A program made the translations under genes and the position numbers. A DNA stretch of 64,000 bases from Halicephalobus mephisto (lineage: Eukaryota; Nematoda; Chromadorea; Rhabditida; Panagrolaimidae): contig SWDT01000094.1 of the NCBI GenBank assembly GCA_009193035.1, forward strand, positions 124,001-188,000, read 5' to 3'. Within the stretch, counting starts at the first letter, position 1, and each line of letters starts with the position of its first letter. The notes beneath the pieces were generated by a model that saw only the letters and a list, made by a program, of their open reading frames with translations, did not search any database and was not told where the DNA came from. Of this stretch, positions 1 to 64,000 are shown piece after piece.

Positions 1-1290
1 TTTTTATAATTACGCATATTTTCGTTACAAGATGAAAAGCGCGAAATTGGTGTATAAATCAAGGAGGTATTAATATGTGATAAGTTGTATTCAGAAACAA
101 AAGCGTCACGAGTTTATTTTTTGTGATTATAAGTTCTTATTATTTGAAATATTAAAAAAGGGAGAATCGTACTATTGTGTACTCTATTTAGTATATGTCT
201 CCTCCCAAGCGGTACAGAAATTTGTTTGAAATTTTCGAAAAACAAAAAAATCTTCCAAATGACCCTTAAGTGTAAATTTAAAATATTTAAAACATTTATT
301 ATTATAAAATTAAAATATTTTTATAAAAATTTCAAAGATATTGGTGAACTTATTATAGAAAGTCTTCAAAGAAAAATCGTGTTACTCTGTAATAAAAATA
401 GATAATAATTATTAATTAAAAATCTCTCAAAAAACACAATTATTGCTGTGAAATATAATCTTATTACCAGTTATGTATCCTCTTTTGTAGTATATATTCC
501 TTTTCTATGAATATTTTTATATCCTCTCTCTTGGAGATTTATTAACTCACCATCTAGTTTTCTTCTTGAAATTATAGTATTGCTTTTTTTGGCAACAATC
601 GTGAATCTCTAGCATAACTTCATAGTCTGACTAAGACAATTCAGATTAACGGGCTATGGATTTAGTTTATCCTAGTAAATTACTATCATTTTACAATGAG
701 CCATATCTTTGAAGCTAGGTCGAGATCCAGACGACGCGACTGCTTAGTCGGTCAATCTTTCTCTCGTAATCCTGAAAGCCCACCTTGCATGGCGAGGACC
801 AATTTTCACTTTCTCGGGAGACTTTGCGTTTTGTAATTTTCGCTGATTATCCCTGGCAATGTTTAACGGAAAACCAGGACGGACTTAAATGCGGTTTTCC
901 AGTTTTTCAGAAGCTTATGAAATATGGCCATTGCGTGCAAATCCACTATATATGTTATAATCTATTTAAGTCAATATAATCGATTTTTAAAACATATTAG
1001 TAAAAATTAAATAAGTATCTGCTTGGTTCACAATAACCCACTTATTTTTGAAAATGTTACTGAAATAATCGTTCTCGAAAAACACAAAAATGGTCCGATT
1101 CAGCAGTATGCATAATTACGGAAACCTCAAAGCCCGATCGGCAGCAAGCTGGTAAATTGTTCCGGTGAACCTTGATGAACCCCGATGAACCTGTTGGACC
1201 GTCAAAAGAATCACGGAAACAAGGACAACAGCTGGCTAACCGGGTTTTGACCGAGAAATGTTTTCATTACGGGACACCAGTGCTCCGTAT
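1..1290. other. AT-rich stretch with no supported gene
   Basis: I see no coding exon here. The open frames are short, AT-rich and lack recognisable domains or plausible splice partners. A slightly GC-richer patch near 720-900 does not read as a known protein on either strand. Confidence 0.5.
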
Positions 1291-1294
1291 CATC

Positions 1295-1830
1295 AAAATT
1301 AGAACTCAAAGTTCGAAATTAAAATTAGTATTTTTCGTGTTAAAAAACTTAAAATTTTTCTATTTCAAAAAACTGTACTTCATCTAATTTAACTTTTAAA
1401 CTTCATTTATGAACTGTATCTTAACACGAAAAAGTATTATTTTTTATCAAAATTGTAACTCAAAGTTCGAAATTAAAATTAGTATTTTTCGTGTTAAAAA
1501 ACTTAAAATTTTTCTATTTCAAAAAACTGTACTTCATCTAATTTAACTTTTAAACTTCATTTATGAACTGTATCTTAACACGAAAAAGTATTATTTTTTA
1601 TCAAAATTGCAACTCAAAGTTCGAAATTAAAATTAGTATTTTTCGTGTTAAAAAACTTAAAATTTTTCTATTTCAAAAAACTGTACTTTATCTAATTTAA
1701 CTTTTATCTATCTAAAATTCGTTTATGAACTGTATCTTAACACGAAAAAGTATTATTTTTTAAATCAAAATTAGAACTTAAAATTCGAAATTAAAATTTG
1801 TATTTTTCGCATTAAGACGCAACTTATGAG
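1295..1830. repeat. Tandem repeat, 154-bp unit, about 3.4 copies
   Basis: The landmark GTTCGA recurs at 1311, 1465, 1619 and (as ATTCGA) 1783, giving periods of 154, 154 and 164; the last unit carries a short insertion. Each unit contains TTTTTCGTGTTAA near its start and the complementary TTAACACGAAAAA near its end, so a unit can fold back on itself. The same TTTTCGTGTT block recurs elsewhere in the window near 41840, 59520 and 59633. Confidence 0.9.
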
Positions 1831-2324
1831 TCATGTTTGAATTTGAGAAATCTATCTAATTCTCAAATGTTAATTTAGATGAAACAAGTTTTTGAAGTAG
1901 AAAAAATTCATAAATATTTTTTAACACGAAAAATCCAAATTTCGACCTCGAATTCTGAATTCCAATTTTTAAAAACACAAAGTACAAATTTCAAATACGC
2001 CTTCGGAATCTGGATATCAGAGTAATTAGGCCACTAGGAATCATGAATAGGATATTGCTAAAATATTAAAATTATTGAAAACTCATGTGTAAAAAAATAA
2101 GAAAATTTTAAAAATCATCCCAACGCGAAATTTTAGAATTTTTCGCTCAAGACCAAAAATGATAAAATTCATATTTACATGATTCTAGAAAATTTCAAAA
2201 TATTTAATATATGTTAAAAATCATGATCAGAATATTTTCCAAAAAATTACTTTTTAAAATTAAAATTGAAAAATAATAAAAAAAAACAAAATTTTAGGAT
2301 TTTATTGAAATTACTTTATTCATA

Positions 2325-2620
2325 TAACGCCAAAGAAAATTATCTTGGCAATAAGTGACACTTTGCCAAAGAAAATGTTTGGCAATAAGTGACTTTTTGC
2401 CAAAAAAGATGTTTGGCAATAAGTGACTTTTTGCCAAAGAAAATTATCTTGGCAGTAAGTGACAGTTTGCCAAAAAAAGTGTTTGGCAAGATGTGACACT
2501 TTGCCAAAAAAGATGTTTGGCAATAAGTGACTTTTTGCCGAAGAAAATTATCTTGGCAATAAGTGACAGTTTGCCAAAAAAGATGTTTGGCAAGATGTGA
2601 CCTTTTGCCAAGATGTTTTA
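2325..2620. repeat. Degenerate tandem repeat built on TTGGCA / TGCCAA
   Basis: Around nine units of roughly 30-37 bp alternate TTGGCAATAAGTGAC with TTTTTGCCAAAGAAAA. Each unit pairs TTGGCA with TGCCAA, so the array is a string of small potential hairpins. Similar TTGGCAAAGTGT elements occur in the intron at 57490-57665, suggesting a dispersed family. No protein is supported. Confidence 0.85.
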
Positions 2621-3415
2621 TGAGTTTTCAAAAGTCAAAAAGGGGTTTCTACAGTAAGACAAAACTTGATCAAAGAAAAATCACTTTTTGGCGATTTTCG
2701 CACAACGCCAAAACAGACATGCTTGGACATCTGAATCCAACAAAATGAAAATCAGCGGCTTCAAATCCTAGCGATCACCATAGAGGTTGTTCGTTACCCA
2801 TAGTAATGGACCGTATCCTGGTGAGAAGAGCAAAGTAATTGTTCGATCAGATTGCCACGGAGACTGAATGGCAACCGGTGGCGGAGACTGTCACCGTCGT
2901 CATTGGAATCCGAAAAAAACGGAAAACAAGAGACTTGCGCAGCTCTTGAGTGACAGGGGGATAGTTACCATGGGGAACTGTTGCCCGGGTAAATTTTTAT
3001 TTAAAATAATTATTTAAAAATTAATTTTAAAAATTTTTATAAAAATTAATTTTTTGGAAATGGACGTAGCCCCAGGCGATTAAGCACCGAGACGACCGTT
3101 GCCAGGAGAACGGTCGACGGAGCAAGCAAGGTCTCCAGCAACGGTGTCGCTGGTATAAATTATTTGAGACATTTGTGATGACATAAGCAGATCAATTACG
3201 GTAATGAATAGAAAAATAAGAATTAAATTAGGAAAAAAATTTTAAAAATTTTCTTGATCAAGACTGATTGGTGTGATTTTTCTTGATTTTACTGTAAAAA
3301 AGTAAAAAATAATTTTATAAAAAAATTAAAAAATAATCAATTTTATAAAAAAATTAAAAAAATAATCAATTTTATAAAAAAAATTTAAAAAAAAACGATT
3401 TTGTAGAAAATTCAG
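2621..3415. other. Non-coding stretch with two GC-richer islands
   Basis: Islands at about 2770-2990 and 3060-3155 are GC-richer than the surroundings and could be exons of an unrecognised gene, but neither strand gives a familiar protein or a clean pair of splice sites. The rest is AT-rich. A near X-box at 2964-2978 has one extra base and was not called. Confidence 0.35.
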
Positions 3416-3850
3416 GTTTTCGTTCCGGGACCCAGAGACCGTTTAAATGATCTTTTTTGAGGAAGTACTTTTTGTTAAAGATTTTTGATAATGTGAAAAA
3501 TCAAAAAACAAAAATCCTAAAACTGATCATCAACCGTAATCCGCAATGATCAAGTTTTCGTTTCGGGACCCAGGGACCATTTAAATGATCTTTTTTGAGG
3601 AAGTACTTTTTTGTTAAAGATTTTTGATAATGTGAAAAATCAAAAAACAAAAATCCTAAAACTGATCATCAACCGTAATCCGCAATGATCAAGTTTTCGT
3701 TTCGGGACCCAGGGACCATTTAAATGATCTTTTTTGAGGAAGTACTTTTTTGTTAAAAATCTTTAACAATAAGGAAAATCAAAAAACAAAAATCCTAAAA
3801 CTGATCATCAACCGTAATCCACAATGATCAAGTTTTCGTTTCGGGACCTG
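3416..3850. repeat. Tandem repeat, 139-bp unit, about 3.1 copies
   Basis: GTTTTCGTTYCGGGACC recurs at 3416, 3554, 3693 and 3832, giving periods of 138, 139 and 139. Units 2 and 3 are nearly identical, indicating recent amplification. Each unit also holds a TGATCATCAACCGTAATCC block. A related TTTCGTTCCGGGACC stretch appears in the TTC26 intron near 21450, so the unit is also dispersed. Confidence 0.92.
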
Positions 3851-3916
3851 AATTTTCTTTAAATCGATTTTTTCAAAAAAAAATAAATGATAAATAAAAC
3901 TTCTTATTTCGAGTAC

Positions 3917-4084
3917 CTGGCTCCTTCGATTCCATTTATCATTCAAATGTCCCGTAAAATCCTCATAGTTCGATGTGTTGTTAGGTGCGACGGTCGCTTG
4001 GACAACAGCGTCTCCGAGGAACCAAGGGGTCCCCTTCGCTTCCATGGTTATTTTGTTGTTATGGCACTTTTTGGGAGTTGACAT
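3917..4084 (-). CDS. Possible first exon of an unrecognised gene
   Basis: A minus-strand frame opens with ATG at 4084 in good context (AAAATGTC) and runs 56 codons to a plausible donor AG|GTACTC at 3916. It encodes a hydrophilic, GC-richer sequence that looks protein-like, with MSTPKKCHNNK at its start and the stretch GTPWFLGDAVVQATVAPNN in the middle. I recognise no family. I could not find a convincing downstream exon, because the DNA to the left is the 139-bp tandem repeat. It would be divergent from the RFX gene, with about 330 bp of shared promoter containing CCAAT and GC boxes. It may be a real 5' exon, a gene fragment or chance. Confidence 0.3.
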
Positions 4085-4410
4085 TTTGATCTGAGGTTAT
4101 TTTGGATCATATTATATAATGTAATTAAAAATTAAAAATTCTAATTTTTATTTAAAATTTAATTTTTATTAAAATTTTTAATTTAAATTTTTTTATTTTG
4201 ATGACATCCCCGATTAATCGTCTCAGAATCCATTTTCGGTTTTTGACCAATCAAGACCTATTTTCCTTTTTTGGTCCGGCCCCGCCCCTGGCCGTTCTCC
4301 TGCGCGAAGGTTCCTGTTGTCCATTACGATCTCCCTCCAATCGTCCAAAATTGGAACTTGGTTTCTTGTTTGTCAGTTTTCCTTCCTAAAAGCTTCCGGA
4401 TGTGTCAAAA
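4085..4410. promoter_or_regulatory. Likely promoter region of the RFX gene
   Basis: The region upstream of the RFX start at 4411 includes GACCAATCAAG (CCAAT box) near 4244 and GGCCCCGCCCCTGGCC (GC box, Sp/KLF-like) near 4276. These are unusual GC-rich elements in an AT-rich neighbourhood. The assignment rests on motif resemblance and position only. Confidence 0.4.
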
Positions 4411-7400
4411 ATGATCATGTTACCAGATAACAACCATCCTGATTACAGGGGTAATACCTACGTCACACCGTCCTACGATGGATATCCGACTTACTATCAG
4501 GTCAGTTTAATCATTTTCTAATTTTTTGAATCTCTAAAAATCCTCTCAACACGAAAATTATAATTTTTTTAAGTTCATATTTAATTTTAAGAAATAATTA
4601 AACTTTACAAATTTTCCATTTTTACTATATTTAAAAAAACAACTTCAATAATAAAATGGATAGTGACTGGAAATAACTTCAATAATAAAATGGATAGTGA
4701 CTGGAAATAATCTTAATAATAAAGTGGATAGTGACTGGAAATAATCTTAATAATAAAGTGGATAGTGACTGAAAATAGTTCTAACTGTAAAGTGGATAGT
4801 GACCGAAAATAATGTTCAGTTTTTAATTTTAGTTACGATTTAGTTTCCTCATTGGAACTGTTTTGGATAATGATTAAATTATAAAAATAGTAAACGCTAT
4901 CCAATCAGTTATTGTAAATTGAATAGTGACTAAAAAATCGATAATTATTAATATTCGTTGCTATTTAAATTTTCATTGAATCTGTTTTTGGATAGTGACT
5001 TTAACAATTTTTACAAAGACCTTGGATAGTATTTAGGATAGTGACTATTATTGGTTATTTCAGTCACTATTAATTTTACTCAAAACGCATTAGAATAGTG
5101 ATTTTAAGAACTTTAATAGTATTCATAGATAGAGTCCAGGATAGTGACAAATGTTATCTCTTCTAGTCACTATCCTAAAAAACTATTTAAACTGTTTTTG
5201 GATAGTGACTGAGAGTTACAACAAGAACCTTGGATAGTGATTGACAACTATGATGAAAATTTTGAGTACTGTTTAATATTGGATAGTGACTGACAATTTC
5301 GATGAGGACTTTGGATAGTGACTAATAGTTTCAATGGAAATTCTGGATAGTGACTGAAAGTTACAACAGGAATCTTGGATAGTGACTGACAATTTCGATG
5401 AGGACTTTGGATAGTGACTGACAATTTTGATGAGGACTTTGGATAGTGACTAGCAACGGCAACGAGGACTTTGGATAGTGTCTACCATTGGATAGTGATT
5501 GGGTTTTTAAAATTAACTTTTTTGACTTGACCTTTGTTCGAATCTCACGGTTCTCCCCTCCCTAACGTGACGAAACAGAAACCCCCAACTCTTGGATGTA
5601 GCTCATGGCAACGAAAACAATATTTCTTTTTCATGGTGATGGCTTCAACGGTTGAAGTCATGGCAACGACGTCTTCTCCATTTTTGGATTGATTTCATCT
5701 TAATGAATCTTTTTGGTTCAGTAAAATAATTTTTATTCTTGGCTGCTTTAAGTTGAAAACCATTTTATTTCAAAAGACTTCCCGCGGTTTTGGCCGGAAC
5801 TCTTGACAGACGATTATTCTGGTTCACCAAGTCTCCAAAATTGTTGACCAACAAGGTCGAAGGCATTTTGGATTGCGTGCCAGTCCTTCCAATTGCTCTC
5901 TAAAATGCCTCCACCTCTGAATTCAAGTTTGAAATCTTCACCAAAAGAACAGAGACCGTCTTCAGACTCTCCTGGTTTCATAAACGTCGTCGATGTCGAA
6001 GACGAAGAGGAACCTTCCAGAACTACTGTCTATGTCTGTTCTAGAAAAAGGATTATGATGGCCCAAGAGGATCCCCAGATGGAGTACGAGTGTTATTACC
6101 CGGTCAAGATGGTAGGAAATGGATTTTGGGAAGTTAGTCACTATTCTGGATACTATCCACTAAGCCCACTGGAACTGTCCAAATCACTATCGAAAACAGC
6201 TCTGACGAAATCCTTGGATAGTGACTGAAATAATCAATCTCAATCACTATTCTAAACACCGAGATTTTGTTGGAATTGTCAAAGTCAATATTTAAAAACA
6301 GTTGCAATCGAAATTGGATAGTGACTAATTTCGGTTTTTTAGTCACTATCCACTAAGTTTACTGCAGCTGTCGAAATCACTATGGAAAACAGCTCTGACG
6401 AAATCCTTGGATAGTGCCGAAAACAACAAATATTAGGCACTATCCAGGGTTTTACTGGAGCTGTCAGTCACTATCCGAAACAACTGTAGTAAAAATTGAA
6501 TAGTGACTGTTTTGGTTGACTAGTCGTCCATTTCAGTCACTATCCAAGTTTCCCATTGGAGCTGTTTTTAAAAACTTATTTTAGAAGTAATTTCGGATAG
6601 TGACTACAACAGTTACAGAAGTTAGTCACTATCCAAAAGCTTTCAGTTTTTATTTTTCTAAATTATTTTAGAAGTAATTTTGCATAGTGAATAAAATAGT
6701 TACGAAAGGTAGTCGCTATCCTTATTTTTGGGATTTGGAAAATCTTAATTTGGATTTTATTCTTTTTAATTTACGTAATTGGTCCCTTTTTAGCACTACC
6801 AAGCCATCCAAAGCCCGGCGTCCTTTCAAGGAAATTACGTGATCCAGACTCAGCAGAACTCGCCCGTCAGTGCCGATGGGGATGACGCCCAATCCGCTCT
6901 GAGCCACACAGCGAGGACTTCACCGGAGACTGTAAGCAAAAACTTCTTTGAGGATTAATTTTTGATTTTTTTAAGTTGGTTTGGTTGTCGGAAAATTACG
7001 AACCTTGTGAGGGGTCTTCTCTGCCCCGTTGTACTCTCTACAACCATTACAAACGTCATTGTGCTGAATGTGGCATTGATCCAGTTAATCCGGCTTCGTT
7101 TGGGAAACTGATTAGATCCGTTTTCCGTGGGTTGAAGACCAGAAGACTAGGGACCAGGGGAAACTCAAAATACCACTATTACGGTATCAGAATCAAGCCA
7201 AATAGTACATTCTTGTTAGAAATGGAAAACGACAGAGGAATGCACCATCCCAGACATCAGTAAGTTTTTATATAGTAAAAAAGTAAAAATTCGTTCAGAA
7301 CAAAACGCCAAAAAATATATATTTGGCGCGAAATTTGAATTTTAAAAAATACTTCTACTTTTTTGGACTTTTTGAGGTTTTTAATTCTTTAATTACCGAA

Positions 7401-10365
7401 TTACAGTACTATTATTAAAAAGGAATAAAGTTGTTAAAAACTTGTATTTAGGACAGGACGCCAAGAATTTTATTTTTGGCGCGAAATTTGAATTTTAAAA
7501 AACAATTTTACTTTTTTGGACTTTTTGATACTCTTGTTAACATATTACAGTACCATTGTTGAAAAAAGTACAAAATTTGTACTTTGAACAGAACGCCAAG
7601 AATTTTATTTTTGGCGCGAAATTCGAATTTTAAAAAAATTTTTAATTTGACTTTTCAGAAGACGGAATGAACTTCATTCTTCTAATCCCTACCATACTCG
7701 AGCAGCTACAGCCGCTGCAACAAACTCCGTGCCGATCCCGACTTCGGATCGCCAACCCGCGATCGTTCCTCCAACCCCCACGGCTCAATCTGGATCCATA
7801 AATAGGTAAATTTATTTTTTTATTTTTTTACCGCAAAATTTTAAATAATCATGTTTCTGAACCTTTGAATTTTTGTCGATACTAATTATTGCCACCCGAC
7901 CGATTAATGGACTTGGATGCGCTTTTGGAAGACCACCTGGCTTGACGGGAGCACCTGTCAGACCCCACACGGAAGCCTCAAAGAATAAAAGCTTTTCTTT
8001 TGAGATTTGAGATGCTTTTTGGCGGATTTAGAGCAGACAAGATAATAACAACCTTTTGAAGAACAAAAAAGAATTTTTTTATTGAGAAAGGAAATGGGGA
8101 ACGTAAAACTAAAAAAACATGGATAGTGATTATTTTTTATGACATTTATTTTAAACAAATCACTATCCGAAATTACTTCTAAAATAATTTAGAAAAATAA
8201 AAACTGAAAGATTTTGGATAGTGACTAACTTCTGTAACTGTTGTAGTCACTATCCGAAATTACTTCTAAAATAAGTTTTTAAAAACAGCTCCAATGGGAA
8301 ACTTGGATAGTGACTGAAATGGACGACTAGTCAACCAAAACAGTCACTATCCAATTTTTACTACAGTTGTTTCGGATAGTGACTGACAGCTACAGTAAAA
8401 CCCTGGATAGTGCCTAATATTTGTTGTTTTCGGCACTATCCAAGGATTTCGTCAGAGCTGTTTTCCATAGTGATTGTCAGGTTCAATAGAAATCCTCAGT
8501 AGTGACTTCAGAAAACGATCGTTGAAAAATTAATTTTTGCATTTTCAGTCATCGTTCTGAATATGCCTCTGGCACTTCTCCTAATGGAGTTTCCGCCACC
8601 AATGGAAGTCTCGAAACCGCTGACCGTGAAGTCACTTCTGAAGTCCTGGATTCTTACTCCGAACTCATGGGTCCCGCCCAGGTCCCGACCATCAACGTAC
8701 CTAATTTCCAGGACCTCGAGCCTTTCTTGGTTACTGTAGACTTGGAACTTTCTCAAGTCAACCACTTCATCGAAGTCTACATCGCCACCTGGGTCGAGAC
8801 GATCCACTTGACGGAGCAGTTGAGATTCAAACTTTTCGAAGAAGTCTGGATCAACTTCTGGCAAAAGGGCAAAGACAGGAAACTGACCCAAGGCCAGTCG
8901 TTCCAGATCGTCTCCTTCGAGCAAATCAGCAAATTCATCGAACATGTAGATCAGCTTTTCTATCAAGCCATGGTGGATATCCTGATGCCGAATGTCCTGA
9001 ATCCTGTGTCTAATTCGAAATACGCTACTACTGTAAGAAATTTCGCCAAACAAGTGCCATCTGTGATGAAGAAGGCCCTCGTGGGGGGGCCCCCGGAGTT
9101 CGTCTCGCAGAAGATGGCCTCTGTCAGGGCCTTCGCTCACAGACTCAAGAGATACACCTCTATCCATCATCTCGCTCATGCAGCTAGAGCTGTTCTGGAT
9201 CAACCAAAACAAATCGATCAAATGTATACTGATTTCTGTAGAATCGACGTCACAAGTATCCAGGAACAAGCCGGATGGGTCTGTGAATGCGATCCACTTT
9301 TGTTCCAATCCATCTTTAACGCTTTCAAATCCAATCTTGAACTTAAACGAAATCTCGAGGGCTGGGCAGACTGGATGGAGGCCGTCGTGGACCAAGCTTT
9401 GGCGAATTCCCACGACAAATCCCTCGAGATCCAAGCCGAAAAATCCAAAAACATGGTTCTTATCTGGAGTTACTTCGGAACTGCTATCATCAGAGATCTC
9501 ACATTACGGTCAGCAGATTCTTTCGGAAGTTTCCATTTGTTAAAAATGTTATTTGATGATTATATTTTCCATCTTGTGGAACTGAGATTAGCCAAAGTCG
9601 CGAACACCCCTGTGGTCTGTTTGTTGTCCAAAAACTGGATCGGAAACTCCCACTTCGACCACACCATCGATCTCGAAGACCAAGTCCAGCCAATCCACAT
9701 GGTCGTTCATGATCCTATTTCCACTTCGACAAACATCCAATACGTCGTGACGTCATCAGATCCGAAATACGTTTTTGCTCCATCGAACGAAATAATAGTG
9801 ACTTCAAACACGGGCAATTCCTACGTAATGGTCCCCAGTGATACTCAATATCATCACCAATTAATCACACCCAATTCCAATCAATTAGAAACCATCGTTT
9901 ACGTCGACGAAAATGGACAACAAACAACTCCTGATAACTCCCAAGCTCAGTACATAGTAATGACAGCTCCTGTCTCAACTCAATCCGAAATCCAGCAAAT
10001 CAGACAAGAAACTAATACTTGTTCGAGAAGAAACAGTTTTGAAGAAAATTCTCCCGAAAAACAAGCCAGAACTGCTGATGATCTGGTCCTTAGTGGAGGT
10101 CAGTAACAAACACGTATTTCAATTTCTAATTTTTAAAAAAAATCCAAAATGAAACTTTTCGATTATATTCAAAATTAAATTTCAAATTAAATTCCATAAT
10201 TAATTAAAAAATTAAATTTTAATTTTAAACTTTTTAATCAACTTTTGTATTAATTTTAAACTTTTTAATCGAATTTTAAATTTCTAATTAATTTCAAAAT
10301 TTTAAATCAACATCTTTTCAGACATCCTCGAAGCTGACCTCGATTCGCCTTGTCAAGAAAAATAA
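4411..10365 (+). CDS. daf-19: RFX-family transcription factor (DAF-19 type)
   Basis: Seven exons by eye: 4411-4500, 5884-6132, 6794-6931, 6976-7259, 7659-7805, 8549-10098 and 10322-10365, in frame at each junction, giving about 833 aa. Exon 4 carries the winged-helix RFX DNA-binding domain, including LPRCTLYNHYKRHC, FGKLIRSVFRGLKTRRLGTR and GNSKYHYYGIRIKP. Exon 6 carries the long conserved B, C and dimerisation regions. RFX proteins bind X-box promoters, and C. elegans DAF-19, the only RFX there, drives ciliary genes. The internal ATG at 5905 could start a shorter isoform, as C. elegans daf-19 has several alternative starts. Exon 4 follows an unusual AAG acceptor after a 44-bp intron. Introns 1, 2 and 5 are filled with GGATAGTGACT repeats, two of them forming a 305-bp inverted repeat. 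The N-terminal exons are the least certain; the domain assignment is firm. Confidence 0.9.
4647..5505 (+). repeat. GGATAGTGACT motif array in RFX intron 1
   Basis: By eye there are about twenty occurrences of GGATAGTGACT or one-mismatch variants such as GAATAGTGACT and GGATAGTGATT, nearly all on the plus strand. They are spaced about 30-60 bp apart with spacers that differ strongly. A few reverse-strand copies (AGTCACTATCC) appear at about 5066 and 5166. Confidence 0.9.
6139..6720. repeat. GGATAGTGACT motif array in RFX intron 2 (left arm of inverted repeat)
   Basis: Forward GGATAGTGACT and reverse AGTCACTATCC copies alternate, making potential hairpins with 20-40 nt loops. A second conserved block, TGGAGCTGTT / AACAGCTCCA, accompanies many copies. 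Bases 6376-6680 form the left arm of a long inverted repeat whose right arm is 8170-8474. Confidence 0.92.
7300..7640. repeat. Three copies of a TTTGGCGCGAAA-containing repeat in RFX intron 4
   Basis: TTTGGCGCGAAA occurs at 7322-7333, 7475-7486 and 7610-7621, each time preceded by an inverted partner (ACGCCAAAA or ACGCCAAGAA), so each copy can form a hairpin. The spacing is 153 and 135 bp. The element matches the E2F consensus TTTSGCGC, although amplification of a neutral repeat explains it equally well. Confidence 0.75.
8118..8500. repeat. GGATAGTGACT motif array in RFX intron 5 (right arm of inverted repeat)
   Basis: Bases 8170-8474 are the reverse complement of 6376-6680 over 305 positions with only a few differences that I can see, for example GAATAGTG against GGATAGTG. 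The arms bracket the exons at 6794-6931, 6976-7259 and 7659-7805. Confidence 0.92.
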
Positions 10366-10599
10366 ACCCCAAATCCCATACTTACTCGATACCGATCTCA
10401 TTTCCCGCCAAAGCCCCAAATGAAAATCTTAAAATTCGGAACAAATTAGTTTTTGTATTCTTAACCCCATATCTGTGCAATCCTGACATACTTTTTATTG
10501 ATAAATACGATAAAGTTACTTGTGAAAATATCCTCAACACCACAAGGGCATCTAATACAAATTTCAACTAATTTAGTTCTTCAGACACGATCATCCAGC

Positions 10600-13390
<2,791 letters not shown>

Positions 13391-13400
13391 AAATCTCGTG

Positions 13401-14007
13401 ATGAGTAATTTCCTCAAACCTGGCTCGATCACGAAACTCGTGTCCAGGTCGTTGTTGCGACCGTCACCGAACATTCCTTACTTCGGCTTGTACAGAACTG
13501 AAGGCGATGTCGTCATGAAAGACGAGTTATTAGTCTCCCAACGACGTTTCAACTACCATCCTGGAGCTAATGTAAGTTTTTTATATGGATTTCGATTAAT
13601 TTAGAATATTTTTATATAGGTTTTAATATAGGTCATTTTTATATAGATTTCAATTAATTTAAAGTATTTTTTATATGGATTTTGATTAATTTAGAATATT
13701 TTTATATAGGTTTTAATATAGGTTATTTTTATATAGATTTCAATCAATTTATAATATTTTCCACACGGATTTTGACTAAATTAGAGTATTTTAGGTGCAT
13801 CATATTCATGACAGAGGTTGCAACTTGTTGAAGGCTGACTGTGACGGAATAGTGATGATTACTCGAGAAAAAGCCGAACTCGATTTAGAAGATCCTCAGA
13901 TGAAGGCAGCTTACCAACAAAAACATCCCGATGGCATCTACAAGCTGACATACAACGTGTTACCTTTGAAAATGTCGCAGAAATTTAAATTAATCGACGA
14001 AGTTTAG
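13401..14007 (+). CDS. mrpl-27: Mitochondrial ribosomal protein bL27m
   Basis: Two exons (13401-13571, 13795-14007) give 127 aa. The protein has a basic N-terminus suited to mitochondrial import and the L27 core: QRRFNYHPGAN continuing into VHHIHDRGCNLLKADCDG, then a lysine/tyrosine-rich end resembling human MRPL27. bL27 contributes to the mitoribosomal large subunit near the peptidyl-transferase centre. The start is ATG at 13401; an upstream GTG is not needed. The 223-bp intron holds a diverged direct duplication of about 100 bp with TTTTATATGGATTT blocks. It is the first gene of a tight same-strand series, with the next gene only 127 bp away. It lacks an obvious upstream 3' splice site, which fits a promoter-proximal operon gene. 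Confidence 0.85.
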
Positions 14008-14134
14008 GGCTTTAGTTTTTTTAGAAAAAATCGTTGAGTTTCAATTTTCGGAAGAATTTCATATATCGGTTTTCTCGGCCGTTTGATTATCTTTGATTTT
14101 TCATTAATTTTACGAGGTTATTGACTTTAGTGCA

Positions 14135-15013
14135 ATGGACGACATCAATGTCGAACGAGACGTCCAGCGAATCTGCGAACTGATCGCTCACTTGACCAAG
14201 ACAGGAGAAATCGTTTCTCCCAAGCTTCTGACTCTCCAGAGCGTCCTTCAATCTCCGTTTTTCAACTGCGTCAGAGAAGTCTATGAACACGTCTATCAGA
14301 ACTCCCCTGATATCGATGGACCTCCAGAAGTGAGAGCAAGTGCAGCGGCCAAGGCTACCGTGGCCGCCTTTGCTGCAGCAGAAGGCCACGCTCATCCCCG
14401 AGTGGTGGAGCTCCCGAAGACAGATCAGGGCCTTGGATTCAACGTCATGGGAGGAAAAGAACAAAATTCCCCTATTTACATCTCTAGAATCATCCCCGGA
14501 GGAGTCGCGGATCGACACGGAGGCCTCAAACGAGGAGACCAGCTGATCAGTGTGAACGGAATCGTGAGTTTCTTTAACACGACCCTATTGTGCTAAAACA
14601 AGCACAGGAACTCGTTTTCAGTGGAGTTGTACTTTTTTCGGTTTCTATTATTTCATATATGAAAATTAGCCTAGAGGGTTTCATATCTCATACAACTCCA
14701 CTAAGTTTCCCATTTAGAAATAATGTAGTCCCAAACATCAACTACGAAATCATGCAAAATCACGGAATAATTATTGTACAAAACCGAAATTTCAGACTGC
14801 TTTTGTTTGTGAAAATTCAATTTTTAATTTTTTTAGAACGTCGAACGAGAATGCCACGAAAGAGCTGTTCAACTTTTGAAATCGGCCAAAGGATCAGTGA
14901 AACTCGTGGTTCGGTACACTCCGCAGCTTCTGGACGAAATGGAACGAAGATTTGAAGAACAACGACGCAGAAATCTGCAACAATCTCCGACTTTTGGCCG
15001 AATGCAATCCTAA
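14135..15013 (+). CDS. lin-7: LIN-7 polarity scaffold (L27-PDZ)
   Basis: Two exons (14135-14563, 14837-15013) encode 201 aa, close to the short vertebrate LIN7C. Residues about 5-65 form the L27 domain ([30 protein letters not shown]). Residues about 88-172 form a PDZ domain with the carboxylate-binding loop GLGFNVMGG, then [20 protein letters not shown] and [14 protein letters not shown]-7 joins LIN-2/CASK and LIN-10 to localise receptors and channels at basolateral or synaptic membranes. A TTTAG acceptor at 14126-14130, four bases before the ATG, and a 127-bp gap to MRPL27 suggest a downstream operon cistron. The intron sits at the VNGI|NVE junction. Confidence 0.96.
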
Positions 15014-15230
15014 TTTTTATTTTTATATGTACAACGAACAAAGTGAACGAATTTTAATGCTGCTTTACTGTCTTTCAAAATGCTTTAGTTTTTTATTTTT
15101 TATGTTAAAAGTTAATTTTAAAAATTTATGAAAATTAAGACGTTGAAAATCGTCAAAATTATTTTAATTTTTTGAATATTCTAAAAATTTTTGTAGTTTT
15201 AGGATATCAATGTGATTTCCTGGTTTGAAA

Positions 15231-15669
15231 ATGTTTCGTCGTCAGATTTTTTATGTTTTTCGAGGAATTCACTTGTCTTTGAGATCCTTTGCTTCTGAAT
15301 CTGGAGCTTCGTTAATCGTTACGGATAAAGCTGCCAACAGATTGAAGGAAATTACGAAACCAGGAGAAGCCCTGAGGGTAACTGTGGAAGGTGGAGGTTG
15401 CAGTGGATTTGAATACAAGTTAGATTTGGATTCGAAAATTACACCAGATGACGAAATTATAGAAAAAAATGGAATTAAAATTGTAGTAGATAAGGTTTGG
15501 ATTGATAATTTTTTAAAATAATTTTATTTTTTAGATGTCATTAGAATTTATCAAAGGATCGACGGTAGATTATCAAACAGACCTGATTCGAGCGGCTTTT
15601 AGGATTATTGATAATCCATTAGCTGATAAAGGATGTTCTTGCGGGACCAGTTTTTCCATAAAAATTTGA
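15231..15669 (+). CDS. isca-2: Mitochondrial iron-sulfur assembly protein ISCA2
   Basis: Two exons (15231-15494, 15535-15669), split by a 40-bp intron with a weak GTTTGG donor, encode 132 aa. An N-terminal basic presequence is followed by the HesB/IscA fold with the three conserved cysteines: one in [13 protein letters not shown] and two in the terminal [16 protein letters not shown]2 works with ISCA1 and IBA57 to build 4Fe-4S clusters in the matrix. The start is ATG at 15231; a TTTTAG acceptor lies at 15197-15202. It lies 217 bp after LIN-7 and about 150 bp before TTC19 on the same strand, consistent with one operon. Confidence 0.94.
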
Positions 15670-15822
15670 TGCCAAAAGAGGTTTAGGGATTATACAGAGA
15701 AATGAAATAATTTACTATTTAAAAAAATTGTTTGAAAATTTATGGTTGAAATAACCAGTTAATATTTTTATTATTTTTTAAATTTTTGAATTTTTTTATT
15801 TTTTAAATATTTTTTGTTTTAG

Positions 15823-17430
15823 ATGCTGAGTAGGTTATTGATATTACGACAAGGAAGACAAATTGCAGAGGTTTTTGCCAGACAGGAATGTTCTCTATCG
15901 AATTTAGTACTGTATCGGGGAAGAAAGGAAAGACGATGGAAGGAGGGAGATTCTGGGACAAACTGGTCCAAATATAGGAATGGAACTCCGTTGTTTGCGG
16001 CAAGTTTGTTTGTGGCAGTGAAGGAATGGCTAGGATTGTCTCCTGTTAGTATGGATGAGGATCCGCTGAAAGATAAAATTAAACAATCGTGGTTAAATAG
16101 GAAATATAAGAAGTTCGATGAAGCGATCAAGATCCTCCATGATGCTATACCAGAAGCTCAAGCAAGAGATAATCCTTTGATTTTGACTAGAATTCTTGAT
16201 GAAATGGCGAATACTTATTATGAAATGGGAGATTTGGAAAATGCAGACAAGTGCTTCAGAGACGTCATTCAAAGGTGATTTTTGAAGATTTTAAAAATTC
16301 GAAACTTGTTTTTAAAAGTGTTTTGAAACGAATTTTTAGAAAATTTCGATTTTATATGGAAATAATTTTGTAGTTTTATGATTTTTAAATGATTGTAAAA
16401 ATTCAAAAATGGACTTTTTAAAATTATTTCAAAATGGATTTTTAGAAATTAAAATAATTTTAATTTTTTGGTTTTAAAGTTCATTTTTTACGGTTTTGTA
16501 ATTTATGAAATGTAAATTTAAAAAATAGAATTTTTTAAAATTATTTCGGAATGAGTTTCTAAAAATTAATGAAAATGATTTACGTGATTGATGATGGATA
16601 AAATTAAAAAATTGTTTTTTCACGAAATTATTTCGATAAGAATTCTTAGAATTTGTAAATTTAAATTTTAGATTAGTAACTATGCATGGAAAAAACGACT
16701 CTTCTCCGGAATTCATTGGAATTTCGCTCAAGATGGCAGATATTTTTGCTAGAAAAGGAGACTTTGATAGTGCTGAAACAGGTTACAAACATTGTGTTAC
16801 TAGACAGTTACAAGTTATGGAAGAACATTTGAAAAAATTTCTGATTAGTAAAGGAGCAAAAGTTGAAGAACGTCATCTTGTTGAATCTCATGGTCCAGAA
16901 TATTCAGATCCGGTTGCCTTGTTTGGAATGTGCCTAGAATTATTTGCTCATTTTTTGGTGGAATACAGAGGAGAAGACAGACTGCAAGAAGTGGAAGAAT
17001 ACATGGATGAAGTTATGAAGGTAATTTTTAATGAAATTTAAAAATTATAATTATTTTGTAGATTTCGACACATATTTATGGATCTAATTCATATCATTCT
17101 ATGAATATTCTGAATAATTTTGGAGCTATTTGTGTTATCAAGAATAGATTTAAATTAGGAAAGAAGTATCTAGAAATTGGAATTGACAGAATTCTTCACA
17201 TTAATGAATGTTCTGGATTGATTGTTGGATATTACTGTAACTATGCTGAAGCTTTATTTCATACTGGAGAAATTGAGAAAGCATTAGAATTTGCTAAAAA
17301 AGCAGCAATTTTGGCGAAAGATGAAGATCCAAAAATTCAGAAATATGCAGCAAATTTTTTGAAACAAATGGAAAGAGATGCCAGAAGACAAGGCAGAGGA
17401 GGAAGCGGTTGGTTCTCCTGGTTGATTTGA
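15823..17430 (+). CDS. ttc-19: TTC19-like mitochondrial complex III assembly protein
   Basis: Three exons (15823-16274, 16672-17020, 17062-17430) give about 389 aa. The N-terminus is basic and mitochondrial in character, followed by a hydrophobic stretch (FAASLFVAVKEWLGL) and tetratricopeptide repeats, for example LTRILDEMANTYYEMGDLEN, MADIFARKGDFDSAE and YYCNYAEALFHTGEIEKA. TTC19 acts at the inner membrane on Rieske-protein turnover during complex III biogenesis. The start ATG immediately follows GTTTTAG, so the start codon sits at an apparent trans-splice site. The gene ends 77 bp from the convergent PGAP4-like gene. Family assignment is by domain layout and general resemblance; another mitochondrial TPR protein is possible. 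Confidence 0.78.
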
Positions 17431-17507
17431 TTATTGTTGTTTTAGCTAGGGAATTTTAGTCATAAAGTTTATTTTAGGATTGAGCAATGACTAGATTTGA
17501 TATGGTT

Positions 17508-19292
17508 TTAGAGATTTAGTTTACGTAAGGCTTCTAGAGGGATCTCCTTCTGTCTGATGGAGCTAAAGTGACCGATATGTACAATGTAGTTGAAATCTGT
17601 CCCTCTTCCGAAGAACCTAGATTCGTCCAGAATGTGGTCCTTAGCGTGTTTCTCATGGGTTTTTTCAGATGAGAGTTCATCAATCATTTTGACGGCAGAT
17701 CGTCTTCGGAATAGAACAGCAGGGGTGCAACAGGATTCTGGAGGGATTAGGTAGGAGGAGGAAGATATGTGGAATCGAATGTCGGCAAGGAGCTGAAAAG
17801 TAGTTTTCTTTTAGAAATTGGAAAATAATGGTATCTGGATATATGAAAAGTCATTAGAAATTGAGAAAAATGGGATTATTGAAGAAAATAGGGACTTTGG
17901 ATTTACAAATAATTGAAATTTAAAGTTCTATATCTTGGAAATAACTTCATTTTTTGGGATTTTTAATGATTTTTCATTAATTTTAGATCCTGGAAGTGTT
18001 ATTAATTGATCCAACTTACTTCATAATGGAGAAACTTGAAATTGAGATAACAAACAACAGTCAAAATTAGAATTAAAATAATTAGAAATCTGCGAGTAAA
18101 TAAATAAACCAATAAAGTCGAAAAAATAATAGAAAATGACATTGCTTGGAAAATAAAGGGAATCTTCCGCAGATACCATGGATGGAATAGTTTGACATAA
18201 TCCACATGGGAAAATTTCGAATTATTTAATTGAGAAATCAGGGAATCCATTAAAGTAAAAAAATGCGGAATCACAACAGCGTCGTCTTCCAGAAGCAATA
18301 AATAATCTTGGTTTAGATTAGTGAGCATCTGAAGGCACTTCCAGTAATCCGAAGCCTCTTTCTGGATCCTTCCTTCGAGGACATTGAGGTTGAATTGACT
18401 TAGATTCTTGAAAGAATTGACGGAGTAAATTGGGATTTTGTTTTTGAAGAATTCCAATTGGGGAAAACTGGTCGGTTCGACGTTGCAAATATTGAGTTGA
18501 GGAATGACGGTCCTGTTTCTCAGGTGTTTGAGGAAGTAACCCACTGATTGAAGCAAATAATCGCCTCCACGGTTGCTGGCAATCACCCCGACCGCAAGAT
18601 TGGAGAATGGGGCTCTCTAAAATGTGATTTCTATATAAACGATCGAGAATTAAAAATAACCTATGTAATTTCGTAATCAAGTATACAAAAATTCAAAAAT
18701 TAATATTACGAATTTTTCAATTTTTAAAAATAAAAACGAAAATACGTGATTATTCTGATTTTTCATGGTTATTTCGTAATCGTACACGATTTTGTAATCG
18801 ATTATATATAAAATCCAAAAATGAACTTTTTTCAAAATTGTCTAAAAATAGTCTAATTGATAATTTTGAATGATTTTAAAATTAATTTCCCAGAGATATA
18901 TCTTGTCTGGATGGATCTGAGAACTTCTGGATTAAAATATATAAATAAACAAGCTCCTATCCACTTTCTAAGATTAATAATTATATATTAAAGTCCTAGT
19001 AAATACCTGAAAAATCACACCTAAAACTAAAAAAATAAATTATTTAAAAAAATTAAAAATCCAAACTTACTTCGAAAATTTTCCAATTAAATTCGTTCAA
19101 AAATTTGTTGATTTCCTCTAGTCTTCTTTGGTTGTTGAGTTTTTCACTGTTTTTTTCGTGTACAGGGAAATATACGTCCTCTCCGTTGTAGGAAGGAACA
19201 ATCGACCTCAGGAAATGCACAAAACCGGAAATGAAACAACATAAAAATAAAATTTTTAAAAATACAAGTAGACTAGACGGCAACCTGGACAT
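17508..19292 (-). CDS. pgap-4: PGAP4/TMEM246-like Golgi glycosyltransferase
   Basis: Three exons (19292-19071, 18616-18020, 17792-17508) give 367 aa. A single N-terminal membrane segment (residues about 7-28) is followed by a GT-A-like domain starting at VGVIASNRGGDYLLQSVGYF, with the acidic metal-binding motif LLLLEDDAVV. A tandem hydrophobic pair (FIFQAMSFSIIFSTLLVYLF, then FLIILILILTVVCYLNF) splits the catalytic region, and the C-terminus has RGTDFNYIVHIGHFSSIR. PGAP4 adds GalNAc to GPI anchors in the Golgi and has exactly this internal two-helix insert. It is divergent from MRPL47 with about 170 bp between starts. Intron 1 may hide a short exon. Confidence 0.78.
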
Positions 19293-19461
19293 TGGGGATT
19301 TCCTTCGATGTGAAACTCACAGGCAAATAAGCCATAGTTAAGGACGAAACGAACGAGCACCGGTCGGGGGTTTATGATAAGCAAAGTAAACTTTGATTTT
19401 TCGCGTCGGGACCGGATTTTCGAACAACTTCAACAAAATCCATTTTTTTTGATCCTCAAAA

Positions 19462-20419
19462 ATGCTCCGTTTGTTGCTTTTAAAAAGGTTTGTTTTTAAC
19501 TTTCATATATCAAATTCATCGATAACACTATTCCAGAGCTATTTTACGTGTGGGACAGTGTTTTGAAAGTACTGCTGTCGCGAACGTGAAGAAGGAAGAG
19601 AAGGATGTCCTGTCCGAGGAGAAACCCATCAATCCCAACGCTTTGCCCGGCGGACCACTGGCAGAATTCTTCGACAGAGAAGAGAACTTTGGAAAGTTAG
19701 AATTACGGCCGAAACAGAGGCCCGGAAGGTCCTGGACTCTGGAGGAGCTGAGGTTGAAGAGCAACACCGATCTCCACAAGCTTTGGTATGTCCTATTGTC
19801 CTTGTTTCACGGCTATTCTACATTGACCGTCTTTAGGTACGTCTGCTTGAAGGAGAGAAACATGCTTCTGACGATGGAACATGCCTACAAGATCAGGAAT
19901 AGGGCTTTGCCCAATCCAGAGCGGATCGATCGGGTCAATGAGGTTTGTCGTTCGTTTTCTAATGATTTCATATATCAATCTTCCTTCCAGACCATGGAGA
20001 ATATCGAAAAAATCGTCCATGAACGCAATGATGCTTATCTCAGACTAGAAACCGGAGAAGGAGCTGATCCGCCAGAAAGAACCATTACTTCTTTTGTCGG
20101 ATTTACTTACAAGTTTGTTTTCCTCCATTTTTTTTATTTTTCAACTTTTTCTAGGAAACAAGCGACAGAACACATTTTGCCTCATACAGTTACTGGAGAA
20201 ATTGAGTACGAACAGCCTTATTTGCCCGAAGAGGCCCACATCACTCAGAAGCTCTGGGCCGAGAAACAACACCTCAAAGCTTATCACAAAGCCGACCACG
20301 AGGAATTCAAGAAAAGACTGAAGGACAAGGATTACACGAAATTCTTCAGAGGATATAGAACGGCTTTCAACACTGTAGAACAGCTCCCGAAATATTTCAA
20401 GGATCAAGTAACGAAATGA
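19462..20419 (+). CDS. mrpl-47: Mitochondrial ribosomal protein uL29m (MRPL47)
   Basis: Five small exons (19462-19487, 19537-19785, 19837-19942, 19991-20112, 20155-20419) give 255 aa; introns are 42-51 bp. The first exon encodes only MLRLLLLK plus part of a codon, giving a hydrophobic/basic presequence. The MRP-L47 core is clear: LAEFFDREENFGKLELRPK, then RPGRSWTLEELRLKSNTDLH, KLWYV and LKERNMLLTMEHAYKIR. The protein belongs to the mitoribosomal large subunit near the exit tunnel. The 51-bp intron 2 has no in-frame stop, so intron retention would extend the protein by 17 residues. Confidence 0.93.
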
Positions 20420-20548
20420 GGGACTTTCTATGACAAAACTTGGTCATTTAGTCTGTAGAGGAAAGTAATAGTTGTTTTTTGTTGAAATCATGATAAAATA
20501 ATTTATAAAATTCGAGTTTCAAAGTGGGGTTTGTTTGGCAGGGGTATT

Positions 20549-20562
20549 GTAACCATGGTAAC
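20549..20562 (+). promoter_or_regulatory. X-box (RFX/DAF-19 binding site) upstream of TTC26
   Basis: GTAACCATGGTAAC fits the nematode X-box consensus GTHNYYATRRNAAC at every position. It ends about 41 bp before the TTC26/DYF-13 start codon, within the range seen for DAF-19-controlled ciliary genes. The RFX gene in this window encodes the expected binder. Confidence 0.88.
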
Positions 20563-20603
20563 CGGAAACTGAAGAAATTCATTTTCGAAAATTTCGAACA
20601 AAA

Positions 20604-23600
20604 ATGGTAAGTATTTGGAAAAATTGATTTTAATAATTTAAAATTTTAGTTGTTTTCACGTCTTCGTCCAGGAAGAAAACCAGCATCGAAACCTAAAGTT
20701 GAGAAAATCAAAGAACTTGATGAATTTTTGGAGAACAGGGATTACGTGGGGGCGATAACGCTTCTTGAACATAAGCAAAAAGTCGAAAATGAACTTCAAA
20801 ATAGTCTTTGGTTGGCTTATTGTGCTTATCATGCTGGGGAATATCAGAAGACGGCTGCTGTTTATGAGGGACTTCTGAAGCAGAAGGACTGTCCGACGGA
20901 TGTGAATCTGTACTTGGGGTGTGCTTATATGATGCTCGGGATGAACGAGGAAGCGAGAAAACTGGCCGAGAAACAGCCGAAAAGCGAGTTGCAGAATAGG
21001 ATCCTGCTTCATCTCGCGAACAAAGCCGGGGACACGAAGAAGACCATGTACCATCATTCGTTGTTGACGACGTCGTTGGAGGACCAGATGAGTTATGCTG
21101 CGATTAATTTCTCCAGAGGTCATTATGCAGAACCGATGATGACATACAAGCAGTTGATCAACGAACATTCGACTTTCCTGGCCTTGAACGTGTACTTGGG
21201 GCTCTGCTATTACAAGCTGGAGTACTTCGAGGAGGCCATCCAGTGTGCCAGTGCCTATCTGGACAAGTACCCCGACAGCCCTACGGCGATCAACCTGCAA
21301 GCAAGTTGTTACTTTAGGTAAGCGACAATATTACCATATATAGCATGGAAAAAAATTTCACCTTTTAATAAGTGGGAAATAATACAAAAACAGAAATAAT
21401 TAGTTAAAATATTAAATTAACAATTGAATACACAGTTGACTGATACACAGGGTTTCGTTCCGGGACCAATTATAAGATAGGGAAATATTAGGATTATTTA
21501 ATACATTAATAATAATACAAAAACAACTCAACCAATGTTCGATTATCTTCAAACTACAGTAGGAAAACTGACTGATGCGCAGGAATTTTCCTCTCGAGAC
21601 ACTTCCCGAATTGCATTTTAACGAAATTTTTCACGTTTAGTAGTCAAGTAAAAAATTTCAGATTTTAATAACTAATTTTAGAATTAATTTTTAAAAAAGT
21701 AACTTCATAATTCTACAGTACTATCTTAAAATAACAAAAATCCAAAATTATTTCTTTCAAAATTAAGATTCTGTGAAAATTTTAAAAATATTTTAAAATT
21801 CACTAAAAGCTTCCAAAATTTTATGGAAATTTGTAAAATATAAAAAACTTAAATTTTATAAGTTTTAGAAATTTTTAAAAATTAATTTTAAATTTTATAA
21901 AAAAATTAATTTTGAATTTTATAAAAAAATTATTTTTGAATTTTGTACAATTACGAAATTGTGTAAAAATGAAATAATTCCTAAATAAAACCAAAAATTT
22001 AAATTATTTTAGTTTTTTGAAATTCGTCCTGAGATGATTTTGTAAAAATTAATTTTGATTTTTGTAATGATTTTTTCGTTCCAGGACCTCCAGTCCTAAG
22101 ATTGCGGATCAGCACCTGCGGAAACTGAAGCACGTGGCCGAGAGCGAGTTGAGCTTCGCCAAGGACCTCATTCTCCACAATTCCGTGGTCTTCAGGAATG
22201 GGGAATCTGCTCTCCAGGTGCTGCCGTCGTTGGTCGATGTGGTTCCGGAGGCCCGGCGGAATCTGACGGTTTACTACCTGAAGAAGCAGGACGTGGATGC
22301 TGCGTTCGGGGTGGCGAACGGGTTGAGTCTGCGGACGCCGACGGACTACTTGCTGAAAGCCTTGGTGTACGTGATGCTGGGGTACGAACGACGACAACAA
22401 CCCAACATCGAGAGAGCAGCTCAGTACTTCAAAGCCGTCGGGGAGTCCAAAGAAGAGGAAAACACGATCATCGGAAGACTCTCCATGGCCGCTTACTACT
22501 TCTCGAACAAAGAGTACCACCAAGCCTTGACTTACTACAACTCCATCGTCCAATTCAACAACGATGACGACAGTTTCAACTTCAACTACGGCCAAACTAA
22601 TTTGTTCACGGAGAACTACGAAATGGCCGCCGATGCCTTAGGGAAAGTCAAAGACGACAGGTTCACCAACACCTCGGTGTACCAGCTGGGGTTCTGTAGA
22701 GCACGTGAGTTCATTATTCCCGATGGGGAACTACTGTGTAAAAGTTATAATCTCAAAAATGTACTTTTCGGAATTTCTGAATTTCCGCCCAAAAGGCAAA
22801 TAAAAATGAAAAATGATAAATTTGGTAATTCGACTCTGTTTACCTAAATTTTACAAGTTTTAACAAATTCTAGAGATTTCTATCCAGATATTTTGGTAAA
22901 AATTTAATTTTCATACTAATATAAATTTTTGAATTCCCGCGGAAAGGGCGAGAATGGCAAAAGTGGAAAAAGTGGTAAATCTGGTAATTCGGTCGAAGTC
23001 GACTCGCTCCGTCTCCTCTCGCTTTTTCCCGTTACCTAAATTCTTAAATTTCTCATTAAATCCTCGTCAAGACATGTCCGTAAAAATTTAATCCTTTAAT
23101 TTTAATCAAAATATAATTTAATATAATATTAATTTGAAAAAATTTTTACCCTGAGATTTTGGAAGTCATTATCTAGAACAGTTGCAAAAAATCACGCTAT
23201 AATGTAAATTCGAAAATTGATGATATTATGAAATTGTTTCGACACGAACTTCCGGGATCTAAAGTAGCCTAAAATTTTGGTTTTATGCGGTTATTTCGTA
23301 ATCGCATGATTTCGTAATCAGTTTCTGGAAAACTTTTATTTGAATGAGTTGGGGGATTTCTGGGTCGAGGTCATATAGAGTATAAGTTTCTGTTCACTCT
23401 TGAGGATTAGCTGTTCCGCATCCAAGAGTGCTTATCGATTTTGAAGACGTAGCTGATACTGTATTCCTTCCAGAAGACAAACTTCTCATTTGCCAATGAA
23501 AATCAAAAATCATTCCAGATTCCGACCTCCAGAAGCCATAAAAGACAAAATTGCACTTTTATAGCTTTCGAAAATAAAAAATTTCATTTACAATTTCCCT

Positions 23601-24093
23601 ACTTTTTATCCCTGGATAAAAAATCTCCATGAATATCCCCTCTTGGAAGATTAAACAAGTTTCAATAATAATTTCGAAATTGCAGTCATTCGAAGCAAAC
23701 AAGCGTCGAAAGCGTGGTCATTTTACTTGGGCAATCAGCAGTCTCCGCACTCCTCGCAAGTGCTGAAGCTGATCGCCAACGACTGCTACCAAATGGAGGA
23801 GTTTCTATATTCGGCGACAGCGTTCGACGTGCTTTCCCACAGAGATACCAGAACTGATTACACTGCGGCAAAACAAGGGGCTTGTATGGGTGTTTTGAAG
23901 CTGTTTACAATCAGAAAAGCTGATAAGTAAGAAAACCCTCGGAAAAATCACTTTTCATATATCAATTTCTTCCAGAGATCAACTTTCCACAGCTCTCCAC
24001 ATCCTGGAGAAAGACCCGTCACCTAAATCCGCAAATCTAGTCGCTACAGCCCGGAAATGGGCAAACGAAGCGACTCTATTGTCCACCGCTTAA
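20604..24093 (+). CDS. dyf-13: TTC26 / DYF-13 intraflagellar transport protein
   Basis: Five exons (20604-20606, 20650-21317, 22085-22704, 23686-23926, 23976-24093) give 549 aa, close to the 554 aa of human TTC26. The first coding exon is just the ATG followed by GTAAGT. TPR-rich sequence continues throughout; hallmark blocks are FLENRDYVGAITLLEHK, LALNVYLGLCYYKLEYFEEA, NGESALQVLPSLVDVVPEAR and LIANDCYQMEEFLYSATAFD. IFT56/TTC26 is part of IFT complex B and carries a subset of cargo into cilia. A perfect X-box lies just upstream. Intron 3 (981 bp) contains a dispersed repeat also present in the homeobox gene intron at 53.6 kb. An AATAAA follows the stop at about 24103. Confidence 0.96.
21318..22084. 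other. TTC26 intron 2, no other feature recognised
   Basis: AT-rich intron with a fragment resembling the 139-bp unit (TTTCGTTCCGGGACC near 21451) and poly-A/T runs. The splice acceptor context TTTTTTCGTTCCAG resembles that repeat and may derive from it. Confidence 0.6.
22780..23100 (+). repeat. Dispersed repeat in TTC26 intron 3, shared with 53.6-53.9 kb
   Basis: Two diverged tandem units are marked by TTTTTGAATTCCCGCGG, AAAGGGCGAGAATGGCAAAA, GTGGTAAATCTGGTAATTCG and GTCGACTCGCTCCGTCTCC. Near-identical pairs occur at 53605-53705 and 53795-53935. The GC-rich core reads open in one frame for a short distance but has no start and is in introns both times. Confidence 0.85.
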
Positions 24094-24527
24094 ATTTTTT
24101 AAATAAAGTCATTTGCACAGTTTTTCCGCAACAATCGAGGAGAAAACGCTAGACAAAAGCAAAAAAACTGGCCGTTAGTGGTCCGTCTGGTGGTGTGTTC
24201 CCCTGTCTCATCGCGAAAACCGGCGTGAAATTTTTTCGACGGACAAACAACCCAAATGCAAAGTGAAATCGCCATCAATGCTTTGTAATCTTGTCTGCCG
24301 TGATTTTCTCGATTTTGTTCCATGTAAATTTACATTTTTTGAATTTTATCGAGTAATCAAATTTATTCCTTCAACCCAGCCGGTTTCGGGTGGAATGAAA
24401 CCATTATTACGTGCATTTGAAGTATATTTCCCTTTTTCCCGTCCGTTGCGAAACCTAAAGTTTGGTTTTTATATATCAATTCTTTTGCAGCAGCGAAAAA
24501 CAATTTCTTTTTATCCAACTTTCTTCG
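24094..24527. promoter_or_regulatory. Intergenic region and 5' leader of eIF4G
   Basis: This contains the TTC26 polyadenylation signal (AATAAA near 24103), probable eIF4G promoter sequence, and a TTTTGCAG 3' splice site at 24483-24490, 37 bases before the eIF4G ATG, suggesting trans-splicing or a 5'UTR intron. Open frames in both directions look incidental. Confidence 0.5.
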
Positions 24528-27390
24528 ATGAATGGCCAAGGAATTGGACAACATCGAGGCCCTCCGGCGCAATACCCCAACCAGATTCACTCGTATTCGA
24601 CTGAATTATATGGGTGAGTTTTTATTTCCCGTTTCATATGACAGTTCTTTTGTTTAGTCAACCTGGCGCAAATGCTGTAATCACGATGCCACCGGGGACG
24701 TCATTCGTGGAGACCAACCGAGATGGTCATACAATGGTTGACATTACTATGAATGGGAATCCCGCTCCTCAAAATAGACCGAACATTGGTGGCTATATTA
24801 CGAGGCCGATGTTTGTGAACGTGATGCCGCAGTACCAGGTATATCCTCCGATGTATCAGCAAGTGCCTGTGGTCACTACTATGACTCAGCCAAACTCGGC
24901 TTATCAGATACCGGCCCAGACTCAGGTTGCTCAACAACCACAACAAACGCGACAACCACCACCCCCGCCACGCGAGAAGAAGATATTGAAGTTTATTAAT
25001 CCTAATACTAATGCTGAGGTTTCCCTTAATAATCAAGCCGATGCAAAGCCTGCAGCTGAACCTCCGAAATCGGAGTCTACTTCTCCTGCACCTGTGTCAG
25101 TGTCCGAGGCACCTCGTTCGAGTACCGACGAAGCCAGGCACAATTTCGCCCAATGCATTGCTAGTGCGTTCCAACAAGGAATGAAGACCAGTGATGTTCC
25201 TAAGCAAGAACAGACTCCGGAGCCGGAGAAACCTGTTTCGAAAGAACCTACTCCTATTTCAGATGGTATTGCCGAAGAAGAACAGAAGATAGAACCAGAA
25301 CCCGAGACCGAAATGGATGTTCCCGAGAAGGAACCAACTCCTGCTGTTATCGAATCGACAACTCCTCGTCGTTCGCTTTCTGAGGGCGGAGAACGTGTTG
25401 ATGAAATTCCTTCTGTTGTTGTCCAGGAAGTTCTTGAAACTGAAACCGGTGAAGAAAAATCGGAAGCCATCGATGCCTCCACTCCTCCTAAAGAAGACAA
25501 AAAAGCTGTACTAGCAGAGTACGAACAGAAAGTTGTTGAGTTTACACAGAACTCTACTAACATGCATAATCTTTCCAAAGCCATTTACACTCGCGATTTG
25601 ATTGAGCTTCTAAGACAGATTATCAAGGTATGGTTTATGTTGTACATAATTTAATTTCAACGGTGTTTTAGAAATTCAAAACTGTTGCTTGTCCTCTTTC
25701 TGAGGAAAAATTGAAGGAATTTTTGATTGACCGTAGCACAATGCCCCCACCAGTTCATTCTTCCGGTGTCAGTCGCGTTAAATATCAGCAACGTGGTGAT
25801 AATTTTAATCCTACATGGGCTCCCAGCAACAAAAACATGAAGTATCCTGGTCGTGGTAGTGATAACAAAGGGAAGAAAAATAATCAGCATCCGAGGGCGG
25901 TTTGTGAAATTTCTTTGATAATGAAATAATAATTTTTAATTTCAGCCATTTTCTGGTAGAATATCAATTCAAAGACAACCAGCTAAAGAGCTTAAGCGTG
26001 GCAAAGATGCTTGGGTTCCTGCAACGATTGCTCAGAAAACGGGTGCTGAAGAAACGGCTGATCGCATTGAGAAGGTCAGAAAGGACATTCGTGGTTTGCT
26101 GAACAAAATCACTCCATCTACTTACGATGAATTATCCCGCGAGTTTATCAACAAGAAGGTCTGGCAAGACCTGGATACTCTTCCTACTGTGGTAGAATTG
26201 ATTTTCACGAAAGCTGTTGAAGAACCTACTTTTGTTGGAGTGTATTCGGATTTGTGTCGGTTGCAGCACGAAGCGGAATCAAGTCATATGGGACCACAGA
26301 AAGAGAAACATTTCCACACAACGGTTGTCCGGAAGTGTCAGAATATTTTCGAAGGAACAACTCAGACTCCTGCTCAAGCTGCGCTTCAACGAGTAGAGGA
26401 AAAGCTTGTTGCTGAGGAAGATCCTAAGAAGAAGGAGCTCCTGAAAGAAGAAATAGAAGAATTAAAGGGGAAAGAAAAGCGTTATATGTTGGGTACCATC
26501 AAGTAGGTTTATTTTTAAGTTGACAGACTTGATGTTTGACTTGTTTTAGATTTATTTCTCACTTGTATCGTATCAATTTGCTCAATTGGAAAGTTATACA
26601 CTTCTGCATCATCAGTCTTTTACGGAAAGCAGACGAATCGGTATGTATTATTGTTACTGAGTTGTTTTCACGATATGTATTGCAGGGAAGTGAGCTCGAT
26701 ATTGAATTTAGTTTGAATCTTCTTGAGTCTGTGGGATTGTTTACGAATCCGAACGACAGAGCTAAACTTGATGAATTTGTTGTTTTTGTTAGCAAATTCA
26801 AACCGAAAGTCTCCAATCGCGTTCGCTTTATGATTCTTGGGTTAGAAGATTTGCGTTCAAAGGGTTGGGAAGCGAAGAATCAAGGACCCAAGACTAAGGA
26901 AGAAGTCAAAGCTGATGTAATCAAGGAGGAAGCTCAAAATAAACGAGAACGTGATGCTTATGAAGTGAATACTCTGAAAAAGCCGGCATACAGTGGACGT
27001 GCAAGTGGTCCTACTCCTTATTCTGGACGTCCGTCCAGGGATAATAAGAATGACCGCAAAGCTGCTGCTGTGATTGCTGCAAGCACAACCGGCGGCAGTG
27101 TTAAGAAGGATTTGAAACTCCAGAATGTATGTTGCTTTCCGTTTGTTGTGGTTACGTGTTCTTTTCAGGTTGAGAAGACAGATAAACTCGGTAAAGAACC
27201 TTGGAAAGCAAATAGGAAGCAGCCTGTGCCTTCAGATGAGGGATGGCAGACGGTACCGAAGAAGGATTCATCCATTGAACGGAAATCCAACAGTTCGGCA
27301 AATCTCAAAGATGTTGCGAATCAAAAGGATGGCTCAAGATCGGTGTCAACTACACCACCTCCAGCCACTGATCCGTCTTCCAGTCAATGA
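24528..27390 (+). CDS. ifg-1: Short eIF4G (IFG-1-like) translation initiation scaffold
   Basis: Seven exons (24528-24613, 24658-25627, 25672-25899, 25946-26502, 26550-26640, 26686-27126, 27169-27390) give 864 aa. After a Pro/Gln-rich N-terminus comes an acidic, Pro/Glu-rich region, then the eIF4E-binding area (residues about 335-350, AIYTRDLIELLRQIIKKF). The MIF4G HEAT domain follows at about 455-660: IRGLLNKITPSTYDELSREF, DLDTLPTVVELIFTKAVEEP, YSDLCRLQHEAE and VRFMILGLEDLRSKGW. eIF4G bridges cap-bound eIF4E, eIF4A and eIF3. The tail is basic and Ser-rich; I see no MA3 or W2 domain. The eIF4E motif has Ile where the canonical YXXXXL-phi has Leu. It is shorter than C. elegans IFG-1 as I recall it. 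It is convergent with Gly-rich gene A. Confidence 0.92.
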
Positions 27391-27862
27391 TGTGGGTAGT
27401 CGTGGTTCAACATTTTGGGGACTTTGAAGCTTTCTAGTGGTCCACGTTTTAAAATTTGTTTGTATCACGACCTTTGGTTGATCCTTGGTTACTTTATAAC
27501 AAATCAGCGGACCAACCAAGCTGTTTTGAAATCGTTGCTCATATCTTTTCGAGTTTCTAGCTACCACTATCGAGTGATTCGTAGTCGAAAATGCCGTGTC
27601 TTGAGCACTGGTTTCTTGTTATGGTGCGTCTTGTGCTTTCTACCCATTTACTAATTTATCGATTGCTCCTTTTTGTATTGCACTGGTTGTTCAATCCTTT
27701 TTTGGAAGGTTATAGAGCAAAGAGATTTTATTTATCGTGATGGTACCCTGTTTATTTTGGGCAAAAATAAACTGATATTGTTTATTTCCTGTACTACATA
27801 TTTACTGAGTAATTACAAGCGGAATGATATCAATCAGTTGTTGAGATGGAATGTAATCTTGT
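27391..27862 (+). other. Probable 3'UTRs of eIF4G and Gly-rich gene A
   Basis: There is no real coding frame. The right half (about 27720-27862) aligns with the segments just downstream of the other Gly-rich genes (for example 31260-31414 and 33820-33951), with shared AATAAACTGATATTG and AACTACAAGYGGAATGATATCA-like blocks, so it is the duplicated 3' end of that gene unit. Confidence 0.65.
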
Positions 27863-28445
27863 TTATCGTCCGAGACGGAGTCCGGCGTTCATAGCGTTCC
27901 CGGCTGAAATCATGGGGTTAGGGTACTTGGAGAGATGGGGTGGTTTTTAATTTTGAGAGTATTTGGAATTTTTATTGAGAAATTTGCTCTAGTGAGTGTT
28001 GTGTTTGATGGAGTAAGTACTTGGGTTTTGAAATATTGAAAAAAGAAATTTTAAGAATTTTGAAATTAAATTTAAAATTTGTTTTGTAAATAATGAAATG
28101 GTACTTACCGATACTGCTTCCGAGACTGGCACCAGGGCTTCCATATCCACCGTATCCTCCGTAACTTTGTCCACCGTATCCACCGTAATTGCTTCCATAT
28201 CCGCCGTATCCACTTCCGTAGTTACCGTATCCACTTCCATAATTACCGTATCCACTTCCGTAGTTACCGTATCCGTAACCTTGTCTGCCGTATCCTCCAT
28301 ATCCTCCTTGGTTACCGTAATAACCATTGGCGTTGGCTCCCATGGAGGTGAAAGGGGTCCGGGCCCCGAGGCCTACTCCAAACTGGGCCGTAGTCGGTCC
28401 GAGGACAGCCAGAAGAAGACAGAAGAAAACGAAGAATTTTATCAT
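27863..28445 (-). CDS. Gly/Tyr-rich secreted peptide A
   Basis: Two exons (28445-28109, 27903-27863) give 125 aa. A signal peptide (MIKFFVFFCLLLAVLGPTTAQ) is followed by FGVGLGARTPF and an array of GYGNYGSG and GGYG units; the short second exon encodes AGNAMNAGLRLGR. The layout resembles C. elegans NLP-29/CNC epidermal antimicrobial peptides, which are also clustered YGGYG peptides, but sequence of this type is too simple to prove homology; a cuticle or adhesive role is equally possible. It is one of four paralogues with the same exon phase and same terminal-exon type. The upstream block near 28500-28550 (TGACGTAGA, then TTTCGGTAAAGA, then GTCATTGATCAAAAAA) is conserved in genes B and C. Confidence 0.85.
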
Positions 28446-28849
28446 TTTTATATTTTTGATGAAATTAAATTTTCGATTTTCTTTTTATAGTCAAATTTTT
28501 GAATGACGTAGACGATATTTCGGTAAAGAAGGTCATTGATCAAAAAAAGTAAAATTTTTTTTATATTTTTTGATTAAAAATGTCCAGTTTATGAAGGTGG
28601 AATGACGTGGAGGTGTGTTTACGACGAAAATCGGAATTTTTGTTTCTGTTCGCTATATTTGATCGAAATTCGCACTGCAAATTAAAACTTTGGGTTATCT
28701 GAACTTTTTTGACGTTGACAAATCAGGTACTAAATCGAGAAGAATATAAACGATCGAATTTGAACTTGATAAAAATGTACGAAATATTGGAAAAATTTTG
28801 TTTTTTAGGAAATTTTTGAGATTTTAGGGAATTTCAGAAGTCTTCAGAA

Positions 28850-29420
28850 AGCAACGTGAGATTCAAGAAGATTCCAGAAGTTTCTACCAAGGTTTTAGAG
28901 GATTCTATGAAGCTGAAGGAGATTCAGAAGGTATTAAGAAGTTATGAAAACTTCTACGACAGTAAGAATGCCTTCAGAATTTTCAGAAATTAACATAAAG
29001 TCCAAAAAGAATTCAGAAGTTCCAGAAGATTGAAATTTTAGAGAATTCTATGAAGCTGAAGGAGATTCAGAAGGTACTAGGAAGTTACAAGAATTTCTAC
29101 AAAAGTGAGAATGACTTCAGAATTTTTAGAAATTAACATAAAATCCAAAAAGAATTCAGAAATTCCAGAAGATTGAGATTTTAGAGAATTCTATGAAGCT
29201 GAAGGAGATTCAGAAGGTATTAAGCAGTTATAAAAACTTCTACGACAGTAAGAATGAATTTAGAATTTTTCAGAAATTAACATAAAATCGAAAAAAATTC
29301 AGAATTTCCAGAAGATTGAAATTTTTGAAGATTCAGAAGGTATTAAAAAGTTATAAAAACTTCTACAGTAGTAAGAATGACTTCAGAAGTTATAAAATCC
29401 AAAAAGAATTTAGAAGTTCC
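28850..29420. repeat. Tandem repeat, 143-bp unit rich in TTCCAGAA / GAAGNTTC
   Basis: CTATGAAGCTGAAGGAG recurs at 28905, 29048 and 29191 (period 143), followed by a decayed copy. The array is dense in GAA and TTC pairs two bases apart, for example GAAGATTCCAGAAGTTTC near 28868, which fits a heat-shock element of four alternating units. Similar sequence without clear periodicity extends to about 29990. Confidence 0.85.
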
Positions 29421-30047
29421 AGAAAATTTGAAAAGTTCTGAAAGCTTCTGTGAGATCTCGGGAGATTCTGAAGCTACTGTGAAATGAGAAAAACCTTTTG
29501 AGAAATTATATGAAATTAAAGAACATTTCAGAAGTCCATATTCAATTCAAAAAGATTCTCGAAACTTCTATCAGAAAAGAGATCTTTGAAAATTTCATGA
29601 TTTTAAAAATATTCAGAAATTGTTACAAAATTGCAGAAGATTGTGGAAGATATTCTAAAATTGAAAAAAATTCGGAATCTACTGTGAAATTGGAAAAACT
29701 TTTAGGAGATTCTAGAAGACGTCAGAAGCTTCTATCGGATTCAAGACCGTACTGGGAGTTTCGATCATGTTCGATAAAGTTCCGGAAAATTTTCAAAGTA
29801 AAAAACGTTCGTGAAAATCCCTGTTGAATTCCAGAAACCTTCAATCGATTTTGAAAGATTTAATATTTCCATAAAATTTAGAAACTTCTATTAGATCTAG
29901 AAGGTCAGTTAAATTTGGAAAATCCAATTCTAATATTTCAAAAATTGAATGATACTGCAATCCCAGAAATGATTTCTCGCTTAAAGACATTTTTGAAGAT
30001 TAGGAATTTATCGAATCATTCTTCGAAGCACATGACAATATATATGA

Positions 30048-30372
30048 TCGGTAATATGTGATCGGAAATATGTGATTGGAAATATGTGATCGGTGATATG
30101 TGATTGATAATATGTGATTAATAATATGTGACTGATAATATGTGATCGGTGATATATGATTGACAATATGTGATCGGTAATATATGATTGGAAGTATGTG
30201 ATCGGAAATACATAGTCGATAATATGTGATTGATAATATGTGATTGATAATATGTGATCGGTAATATATAGTCGATAATATGTGATTGATAATATGTGAT
30301 CGGTAATATGTGATTGGTAATATATAATCGATAATATGTGATTAATAATATGTGATTGATAATATGTGATCG
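30048..30372. repeat. Minisatellite, 14-bp unit, about 23 copies
   Basis: Units vary around GATTGATAATATGT and GATCGGTAATATGT, forming an uninterrupted 14-bp array. The minus-strand frame through it is open only because 14-bp units without stops give a repetitive peptide; it is not a gene. Confidence 0.95.
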
Positions 30373-30573
30373 GAACGGCAATAACACTACTGATCTAGAA
30401 AGACTGCTAACAGTCTTAACAAAGATTTACCGATCATCTTACTTTTGTATGTCTTAGCGCGTTTATGATAACGGGTTTAATTACCCAAGTTTGAAATTTG
30501 TGTTCGGAATAAATTGACGAAGAGACAATACTTCGAACAACATGATTGGATTGCAATTTTTGAAAATTAGACC

Positions 30574-30740
30574 TATGCTTACACAGAAAAGCGCAATTTT
30601 TAGTCTTGTAACAATTGCGAAATACGAAAAAATATAATTGTCACATTTTTCATAAATATTTGACTTTTGTGACGAGAAATAAAACTTAATAGTAACGATT
30701 TGCATTTGTTACTGCGCCAAAAGTTACTTTTTGTGTACCA
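30574..30740. mobile_element. MITE-like element with inverted ends (copy 1)
   Basis: About 165 bp. The left end CACAGAAAAGCGCAATTTTT and AGTCTTGTAACAATTGCG is complementary to the right end ATTTGTTACTGCGCC and AAAAGTTACTTTTTGTGT. The interior contains TTGTCACATTTTTCATAAATA and TTTGTGACGAGAAATAAAA. The same arrangement recurs at 60693-60858, 62566-62727 and 62819-62976 and in interrupted form at 32586-32900 and 37012-38040. It is non-coding, so non-autonomous. Confidence 0.8.
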
Positions 30741-30989
30741 CACGTCCTGATATTCAGATTCTTCAAATATACTTTTTTTAGTATAGTTTTTGTCCTAACA
30801 GAAAGGTTTCAGAATAAAGGAATTGTTGTATTTGTCACTCCGAATGGCCCGTGTCTAGATGATGAAGTCGGTTCTCGAAGAAAGGATTTAGACAATAGAT
30901 GCCTCAAGCACAATACAAAACACTGTGTCGGACTCGACACAAACAAACATATATCAACTTCCCGCCAAGAAAAACTATGTTTTCTCGTC

Positions 30990-31228
30990 GAAGCCAGGAG
31001 AATCCGTCCGGGACCAAGCGCTCTGTCGATGTTAGGAGAATCTGTTCGGGACCAAGCACTCTGTTGATTCTAGGAAAATCCGTTCAGGACCAAGCGCTCT
31101 GTCGATACTAAGAGAATCCGTTCGGGACCAAGCGTTCCCTGTCGAAGCCAGGAGAATCCGTTCGGGACCAAGCGCTCTGTTGATTCTAGGAAAATCCGTT
31201 CAGGACCGAGCGTTCCCTGTCAGTTGCG
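30990..31228. repeat. Minisatellite, 38-bp unit, about 6 copies
   Basis: AATCYGTTCRGGACCAAGCG recurs at 31001, 31039, 31077, 31115, 31155 and 31193; the period is 38 with one 40. It is GC-richer than the surroundings and reads open on the plus strand for part of its length, but there is no supported gene. Confidence 0.93.
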
Positions 31229-31414
31229 CTTCTTATTAAGGATGAGGTGTCCGATACAACAGGAATTTTATTTATCGTAATAACACAGTATTAATTTTGG
31301 GTCACAATAAACTGATATTGCTTATTCTGAGTATTACCTAGTTACTAGATAACTACAAGTGGAATGATATCAGTTCATTTTTGGTTTCTGGTGATGAATG
31401 AAGCAGAATCAGAT

Positions 31415-31965
31415 TTAACGTCCGAGACCGAGTCCGCCACTGAAGGGTATTCCGGCTGAAATAACAAGCATTACGGTAATTTAGAAGACGAAAATGGTTT
31501 TGAATTTTTAAAGTGATTGTGAAATTTTCAGAATTTTTATTCGAAAATTTACTGGATACTGTATTTGATTAAGGACATATTTGCACTTTGAAAATATTAA
31601 AAAAAATAAATTCTGAGAATTTTAAAAAAGTTTATTGAATTTAAGATTTTTTAAACAGTGAAGCGATACTTACCAGCACCCCCTCCGAAACGAGCGTTAG
31701 TACCTCCATATCCTCGGCCACCATAGCTTCGTCCGCTGTATCCACCGTAATTTCGTCCACCATATCCTCCATAGCTTCGTCCGCTGTATCCACCGTAGCC
31801 ACGTCCACTGTATCCTCCATAACCACGATTACCGTAATAACCATTAGCATTAGCTCTCGTGGAGACGACAGGGGTCCGGGCCCCGAGACCCAGTCCGAAC
31901 TGAGGGACAGCCGATCCGAAGACCGCCAGAAGGAGAAGACCGAAGAAAACAATCAACTTTACCAT
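31415..31965 (-). CDS. Gly/Tyr-rich secreted peptide B
   Basis: Two exons (31965-31674, 31455-31415) give 110 aa: a signal peptide (MVKLIVFFGLLLLAVFGSAV) followed by PQFGLGLGARTPVV, then repeats of GYGGYSGRSYGGYGG type with Arg spaced through them, and a terminal exon encoding AGIPFSGGLGLGR. Closest in the window to gene A by the LGARTP and NANGYYGN blocks. The 3' flank (31260-31414) and promoter (32020-32085) match those of the other copies, so the whole transcription unit was duplicated. The cationic, Gly/Tyr-rich composition suits an antimicrobial or cuticle-associated peptide; this is inference. Confidence 0.85.
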
Positions 31966-32585
31966 TTTTGGGTATTTTGATGAAATGAAAACTTTTGATT
32001 TTGTTTTTATAGATGGATTTCCTCATTGACGTAGAAGGTGTTTCGGCAAAGACTTTAATGATCAAAAAAGTTAGATAAACTGTCTGTGCGTTACAAAACA
32101 GAAACATTTCCGATTTATGAAGGTTAAACGACATCGAGGAATGTTTGCGACGGAAATTAACCTATTGATTTATCTTCGCTAGATTACATAGGGAGTAATT
32201 CAGCGAATTGAATCGCAAATAATCTGAATTTTGATGATGTAACTCGGCACGTGACATTCGAAGATTCGGTTTATTAATCTTCATAGTGAAGTTCTTTCAG
32301 CCTCTTTCTATATCCTTAGTGATTTCTGGCGAGTAGTTGATAAATTTTGTAATTTCGTATTTCATCCTTTAGTTTTATCTTCAGAACTTCCCTTGCCATC
32401 ATCCACTTTCCGTATCCATAGTGAGTACAAGTAGAATGATAGAGTTGAAAACAGGATTTTTTTATCTTTCATTTTGGTAGATGTTTTTCATGTCTTTGAA
32501 GCTGAGGCATGCAGCGTCACATCTTCTACGGATCTCTTCGTCAACTTTGGGATCACATATGACAAGTTAACTCAGGTACACGTAC

Positions 32586-32900
32586 ATACAAAAAAGCGTA
32601 ACTTTTGGTCTTGTAACAATTGCGAAATGTAACACAATCGTTGTATTTTTCTTGAACATTTAATATTTGTGACTGTTCGGGGAGAAACTATAATAGAAAA
32701 AGGAGACCTGAAGAGATAGCCTGGATATTAGGGAACTTTAGAATACTGTAGGGCAAGAGTGACACTTCCAGTTGTCTATTGTAACTATTATATACGTCGT
32801 TTATCTGTACCTTATTTGTTAAATAAAGATTGGTAGTATTCTTCTTATTCCTAATCTTAACAGTGACGAAAGTTGAAACATAATAGTGACGATTTGCATT
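32586..32900. mobile_element. MITE-like element (copy 2), split by a solo LTR
   Basis: The left end (AAAAAGCGTAACTTTTGGTC and TTGTAACAATTGCGAAATG) begins near 32588 and the interior runs to 32673; it resumes at 32863 with GTGACGAAAGTTG and AACATAATAGTGACGATTTG. Between them is a 189-bp insertion flanked by GTGAC. The right end is replaced by a separate dispersed block at about 32903. Confidence 0.75.
32674..32862. mobile_element. Solo LTR (189 bp) with GTGAC target duplication
   Basis: The insertion starts TGTTCGGGGAG and ends CTAATCTTAACA, giving TGTT...AACA inverted ends, and is flanked by GTGAC at 32669-32673 and 32863-32867. It holds TATATA (about 32790) and an AATAAAG polyadenylation signal (about 32822) in LTR order. 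No internal retrotransposon body remains, so it is best explained by LTR-LTR recombination. Confidence 0.78.
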
Positions 32901-32987
32901 TTGATCGGAACGGCGATAACACCACCGATCCAGAGAGATTGCTAACAGTCTTAACAAAGATTTATCGATCATGTTGTTTTTTGTATT

Positions 32988-33210
32988 TGTTGGATTGTGC
33001 ATGATCTATTTGAATGCAAGCCACATAACTTTGGTCCCGAAGGGAAATACCCTGAGGATTAACGAAAGATATACGATTGCCTTTTGGCGGCAATTTGGAG
33101 ATTGCGCAATAATTGTGATAGAGTTGTGTTTTATCTCGTGCCTGAAGCCCCAATAAAGTTATTTCCATATATTTGTATCTACACGCGGATTCCCCAGCGA
33201 CGACCCAACA
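32988..33210. mobile_element. Possible second solo LTR (223 bp)
   Basis: The segment starts TGTTGGATTGTG and ends GACGACCCAACA, with an AATAAAG signal near 33153. The TGTTGG...CCAACA termini are LTR-like, but the flanks do not show a matching target duplication, so the boundaries are uncertain. Confidence 0.4.
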
Positions 33211-33574
33211 ATTAGTAACTTTCCAAGTCCCTTATTATGATTATTTTCCGAACCCGATACCAAAAATCCCAGTCCTGTTTCATGCACTAAATCCAGCAAA
33301 ATCCTAGAACGATATACACTATTCGATTCAACAACTCAAAATCTACTAAATGCGGTAAATTTTCCTTTTGAGACTCCAAGTACTAATGCCAGATCAGACG
33401 TTCCTTAGAACTCGATGAAACGATCCAGAAAAAATTCTAAAATTTGTTTATTAATCTGACAGATTAGTTTTCTTTTGTTTTAACTACTGTAGAAGATAAA
33501 TAAAAGTAGGCAGTACTTGTCAACACAGTAGGAACCCACAATCTTTACATCTATGAAGAAGATTCTCCGTTAAT

Positions 33575-33800
33575 AAAAAAATATTTTTTATTACAGTAAC
33601 TAAAAATACTGTATCTTGAGGATTGATTAATTTTCTTGAAAAGTTTAAAAAATATCTTTTTTATTACAGTAACTAAAAATACTCTATTTTGAGCATTAAT
33701 TAATTTTTTTGAAAAGTTTAAAAAAAATATTTTCTATTACAGTAACTAAAAATACTGTATCTTGAGGATTGATTAATTTTTTTGAAAAGTTTAAAAAAAA
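33575..33800. repeat. Tandem repeat, 68-80-bp unit, 3 copies
   Basis: TTACAGTAACTAAAAATACT followed by TGAGGATTGATTAATTTTYTTGAAAAGTTTAAAA occurs three times between 33590 and 33800. It is AT-rich and non-coding. Confidence 0.8.
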
Positions 33801-33951
33801 TATTTTGCACATTGTGAACATACTGTGTCTATTTTGGGCCACAACAAACTGATATTATTTATTCTGAGTACTGTATAGTTACTAGACAACTACAAGTGGG
33901 GTGATATCAGTTCACTTTTGGTTTCTGGCGATGGAAGGAGCGGAATCAGAT

Positions 33952-34409
33952 TCAACGTCCAAAACCGAAGGGCATTCCGACTGAAACAATACAAATTACG
34001 GTATTTTAGAAAAAAAAGGAAAATTTCGAAATACTAAAATTTTCAAATTTTTTACTGAATTTTTACTTGAAAATTTGCTCTAGTGGATACTGTATTTGAT
34101 AGATTAAAACTTCAATTTTGAAAATACTTAAAAAATTAATATTAATGATTTTTGGAAATTTATTTTTTAAACAGCGAAATGATACTTACCACCTCCATAG
34201 TTTTGTCCACCGTATCCACCATAACCTCTTCTACCGTATCCACCGTAACCTCTTCTACCGTATCCACCGTAGCCTCTTCCACCGTATCCACCGTAACCAT
34301 GTCCGCCGTAGAAACTTCCCATGGAGCCGTAGGGACTCATTCCGAACTGAGCCAAAGTTGATCCGAAGACGGCCAGAAGGAGAAGACTGAAGAAAATAAA
34401 TTTCACCAT
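33952..34409 (-). CDS. Gly/Tyr-rich secreted peptide C
   Basis: Two exons (34409-34190, 33980-33952) give 82 aa, the shortest of the four. A signal peptide (MVKFIFFSLLLLAVFGSTLAQ) is followed by FGMSPYGSMGSFYGGHG, then GYGGYGRRGYGGYG repeats with paired arginines and a terminal exon encoding VGMPFGFGR. The RR pairs could be processing sites. The promoter block at about 34465-34515 (TTGACGTTAC, TTTAGTAATGATTGTCATTG, ATCAAAAAAGTAGATAAA) matches genes A and B. Downstream 33820-33951 matches the 3' flanks of the others. Confidence 0.85.
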
Positions 34410-34978
34410 TTTTAGATTTTCTTGATGAAATTACAATGTTCCTTGCTCTTTTTATATTCAATTTTCTCCATAGACATTGACGTTACTTCAGTAATGATTG
34501 TCATTGATCAAAAAAGTAGATAAAAATGTCAGTACGTTACACAACAAAAAATATCCGGTTTATGGACGAACAAAAAGTAAAAAAATGTCCGCGATGAAAG
34601 TTAAACCATTGTAAGGTCTTCCTAAGGCGTGACAGAGGACAATTCTGAGTCGAGTTTGCGATTGAACTGAATTTTTTTGATGAAAAGTGATTTATGAATA
34701 AAAAATATCAGAAATCACATCATTGTTCTGAAAAATGAATTAAGTTCTGAGAAAATTTTCAATATTATTATAAATTTTTAAAAAACTTTGGAAATTTCGA
34801 TTAAATTCAGAAATTCAACTGAGAAAATTGAGTTTCAAGATTTTAAAAATTGAATAATCTTGTCATCTTTCATTCAGAGGTATTCTCAAGGATTTATGAT
34901 ACATCATGATGGTCCAGATTTTTCGTTCTTCGCCTCTGGCCTGGGACACAGATGGAAAAGTGGTAGTGAGCGTTGTTT

Positions 34979-35256
34979 GCCGTTGAAAAAGTCGCGATTT
35001 CAAACCTGTGAACATCTCGTGTCTTGTCCAATCGAGGTATCACTAATAGTGGAAGACGATGGGTACACAACAACTTATGGAAGTGAAAAAGTGGCCCTAA
35101 CTTCGAAAAAGCTACTCCAGGACTTCCAATCCAACGTAGTAAACAGGGTCGGAGAAATATACGGTAACTAAGGTTTTCGAAGACTAATGTTCACATCGAT
35201 GATCGGACACTCTGATCCACTTACACCCATGGCTGCGATGTTCATTGGTTGAATAC
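34979..35256 (+). repeat. 275-bp dispersed repeat, copy 1
   Basis: This block (starting near GTTGAAAAAGTCGCGATTTC and ending GTTCATTGGTTGAATAC) is nearly identical to 60868-61142 in a KCNQ intron. One copy reads open over about 100 codons, but the other has a length difference that breaks that frame, so I treat it as non-coding. On the minus strand GGTTTGAAATC (GGTTCGAAATC in the other copy) looks like a pol III box B. Confidence 0.85.
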
Positions 35257-35593
35257 GGGGAATTTTTTACATTTTTTACTTTCCCTCTGGTTCCAAATGA
35301 CGTCACTGCTGCAAATTGACGTGCAAGTTGTGTTCCTACGCCTCAAGGACCATCGTCCTGAGGGTCTTCTCTTTTTCTGCTACACTTACTGTAGTTTCCG
35401 AAAATACTTTATTTTGAATATTAATTGTTTAATTTTTGAAAATATAAAATAAAAATATTTCATGTATCGTGATATTATTTATTTTAATCAAAAATAAATT
35501 GTTTTTTATTTCGTTTTTCATATATGAAATAATCATGAGTGAAATGATTTAATCAAATTTTAGTTTTTATTGATGGATGAAATAAGATCAGAT

Positions 35594-36185
35594 TTAACGT
35601 CCGAGACCAAGTCCGGCTAAAATAAACAGAATTACAGTACTTCAGGAAATAAGAGTAATTTTTAATTTCGAAAATGAAAAATCTTCGAATAAAAATTTAA
35701 CAAAAATTCCGAAAAATTATTCCAAAATATACTGTATTTTATGAAGTAAATATTTAAATTTCGAAAATTAAAGAAAAATTAATTTTAAGCATTTTTGAAA
35801 ATTTGAAAAAAATTAATTTTTAATATTTGTTGAAAGTTTAAAAAAATTAATTTTAAATATTTGTTGAAAATTTTTAAAAAGTCTAATATTACTCACCGAA
35901 CATGTTTCCAAAACCTCCAGCAAAACCACTTTTCATAATTCCTTCGACGTTGTTCCCGATGCTTCCTCCGACGCCATTTGCAGGACCTCCTCCGAAGTTG
36001 TTCCTGACGAATCCTTCGACATTGTTCCCTATATTCGTCCCGAGACCCCTTCCGAAAAGCCCACCGAATTGTGTATTAGCACTGGACATCATGGAAGCAA
36101 AAGAGGCTTGGTTCATTCCTGCCTGAGGCATGGCTGATCCGAAAAAAATCAAAAAAAGAATATTGAAAAAAATAAAAAATTTCAT
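35594..36185 (-). CDS. Gly-rich secreted peptide D (diverged)
   Basis: Two exons (36185-35897, 35616-35594) give 103 aa. A signal peptide (MKFFIFFNILFLIFFGSAMP) is followed by QAGMNQASFASMMSSANTQF and two GNNVEG-centred repeats (IGNNVEGFVRNNFGGGPAN, IGNNVEGIMKSGFAGGFGN). It lacks the YGGYG array, but intron position, intron phase and the terminal exon AGLGLGR match genes A-C, so it is the diverged member of the family. The function is unknown. Confidence 0.8.
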
Positions 36186-36465
36186 GTTTTTGAAAATTAG
36201 TTAAAACATAAAATTTAAATTGTTCTTTTATAATCGAATTTTGTGATTAAAATTTGTGACATTTTTGAAAAAATTGTTTTTGATTTTTCGAAAAATGTAC
36301 GTTTTTGAAAGTAATCGAAAATTGATTAAATTTAATTCGAATATTTTATTTTTTGAATTAATGTGAATTTTAAAAACATAAACAAGTCCATCTGTGGATC
36401 AGAAATAATCGACGAAATTCGGAATCTGATCTGGGACTTCTTCTTCTCCTTTTTCTTCCTGGCGT

Positions 36466-36705
36466 TTATCCCGGGACGGGGTCCGTTCTTTTGGTTTTGG
36501 TTCTCCAGAAATCTCGGTTGCGAGCTAGGCTGGGTCGTAGTCCAACGGCTTCCATGTCTCGGTGAAGAGTGTCGTGCCATCGGAGTTTCGGTCGGCCTGG
36601 GGGTCTTCGACCTGGAGCCTGAATTTGCATTCCTGACTTAGCTACTGTGTCGTTGTCTGTACGGTAGATGTGTCCGAACCACTGCAGTCGTCGTTCCTGA
36701 AACTT
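36466..36705 (-). pseudogene. C-terminal fragment of a non-LTR reverse transcriptase
   Basis: The minus strand reads RRLQWFGHIYRTDNDTVAKS, then QIQAPGRRPPGRPKLRWHDT, then MEAVGLRPSLARNRDFWRTK to a stop at 36468. The order RRLxWFGH ... GRRPxGRPKxRWxDTL ... D(M/L)xAVGL ... RxxWR is the familiar end of LINE-type reverse transcriptases. No catalytic core lies upstream, so this is a 5'-truncated or decayed insertion, or a domesticated end. Its frame is intact over about 78 codons. Confidence 0.85.
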
Positions 36706-37011
36706 CTGAATTCGATTTTACAAAAATTTCCTCAACAAAGAAATCTACTCCGATGTGATTATAAAAAATCAGAATTTTTTTAGAATTCTGTACAATTTTA
36801 GACTTTTATTAAATTAGAAAAAATTAAAAAAGATTCTAGAAATATTTTCCGGATTCGAAACAATACTAGAAATCTATAAAATTACAGTAAATTTCGAACA
36901 TTTCTACGATATTGAACAAGATTCCAGAGGACATCTGCTGGGACAGGGAAGTCCAAGACAACACGAGGATTAGCATACTGTAGGACAATGGCTATCCCGA
37001 ATACCTACATT

Positions 37012-38040
37012 CAAAAAAACGCAACTTTCGATTTCGTAACAAAGTCGTCGATGGGTCAAAGGAGAAAACAACTACAATTAATTACTTTGTACTTGTGGAA
37101 ACTTTGATTTTGTGCGAAATAAAAAGTAAAAAAGTAAAAAAAGTAACAATATTGGCATTGTTAACACGTTCACAACTGAGCGCGTTTAGAAATTTTTCGA
37201 TGACTAATTTCTTTGAAACCAAGTTTATCAAAATCCAAGACGACATTAGTTATCAGTAGTGAAGCCATTAGAATGATAAATTGTATTTTGTATTATCTTT
37301 GTAATTTTATTTTATATTTGTAAGCACTATCATTGTTTTCCAAATTTTGATGATATATTTAAAATATTGTAATAGCGTATTTTTAACAAACCTTCATTAA
37401 TCATACGCAAAGAAAATAATTAAATAATAAAGCGGATTAAATTAGGATTTATCACAGATTCTCAGAACTCGACAACGGTGCGTTTTCAGTTTCGTCGTAG
37501 GAGTCAGCAATCGACACAGGTGAATGTAATATTAAGTAATACAAAATAAACAATTGTATTTTTGTTATTATTTTTGTATTTCATCCTTATTTTTTTTATT
37601 ATAAAATACAATTGTTTTTTGTTCTAGTTGCTTCACTAGTTATCAGTATTGTTTATTATTTGTTTTGAGCGAAATTGAAATCAAAAAATTTTTCAATTTT
37701 ACGATCTCTTGGAAAAAATGTTTTTTCATTCAAAAATTTAAAGTTGTGTAAAATTTTCAAAATTTTATATTCAACTTTAATGTTTTTTTGTATAGAAACG
37801 GAATGTTTAAATCTTCCAATTTGTCGAAGTGGTTGTGCAAAAAAATAATTAATATGCCGATGATCATGGTTTAGCCTGTGAGACATGACATCATGTCTCA
37901 TTGTCACGAACGTGTTAAGTTTCAATTTTCGTCACAATTGTCACATTTTCAAGAATATTTGAAATTTGTGACGAAAAATAAAAAAAATAATAATTATGAT
38001 TTTTATTTGTTACTGAACCAAAAGTTACGTTTTTTTATGT
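37012..38040. mobile_element. MITE-like element (copy 3), interrupted
   Basis: The left end is at about 37012 (AAAAAAACGCAACTTTCG, TTTCGTAACAAAG), and the matching right end is at 37985-38040 (TTTATTTGTTACTGAACC, AAAAGTTACGTTTTTTTATG), with interior blocks near 37930-37975. The intervening 900 bp is AT-rich and carries no recognised gene, so the element either acquired insertions or these are halves of two copies. Confidence 0.5.
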
Positions 38041-38211
38041 AGCCCATAGTAGAATGCAAAAAAGACCCTAAAACCCCGGTGTTATTTGATCCACCCTCCT
38101 ACTCATATATTGTACTCGTTATAACTTTATCTACGTGCTGTCTATAAATACAATTCTTTGGTTAAATGTACTCTTCTTTCGAGGATCTAACGACATCAGT
38201 ACACAGGTGCT

Positions 38212-38510
38212 TTAGAATCGAATATAATCTAGCTCACTTGATCATACTCATTTGGTAATCGAATGTAATCTAATTTACTTGATCATTTTCATCGGACAAT
38301 CGAATGTGATCTGATGTAATTGATCATACTCATTTGGTAATCGAATGTAATCTAACTCACTTGATCATACTCATTTGATAATCGAATGTAATCTAGCTCA
38401 CTTGATCATACTTATCGACAATCGATAGTAATCCAACTCACTTGATCATATTCATTTGATAATCGAATGTGATCTAATGTACTTGATCATACTCATTGGA
38501 CGTATGAAAA
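38212..38510. repeat. Minisatellite, 41-bp unit, about 7 copies
   Basis: TCGAAT recurs at 38218, 38259, 38300, 38341, 38382, 38422 (as TCGATA) and 38463. Each unit is TCGAATGTAATCTAGCTCAC followed by TTGATCATACTCATTTGGTAA, so GATC palindromes recur every 41 bp. Confidence 0.95.
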
Positions 38511-39080
38511 CTAAAATAAACATACAATCGTAACTTTTTTCTTCATTTTTTTAGTTTCTATCTAGAAAAATGACTATTATTGATAAATAAATAATAATAT
38601 TACTAACGACATATGATAAAAATATAATTTTTACATTTATAAAATTCACGATTAAAAAAATATTTCTTTTTTCAATTCTTAGTTTAAAAATATTTTTTTT
38701 ATTTTTATTTTTTAATATAGATTATTTTTTTATTCTGAGATTTCTTATTAAAGATAATTTTTTTTCAACAATTTCTAAAAAATATTTTTTGTATCAGAAT
38801 ACTTAATCAAAAAGTACTTTTTTATTTGAGATTCTGGATTATAATGTATTTCTTTTTTTTAACATTTTTGACCAGAGAATTTTACTTTTTGGGATTCCTA
38901 AAAATTTGAACTTCTTAGTGAAAACAAAAAAGAGGATTTTCTCGGACCATTATGGTGCCATCTGTTTTTGGATAAATTATTAATCCTTCTACCGAACTGT
39001 ATTCACTAATTGTATCGAATTACCGTAAACACTCTTATAAACGGACAGCCCGTCTATTTTTCAATCTTTTAAAAATAATA
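38511..39080. other. AT-rich stretch, nothing recognised
   Basis: Long T and A runs with no coding frame or defined repeat unit. Individual short motifs recall neighbouring repeats but no boundaries can be drawn. Confidence 0.6.
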
Positions 39081-39089
39081 CCCTTCAAA

Positions 39090-39730
39090 TCGAGGTACTC
39101 TTCTATTAGAGTTTTTACAGTAACTTAGGAAATTTGTAATTTTTCATCAAAGAAAACAATGCAAACTATAAATCGTAAAAAATCAATTGCAAAAGTGAAC
39201 AAAATTGTGGAAAATCATGCATTAATAAAAGGACAGTATTTTGTTGGAAAAGTCTGTATTTTATCCTCTCCCCTGTCCTTCCATTAGTTTTTACAGTAAC
39301 TTAGGGAATTTGTAATTTTTCATTAAAGAAAACCATTCAAATTCTACAAATCGTAAAAAATCAATTACATAAGTAAATAATTATACACAAATAAAAGGAC
39401 TTAATATTTTGTTGGAAAAGTCTGTATTCTATCCTCTGCCCTGCCCTTCAAATGGAAGTGCTCTTTTATTAGAGTTTTTACAGTAACTTAGGGAATTTGT
39501 GGTCCTCCATTAAAGAAAACAATTCAAATTCTATAAATCATAAAAAATCAATTACAAAAATGAGTAAAATTATGCACAAATAAAAGAACTTAATATTTTG
39601 TTGGAAAAATCTGTATTTCATTTAAGTTTCTCTACTCTGTTCTTCTAGTAGAGGTATCCTTCAAATAGAAGTGCCCATCTAATAGAAGTACCTTTCAAAT
39701 AAAGGTGTCCTTCTGTTCGAGTTTTTACGG
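39090..39730. repeat. Tandem repeat, about 180-bp unit, 3 copies plus a partial
   Basis: GTTTTTACAGTAACTTAGG recurs at 39111, 39287 and 39474 (spacing 176 and 187), with a diverged GTTTTTACGGTATTTCGG at 39721. Units share AAAAGGACTTAATATTTTGT and GGAAAAGTCTGTATT blocks. Confidence 0.85.
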
Positions 39731-40132
39731 TATTTCGGAACTGTAAACAAACCGGCAATTTTGCATTTGGTCGTTCTCCCAGGCTTTTCGTGACTTTCCC
39801 ATAAAAGTAAAATTAACTCGGTTCGTCCAAAATGGATTTATTTCTTGAAAGAACACTACTTTTTTCATCCAAACAATCCAGTGCCAAATTTGCCCAGTCC
39901 GAGGATTAACGATTTTCTTTTTTCTTCCATTTCTAGTGTCATTTTTAGTCAACTTTGCCATCTGTTTCCAAATTAAATCCATTGGGAATGGTGTCCACCG
40001 ATTACAAAATGCCAAAGGCACTGGTTTGATTTTATCGTTTTTCATTGTTGCGAATTGTATATATGGACCAGATACGTACCTAAGAACATCTAAAATCGGG
40101 TACGGGCCACTCCAACGGGGTTTCTCTGGCAT
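39725..40132 (-). CDS. Unrecognised 135-aa ORF, possibly retroelement-derived
   Basis: An uninterrupted minus-strand frame starting ATG at 40132 encodes MPEKPRWSGPYPILDVLRYV, with further basic and aromatic residues (CNRWTPFPMDLIWKQMAKL, RTGQIWHWIVWMKKVVFF). The opening RWSGPYPILDV resembles the chromodomain-like or GPY-containing C-terminus of LTR-retrotransposon integrases, which suggests a pol tail, but no integrase core is visible upstream. A possible donor TTAG|GTACGT at its sixteenth codon would also allow a spliced reading. Composition looks more coding than the flanks. Low certainty. Confidence 0.35.
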   Translation of the reverse strand: MPEKPRWSGPYPILDVLRYVSGPYIQFATMKNDKIKPVPLAFCNRWTPFPMDLIWKQMAKLTKNDTRNGRKKKIVNPRTGQIWHWIVWMKKVVFFQEINPFWTNRVNFTFMGKSRKAWENDQMQNCRFVYSSEIP

Positions 40133-40980
40133 TTGTGGTTTTTAGAATTCAGAAAATTGAAAATGTTAGAATTCCCATTTTAGATACTTTTTTAATTTTT
40201 AGGATTTAGGAATTAGAGGACACAGAATCTGAATGATATATGAACTCATTACGGTATTTTTTGGAATAAAAAAATGTTTTTAATTTTTTAGAATTTAGAA
40301 ATTAAAGGATAAGTGATCTGGTTAACTTATAGGCTAATATTACGGTACTTTTAGATTTTGGAAATTTAAAAAACTGGAAAGTGTTAAAATTATTTTTTTG
40401 AATATTTTAATTTTTTAGAATTTAGGAATTAAAAAAGATTTCTTCGGTGATATTTTTGGACTTTTTAGAACTCGATAAAAATGTGAGAACCTTTTTTGGC
40501 ATTTTTTGACTTTTTGAAATTCAATAAGAGTAGGAAAAATTGAAAAAATAGAGTTTGATTGTTTTTTAATTTTTTGGAACTCGACGATAAAAATAAAAAA
40601 AAATAAAATTCATAAAATAATTTTTTAAATTTTTAAAAATTTTTATTCTTAGATATTTTTTAATTTTTCAGAAATAAAAAATATAATTTTTTAAATTTTA
40701 AATTTGAAAAGTACGGGAATGAATTTTTTTCAATTTAGTTTAGTTTAAAAAAAATTTAATTCAAAAAATCTGAGATTTCAATAAAGTACATTTTAAATTT
40801 TTTTTTCAGCTGATTTTTGCAAGAAAATTAGAAAACATCAATCTTTGAGGTCTTAGACAAATGTAGGCGTCAGGGATGTTTACTCACAGCAGTGGTGAAT
40901 CTGGAATATATTTCGGAAATTTGAAGTGTTCATTATTATTTAAGAAAATCATTAAAGTAGTTTTTTCGGAAGACCAATTG
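40133..40980. other. AT-rich stretch with diverged repeats
   Basis: No coding exon. Around 40140-40450 a roughly 110-bp degenerate unit recurs (TTTTTAGAATTTAGGAATTA with ATTACGGTA). The remainder is low complexity. Confidence 0.55.
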
Positions 40981-40984
40981 TCCT

Positions 40985-41570
40985 TACTAGTCACTATCCA
41001 GAACTTTATTAGAACTGTTAAAGTCACTATCCAAAAACAGGTCCAGTAAAAGTCGGATAATGACTATTACAATAATAAATTATTTAGTCACTATCCAAAT
41101 TTGTTTTTTCTTTGTTAATTGGATAGTAATTAAAAAATCTAACTTTAGTCACTATCCAAAAACAGATTCAATAAAAAATGGAAAGTGACTATTACAGTAA
41201 TAAATTGACTTATTTAGTCATTATCCAAATTTGGTTTTTTCTTTGTTAATTGGATAGTGATTAAAAAATCTAACTTTAGTCACTATCCAAAAACAGGTTC
41301 AGTAAAAGTCGGATAGTGACTACTACAATGATAAATTATTTAGTCACTATCCAAAACCTCTTTGGAGCTGTCAAAATCACTATTCAAAAAAGGCCCAACA
41401 GAAGTGCTGGATAGTGATTATTTCTGATTATAAACTGCCTTCTTCAGTCACTATCCAGAATCTATATTGAAGCTGTCATTTTCCCAGAAAAAATCGCTCT
41501 AGTGGAATTTTGGATAGTGACTGAAAAAATAATTAATTATGAAATTCAGTCACTATTTTTGTGAAATTTG
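40985..41570. repeat. GGATAGTGACT motif array (intergenic cluster 1)
   Basis: Alternating GGATAGTGACT and AGTCACTATCC copies at roughly 25-50-bp spacing. Direct duplication is visible: the segments around 41100-41190 and 41230-41300 share TTTGTTAATTGGATAGTRATTA and AAAAACAGRTTCARTAAAAG-type spacers. Confidence 0.92.
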
Positions 41571-41919
41571 TGTTTTCTGAAAATTGAGTTCTTAAACTTT
41601 TGATCTCTTTGATTTTTGGGAAATCTTCTGAGCATCACAGATCCTGAAAAATAAATTTTTTCTGCTGATCCCTTTCAAGAGGGATCGGATCTGTTCTCAA
41701 ATTTTTTTAATTCTTCTTCAGTCTCGAGATGTTTATTTACTTACAGTTGTAACTTTATAAACGTCGATGGATTCATTTGTAGCTGATCTCAGATTTGTTT
41801 TATGAAAGTTCGCAATCAAAGTTCGAAGTCGAAATTCGGACTTTTCGTGTTGAGACGAAATTTGTGAATTTTCTTATTTTAAAAAATTGTTTTATTTAAA
41901 TTAATAAAATTCAAAATTT

Positions 41920-42135
41920 CGATTTTTAATTTTTTTTAAAATAAAAAATTTCGATTTTTTAATTTTTTTTAAATAAAAAATTTCGATTTTTAATTTTTTT
42001 AAAATTAAAAATTTCGATTTTTAATTTTTTTTTTAAATAAAAAATTTCGATTTTTTAATTTTTTTAAATAAAAAATTTCGATTTTTAATTATTTTTTAAA
42101 AAATTTCGATTTTTTAATTTTTTTTTAAATAAAAA
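41920..42135. repeat. Low-complexity tandem repeat, about 32-bp unit
   Basis: AAAAATTTCGATTTTTAATT followed by poly-T then AAATAA occurs about seven times. It is preceded at 41815-41870 by the TTCGAAGTCGAAATTCGGA and CTTTTCGTGTTGAGAC block of a dispersed family. Confidence 0.85.
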
Positions 42136-42569
42136 ATTTCAAAGTTCAAATTTGGAATTTTGTGTTAAAAAATATTTGTGAATTTTTCTATTTTAAAAAC
42201 TTTTTTTTACCTAAACTGATGTAAATTAATGTTTTAATTTTTCAAAACTAATTTTCGAAAATTTGAAATTTCGAACTTTTATTTTTAAATTTAATAAAAG
42301 TGAAAAAATTAAATAAATGTTTTTTGTTAATTTTCTAACTTAAAAAATTGGTTTTTTGCAAGGAGAATTTTTCGGAAGAAATGTCCTGGAAACTTGTCCT
42401 GGTCCAATTTTTGTTCAGAATTGCGTAATTTCGCAATTTAGTTTGCGCAACTGCGTTTTTTCCTTTTTTACCTTTTCCAGAAAAAATTGTACGTTTTATC
42501 GATTTGTCTCGGAATCGTACTTCTTTGAAACGGAAATAGTAATAATAACCATAGTTATTGATCTTCCTT

Positions 42570-43085
42570 TTAGTCACTATCCGAAGTTAGAAATTCTGCA
42601 GACACATAGTTGGATAGTGACTGAAAATAGTCAATTTTTGTTTTTTTAGTCACTATCCAACTTCTCTATTGGTGCTGTTTTCTGGATAGTAATTTTCGGG
42701 TTTTTAATAGGAAATTTTGACAGTGTCCAGGATAGTGACTAACAGTCTGAAAGGATCTTCAAAATCAGTCACTATCCGATCCGATCGGAACGGTTGTGAA
42801 ATAGCGACTGATAAGTTTAATAAATGATTCTGGATAGTGTCTAAAATAGTGATTAAGATTGACATTGTAGTCACTATCCACTGTTTTTGCTGTAATTATT
42901 TCTGGATAGTAGTTTTGATAATTCTGGTAAAACTTTTGGATAGTGTTTAGAATAGTGATTAAGATTGATTATTTCAGTCACTATCCAAGGATTTCGTCAG
43001 AGCTATTTTCGATAGTGATTTGGACAGTTCCAGTGGACTTAGTGGATAGTATCCAGAATAGTGACTGGGATTGATCATTTCAGTT
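42570..43085. repeat. GGATAGTGACT motif array (intergenic cluster 2)
   Basis: Forward and reverse copies of the 11-bp motif with the accompanying TTGGTGCTGTTTTCTGG and CAGAGCTATTTTCGATAGTG blocks. Some spacer text near 42970-43060 closely resembles that at 6150-6240 in the RFX intron, so the clusters share ancestry beyond the core motif. Confidence 0.9.
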
Positions 43086-43870
43086 AATAATTCCGAATTT
43101 TGTAGAGTGAGTTTAAGCGTTTTAATGACGAATTAGGACGGCATCCAGGATAACGATGAAGATCAGTGGATAATCGCTTTTTGATGATGAACTACTGAGG
43201 AATTTGACATTATCCAAATAGTGGACAAGATAAACAATCCCGTGATTCATTATTTTCAATCCAGTTTTCGGGATCGATGAATTTTACGAAAGCAGAATTT
43301 CAGAAGTTTTCTGATTTTTTAAATTATTTTTTAATTTAATTTTTTCTAACTTTACAGTAATTTCGTTATTTGGATATATCCGAGGATTATTAGTCTTTTC
43401 AACAATGTTTATTGCAAATCCTTAAATCTCGATATCCTAAAAAAAGACTTAATAGTTGTCTATTCGCAGGATAATTTTCGGATTTAATTTGGCTATCATC
43501 CCATGGAAGATTCCGAAACAACTGAAAATCACATAAAAGATGTAGAATTAAATCAAAATTCTCAAAATTTCGAAGTTTTTAGGATTTTATAGAAAATTCT
43601 GGAATTTTTTAGAAGCTCGTGAGAATTTTTAAAATCTAATGAAAGATTTTTAATTTTCCAAAATTTTATAGATTTGTAACTTTTTAAAGATTTTATAGAT
43701 TTTTAATTTTTTAGGATTTTGTAGAAATTTTTGAAACATTATAGAATCTAATGTGGAATTTTAGGACTTTTTAGAAACTTATAAAATCTTTCAAAATTTT
43801 AAGAAATTTTCAATACAGTATTTTTGATTTTTTTATAATATAATTTTTATATTTTTCCGTGTTCGTGAAT
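43086..43870. other. AT-rich stretch, no gene supported
   Basis: Diverged copies of TTTTAGRATTTTATAGA alternate with A/T runs. No recognisable protein on either strand. Confidence 0.55.
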
Positions 43871-43877
43871 TGGAATT

Positions 43878-44225
43878 TTTAATTAATTACGGTATTTTTA
43901 ATAGAAATTTTTCGTGATTTCGAAATTTAATTAATTATGATTTTTTTAAAAGGAAATCTTTCGTGATTTTCGAGATTTAATTAATTACGGTATTTTTAAA
44001 AGAAAATTTTCCGTGATTTTCGAAATTTAATTAATTATGATTTTTTTTATAGAAAATTTTCCGTGATTTTCGAAATTTAATTAATTACGATATTTTTGAT
44101 AGAAAATCTTTCGTGATTTCGAAATTTAATTAATTATGATTTTTTTTATAGAAAATTTTTCGTGATTTCGAGATTTAATTAATTACGGTATTTTTGATAG
44201 AAAATCTTTCGTGATTTCGAAATCC
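43878..44225. repeat. Tandem repeat, about 50-bp unit, 7 copies, with dimeric alternation
   Basis: TTAATTAATTA is followed alternately by CGGTATTTTT (or CGATATTTTT) and TGATTTTTTT, then by ARAAAATYTTTCGTGATTTCG. The alternation of two unit types implies a higher-order unit of about 100 bp. It ends just before the secreted-protein gene at 44286. Confidence 0.9.
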
Positions 44226-44285
44226 GATGCGATTACTTCTTGACTGACTGCCCGTCTCGAATTGTTCGATTTATTACTCCTTAAG

Positions 44286-46421
44286 ATGGTCGGGAACGGT
44301 TTATCTTTCATAATATTTTTTATTTTCGTTCAAACTTCTGCAGTTTTATCTGATAAAGTAAGTTTTTTAAAATACTTAAAAAAATTAAGTTTTTCAATTT
44401 CGGTCTTGACACGAACGTTAAAATTGCTTTTTTAAATCATTTTTTTAAATTTAATAAATAAATGAAATTTTAAAAAATTAAAAATTTTAATTTTAAAAAA
44501 ATATAAAAATTTTTAATTTTTAATGAAATTTTTTAAAATTTTTTTTTATTATTTTTATTGAAAATTTTTGTATTTTTCAGACAGAATTTTGTCGAAATTA
44601 CATCACTTGTTTGGAAAAATTGGAAGAAAAACAACGAGAATGCAGAGACGACGCTTCTCAAAGAAGACAGTTGAAGACAGCCTTGACTGGAGAGGACGAC
44701 GACGATGATGATGACGAGGATCCTCTCAAGTGCTCCAGAAGACAGAACCATGAACTGCACGATGAACTGAGTGGTCTCCATTTGAGGAAGACGGAGGTCA
44801 TCAGGGACTGCGTCAAGAAGAATCTGGAGACTGCTGTCGTCCACGGAACCGAAGAAAATGTAAGTTATTCGAAACCCACGGATACTGTTTACTTCAGTCA
44901 CCGTCCAAAATTGTTATTAATTTTCAAAATCACTATTAAAGACAGCCATGATAGGGAATAGGATAGTGACTAAAATGGATAGCTTCAATCAACATTACAG
45001 ACACTATCCATTGTGCCTATTGGAGCTGTTAATCACTATCAAAAAACTAAAAATCGGATAGTGACTAGAATAGATAGTTTCAGTCACTATCCAAGATTAT
45101 TATTGCTTTCTAAAATTATTGTCGAAAACTAATAAAAATAGAATAGTGATTTAAATAACCGTGTTTAGTCACTATCCAAGATTATTATCAAAAGAGCTTT
45201 AATAAAATAGAATAGTGATTAGAATAGCTTCAGTCACTATCCAAAATTACTATTCAAAACAGCTTTAATCAGGAAGTTGGATAGTGACTAGAATAAATAG
45301 CTTCAGTCATTTTCCAAAATTATTAAAAGAACAGCTTTAGTCAGAAAATTGCACTGTAATTAAAAGTGACAACTTCGGTCTGTGTTCGCTGTTCTCATTA
45401 GAGTTGTCAAAGCCATTATCCAAAAACAGCTCCGATCAGAAAATGGAACAGCAATTAGCAGCTAAAAGTTCAGTCATCTTCGGAAATTTCCTAGAGTTGT
45501 TAAAACCATTATCCAAAGTGTTCCAGTAGGGAAATTCAATAGTGACTGGAACAAACAACATCAGTCACTATTCCGCATAACTTTTAAACCCCTCTAAAAA
45601 CCGTTCTGTGAAAATTAGATAGTGACTAGAAAACACAACTTCAGTCACTATTCAAAATCACTGGTTTTTAAAACTACGCTTTAAGAAAAACAGCTCTGAC
45701 GAAAGCATTGGATAGTGACTAGAAAACACAACTTTAGTCACTATTCAAAACTATTATCGAAGAGCAGCTCCCCTTGAAAGAATCAGATAGTGATTGGGAA
45801 GATGTAAATTCAGTCACTATCCTGGACATTACTGAAGATTTTCTCACAACCAGTCACTATCCAAAATCAAGATCAAATAAGAATTTCATAATTTTATAAG
45901 AACAGTCACTACTTATGTCCCTTTCATAATCAGTCACTACTTATGTCCCTTCCATAATCAGTCACTATCCTATGTCCCTTTCATAATCAGTCACTATTCT
46001 ATACTCCTTCCATAATCAGTCACTATCTAAGAACAGCTCCAATAAGCAAATAGTGAACGTTTTATTTTAATCATTATATACTTATCAAAGATCAACCCTT
46101 ATCTCGACTCAAATCCGTGTCCTCGAAGTTAATCCTTTTTTTCAGCAAAAGAAATGCCGTCGATCATTTGAAAAAATAATCTCATTCAAACCTAAAAAAA
46201 CCAAAAAAAGAGGTGGAAAAAAACAACGAAAACTGAACCAAAAAAAAGCAGAATTAAAATGCCGAAAAGAAAGAAAAATGCTCCATCGAAAATGTACAAA
46301 AATCGCTACTTGTTGTAGTTTGTCCGATCTGTGTCATCAGAAAACATCCTCCATCGTCAGCCAAATCATCGAAATTAAAACGACTTTGAAGCAAAACCGC
46401 CAGAAATGCAAATCTCAGTAG
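44286..46421 (+). CDS. Secreted Cys-rich, highly charged protein
   Basis: Three exons (44286-44357, 44581-44859, 46146-46421) give 208 aa. Exon 1 is almost exactly a signal peptide (VGNGLSFIIFFIFVQTSAVL). Exon 2 carries FCRNYITCLEKLEEKQREC, then a run of Asp/Glu (GEDDDDDDDEDP) and a second cysteine-bearing helix (VIRDCVKKNLETAV). Exon 3 begins QKKCRRSFEKI, continues with a very basic linker (KPKKTKKRGGKKQRKLNQKK) and ends with further Cys (LKCRKERKMLHRKC, TCCSLSDLCHQ). The spaced Cys and amphipathic segments suggest a disulfide-stabilised helical secreted protein, and the basic linker could be protease-cleaved. I do not recognise the family. Intron 2 (1286 bp) is filled with GGATAGTGACT repeats. 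Confidence 0.75.
44890..46070. repeat. GGATAGTGACT motif array in an intron (largest cluster)
   Basis: Dozens of forward and reverse motif copies over about 1.2 kb. At 45900-46025 the array becomes short direct repeats, AGTCACTATTCTATACTCC with TTCCATAATC, of about 30 bp. The TTGGAGCTGTTAATC and AACAGCTCCAATAAG blocks accompany many copies. Confidence 0.93.
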
Positions 46422-46564
46422 ACACCGTAACCCAACTCTCAACTCATCATTCCACTGCCAAATCTTTATAATCATGGCCAAACTCGCAATTTCTCTGTCC
46501 AGAGAAAAATAAAATCTTGCGCTTAAAAATAATAAAAACTTGAAATGAGTGAATTACCGTAAAA

Positions 46565-48116
46565 TTACGCAGAAACGGTCCCTCTTTTCTCCACCTGCCG
46601 AACAGGGATCACAGCCTTAACAGGAGTCTTCATTTCGTCCTCCGTCGCAGCGAGGGTCTGATTAGATTGCGTCGTACTGTAGCCGTCGTCCTTCAGTTGC
46701 ACCAGAGACGAGGTTCGGAGGGGGGAGGTTCCCTGGGTTGCCGCTCGAGACCGTTCCATAGAGCTATTAGAGAGCGGCGACATCTCCTCTGAAAATCCGA
46801 CAAATTAAAACTAAAAAACCACAACTGTCCAAAATATAAAAAAACAAAAACCAAAAATTCTAAAAAACCACAATTTTCCAAAATATTTAAAAATTTAAAT
46901 TACTTTGAAAATTCGAAATAACGAAAAAATTAATTTTTTGGAAAGGTGATTTTTTGGAAAATTGGAAAGGTGATTTTTATTATGTTGAGTTTCGGACTTA
47001 CGCGTTCTCGAGGAGTCATCCATTGAATCGGCGTCTCGAATACGAAAGTTCTTCGTTTCGTCCGGTTCGGCAGACGAAAAACGCATGGTCGGGGCAGTGC
47101 TTGCGGTGGTCCCGGTCGAGGGCAGTTTAGACAGACTTGCCAACTGTTCCCCCGCATCCATAGGAGTAGGTTCCATCTGGTTCATCATGGAGAAATTAGG
47201 TGGACCGAAGCAGTTGAAAGTCGGAAAAGTGGACTGATGACGAGACAAAATATTAGACTGATACGACGACAGTTCTGCTTGCATCTGTTTCTGGTGCATT
47301 TTCACTGTCTCATTCTCGTGTTTAAGTCGGTTAACCTCATCTGTCAAGAACGAGATCGTCTTGTGATTCTGCTGCATGGTGTTGTTGAGGTCTTCGCGGA
47401 GTCTGGCATTCGCTTCAAAAAGGTAGCGACAACGTTCCTTATATTCTCTGTATTTCCTTTTGTAGTTCTGAAACCAAAAGTTTACGAAATCCTTTCGAAA
47501 TAAACCCTCCGAAAATGTCGAAAATAATCAATCCAAAAATTCCGATTTTGACCGGTGATTTCGCAATCGAGGAAAACATAGGATGACTTACGATTTGCTG
47601 ATCTCCAAATCTCGGAGGCTCGTTTACGTAGCGGTTTTCGTTAAGATTGACGGCTCTGAGGACGTCGCTGACTGGACTGGGGTCTGCACTGCCGTATTCG
47701 CTGGTTTGGACCCCGTGGATCTCCATTTTCTGGTAGTACTTCCTGCTGGTGTGGTCATTCTCTCTCTGATTGAGTGTGTAAGCCCGATGTTTCCGTTCTT
47801 TCATCAAGTACTCGGCTCTTTCGGCGACGAGAGTGCTTTGGTCGTCCTCGCTGCTGGAGCCTCCCCTGGGGGAATCAGGTCCCCCGGGACACGACTGAGT
47901 GGGTCTGTGAGCTCTCGGCTTGGTGGGGACATGGTAAGCAGCGGCAGGATGGGACATGTCGTCGAAGGCCCTCTGGGACAGATGGACCTGCTGCCGGGCG
48001 CGTTTGCTGGGCTGTCGTTCGGGTCCGTCGTGGAAAGTGACATGTCTGGATATGTCCAGATTCTCCTTGTTCTCATCCTTAGATTTCGACTTGAAAATTC
48101 TCCGGAACGACTTCAT
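46565..48116 (-). CDS. Coiled-coil protein, paralogue 2
   Basis: Three exons (48116-47592, 47467-47002, 46788-46565) give 404 aa. The N-terminus MKSFRRIFKSKSKDENKEN is basic and amphipathic, followed by a Ser/Pro/His-rich linker, then a coiled coil in exon 2 (KRKYREYKERCRYLFEANAR, then MQQNHKTISFLTDEVNRL, then KHENETVKMHQKQMQAEL) and a disordered Ser/Thr-rich C-terminus. It shares the layout of the neighbour at 49148-51241: a short basic start, a linker, one long coiled coil after the first exon, and a Ser-rich tail including LRTSSLVQLKDDG. I recognise no named family; a cortical or centrosomal scaffold is one possibility. A TCTTCAG acceptor lies 10 nt before the ATG. Confidence 0.75.
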
Positions 48117-48739
48117 GATGACACCTGAAGAAGACAAATAAGAAAAAACAGGAACTAGGAAAAATCGGACGAAATGTAACCAGCCCGGAAAACTCGAGGC
48201 AAATCTTTCTCGCCTTCCAGTAGCGGCACCATCACAGACGTCCCCCATCCCCCAAATACCACTCCCCAAAATACCGAACAAAAACGGAAAAATTTCCAAA
48301 TTCCATATATCGAGAAAAATTTCAAACATTATCCACCTTGGCCATTTTACAAAAGGAAATAATGGTCCGTATCCAGTGCCGCCAAAAAATGACCAGTGCG
48401 AGTCGCGCGACACTGAAGATAAACCAAACAAAAATGTCTGTCTGTCACTTCGGCATAATGAATTGTTGGGTATTGCTGTTCTCCCAGAGAAATCAGGTCG
48501 GCACAGGACCTTTGAACTCAAGTGGACACGCGCAACGACAGGAGGTCCGGTCCTCGTTTCGCTGGCCGTTTCTCAAGGAAAACGGTGATAATGGTCTGCG
48601 AATCGTCCCCAGGCTTATGCACTTCCGCCTCAAAGGAAAAACTGATCTAAAGAGTCAATAAAGGAAAACAAAAGCAACTGCGCGGCGCATCTGGCTGCAA
48701 TTTGAATTTTCAGTAGCTCCGCCGAAAGACACGGTCATC

Positions 48740-48757
48740 AAAATTGGCGCCAATTTT
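48740..48757. promoter_or_regulatory. Perfect 18-bp palindrome with E2F-like core
   Basis: AAAATTGGCGCCAATTTT is its own reverse complement. The GGCGCC core with flanking T/A tracts resembles an E2F/DP site. It lies about 620 bp upstream of the coiled-coil paralogue 2 start. Confidence 0.4.
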
Positions 48758-49147
48758 ATTTTAAAATAAAAAACAAAAGTTTCCAAATTTAAAAATCACA
48801 TTTAAAAAAACATTCATATATAAAAAAGTTCAAATTTCCTTGTACAAAAACTTTAAACTCCCATATATAACTGTTTCCTAATTTCCATATAAAAATCAAA
48901 AATTTTAATTTTCATAAAACGAAGAAAAACAAATTTTGAATCAATCGTAAAATTAAAAAATCAAAGTCCTAAAACGACCGGATGTTTTCGAATCCCCGAG
49001 TTCCCGCCACCTGGTGTTCCCTTCGAGACCCGGTCGGCACCCACATCTTAGAATTTCTTTATCTAGCCAGTAAATCAAAATAATGGATTGTAACCTTATG
49101 ATACCTAACACCATAGGCAAGAATTAACTGCAGTTTGACTTTTACCC

Positions 49148-51241
49148 TTAGGGAATGCGAAGGTCGGGGGTACTTTTGAATCTTCTCGAGAGTTTTGAGT
49201 CCGATACTTGTTTCTTCTTCTCTTGGATCTGGCTTGTCACAACTCGATTGAACTTCACGAGCCTCGGATCATCAGTTTGCGTTTTCTGGCTGGCAGTCGG
49301 AGTTTTTTCGGCACTTTTGTTTTCTGGCGAAGAATGGGCCGAAGTGGACACTCTCAGGTTCCCACTGTTGCTGCTGATATCAAAAGACTGATTAGAGATA
49401 CAATTCGTCGCTAAAAACAAAATTATTAAATCAAAAGTAACAATTTTAAAAGATTAAATTACAAAGAAAACTAAAAAAATTGAAAATCATAATTCTCAAA
49501 AAATATTAAATTATAGAAAATTAAAAATCATAATTTTAAAAAAATATTAAATTAAAAAAAATTGAAAATCATAATTCTTAAAAAATATTAAATTAAAAAA
49601 AATTGAAAATCATAATTCTCAAAAAATATTAAATTATAAAAAATTGAAAATCATAATTCTTAAAAAATATTAAATTACAAAAAATGTTAATTTTTGAAAT
49701 AGGAGAAAAATTAATTTTGATAAAAATTAAATTTCTCAACATGTTGAAGTGAATAAAACCGAAAAAGTTAAATTTAATCTTCAAAATTAATTTTAATTTT
49801 AACTTCACAAAAACTCACGAGGTCTGCTGGGACTTGTTTCGTCGTTGTGTCTGAAAATCTTGACCTCGTCTTGAGTCTCCTCCGTCAGACTCATTCCCGG
49901 CAATTTGGCGTTACTCGCCGTAGTCGTTGCTGACATGAAAGCTAAGGATTCTCCCGAGCCGTCCCCCATTGCCGGAGGGGGTCTGAATCCTCCATCCATT
50001 TGTCCAGGAACCAGAGTGGAGTTCCCAGTGTTAGTGTTGTTCAACTGAAGCCTCGGATTGGGCGGGGTACTGAAGTTGAAGGGCATCCTTGGCTGGTAAA
50101 TGAAAGACTGGTGCTGGTAGGGGAAGTAGGTAGAATGGTAGCTCTGGTACGACGTCACTTCCTAAAATCGTCCAAAATTGATAATTTTCGGTTTTTTCGA
50201 GTTCTGGGGGATTTTAAATATTTTCAAGTTTCCGAAATGAGTCAATCTTCCGGAGATTTGGTTCAGATAGGTATTAATTAGGACAACTTCTAACTTACGT
50301 TTTCCAAAACTGCGATTCTTTGCTTCATTTTCAAGTTTTCTTCCCTGAGAACCCTGATTTCGTGGGCGTACTTCCTCCTTGACCGAGTGAATTCATCTAG
50401 TTGGATTTCCAGCGCCGTTTTCTCCCTCTCCAGCCTCCTTTTCTCATCAATGGCCTCAGCAAGACTCGTTTTGTACTTCTTAATCTGCTTCATGGCGGCT
50501 TCAAGTTGATCTTCGTATTCGTAGGGGTTGTTTTCGGAGTCGCTGTCTCTGTAGTCCCGTCGTCGTCTTCTTTGATTGCCCCTTTTGTGGTTGGGTGAGT
50601 ACGCTGAGTGTTTCGACCTCCGTCTGGCTTGGCTGGAGGATTGGAATTCCGATTGAAAAGATCTTTCCTGAGGCAAATCAGTCGAACTAGAGGGGGATTC
50701 GTTCGGGGAATATTCATTTATCATACGAGGAGGAAGAGATCGAGGACCCTAAAGTACGGGAATCAGATAAGATCTAAGAAAAAACATCCTGGAAAAACAA
50801 AAATAGTGATTACGAAATCCGCTCCTTCAACTTCAATGACTCACAGACAGAAACTGAAACAGTTCATGCAGTTTTAATGAACAATGACATTTAGACGTAA
50901 ATATTTTTAAACAAGTTCAAACTTAAAGTTGAAGGTGGAATTTTAGGCCATCGCTTTCATATATGAAAATCGCCCAAAATGACGTCATTTCGACTTAACA
51001 CTGATAGTCAACCAACCTTGTGTCTCTGGGGTTGGATCCCATAATGGTAAGGGGCGGTGGGGTTCACCAACGGGTCATCCTCGTAGATGACCGTCTGGAC
51101 CCGTCTTCTCAGCGAAGACTTCAAGCCCGAACCGGCCCCTTCGGCGAAAGTCTCCGCTGGCCTGAAGGAGCCCCTCCTGGAGAAGTCCTCGACATCCCGT
51201 TTCTTGTTCGGCTTGAAGATCCTGTTGAGAAATCCGGCCAT
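49148..51241 (-). CDS. Coiled-coil protein, paralogue 1
   Basis: Four exons (51241-51017, 50748-50299, 50161-49819, 49410-49148) give 426 aa. It begins MAGFLNRIFKPNKKRD, similar in character to the MKSFRRIFKSKSKD start of paralogue 2. Exon 2 has a basic region (RRRSKHSAYSPNHKRGNQRR) followed by a long coiled coil (YEDQLEAAMKQIKKYKTSLA, EAIDEKRRLEREKTALEIQL, EIRVLREENLKMKQRIAVLE). Exons 3-4 are Pro/Ser/Thr-rich and end KSTPDLRIP. The two genes look like an old tandem duplication on the minus strand. A TTTCCAG acceptor precedes the ATG by four bases. The function is not recognised. Intron 3 holds a 45-50-bp A/T-rich tandem repeat (49440-49700). Confidence 0.75.
49440..49700. repeat. Tandem repeat, about 48-bp AT-rich unit, 5 copies
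   Basis: AAAATTGAAAATCATAATTC followed by TYAAAAAATATTAAATTA repeats within intron 3 of coiled-coil paralogue 1. Non-coding. Confidence 0.88.
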
Positions 51242-51587
51242 CGGACTGGAAACAAAAGGATAAAAATAAATTGATTCCTTTGGACCGCGCGAGAGAAAAG
51301 GCCCGGCAAACAAAAGGTGCAAAACGGCTTATCGGGCAAAACAATTTTCCTCACTAATTTTACATCGTATAAAAAACAACAAAAATCAATGTAAATTTAC
51401 TTGTAAATTTAAACTCATATAAAATTTCAACATAATGAAGGACATAGTGTAGTTTCTTGGAGGATCTGTGTGTGGATTGGTTGGGATTCCTTTTTCAGAA
51501 CTAGAATGCCGCCATTTCCTGCTCGAGTGGCGGTTCCCGATCAAAGCAATGTCGCATCCGAGTCTAATCGGGGGCTGCGGGTCGCCG

Positions 51588-51602
51588 TTTTGCGCGCCAA
51601 AA
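51588..51602. promoter_or_regulatory. E2F-like site between divergent genes
   Basis: TTTTGCGCGCCAAAA is close to palindromic and fits the E2F consensus on both strands. It lies about 350 bp upstream of coiled-coil paralogue 1 (minus) and about 240 bp upstream of the homeobox gene (plus). Confidence 0.5.
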
Positions 51603-51845
51603 ACTCCAAAAGACAACTGCCGCCCTTGCCGCCAACGACAAACACGACCAGGTCCGTCCGACGCCAGTTGACTGCCGCTTTGAGGATTCGTGTTCGAGGG
51701 ATATCCCGTCTCTGAGGGCACATCAACACACGTGAAGATCTAAGGACCTTCCGACGTTAAAAAAGAATAAAATATGTAAATTCACAAACCTAGAAGGAAC
51801 AATCATGTCAGAAATGGACTTCGGAAATCCGAAGCTCAGTCAGTC

Positions 51846-54395
51846 ATGGAATCCGCGGGACAGATGAAGGTTAACAGAAACGGTGGAGAGTACTGTAACG
51901 GGAAGGCCCTGAGCCAGGACAAACGAGAGAAGATCGTCGAGAAGTGGCTCGGCGGACAGAAGTAAGTTTTTCTTCGAAAATAATCGGATCAAGCCTAGGG
52001 AGTCTTGCGGGAAATTCGGATATCTTCTGTTGTCTTGTTGAAAATTTCGAAAAGTTGCAAAGTTTTCCGGAAATGCTAGGAACATTGTAGGATGTTCTGA
52101 AATCACGGAGAACTTCAACGAAGCTTCTGGAATCTTGAAAAATGTGAGAGAGAATTCTGAAATCTAGTGGAATCTCGTCGAGGTTTCTAGAATCTTAAAG
52201 GAGGAAAGAAATTTCAAAGATCTTCAGCAATATGATGGATTCTGAAATCTAGTGGAATATCATCTAGGTTTCTGAAGTCTTGAAGAACTTCAAATTTTCT
52301 AAAATCTAAAAATTCCGAAATCTTCGAGAATTTTATTGAGACTTCTGGAGCTTCTGAGACTCTCGTGAAAGATTTCCTGAGCATATGCGTCTCAGAAGAA
52401 TGTTCTAAAATCCAGTGCAGTCTTATCGAGGCTTGTGGAACTTCTGAAGACTTGGTGGAAATTTGTAGTCTTCCTGAGTCCGTTGGAGGACTTTTGCAAA
52501 GACTTCTGAAGCTTTCATATAGCTCATCGAAGTTTTTAAAAATCTTAAGAATCTTCTGCAACTTTCTGTTTCGAAATAAAAATTCTAAAATTTACGAAAA
52601 AATCAAAAAATTCTCACCCGGACACTGAAAAAATACTTTTTTAAAATTTCCATAGTATTGTGATTTGTTTTTAAATTTATTTTTTCAGCGTAACTTCGAT
52701 CGCGAAGGATTTAAAAATCACACATGGAGTTGTTTCGAAAATCGTCAGACAATACAAGGCCACTAAGTCCGTTTTGCCAAAAACCGTAAGTTTTTTATTC
52801 TCGAAAATAAGCAATTTTTAAATACAAAAATACTATAATGGAGATAATTATGATAGTGATTGGGAAAGAAGGTGATAAGCCTCATCCGGTCACTATCCAT
52901 TGTTTCTACTGGAGCTGTCAAAACTGTCATTCATAAGCAGCTCCAATGAAAGGAAGGGATAGTGATTGACAAGTTCAAGTTTGAGCCTCCTAGTGAACAC
53001 TATCCGAGATTCTTATTGAAATAAAAATCATTCAAAAAACAGCTCTAATGAAAGTTGGATAGTGACTAGAATTGTCAATTTTAGTTGTCGTTGCAGACAC
53101 TATCCCTTGTTTTTACTGCAGCTGTTAGTCATTCAAAAAACAACTCCAATGAAAGTTGGATAGTGACTAGAATTGTCAATTTTGGTTGTCGTTGTAGACA
53201 CTATCTCTTGTTTTTACTGCACCTGTTAGTCATTCAAAAAACAGCTCCAATGAAACTGAAAGATAATAATCAGAACTTTGCAAATACGGTACCCTTTAGT
53301 AATAATTTACATTTTAGCGTTCTTCAACTTCGTTGAAAAGTAAAATCAAAAAAACTCCGAAAATCGGGTTTTCCATGGAGGAAATCCTGGCCCCAACTCC
53401 TCCTCAACAGAGAGCAATGTTTTCAAAGTATCAAATCGAAGTCTTGACTGACTTCTACGACAGAAACAAATATCCGTCAGAAGAAGAGAAGAAAACGCTC
53501 TCGATAGAAACTGGCCTAAACATCGAACAAGTTACTGTAGGTTTATTTTTTTCGAATTTTTAAATGGGTTAAAATAAGAAAAAAACAAATTTTTTGGAAG
53601 TTTTGAATTCCCACGAAAAGGGCGAGAATGGCAAAAGTGGAAAAAATGGTAAATCTGGTAATTCGGTTGAAGTCGACTCGCTCCGTCTCCTCTCGCTTTT
53701 TTTTTACCTAAATTTTAAAAGGTTTAACGAATTCTAGAGATTTCTATCCAGATATTTTCGTAAAAATTTAATTTTCACACTAATATAAATTTTTGAATTC
53801 CCACGAAAAGGGCGAGAATGGCAAAAGTGGAAAAAGTGGTAAATCTGGTAATTCGGTCGAAGTCGACTCGCTCCGTTTCCTCTCGCTTTTTCCCGCTACC
53901 TAAATTCTTAAATTTCTGATTAAATTCTAGAAATTTTTACCGGAACAATTACCCAAAACACTTGTTATGAAAATTCAAAGATTATGATTTTTCCAGACTT
54001 GGTTCAACAACAGAAGATGCAGAGTAAAAAAGAGACTTTCGAAATCCTCGAGTACTTCTGACAGCAGACCGAATTCTACAGTATCCATCACATCAATTGG
54101 TTCTCTGACTTCGACAGGAACAGAAGGGGATCAAGTTCAGGTGACTTCTGGAGATCAAGGAGGTCAAAGAGGTCAAGGAGGTCAAGGAGGTCAAGGAGGT
54201 CAAGTGGAAAGTTATCCTCAGATGCCCGTCCTCCAGAATACGTTTCAAAATTTATCTTATTTCCCCGTGGTAAACCCGCTAAATCCCTTCTTCCCTATGT
54301 CATTTGTGAACTGTTCCGTCCATCAACAAGTCCAACAACAGCCAGAGAGGATTTTAGAAATGATTAATAATTTTTTTGATCAATTCAAAAAATAA
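51846..54395 (+). CDS. PAX-like protein: PAI half-paired domain plus homeodomain
   Basis: Four exons (51846-51961, 52689-52785, 53318-53536, 53997-54395) give 276 aa. Residues about 8-65 resemble the PAI half of a paired domain: NRNGGEYCNGKALSQDKREK, then NVTSIAKDLKITHGVVSKIV and RQYKATKSV, compared with LGGVFVNGRPL ... DISRQLRVSHGCVSKIL ... RYYETGS in PAX. No RED half follows. A divergent homeodomain comes at about 104-162: QRAMFSKYQIEVLTDFYDRN, then KYPSEEEKKTLSIETGL and TTWFNNRRCRVKKR. Position 50 is Asn (WFNNRR) where PAX proteins have Ser. The tail has a short GGQRGQGGQGGQGGQ run. Full PAX proteins have PAI and RED, and C. elegans NPAX proteins have PAI without a homeodomain, so this pairing is unusual. 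An upstream ATG at 51805 opens a 20-codon overlapping frame, a possible uORF. Confidence 0.82.
51990..52600. repeat. TTCTGAAATCT / GGAATCT-rich degenerate array in homeobox intron 1
   Basis: Diverged 30-40-bp units around CTTCTGGAATCTTGAAAAAT and TTCTGAAATCTAGTGGAATC. It is similar in character to the TTCCAGAATCTGG array in the KCNQ intron at 61830-62230. Non-coding. Confidence 0.6.
52855..53225. repeat. GGATAGTGACT motif array in homeobox intron 2
   Basis: Includes a direct duplication of about 110 bp (53025-53120 against 53135-53230) sharing AATGAAAGTTGGATAGTGAC, TAGAATTGTCAATTTTAGTT, GTCGTTGCAGACACTATC and CTTGTTTTTACTGCAGCTGT. The composite unit CACTATCC...CTGGAGCTGTCAAA...CAGCTCCAATG...GGATAGTGA is clearest here. 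Confidence 0.9.
53600..53935 (+). repeat. Dispersed repeat in homeobox intron 3, shared with TTC26 intron 3
   Basis: Two tandem copies about 190 bp apart. Each carries AAAGGGCGAGAATGGCAAAA, GTGGTAAATCTGGTAATTCG and GTCGACTCGCTCCGT, then ACCTAAATT. They match 22780-23100 closely. Confidence 0.88.
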
Positions 54396-54697
54396 TTGTT
54401 ATTTAGTAATAAAAATAATTATAATCAAAGCACTTTTGGCGATTTACATGTAATTATATATAATAATTCAACTTTGTTTTGAACAATAAAAAATTCCGAA
54501 ATCACACATGACGTTTTATGTAATTTTTAATTTTGATATTTATTTTTGGTTTTGTTATGTTTGAAGTTATTATGAAGATGATTTATTATGCAAATAGAGC
54601 GATTTTAAGGCACAAGAGATGTATCGGAACAGACTACAATTTGCGTATTCGACTCGCAGTGGGAGGATTTCCTTGTGGTCAGTTGCTGTCTTCAGTC

Positions 54698-56001
54698 ATG
54701 TTCCGTTCGATTCTAAAACAATCTTCTGCCGTTCTTCGTGCAGAGTACCGATTTTTCTCTTCTGATTATGCTTCGAAATTCGCTGCAGCTCAGACTGATT
54801 TGAAAAAACTCAAAGAAGCTCCTGACAATGACGTCAAGTTGAAGCTTTATGCCTTGTTCAAACAGGTTTGTTTTCTTTTATTTTTCTTCTTCATATATTA
54901 ATTATGTGTTTTTTATGTTATAATAAAGACAGTCGTTGTAGGGGACATCTGGAGACGTTTCTGGAAGCCAACCTAGTATGTTGAACTTCGTCGAACGGGC
55001 CAAGTACGACGCCTGGGCGTCCGTCAAGGGACTGAGCAACGAGGAAGCGCAAAAACAGTATGTCGAGCTGGTTAACGGACTCTTGGGCGAAGAAGCAGGA
55101 TCTGGGTGAGATTCCGATATATGAATTCGAAATTTAAAATTACTTCATTTTGGTTTTCCAGATCGGAGACTTCTGCTCCGTCTTCTGAAGGCGTCGATGG
55201 ACTCCGTGTCACTGTTGAGAACGGAGTCTTGCAGATTGAGTTGAATAGACCGAAGAAATTCAATGCCATCACTCCCGAGATGTACGAAGCCATGACGAAG
55301 ATCCTTTACGAAGCCGACGAGAACAAAAACGTCAAAGTCATTGTTTTTACCGGAGTCGGGGATTATTATTCTTCCGGAAACGATCTGGGGAACTTTGCTC
55401 TGGTTGCGAAATATGGGAAGAAGAAGCTAGCGGATATGACTTACGAAGTCTACCTCAAGTTCGTCAACGCCTTCATCGACGTCCAGAAGCCATTGATTGC
55501 TCTTGTGAACGGTCCTGCTGTGGGCATTACTGTGACTACTTTGCCGTTCTTTAGTTTGGTTTTGGCTTCGGAAAAAGCCACTTTCAACGCTCCGTTCGCG
55601 ACGATTGGACAGTGCGCCGAAGGGTGCAGCACTTTCACGTTCCCGATGTTGATGGGAAACATTAAGGTGAATTACTTTCAACTTTTTCGACTTGTATTTC
55701 ATTTTAGGCTAGTGAAATTCTAATTTTCGGACGGAAATTAACCGCTCAAGAAGCGTACGAAAGAAACCTGGTCACCGCCGTCCTCCCCGCGGCTAGTTTC
55801 AGGGAAGAAGCGAACAAACGGGTCGCGGAAATCGCCCGACTGCCCCCGAACACGATGAAGATGAATGCCACCGTCATGAAAGACGTCCATCGAGAGACCC
55901 TGAAGCGGGTTGCCGTCCACGAAGCCAAGAATCTAAAAGCGTCCTGGCTCAGCAAGGAATGCGAAGAAGCCGTCATGAACTTCATGAGCAGAAAAAAGTA
56001 G
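54698..56001 (+). CDS. ech-4: Mitochondrial/peroxisomal enoyl-CoA isomerase with ACBP domain (ECI2/ECH-4-like)
   Basis: Four exons (54698-54865, 54942-55105, 55162-55666, 55708-56001) give 376 aa. MFRSILKQSSAVLRAEYRFF looks like a mitochondrial presequence. Residues about 23-105 are an acyl-CoA-binding domain: FAAAQTDLKKLKEAPDNDVK, LKLYALFKQGTSGDV and KYDAWASVKGLSNEEAQKQY. Residues about 125-376 form a crotonase domain: NRPKKFNAITPEMYEAMTKI, then the oxyanion-hole blocks FTGVGDYYSSGNDLGNF and LIALVNGPAVGITVTTLPFF, then FATIGQCAEGCSTFTFPMLM. The enzyme moves double bonds from position 3 to 2 in unsaturated acyl-CoA during beta-oxidation. A CTTCAG|TC acceptor directly precedes the ATG. The last residues are RKK rather than a typical peroxisomal SKL. 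Confidence 0.94.
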
Positions 56002-56830
56002 AATACTGTAATGTAGGCAAGTAACCGATTGTGGCATTGTTTATTTGTTCTCTGTATTATTATTGTAAAAGTTGAAAATTTTTGAAATTGCGATTTTCGG
56101 AGTTTTTAAGCTCTTCAAATCCGATTTTCCGGATTTTGATTTTGGAAAATTTACAAAATTTCGGAATTTTTCAAATCTTGGAAGTAGTAATAAGTTTGAA
56201 AATTTGCATTGATTTCTGGGAACTTTCGAGAATATCTGAAATTTCAAAAGTTTATAAGATTCAGAAAAATTTTAAATATATGAATAAAATTCTTCAAATT
56301 TCATGAACATTCTACTGGATTTAAGAGGTTTTGATCATATTTCGAAAATTTGCATAATTTTAAGAAATTTAGAAAATATTTGATTTTGTGAAATTTCTTA
56401 TAATTGAAGAAAATCATACATGTATATATAGAAATTTTCGATTTTTACAAAGTTCCTACTGGATTTAAGAGGTTTTAATCATATTTCAAAAATTTCCGAT
56501 TTTCTTCAATTATAAGAAATTCCAGAAAATCAGATATGTGTAGAAATTTCGAATGTTTACGAAGTTGCTACTGGATTCTGGGGAATTGTAGGCCTTATAC
56601 GGAATTCCAACCTTGGGTGATGAATGACAGATTCTTCTCCCCGAGGATCCGTCATTACTCTTTTTTGTCCCCAACTCCGGGAGAAGCCATTTAGGGAAAG
56701 CTGCGGCATGCACAAACCGATGAATTGTGAATGTTGTCCTGGAGAAAAAACTATAGCTTCTTCCGGAATTGTAAACGAGCAACTTGTTTCGCCAGCTTAT
56801 CCCGATTATTGCATTTCCTTCGAAAACGAA
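56002..56830. other. Intergenic, no gene supported
   Basis: AT-rich sequence with short direct repeats (CTACTGGATTTAAGAGGTTT twice, 56313-56330 and 56457-56475). The segment 56590-56830 is GC-richer and is probably the promoter of the next gene; its open frames do not read as known proteins. Confidence 0.5.
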
Positions 56831-56831
56831 A

Positions 56832-57912
56832 ATGAATTTTCAAGGATATTTTTTGGTCCTCGCTTTAGGGTTAATAAGTACTGTAGATTCGAATTATTAT
56901 CAGTACAGAGAACACAAACCCCCTCCGGCAACGAGTCTCAAGCTGAGCAGACAGTGCGTGACCGGCGGACGGATCAACAAAGATCCGACTTTGGACTGCC
57001 ACGGGGCCAAGTTCAACAGGTCCATGGGATTGTGAGTGGGGGATCTGGGGGATTTTTGAAGACAAATTTACAGTTTCCAACCTTGCTCAAGACATTCCCA
57101 TTGCTACGCTTCCAGAGAACCCTCGGATTGGTGTCTCATCAGTACGGATTTCATGTGGACGTGAGTTTTAATTTTCTTCGAAAATTTAAAATTAAAAAAT
57201 TAAGAATATTCAAAAAAATGAATTCTGGCGAAATGCGAATAACATAAAAAATTAAAGAACATTTTGCCAAAGGTTATTTTTTTGATATCTTAGATGATTT
57301 TTTTTACAGTAAATTCTCAGAAATTCAACATATGATAAAAAATCGAAAAAACGCCTATTCTAGCGAAATGAGAAGACTATGAATAATAAAAGGACACTTT
57401 ATCAAAGTCTATATTTTTGACATCAAAGATGATTTTTCTATTTTAAAAGATTTAAAACATAATAATTCAAAAAATTATATAAAAATTTAAAAATCCCGCG
57501 TTTTGGCAAAGTGTCCAGATTGCCAGAAGAAAAGGAATATTTCGCCAAAAATAATTTTCCGTAAAAAGTGATTTTTCTATTGTAAAATTTTAGAAACATA
57601 AAAATTATATAAAAATTTAAAAATCCCGCGTTTTGGCAAAGTGTCCAGATTGCCAAAAGACATTTCGCCAAAGCGCGCGTTTTTAATTTTTCAAAAATCA
57701 AACTTTTTTTGAAATTTTCGAAAACTACAGTAATTGGATTTATTTGATCTTTTTTCAGAAATTGGGGCTGTCATTGCGATAAAAAAATCGGTTCTTGCGT
57801 CATTGAACGGTACTCCCGCCACGACAGGGGTCTTCAGTGGGCTTACTGTGTTCCGAAGACCGAATTTTATTGTGCTACTCGTTATTACTCGCTTCGAGCT
57901 ACCATCAACTAA
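56832..57912 (+). CDS. Small secreted Cys-rich protein
   Basis: Three exons (56832-57031, 57116-57160, 57759-57912) give 132 aa. A signal peptide (MNFQGYFLVLALGLISTVDS) is followed by NYYQYREHKPPPA and a cysteine-rich domain: RQCVTGGRINKDPTLDCHGA, then SDWCLIS, WGCHCDKKIGSC and AYCVPKTEFYC. Eight cysteines suggest four disulfides, a common plan in extracellular domains, but I do not recognise the family. Exon 2 is only 45 nt, an unusual microexon-like size, and its phase fits both neighbours. Intron 2 contains a duplicated 115-bp unit with AAAAATCCCGCGTTTTGGCA and AAGTGTCCAGATTGCC. It is convergent with KCNQ, with 86 bp between stop codons. Confidence 0.78.
57440..57665. repeat. Duplicated 115-bp unit in the secreted-protein intron
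   Basis: Two copies of AATTATATAAAAATTTAAAA, ATCCCGCGTTTTGGCAAAGT and GTCCAGATTGCCA are about 115 bp apart. The TTGGCA/TGCCA pairing links it to the repeat at 2325-2620. Confidence 0.8.
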
Positions 57913-57998
57913 ACTGCCACAATGTATAAATTTAAAAAAAATGAACTACAGTAATCTTTCACTTTTTTCATAGATTTATAAACTAGAGCTTTCACAAA

Positions 57999-60900
57999 TC
58001 AAGACGTGATTTGGACACTAGTAGTTGTGATGGACTGCTCACTCGGAGCACCAGAGATCGGGATGAGGAGGGGGTCCGGGGTGGGGGATCGACTGACTCC
58101 TCCCGCAGAAAGTCTTTCTTGCTGCATTGATCGGTTTACATTCTGAAGAAGTCTGATGCAGCCGTCCATTTTCCTGTCCATCGACATCAGCTGAAAAAAA
58201 CAACGTTAAAATTAAAGTAACAATTTCAAAAAACAATCAGCAACATAAAATTAGGTAATTTCGAAGGGTAAATTTTTGAAATAAAGATAAATGATACTGT
58301 AGTCGGTCTTGGAAAGAATATAAGATGAGATTGTGTTTTTAAAACATATGAAAGTTGATCTCCTCGGATAGTACAATGATAGTACACGTGAATTCAAATT
58401 TACGAGACCCGGGCTCGATTCCCGACCGAAGACCGACAGTTAGAAGCCTGGCCCGCAAGTTACTAGTAGGTTAAAGAAGCCTAGTCCGCAAGTTAATTGT
58501 AAGTTAAAGAAGCAAAGCCCTCTGGATATCTCCCATTAGAGGCCCGGTTGACCAAAAACAAGCTAGATGATAAGAAGAATCCCAAGGTCCTAGGAACGGA
58601 AGACTCGCACTGACGGATGAGTTGGATCAAAGGTACAAGGAGTTTAATTTTAGTATTGTTTGTGAACTTTCAATGTGCGATATGAGAATAAATAGAATAG
58701 AAAATGAAAGTTGATACATGTTCTGACAAGAAAGACACAAGACCAAAGTTGTTCTTCGGAAAGACAGAAGAAGATACTGTATCATCTATCTCTCTCCAAG
58801 GAAAATGCATTTTTTTCTTTGTCGTAAAAATCACTAGAATTACTTTTTTAACGAACTAACCTGCATTTCGACTTTCGCCAACCTCGTCCCTATAGTCATG
58901 GAACTCTGAGATTTGCCCGTTTTTGACTGGTATTGACCCGGTTTACCAAGAGTTTGATCTAGTCTGTAACAACTTCGGTTATTCAAATTTTCGCTAATCC
59001 TAGGAAGTACCGCCTTTGAAGCTCCTTGATCCTGACCATCATGTTCAAGTGGCCTTGACTGTATTGCTCGATGACGTCACGGACATCGTAAGGTTTCCTG
59101 GCTTGTTGGAACTTCCTCCGAGCAACGAAATATTTAATTTTTCGGATAGCTCTGATCGCGTTTTTGTGAACATCGGTCAACTCACATACACTAAAAAGAA
59201 TACGGTAATTTTGAAGTAATCAAAACGCTTACTGAGCGATTCTGAGAGGGACGTTGTGGACTTCTTCGATCTCGTTGTCATTGTCTTCCGATTTGGTCTC
59301 CATGAAGTTGAGACTGGATTTCTTCTTAGGATTACACCCTAAAACGATAAAAGTCGAAATTTTTTTATTGAAAATATCTAAAATTTTTTGTTGAAAATCT
59401 CTAAACTTTTTTATTGAAAATTCCTAAAATTTTTTATTGAAAATGTCTAAAATTTTTTGTTGAAAATTCCTAAAATTTTTTGGTGCTCTGTTTTATCGAA
59501 GTTTGAGATCTAAATCTGGACTTTTCGTGTTAGAACACGACTTGGGACCATGATTCACAAAATCCAGATATGAATTTTATCTATTAGTTTAAACAAGAGA
59601 GTATTTTCAAATAAGAAATTTATAAATTTTGTCTTAACGCGAAAAGTCAGAATTTTGATTTTGAAAAACAACTTTGACAAAACAAAACACAAAATTTTGA
59701 AGAAATTTTTGAAACTAAAATATAAAATCTAAATTTCTTTAAAAATTCCATAGTACTTTTTTTCCTAATTTTTAAATAAAAATATCTTTTGTAAATTAAA
59801 ATAAATTTTTCATAAATTAAAAAAAAAAATTTTAATTTAATTTTAAAAAGTTTATTTTTCTTTAATTTAAAAAAATAAATTTTTCTTAAATTAAAAAAAA
59901 TAAATTTTAATTTAATTTTAAAAAGTTTATTTTTCTTTAATTTAAAAAAATTAATTTTAATTTAAAAAAAATAAAAATTTGCTGTTTTTGATTTTTAAGT
60001 TGGTTTTTGGATTTTTGTAAATTAATAAATGACGTAAATAAATTAAATCAAAATATTTCGTAATTTTTTGATAAACATCTTATTCAATTTAAAATAAAAA
60101 ATTAAGAAAACAAGTTTATCCAAAAATACTTTGTTCATTTTAAAAAATTAAATTATTGAAAATTTATTAATTTTAAATAAAACAAGTAATTTAATTTCTT
60201 AGCTAAGGGGACACTAAGGGTCGGGGTAAGCGATCTTTATTTTTTTAAAAAATATTTGAAAATTATTTTTAATTTTTCAGAATTTTTTTATTTTTAGAAC
60301 TTTTGAAATTTTTTAAGTTTTAAATTTTTGAAATTTGAAATTTTAAAATTTTTTAGAATTTTTAATTTTTAAAATTTAAAAAAAATTTTTTTTTGAAATA
60401 TATTATGAAAAAGAGGGTTTCTGTAGACTTTAAAGAAAATTAATTTTTTATTATTGAATTAAATGCAAAAAAACCCAACTTCTGGGTAACGCAAAATGTG
60501 GCAAATACGTGGTATTTCATCATGAGAAATATCGTAATAGTTGTATATAAAGACGTTAATTTTTCGAAATCTTTAATTTTCGAATTCGAATTTCAAAGTT
60601 AATAGTTCAATTCGAATTAAGAATTTTTTAAAATTTGAATTTTTCTATTTTAGAATAAGTTCGAAATTGACAATTTTGATTGTAATTTTTTCACAAAAAA
60701 AGTGTAACTTTTAGTCCAGTAACAAATGCAAATCGTTACTATTAAGTTGTAATTCTTGTTATAAATGCCTAATATTCATGAAAAATGAAACGATTATTTC
60801 ATATTTTTGTTCCATTTCACAATTGTTACGGGACTAAAAATTAAACTTTTTTGTGTGGTTACTTGTCTTTGAAAAAGTCGCGATTTCGAACCTGTGAACA

Positions 60901-63651
60901 TCTCGTGTCTTGTCCAATCGAGGTATCACTAATAGTGGAAGACAATGGGTACACAACAACTTATGAAAGTGAAAAAGTGGCCCAGCTTCGAAAAAGCTAC
61001 TCCAGGACTTCCAATCCAACGTAGTAAACAAGGTCGGAGAAATATACGGTAACTAAGGTTTTCGAAGACTAATGTTCACATCAATGATCGGACACTCTGA
61101 TCCACTTACACCCATGGCTGCGATGTTCATTGGTTGAATACAGGGTTTTTTACTAATATTCGTGGAAATTGTATTACATTTTTTGTCGGAATTAATTGTT
61201 ACGAAACTTCCTCAATAATGATTTTTTGGATTTGTTACGAACAAAAATTACAATTTTTTCTAAAAACTTACATCTGGTCGGTGGACTATCATCGGTTTCG
61301 CCGTCAGATTCCTTCAACTTCTGGCCGGCATCGCTGTGTCTTTCGCCCAGCCCTGCGGACCTGATGAAGTTGCCCCTGCCCCTCCAGGCTTGTCTCTTGG
61401 CCATTCTCTGAACCAAAGTCTGGGTGTTTCCTTGGGTCTTCGGAGTGACGTCATTCTTCGTATGTGCCAGAGGGTCTACATGGACTTGCCAAGTTGCGTT
61501 ACTTTTGTTGTGTTTGTCCGCAGCATAACACCGCCAAAGGCACTGGATCAACGTCGCTGCTGCTGGAATCTGTCGATTAAAGTGTTTTTGTCGTTGTTTC
61601 TGCTGGACCTTGAGGGCAAATCCCGAGCCGAGGATGCCAGCCGGAAGAGCAAAGAACGAAATCGCGAAAATCGCGAAGAAACTAGCGACTATCCGGCCGA
61701 TCCAAGTCTGCGGCACGACGTCTCCATAACTGAAAAATACGGTAGAATTAGGACTCAAGGAACTAATAGTCGGAGATAAGTGGTCTAAATTTGATTGAGA
61801 AACAGAATTTTCATGCAAATTTACAGAATCTAGTAGAGATTTTCGAAATCAAAAAACTATGATCTAGTAGAGGTTTTTAGAATTTTCTGGATCTCCATAG
61901 AAACTTCTAGGATCTAGGAGGCGTTTCTGCAATATAATGGCAAATTCTAAAATCTTCTGGAATTTCATAGAAGTTTCCAGAATCTAGTAAAAATTTCTGA
62001 AGTTCTATAGAAGTTTCCAGAATCTGGTGAAAGATTCCAGAATCTGGTGAAAGTTTCCAGAATATGATAAAAGATTCCAGAATCTGGTGAAAGTTTCCAG
62101 AATCTAGTAAAAGTTCCTGAATCTAGTAGAAATTCCTGAAATCTAGTGAAAATTCCTAGAATCTAATAGAAACTTCTAAAATCTCCTAATTCTCAATGAA
62201 AAGTTTTCAAATCATCCGGAATTTTGTGGATATTTTTGCAATATTCCGGAATCTAATATCACCTTTTAAAATAAATACCGAAAATCTGAAATTTCACGTT
62301 GATCTGATTTCGTAAAAAACATTTAGTTTCTAAGTTCTTAATATTGTTATTTTACCAGTAAAAAATAATTCTTAATGAAGATACGGAACAATACTGTAAC
62401 TTTATCGGAAATTGCATAAAACAGCTTCGGAAAATTTTTTCCAAGATATATGAAATCTGAGAAAATTGGATAAAAAAGATACAAATCTACCTTACAACTT
62501 TATGAAAAATAGATACAGTAGTTTCGTATATCTTTAATTAGAAAAAATTATTTCTTTTTATGTATAAAAAAACATAATTTTTGAACAAGTAAAAAATAAA
62601 AATTGTCACTATTATTTTTTAATTTTCGTCACAAATTTTGAATATTCTTGAAAATGTGACGATTGTGTTATATTTTGTCACATTTCGAAATTGTTACAAG
62701 ATCAAAAGTTAAGCTTTTTTGTGAACTTGATGTAACTATGTATTGGATCTAATGCATCTGATAAATGAGAGCCGTTTCAATGTATCCATATATCATATAC
62801 AATCCATCGATATCGACATATAAAAAAAATAACTTTTGACCAAGTAAAAAATAGAAATCATCACTATTATTTTTTAATTTTCGTCACAAATTTTAAGTAT
62901 TCATGAAAAATGTGACGATTGTGTTACATTTCGTAATTTTTACAAAATTAAAAGTTACGCTTTTTTTGTGCATAGGAAGTTGCGAAATTTGGTACTTTTG
63001 GGTACCCTTTTTGCAAATTTAAACTACAGTATGCTGTGGTCTGGACTCACCCTATCGTAGTCAGAGTCATGACCCCCAGCCACAGGGCATCGGCGTAGCT
63101 GTTGAAGGTCCTCCTGCCATCCGGTCCTTCTGTGTCCTTCTCGGCCAAGTACACGAAATAAGAAGAAAAAATCAACCCAAGGAACCCGATGTACAAAGTA
63201 GTAATTAGTTCTTGTCTGTGGATGAACACGACACTTCCCAGTAACCTCCAAGTACCCCCTTGTCGGTCGACATGCAGCATCCTCAGAATCTGCAGGAATC
63301 TGACGCCCCGGATCGCAGAAGTCGCGAAAACAGTCCCTTCGCTTCCCACTGCTATCACTGCGGAACTTGCAACAACTACACAGAGATCTGCAAATTTTAG
63401 GATTACTGTAGTTCAGTACGGTATAGGTACCAATTATGGATATAGGTTTTCTGGCGAATTTTAACCTTCCGAAAAAACCCAAATATTTGGAACAACACCC
63501 CGCGGACCAGAGACGGACACAGTACTCCACGCCGAAGAATATGACGAGGAAGATCTCCATGAAAAATAAAGCTTCTCCTGCTTTTTTGGTGTAACTGTCC
63601 ACTGTCGAGAGAACAGAGAGAATCAAACATATTAGCACCATTGTAAATACA
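57999..63651 (-). CDS. kqt: KCNQ-type (KQT) voltage-gated potassium channel, N-terminus beyond the window
   Basis: Seven exons are visible (63651-63431, 63387-63051, 61729-61272, 59338-59233, 59190-59011, 58963-58861, 58190-57999), giving 531 residues; upstream exons with the cytosolic N-terminus and most of S1 lie past 64000. S4 is [20 protein letters not shown], then [20 protein letters not shown], and the pore filter TTIGYGD is split by an intron between G and Y. After S6 ([20 protein letters not shown]) comes the calmodulin-binding helix A ([20 protein letters not shown]), helix B ([20 protein letters not shown]) and [20 protein letters not shown] followed by the coiled-coil tail. KCNQ channels give slow, PIP2-dependent potassium current that stabilises membrane potential. 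Its introns hold a SINE, MITEs and repeat arrays. Confidence 0.97.
58348..58715 (+). mobile_element. tRNA-derived SINE with 12-bp target duplication
   Basis: ATGAAAGTTGAT occurs at 58348-58359 and 58704-58715, flanking a 344-bp insertion. The first 73 bases look like a decayed tRNA: TCCTCGG pairs with CCGAAGA, box A is TAGTACAATGA and box B is GGGCTCGATTCCC. The body carries two GCCTGGCCCGCAAGTTACT-like repeats (AGCCTAGTCCGCAAGTTAAT). The end is an A-rich tail with GAATAAATAGAATAGAAA. It lies in a KCNQ intron, opposite to the gene's strand. Confidence 0.9.
58361..58434 (+). other. tRNA-like head of the SINE (not a functional tRNA)
   Basis: The cloverleaf is recognisable: a 6/7-pair acceptor stem, D-arm GTAC/GTAC, an anticodon stem GTGAA/TTTAC with loop TTCAAAT (anticodon CAA by position) and a T-arm GGG/CCC. 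The acceptor mismatch and a weak T stem argue against a working tRNA. A CAA anticodon would be Leu, but the long variable arm of tRNA-Leu is absent. It resembles tRNA-Asp or Gly more in overall sequence. Confidence 0.65.
59339..60690. other. KCNQ intron, AT-rich with small repeats
   Basis: At 59360-59485 a roughly 33-bp unit (TAAAATTTTTTATTGAAAAT) repeats about five times. At 59515-59650 the TTTTCGTGTTAGAACACGAC and TCTTAACGCGAAAAGTCAG pair belong to the dispersed family also seen at 1300-1800 and 41840. From 59760 to 60450 it is poly-A/T. Confidence 0.65.
60693..60858. mobile_element. MITE-like element (copy 4)
   Basis: The clearest copy: CACAAAAAAAGTGTAACTTT, TAGTCCAGTAACAAATGCAA at one end and CACAATTGTTACGGGACTAA, AAATTAAACTTTTTTGTGTG at the other. 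It is immediately followed by the 275-bp dispersed repeat. Confidence 0.82.
60868..61142 (+). repeat. 275-bp dispersed repeat, copy 2
   Basis: Nearly identical to 34979-35256 apart from scattered substitutions and a small deletion. It lies in a KCNQ intron. Confidence 0.85.
61830..62230. repeat. TTCCAGAATCTGG array, partly 20-bp periodic
   Basis: Around 62000-62130 units of GAAAGTTTCCAGAATCTGGT follow each other at 20-bp spacing; outwards the units diverge (AGAAACTTCTAGGATCTAG). TTCCAGAA is a two-unit heat-shock-element core. Confidence 0.85.
62566..62727. mobile_element. MITE-like element (copy 5)
   Basis: AAAAAAACATAATTTTTGAA, CAAGTAAAAAATAAAAATTG at the left; AAATTGTTACAAGATCAAAA, GTTAAGCTTTTTTGTG at the right, with TTGTCACTATTATTTTTTAA and TTTTCGTCACAAATTTT inside. 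Confidence 0.8.
62819..62976. mobile_element. MITE-like element (copy 6)
   Basis: Same design as the copy at 62566, about 90 bp away in the same orientation: AAAAAAAATAACTTTTGACC at the left, ATTTTTACAAAATTAAAAGT and TACGCTTTTTTTGTG at the right. Confidence 0.8.
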
Positions 63652-63697
63652 CTAAAAAGTAGTTTTATAATTATGAAAATAAAAAATGTTCTTCAAT

Positions 63698-64000
63698 GGA
63701 AGAAATATAAGGTAAGAGATAAATTATTAATTATGTGTGAAAATCGGGCTTAGGCATCTAGGCCATGGTGATAACAACACTATGTAAGATTTTAGGACAC
63801 TATAATTGATTTAATTTTTTTCCACCTTATATTTTTTCCTATTGCCGAAACATAAAAGGAAGAAATATAAGGTATGAGATAAATTACTAATTATGTGTGA
63901 AAATCGGGCTTAGGGATCTAGACCATGGTGATAACAACACTATGCAAGGTTTTAGGATACCATAATTGATTTAATTTTTTTTCACCTTATATTTTTTCCT
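63698..64000. repeat. Two tandem copies of a 143-bp element with inverted ends
   Basis: GGAAGAAATATAAGGT begins units at 63698 and 63858 (160-bp period). Each ends in ACCTTATATTTTTTCC, the complement of its start, so each copy is a foldback or MITE-like unit. The second reaches the window end. It lies in the KCNQ intron upstream of the S1 exon. Confidence 0.88.

Follow-up and report, generated by a model that had tools for sequence, protein, structure and literature searches.

The pairing centres of Caenorhabditis elegans are based on 12-bp motifs bound by HIM-8, ZIM-1, ZIM-2 and ZIM-3, and they present a short motif in many dispersed copies that concentrate in part of the genome. Foldback (FB-type) transposons carry inverted arms built from short subrepeats. 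Oriented and spaced motif pairs are also found in thousands of copies in Caenorhabditis: the m1m2 pairs of CERP2/CELE2, which are bound by HIM-17 and lie inside MITEs with inverted repeats (PMC9757741, in the parts available). In Meloidogyne, a 19-bp box is conserved in short tandem-repeat arrays of five divergent families and has been suggested to recruit CenH3 (PMC9673304, in the parts available). Here, we compare these systems to arrays of a 13-bp motif, TTGGATAGTGACT, in the nematode Halicephalobus mephisto. These arrays may well be the sites of a putative protein that would pair on facing copies of the motif and would mark or tether chromosome regions.

The sequence-only reading of this locus had proposed an 11-bp motif repeated on both strands in seven clusters. 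We searched for the 11-mer GGATAGTGACT in the window (the whole stretch of DNA analysed, 64,000 nt) and identified 84 copies with at most one mismatch, against a mean of 0.38 and a maximum of 2 copies in 100 shuffled sequences. All 84 copies fall in the seven clusters, as claimed. The clusters and the features beside them are:

4658..5500, no strand assigned: cluster 1, 20 copies (at most 1 mismatch), mainly tandem units (34 and 32 bp) in a single orientation
6136..6721, no strand assigned: cluster 2, 11 copies in both orientations, located upstream of the open frame with the RFX DNA-binding domain
6375..6690, minus strand: left arm of an inverted repeat, 316 bp, 98.4% identity to 8160-8475
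6952..7260, plus strand: RFX DNA-binding open frame (PF02257), E 7.4e-35, between clusters 2 and 3
8121..8415, no strand assigned: cluster 3, 8 copies in both orientations, flanked by two RFX open frames
8160..8475, plus strand: right arm of the inverted repeat, 316 bp, 98.4% identity to 6375-6690
8284..8295, plus strand: exact AACAGCTCCAAT linker block, with further exact copies starting at 6555 (minus), 45019 (minus), 46032 (plus) and 53240 (plus)
8526..10106, plus strand: open frame carrying the following RFX domain (BCD_RFX, PF25340), E 6.9e-84
40989..41522, no strand assigned: cluster 4, 14 copies, with a 131-bp higher-order unit
42572..43066, no strand assigned: cluster 5, 9 copies; 42943-43066 is an inverted copy of 6136-6259 (97.6%)
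44961..46028, no strand assigned: cluster 6, 17 copies, the terminal part made of same-strand 29-bp units
52888..53168, no strand assigned: cluster 7, 5 copies, with a 101-bp unit that includes the AACAGCTCCAAT linker

The clusters had been placed in introns and between genes. We checked this placement for clusters 2 and 3: cluster 3 lies between RFX open frames of the same strand, and cluster 2 sits upstream of the first frame. The intronic or intergenic position of the remaining five clusters is that of the sequence-only reading. The RFX gene adjoins a GAPDH gene (8526-11996). In C. elegans, daf-19 lies next to gpd-4, presumably the same RFX/GAPDH pair, which would represent conserved microsynteny. 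The protein obtained by joining two GAPDH exons matches Halicephalobus sp. NKZ332 at 93%, the nearest named nematode among the 120 proteins listed of 7996. The 316-bp inverted repeat could form a long pre-mRNA duplex around the RFX exon, favouring skipping or circular RNA.

The window contains other repeats as well, with 94 tandem-repeat rows (overlapping) whose units range from about 8 to 160 bp, one being of 286 bp, and many of these are unrelated to the motif. A 34-bp tandem repeat at 2329-2611 presents GCCAAA...TTTGGC arms together with AATAAGTGAC, which is faintly core-like. A dispersed repeat of about 291 bp is found at 34977-35270 and 60863-61153 (96% identity within the window), with 17 further matches elsewhere at 69-80%, large scaffolds included. 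Finally, repeats of the GGXTACGGXGG type occur at 27972-28484, 31651-32022 and 34204-34310, the first two stretches being part of open frames for glycine-tyrosine-rich (YGGYG) proteins.

We extended the search to an assembly of 331 scaffolds and 59.9 Mb, in which the shortest scaffold among the lengths retrieved is C27 (10,315 bases). The published assembly of H. mephisto comprises 880 scaffolds and 61.4 Mb, and short scaffolds are probably absent from the set that we searched. Exact copies of GGATAGTGACT number 1651 + 1559 (3,210 in total) genome-wide, against 5 + 5 for the reversed word, which confirms the motif at the scale of the genome. A literature search for the motif, as two words, gave six papers that contain one of them, with titles on unrelated subjects.

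The motif was characterized in a sample of 161 kb of motif-rich stretches from 20 loci, picked for the motif, plus the window. We found 799 copies with at most two mismatches, arranged in 56 clusters with a median span of 534.5 bp and a median of 12.5 copies per cluster, and the reversed word presented 3 matches inside the same clusters. The profile was built from 792 of these copies, the other 7 lying too near the end of a locus, and was weighted to about 275 distinct contexts. It reads TTGGATAGTGACT[A/G]A with a steep drop at both edges: the core columns hold 0.96-2.17 bits and the flanks mostly less than 0.1 bit, except for TT before and [A/G]A after. Mismatches at letters 1 to 11 number 111, 132, 1, 22, 6, 30, 6, 35, 122, 101 and 59 over the 799 copies. 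Inner letters are thus nearly invariant (1, 6 and 6 mismatches at letters 3, 5 and 7) and outer letters are loose (132 at letter 2, 122 at letter 9 and 101 at letter 10). Among the 11-mers of the sampled loci with at least 10 occurrences and at least three G or C, GGATAGTGACT ranks first by number of distinct contexts (124, on 11 scaffolds), and the runner-up outside the core family of the filter, GGATAGTGTCC (19 contexts), is itself a core variant; since the loci were chosen for the motif, these ranks do not describe a random sample of the genome. Such over-represented arrays of a short motif are a feature shared with pairing centres of the C. elegans type.

The core had also been described as conserved over spacers that are not. 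This is what we observed between scaffolds, where the flanks are near background; within a cluster or a scaffold, however, spacers are often common to several copies. Indeed, BLAST matches were found for 104 of 170 pairs of clusters on the same scaffold and for 227 of 1208 pairs on different scaffolds. Divergence was analyzed on 1306 local alignments, each 100 bp or longer, that join segments of the same or of different clusters; these alignments overlap, are not independent and were seeded on short words. When spacers diverge by at least 30%, the core diverges by 12-19%, and with every alignment pooled the divergence is 3-5% at letters 3, 5 and 7, compared with about 32% for the flanks. In the spacer classes 5-10, 10-15 and 15-20%, the core diverges 0.56, 0.69 and 0.79 times as much as the spacer, and this ratio falls beyond 20% spacer divergence (0.67, 0.63, 0.57, 0.42 and 0.28). 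The low-divergence classes correspond to recently duplicated arrays, whose core changes at 0.56-0.79 times the rate of the spacers, so constraint on each copy is weak and single sites appear replaceable. Because copies are recognized by their core and the alignments are word-seeded and overlapping, part of this conservation reflects ascertainment, which may account for the conservation of the outer letters but is unlikely to cause the difference at letters 3, 5 and 7. Judged from these alignments, the core is kept over long times and its individual copies are loosely held. A conserved box within divergent repeat families is also the feature described for the holocentromere repeats of Meloidogyne.

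Neighbouring copies lie predominantly on opposite strands (399 of 555; mean of 279 and maximum of 317 in shuffles). The sequence-only reading had noted such facing copies and seen them as potential hairpins, and it is only the first part of this proposal that our results support. A hairpin or a cruciform, whether of DNA or of RNA, might be the selected object, as most neighbours are on opposite strands and could pair, but compensatory changes between the arms are absent: facing pairs present 16 double changes to the same letter against 20.2 in shuffles, and back-to-back pairs 16 matched double changes against 14.9. Without covariation of the arms, a hairpin is unlikely to be the conserved object. 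Moreover, the gaps center on 26 and 16 bp rather than on a short loop. We consider it very improbable that selection acts on such a structure.

The spacing of facing copies is strongly uneven. Genome-wide, exact facing pairs number 54 at 14-17 bp (13.5 pairs per base of gap), 31 at 18-23 bp (5.2), 163 at 24-27 bp (40.8), 4 at 28-35 bp (0.5), 11 at 36-39 bp (2.8) and 28 at 40-48 bp (3.1), and the reversed-word control is zero in every class from 14 to 48 bp. The 18-23 bp class is therefore populated, which is a caveat on a spacing in two classes. With its 11 pairs, a third helical class at 36-39 bp was dropped. Back-to-back exact pairs are found at 21-25 bp (120) and at 26-32 bp (66). After de-duplicating the gap sequences of the loci and the window at 60% identity, 134 distinct facing-gap sequences were retained, with 56 at 24-27 bp and 26 at 14-17 bp. 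The distinct spacers of exactly 26 bp number 26 and come from 9 scaffolds. Their inner identity is 35.6%, compared with 29.6% when shuffled, which leaves a slight similarity between almost unrelated sequences, and their common length may partly reflect shared descent. The abrupt fall in pair number beyond 27 bp, with spacers of this kind, points to a limit set by geometry. Facing gaps show a periodicity whose best period is 11.2 bp (R 0.49, against at most 0.30 after jittering), whereas no clear periodicity was detected for back-to-back gaps (R 0.27; jittered maximum 0.29). The two main classes, 14-17 and 24-27 bp, are set about one DNA turn apart, from which we infer dimeric binding. Motif pairs with a preferred spacing are also a feature of MITEs of the CERP2/CELE2 type; pairs of two different motifs, such as m1 and m2, were not found among the pairs counted, in which one motif faces itself.

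Two minor classes of gaps differ from this pattern. On visual inspection, most pairs at 40-48 bp enclose a variant site together with the AACAGCTCCAAT block, and thus look like a composite subfamily. Facing pairs with a gap of 6 bp (28 pairs) each associate one standard core with one variant and are found only on scaffolds C4 and C25. The variant core carries a T at letter 9 (GGATAGTGT..; loci L010 and L019-L021, on C4 and C25), and its presence in all 28 pairs indicates that it depends on context or subfamily. The gap-6 and gap-40 classes look like one subfamily by descent.

A second block, AACAGCTCCAAT, had been described as travelling with the motif. It presents 323 exact copies genome-wide against 7 for the control, and in the loci and the window 71 of 84 copies with at most one mismatch lie within 40 bp of a core, where the background is 14.8% of bases. 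The association is thus real, but the block is the linker of one motif subfamily. It forms the central part of a linker of about 23 bp, with typical distances of 3-4 bp to the core on one side and 8-9 bp to the core on the other. Among linkers of 20-26 bp, 70 of 132 hold AACAGCTCCAAT with at most three mismatches; these are located on C4 (16 of 24), C22 (18 of 28), C25 (26 of 48) and C103 (10 of 12), and none was found in the 20 such linkers of C9, C12, C122 and C128.

We further analyzed how the arrays are copied, using pairs of array segments on the same scaffold with at least 90% identity over at least 100 bp and at least 800 bp apart, which leaves out closer tandem units. Eleven of these pairs are inverted and 4 are direct, and all six pairs with at least 96% identity are inverted, at distances of 2-37 kb. 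The 316-bp pair of the window brackets the RFX DNA-binding open frame. Such recent local duplication, the thousands of copies and the weak constraint in recent copies would all be expected if the arrays were remnants of mobile elements (a MITE, a foldback element or a Helitron-borne minisatellite), whose core would be a transposase-binding or amplification-prone subrepeat without host function. The repeats of H. mephisto leave room for this: RepeatMasker leaves 87.3% of interspersed repeats unclassified, and helitron models match 44.3% of them (nhmmer, E 1e-2), according to the available parts of PMC6872716.

However, no marks of an element were seen at the borders of the arrays. No 9-mer is common to more than 5 of 101 array edges (0-40 bp), and those common to at least 3 edges belong to the linker block or to the variant core. 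Direct matches between the left and right flanks of the same array average 6.29 letters, compared with 6.65 for mispaired flanks (48 arrays, 60 bp on each side), a comparison weakened by inexact array borders and by the decay of old target duplications. In 100 flanks starting 40 bp outside the arrays, nothing was found in common between separate arrays: of the seven flank pairs that match, six are overlaps of neighbouring arrays over the same sequence and in the seventh the two sides of a single array match over 33 bp (88%). Common ends such as those of CERP2/CELE2-like MITEs were thus not found across these edges and outer flanks. When two mismatches are allowed, 64 of 101 edges have an outermost core that points inward, which would favor an element, but with at most one mismatch this is the case for 55 of 104 edges, which is even; this is a mild bias at most, and consistent inverted outer arms were not found. 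The arrays therefore resemble FB-type transposons in their inverted arms of short subrepeats and differ from them in lacking a consistent outer orientation and common ends, and in the host open frame that lies between the arms at 6.4 and 8.2 kb, the one case checked. Plain decay would not be expected to yield the drop above the 27-bp gap. Overall, no unit with common ends emerged whose consensus could explain the pattern, and we regard an origin as mobile-element remnants as somewhat unlikely.

The distribution over scaffolds was analyzed on C1-C116 (21.7 Mb, 36% of the assembly), where 139 exact spaced pairs merged at 2 kb yield 59 loci. These loci lie on 22 of the 116 scaffolds, which total 4.07 Mb, compared with 12.7 Mb when loci are placed at random by length. 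None of the 59 is found on the seven scaffolds longer than 400 kb (7.14 Mb), where 19.4 were expected. The sequence-only reading had named a uniform genomic spread, with a core decaying as fast as the spacers, as refuting its proposal; for exact spaced pairs, a uniform spread was rejected at the level of scaffolds. The 291-bp repeat was used as a small control: 4 of its 9 matches on C1-C116, leaving out the two copies on C22, are located on the seven large scaffolds. The busiest scaffold carries 9 pair loci, which is within chance (simulated 95th percentile of 11), and a smaller earlier test, with every exact copy of C1-C11, was only borderline (P 0.036). C1 contains 26 exact copies and a cluster of 22 copies yet no exact spaced pair, so pairs understate arrays and the lack of pairs on large scaffolds does not prove a lack of arrays. 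The large scaffold C8 carries two single copies. In addition, scaffolds end at repeats, so their length is not independent of repeat density.

This distribution bears on the possibility that the motif recruits CenH3 as a holocentromere box, in the manner suggested for Meloidogyne. H. mephisto and M. hapla both belong to clade IV (table of PMC9071541, in the part available), and the Meloidogyne repeats likewise combine a short conserved box, divergent repeat families and dispersed short arrays (PMC9673304, in the parts available), a likeness of description. In contrast to those short tandem-repeat arrays, the arrays of H. mephisto run on two strands with a preferred spacing. Seven large scaffolds without an exact spaced pair would not be expected of a holocentromere either, unless its boxes were grouped in domains. 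This function appears quite unlikely.

Alternatively, the copies could be host cis-regulatory sites spread by transposons and acting on nearby genes, similar to the HIM-17-bound m1m2 pairs of CERP2/CELE2. Paired motifs, a preferred spacing and thousands of copies follow the same logic (PMC9757741, in the parts available), and a transcription factor gene carries two arrays within or next to its introns. However, we observed arrays of many copies (at loci picked for the motif) instead of isolated promoter pairs, the exact pairs are restricted to few of the scaffolds examined, and the arrays consist of a single motif without common ends instead of two motifs inside MITEs. HIM-17 itself was reported as not found in H. 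mephisto (PMC12354626, in the parts available). We therefore consider regulation of nearby genes unlikely.

The arrays can also be compared with pairing centres. The HIM-8 motif begins with TTGG, with AGTG two letters on, and its resemblance to TTGGATAGTGACT is a lead. Like pairing centres, the arrays are concentrated in part of the genome, here at the level of scaffolds and for exact pairs only. They differ by the preferred spacing of facing pairs, which is not mentioned for pairing centres in the passages available. Homologs of HIM-8/ZIM are reported in many Clade V nematodes (PMC8455136), and HIM-8 was reported as not found in H. mephisto by BLASTp (PMC12354626). H. mephisto, which belongs to clade IV, is parthenogenetic, and this counts against a role similar to pairing, although five bivalents have been reported (PMC12354626, in the parts available). 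DMC1, MND1 and HOP2 were reported as lost in all sequenced nematodes of clade IV (PMC8455136), but a BLAST match to DMC1 is listed in H. mephisto (PMC12354626; both in the parts available). It is improbable, in our view, that H. mephisto has rebuilt pairing centres as such on a new code, in which TTGGATAGTGACT copies face each other over 24-27 or 14-17 bp, bind a dimer unrelated to HIM-8/ZIM, gather in chromosome domains and persist in an asexual worm with five bivalents. Pairing centres, holocentromere boxes and transposon-spread regulatory sites each share parts of their anatomy with the arrays. We assign the arrays to none of these classes, whose defining features would be a position at chromosome ends, a bound protein, CenH3 and the ends of an element, the last of these not found at the edges and flanks compared.

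The motif had been interpreted as a binding site in preference to a decaying satellite. Its sharp edges, its position-specific tolerance, the spacing of pairs and the lack of covariation between arms favor this interpretation, although the weak constraint on single copies does not. The most economical account is probably that of a sequence-specific and probably dimeric putative protein, binding arrays that would mark chromosome domains. The binding site is supported by the features of the sequence, and a role in pairing is plausible by analogy. Under this account, the putative protein would bind the motif and sit as a dimer on facing copies at 14-17 or 24-27 bp. The arrays would act on chromosome behaviour and not on single genes, with the protein possibly marking or tethering certain regions of chromosomes in the way of the pairing-centre proteins of C. 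elegans. The arrays would have spread by local duplication and by gene conversion between nearby arrays, and selection would keep enough good sites per region rather than each copy.

The spacing of the copies helps to separate a binding site from the decay of a satellite without any data beyond the DNA itself. A short and abundant motif with preferred spacings is also a direct bait for the binding protein and a probe for imaging. Finally, homolog recognition in a nematode in which HIM-8 has not been detected is a question on which this motif bears.
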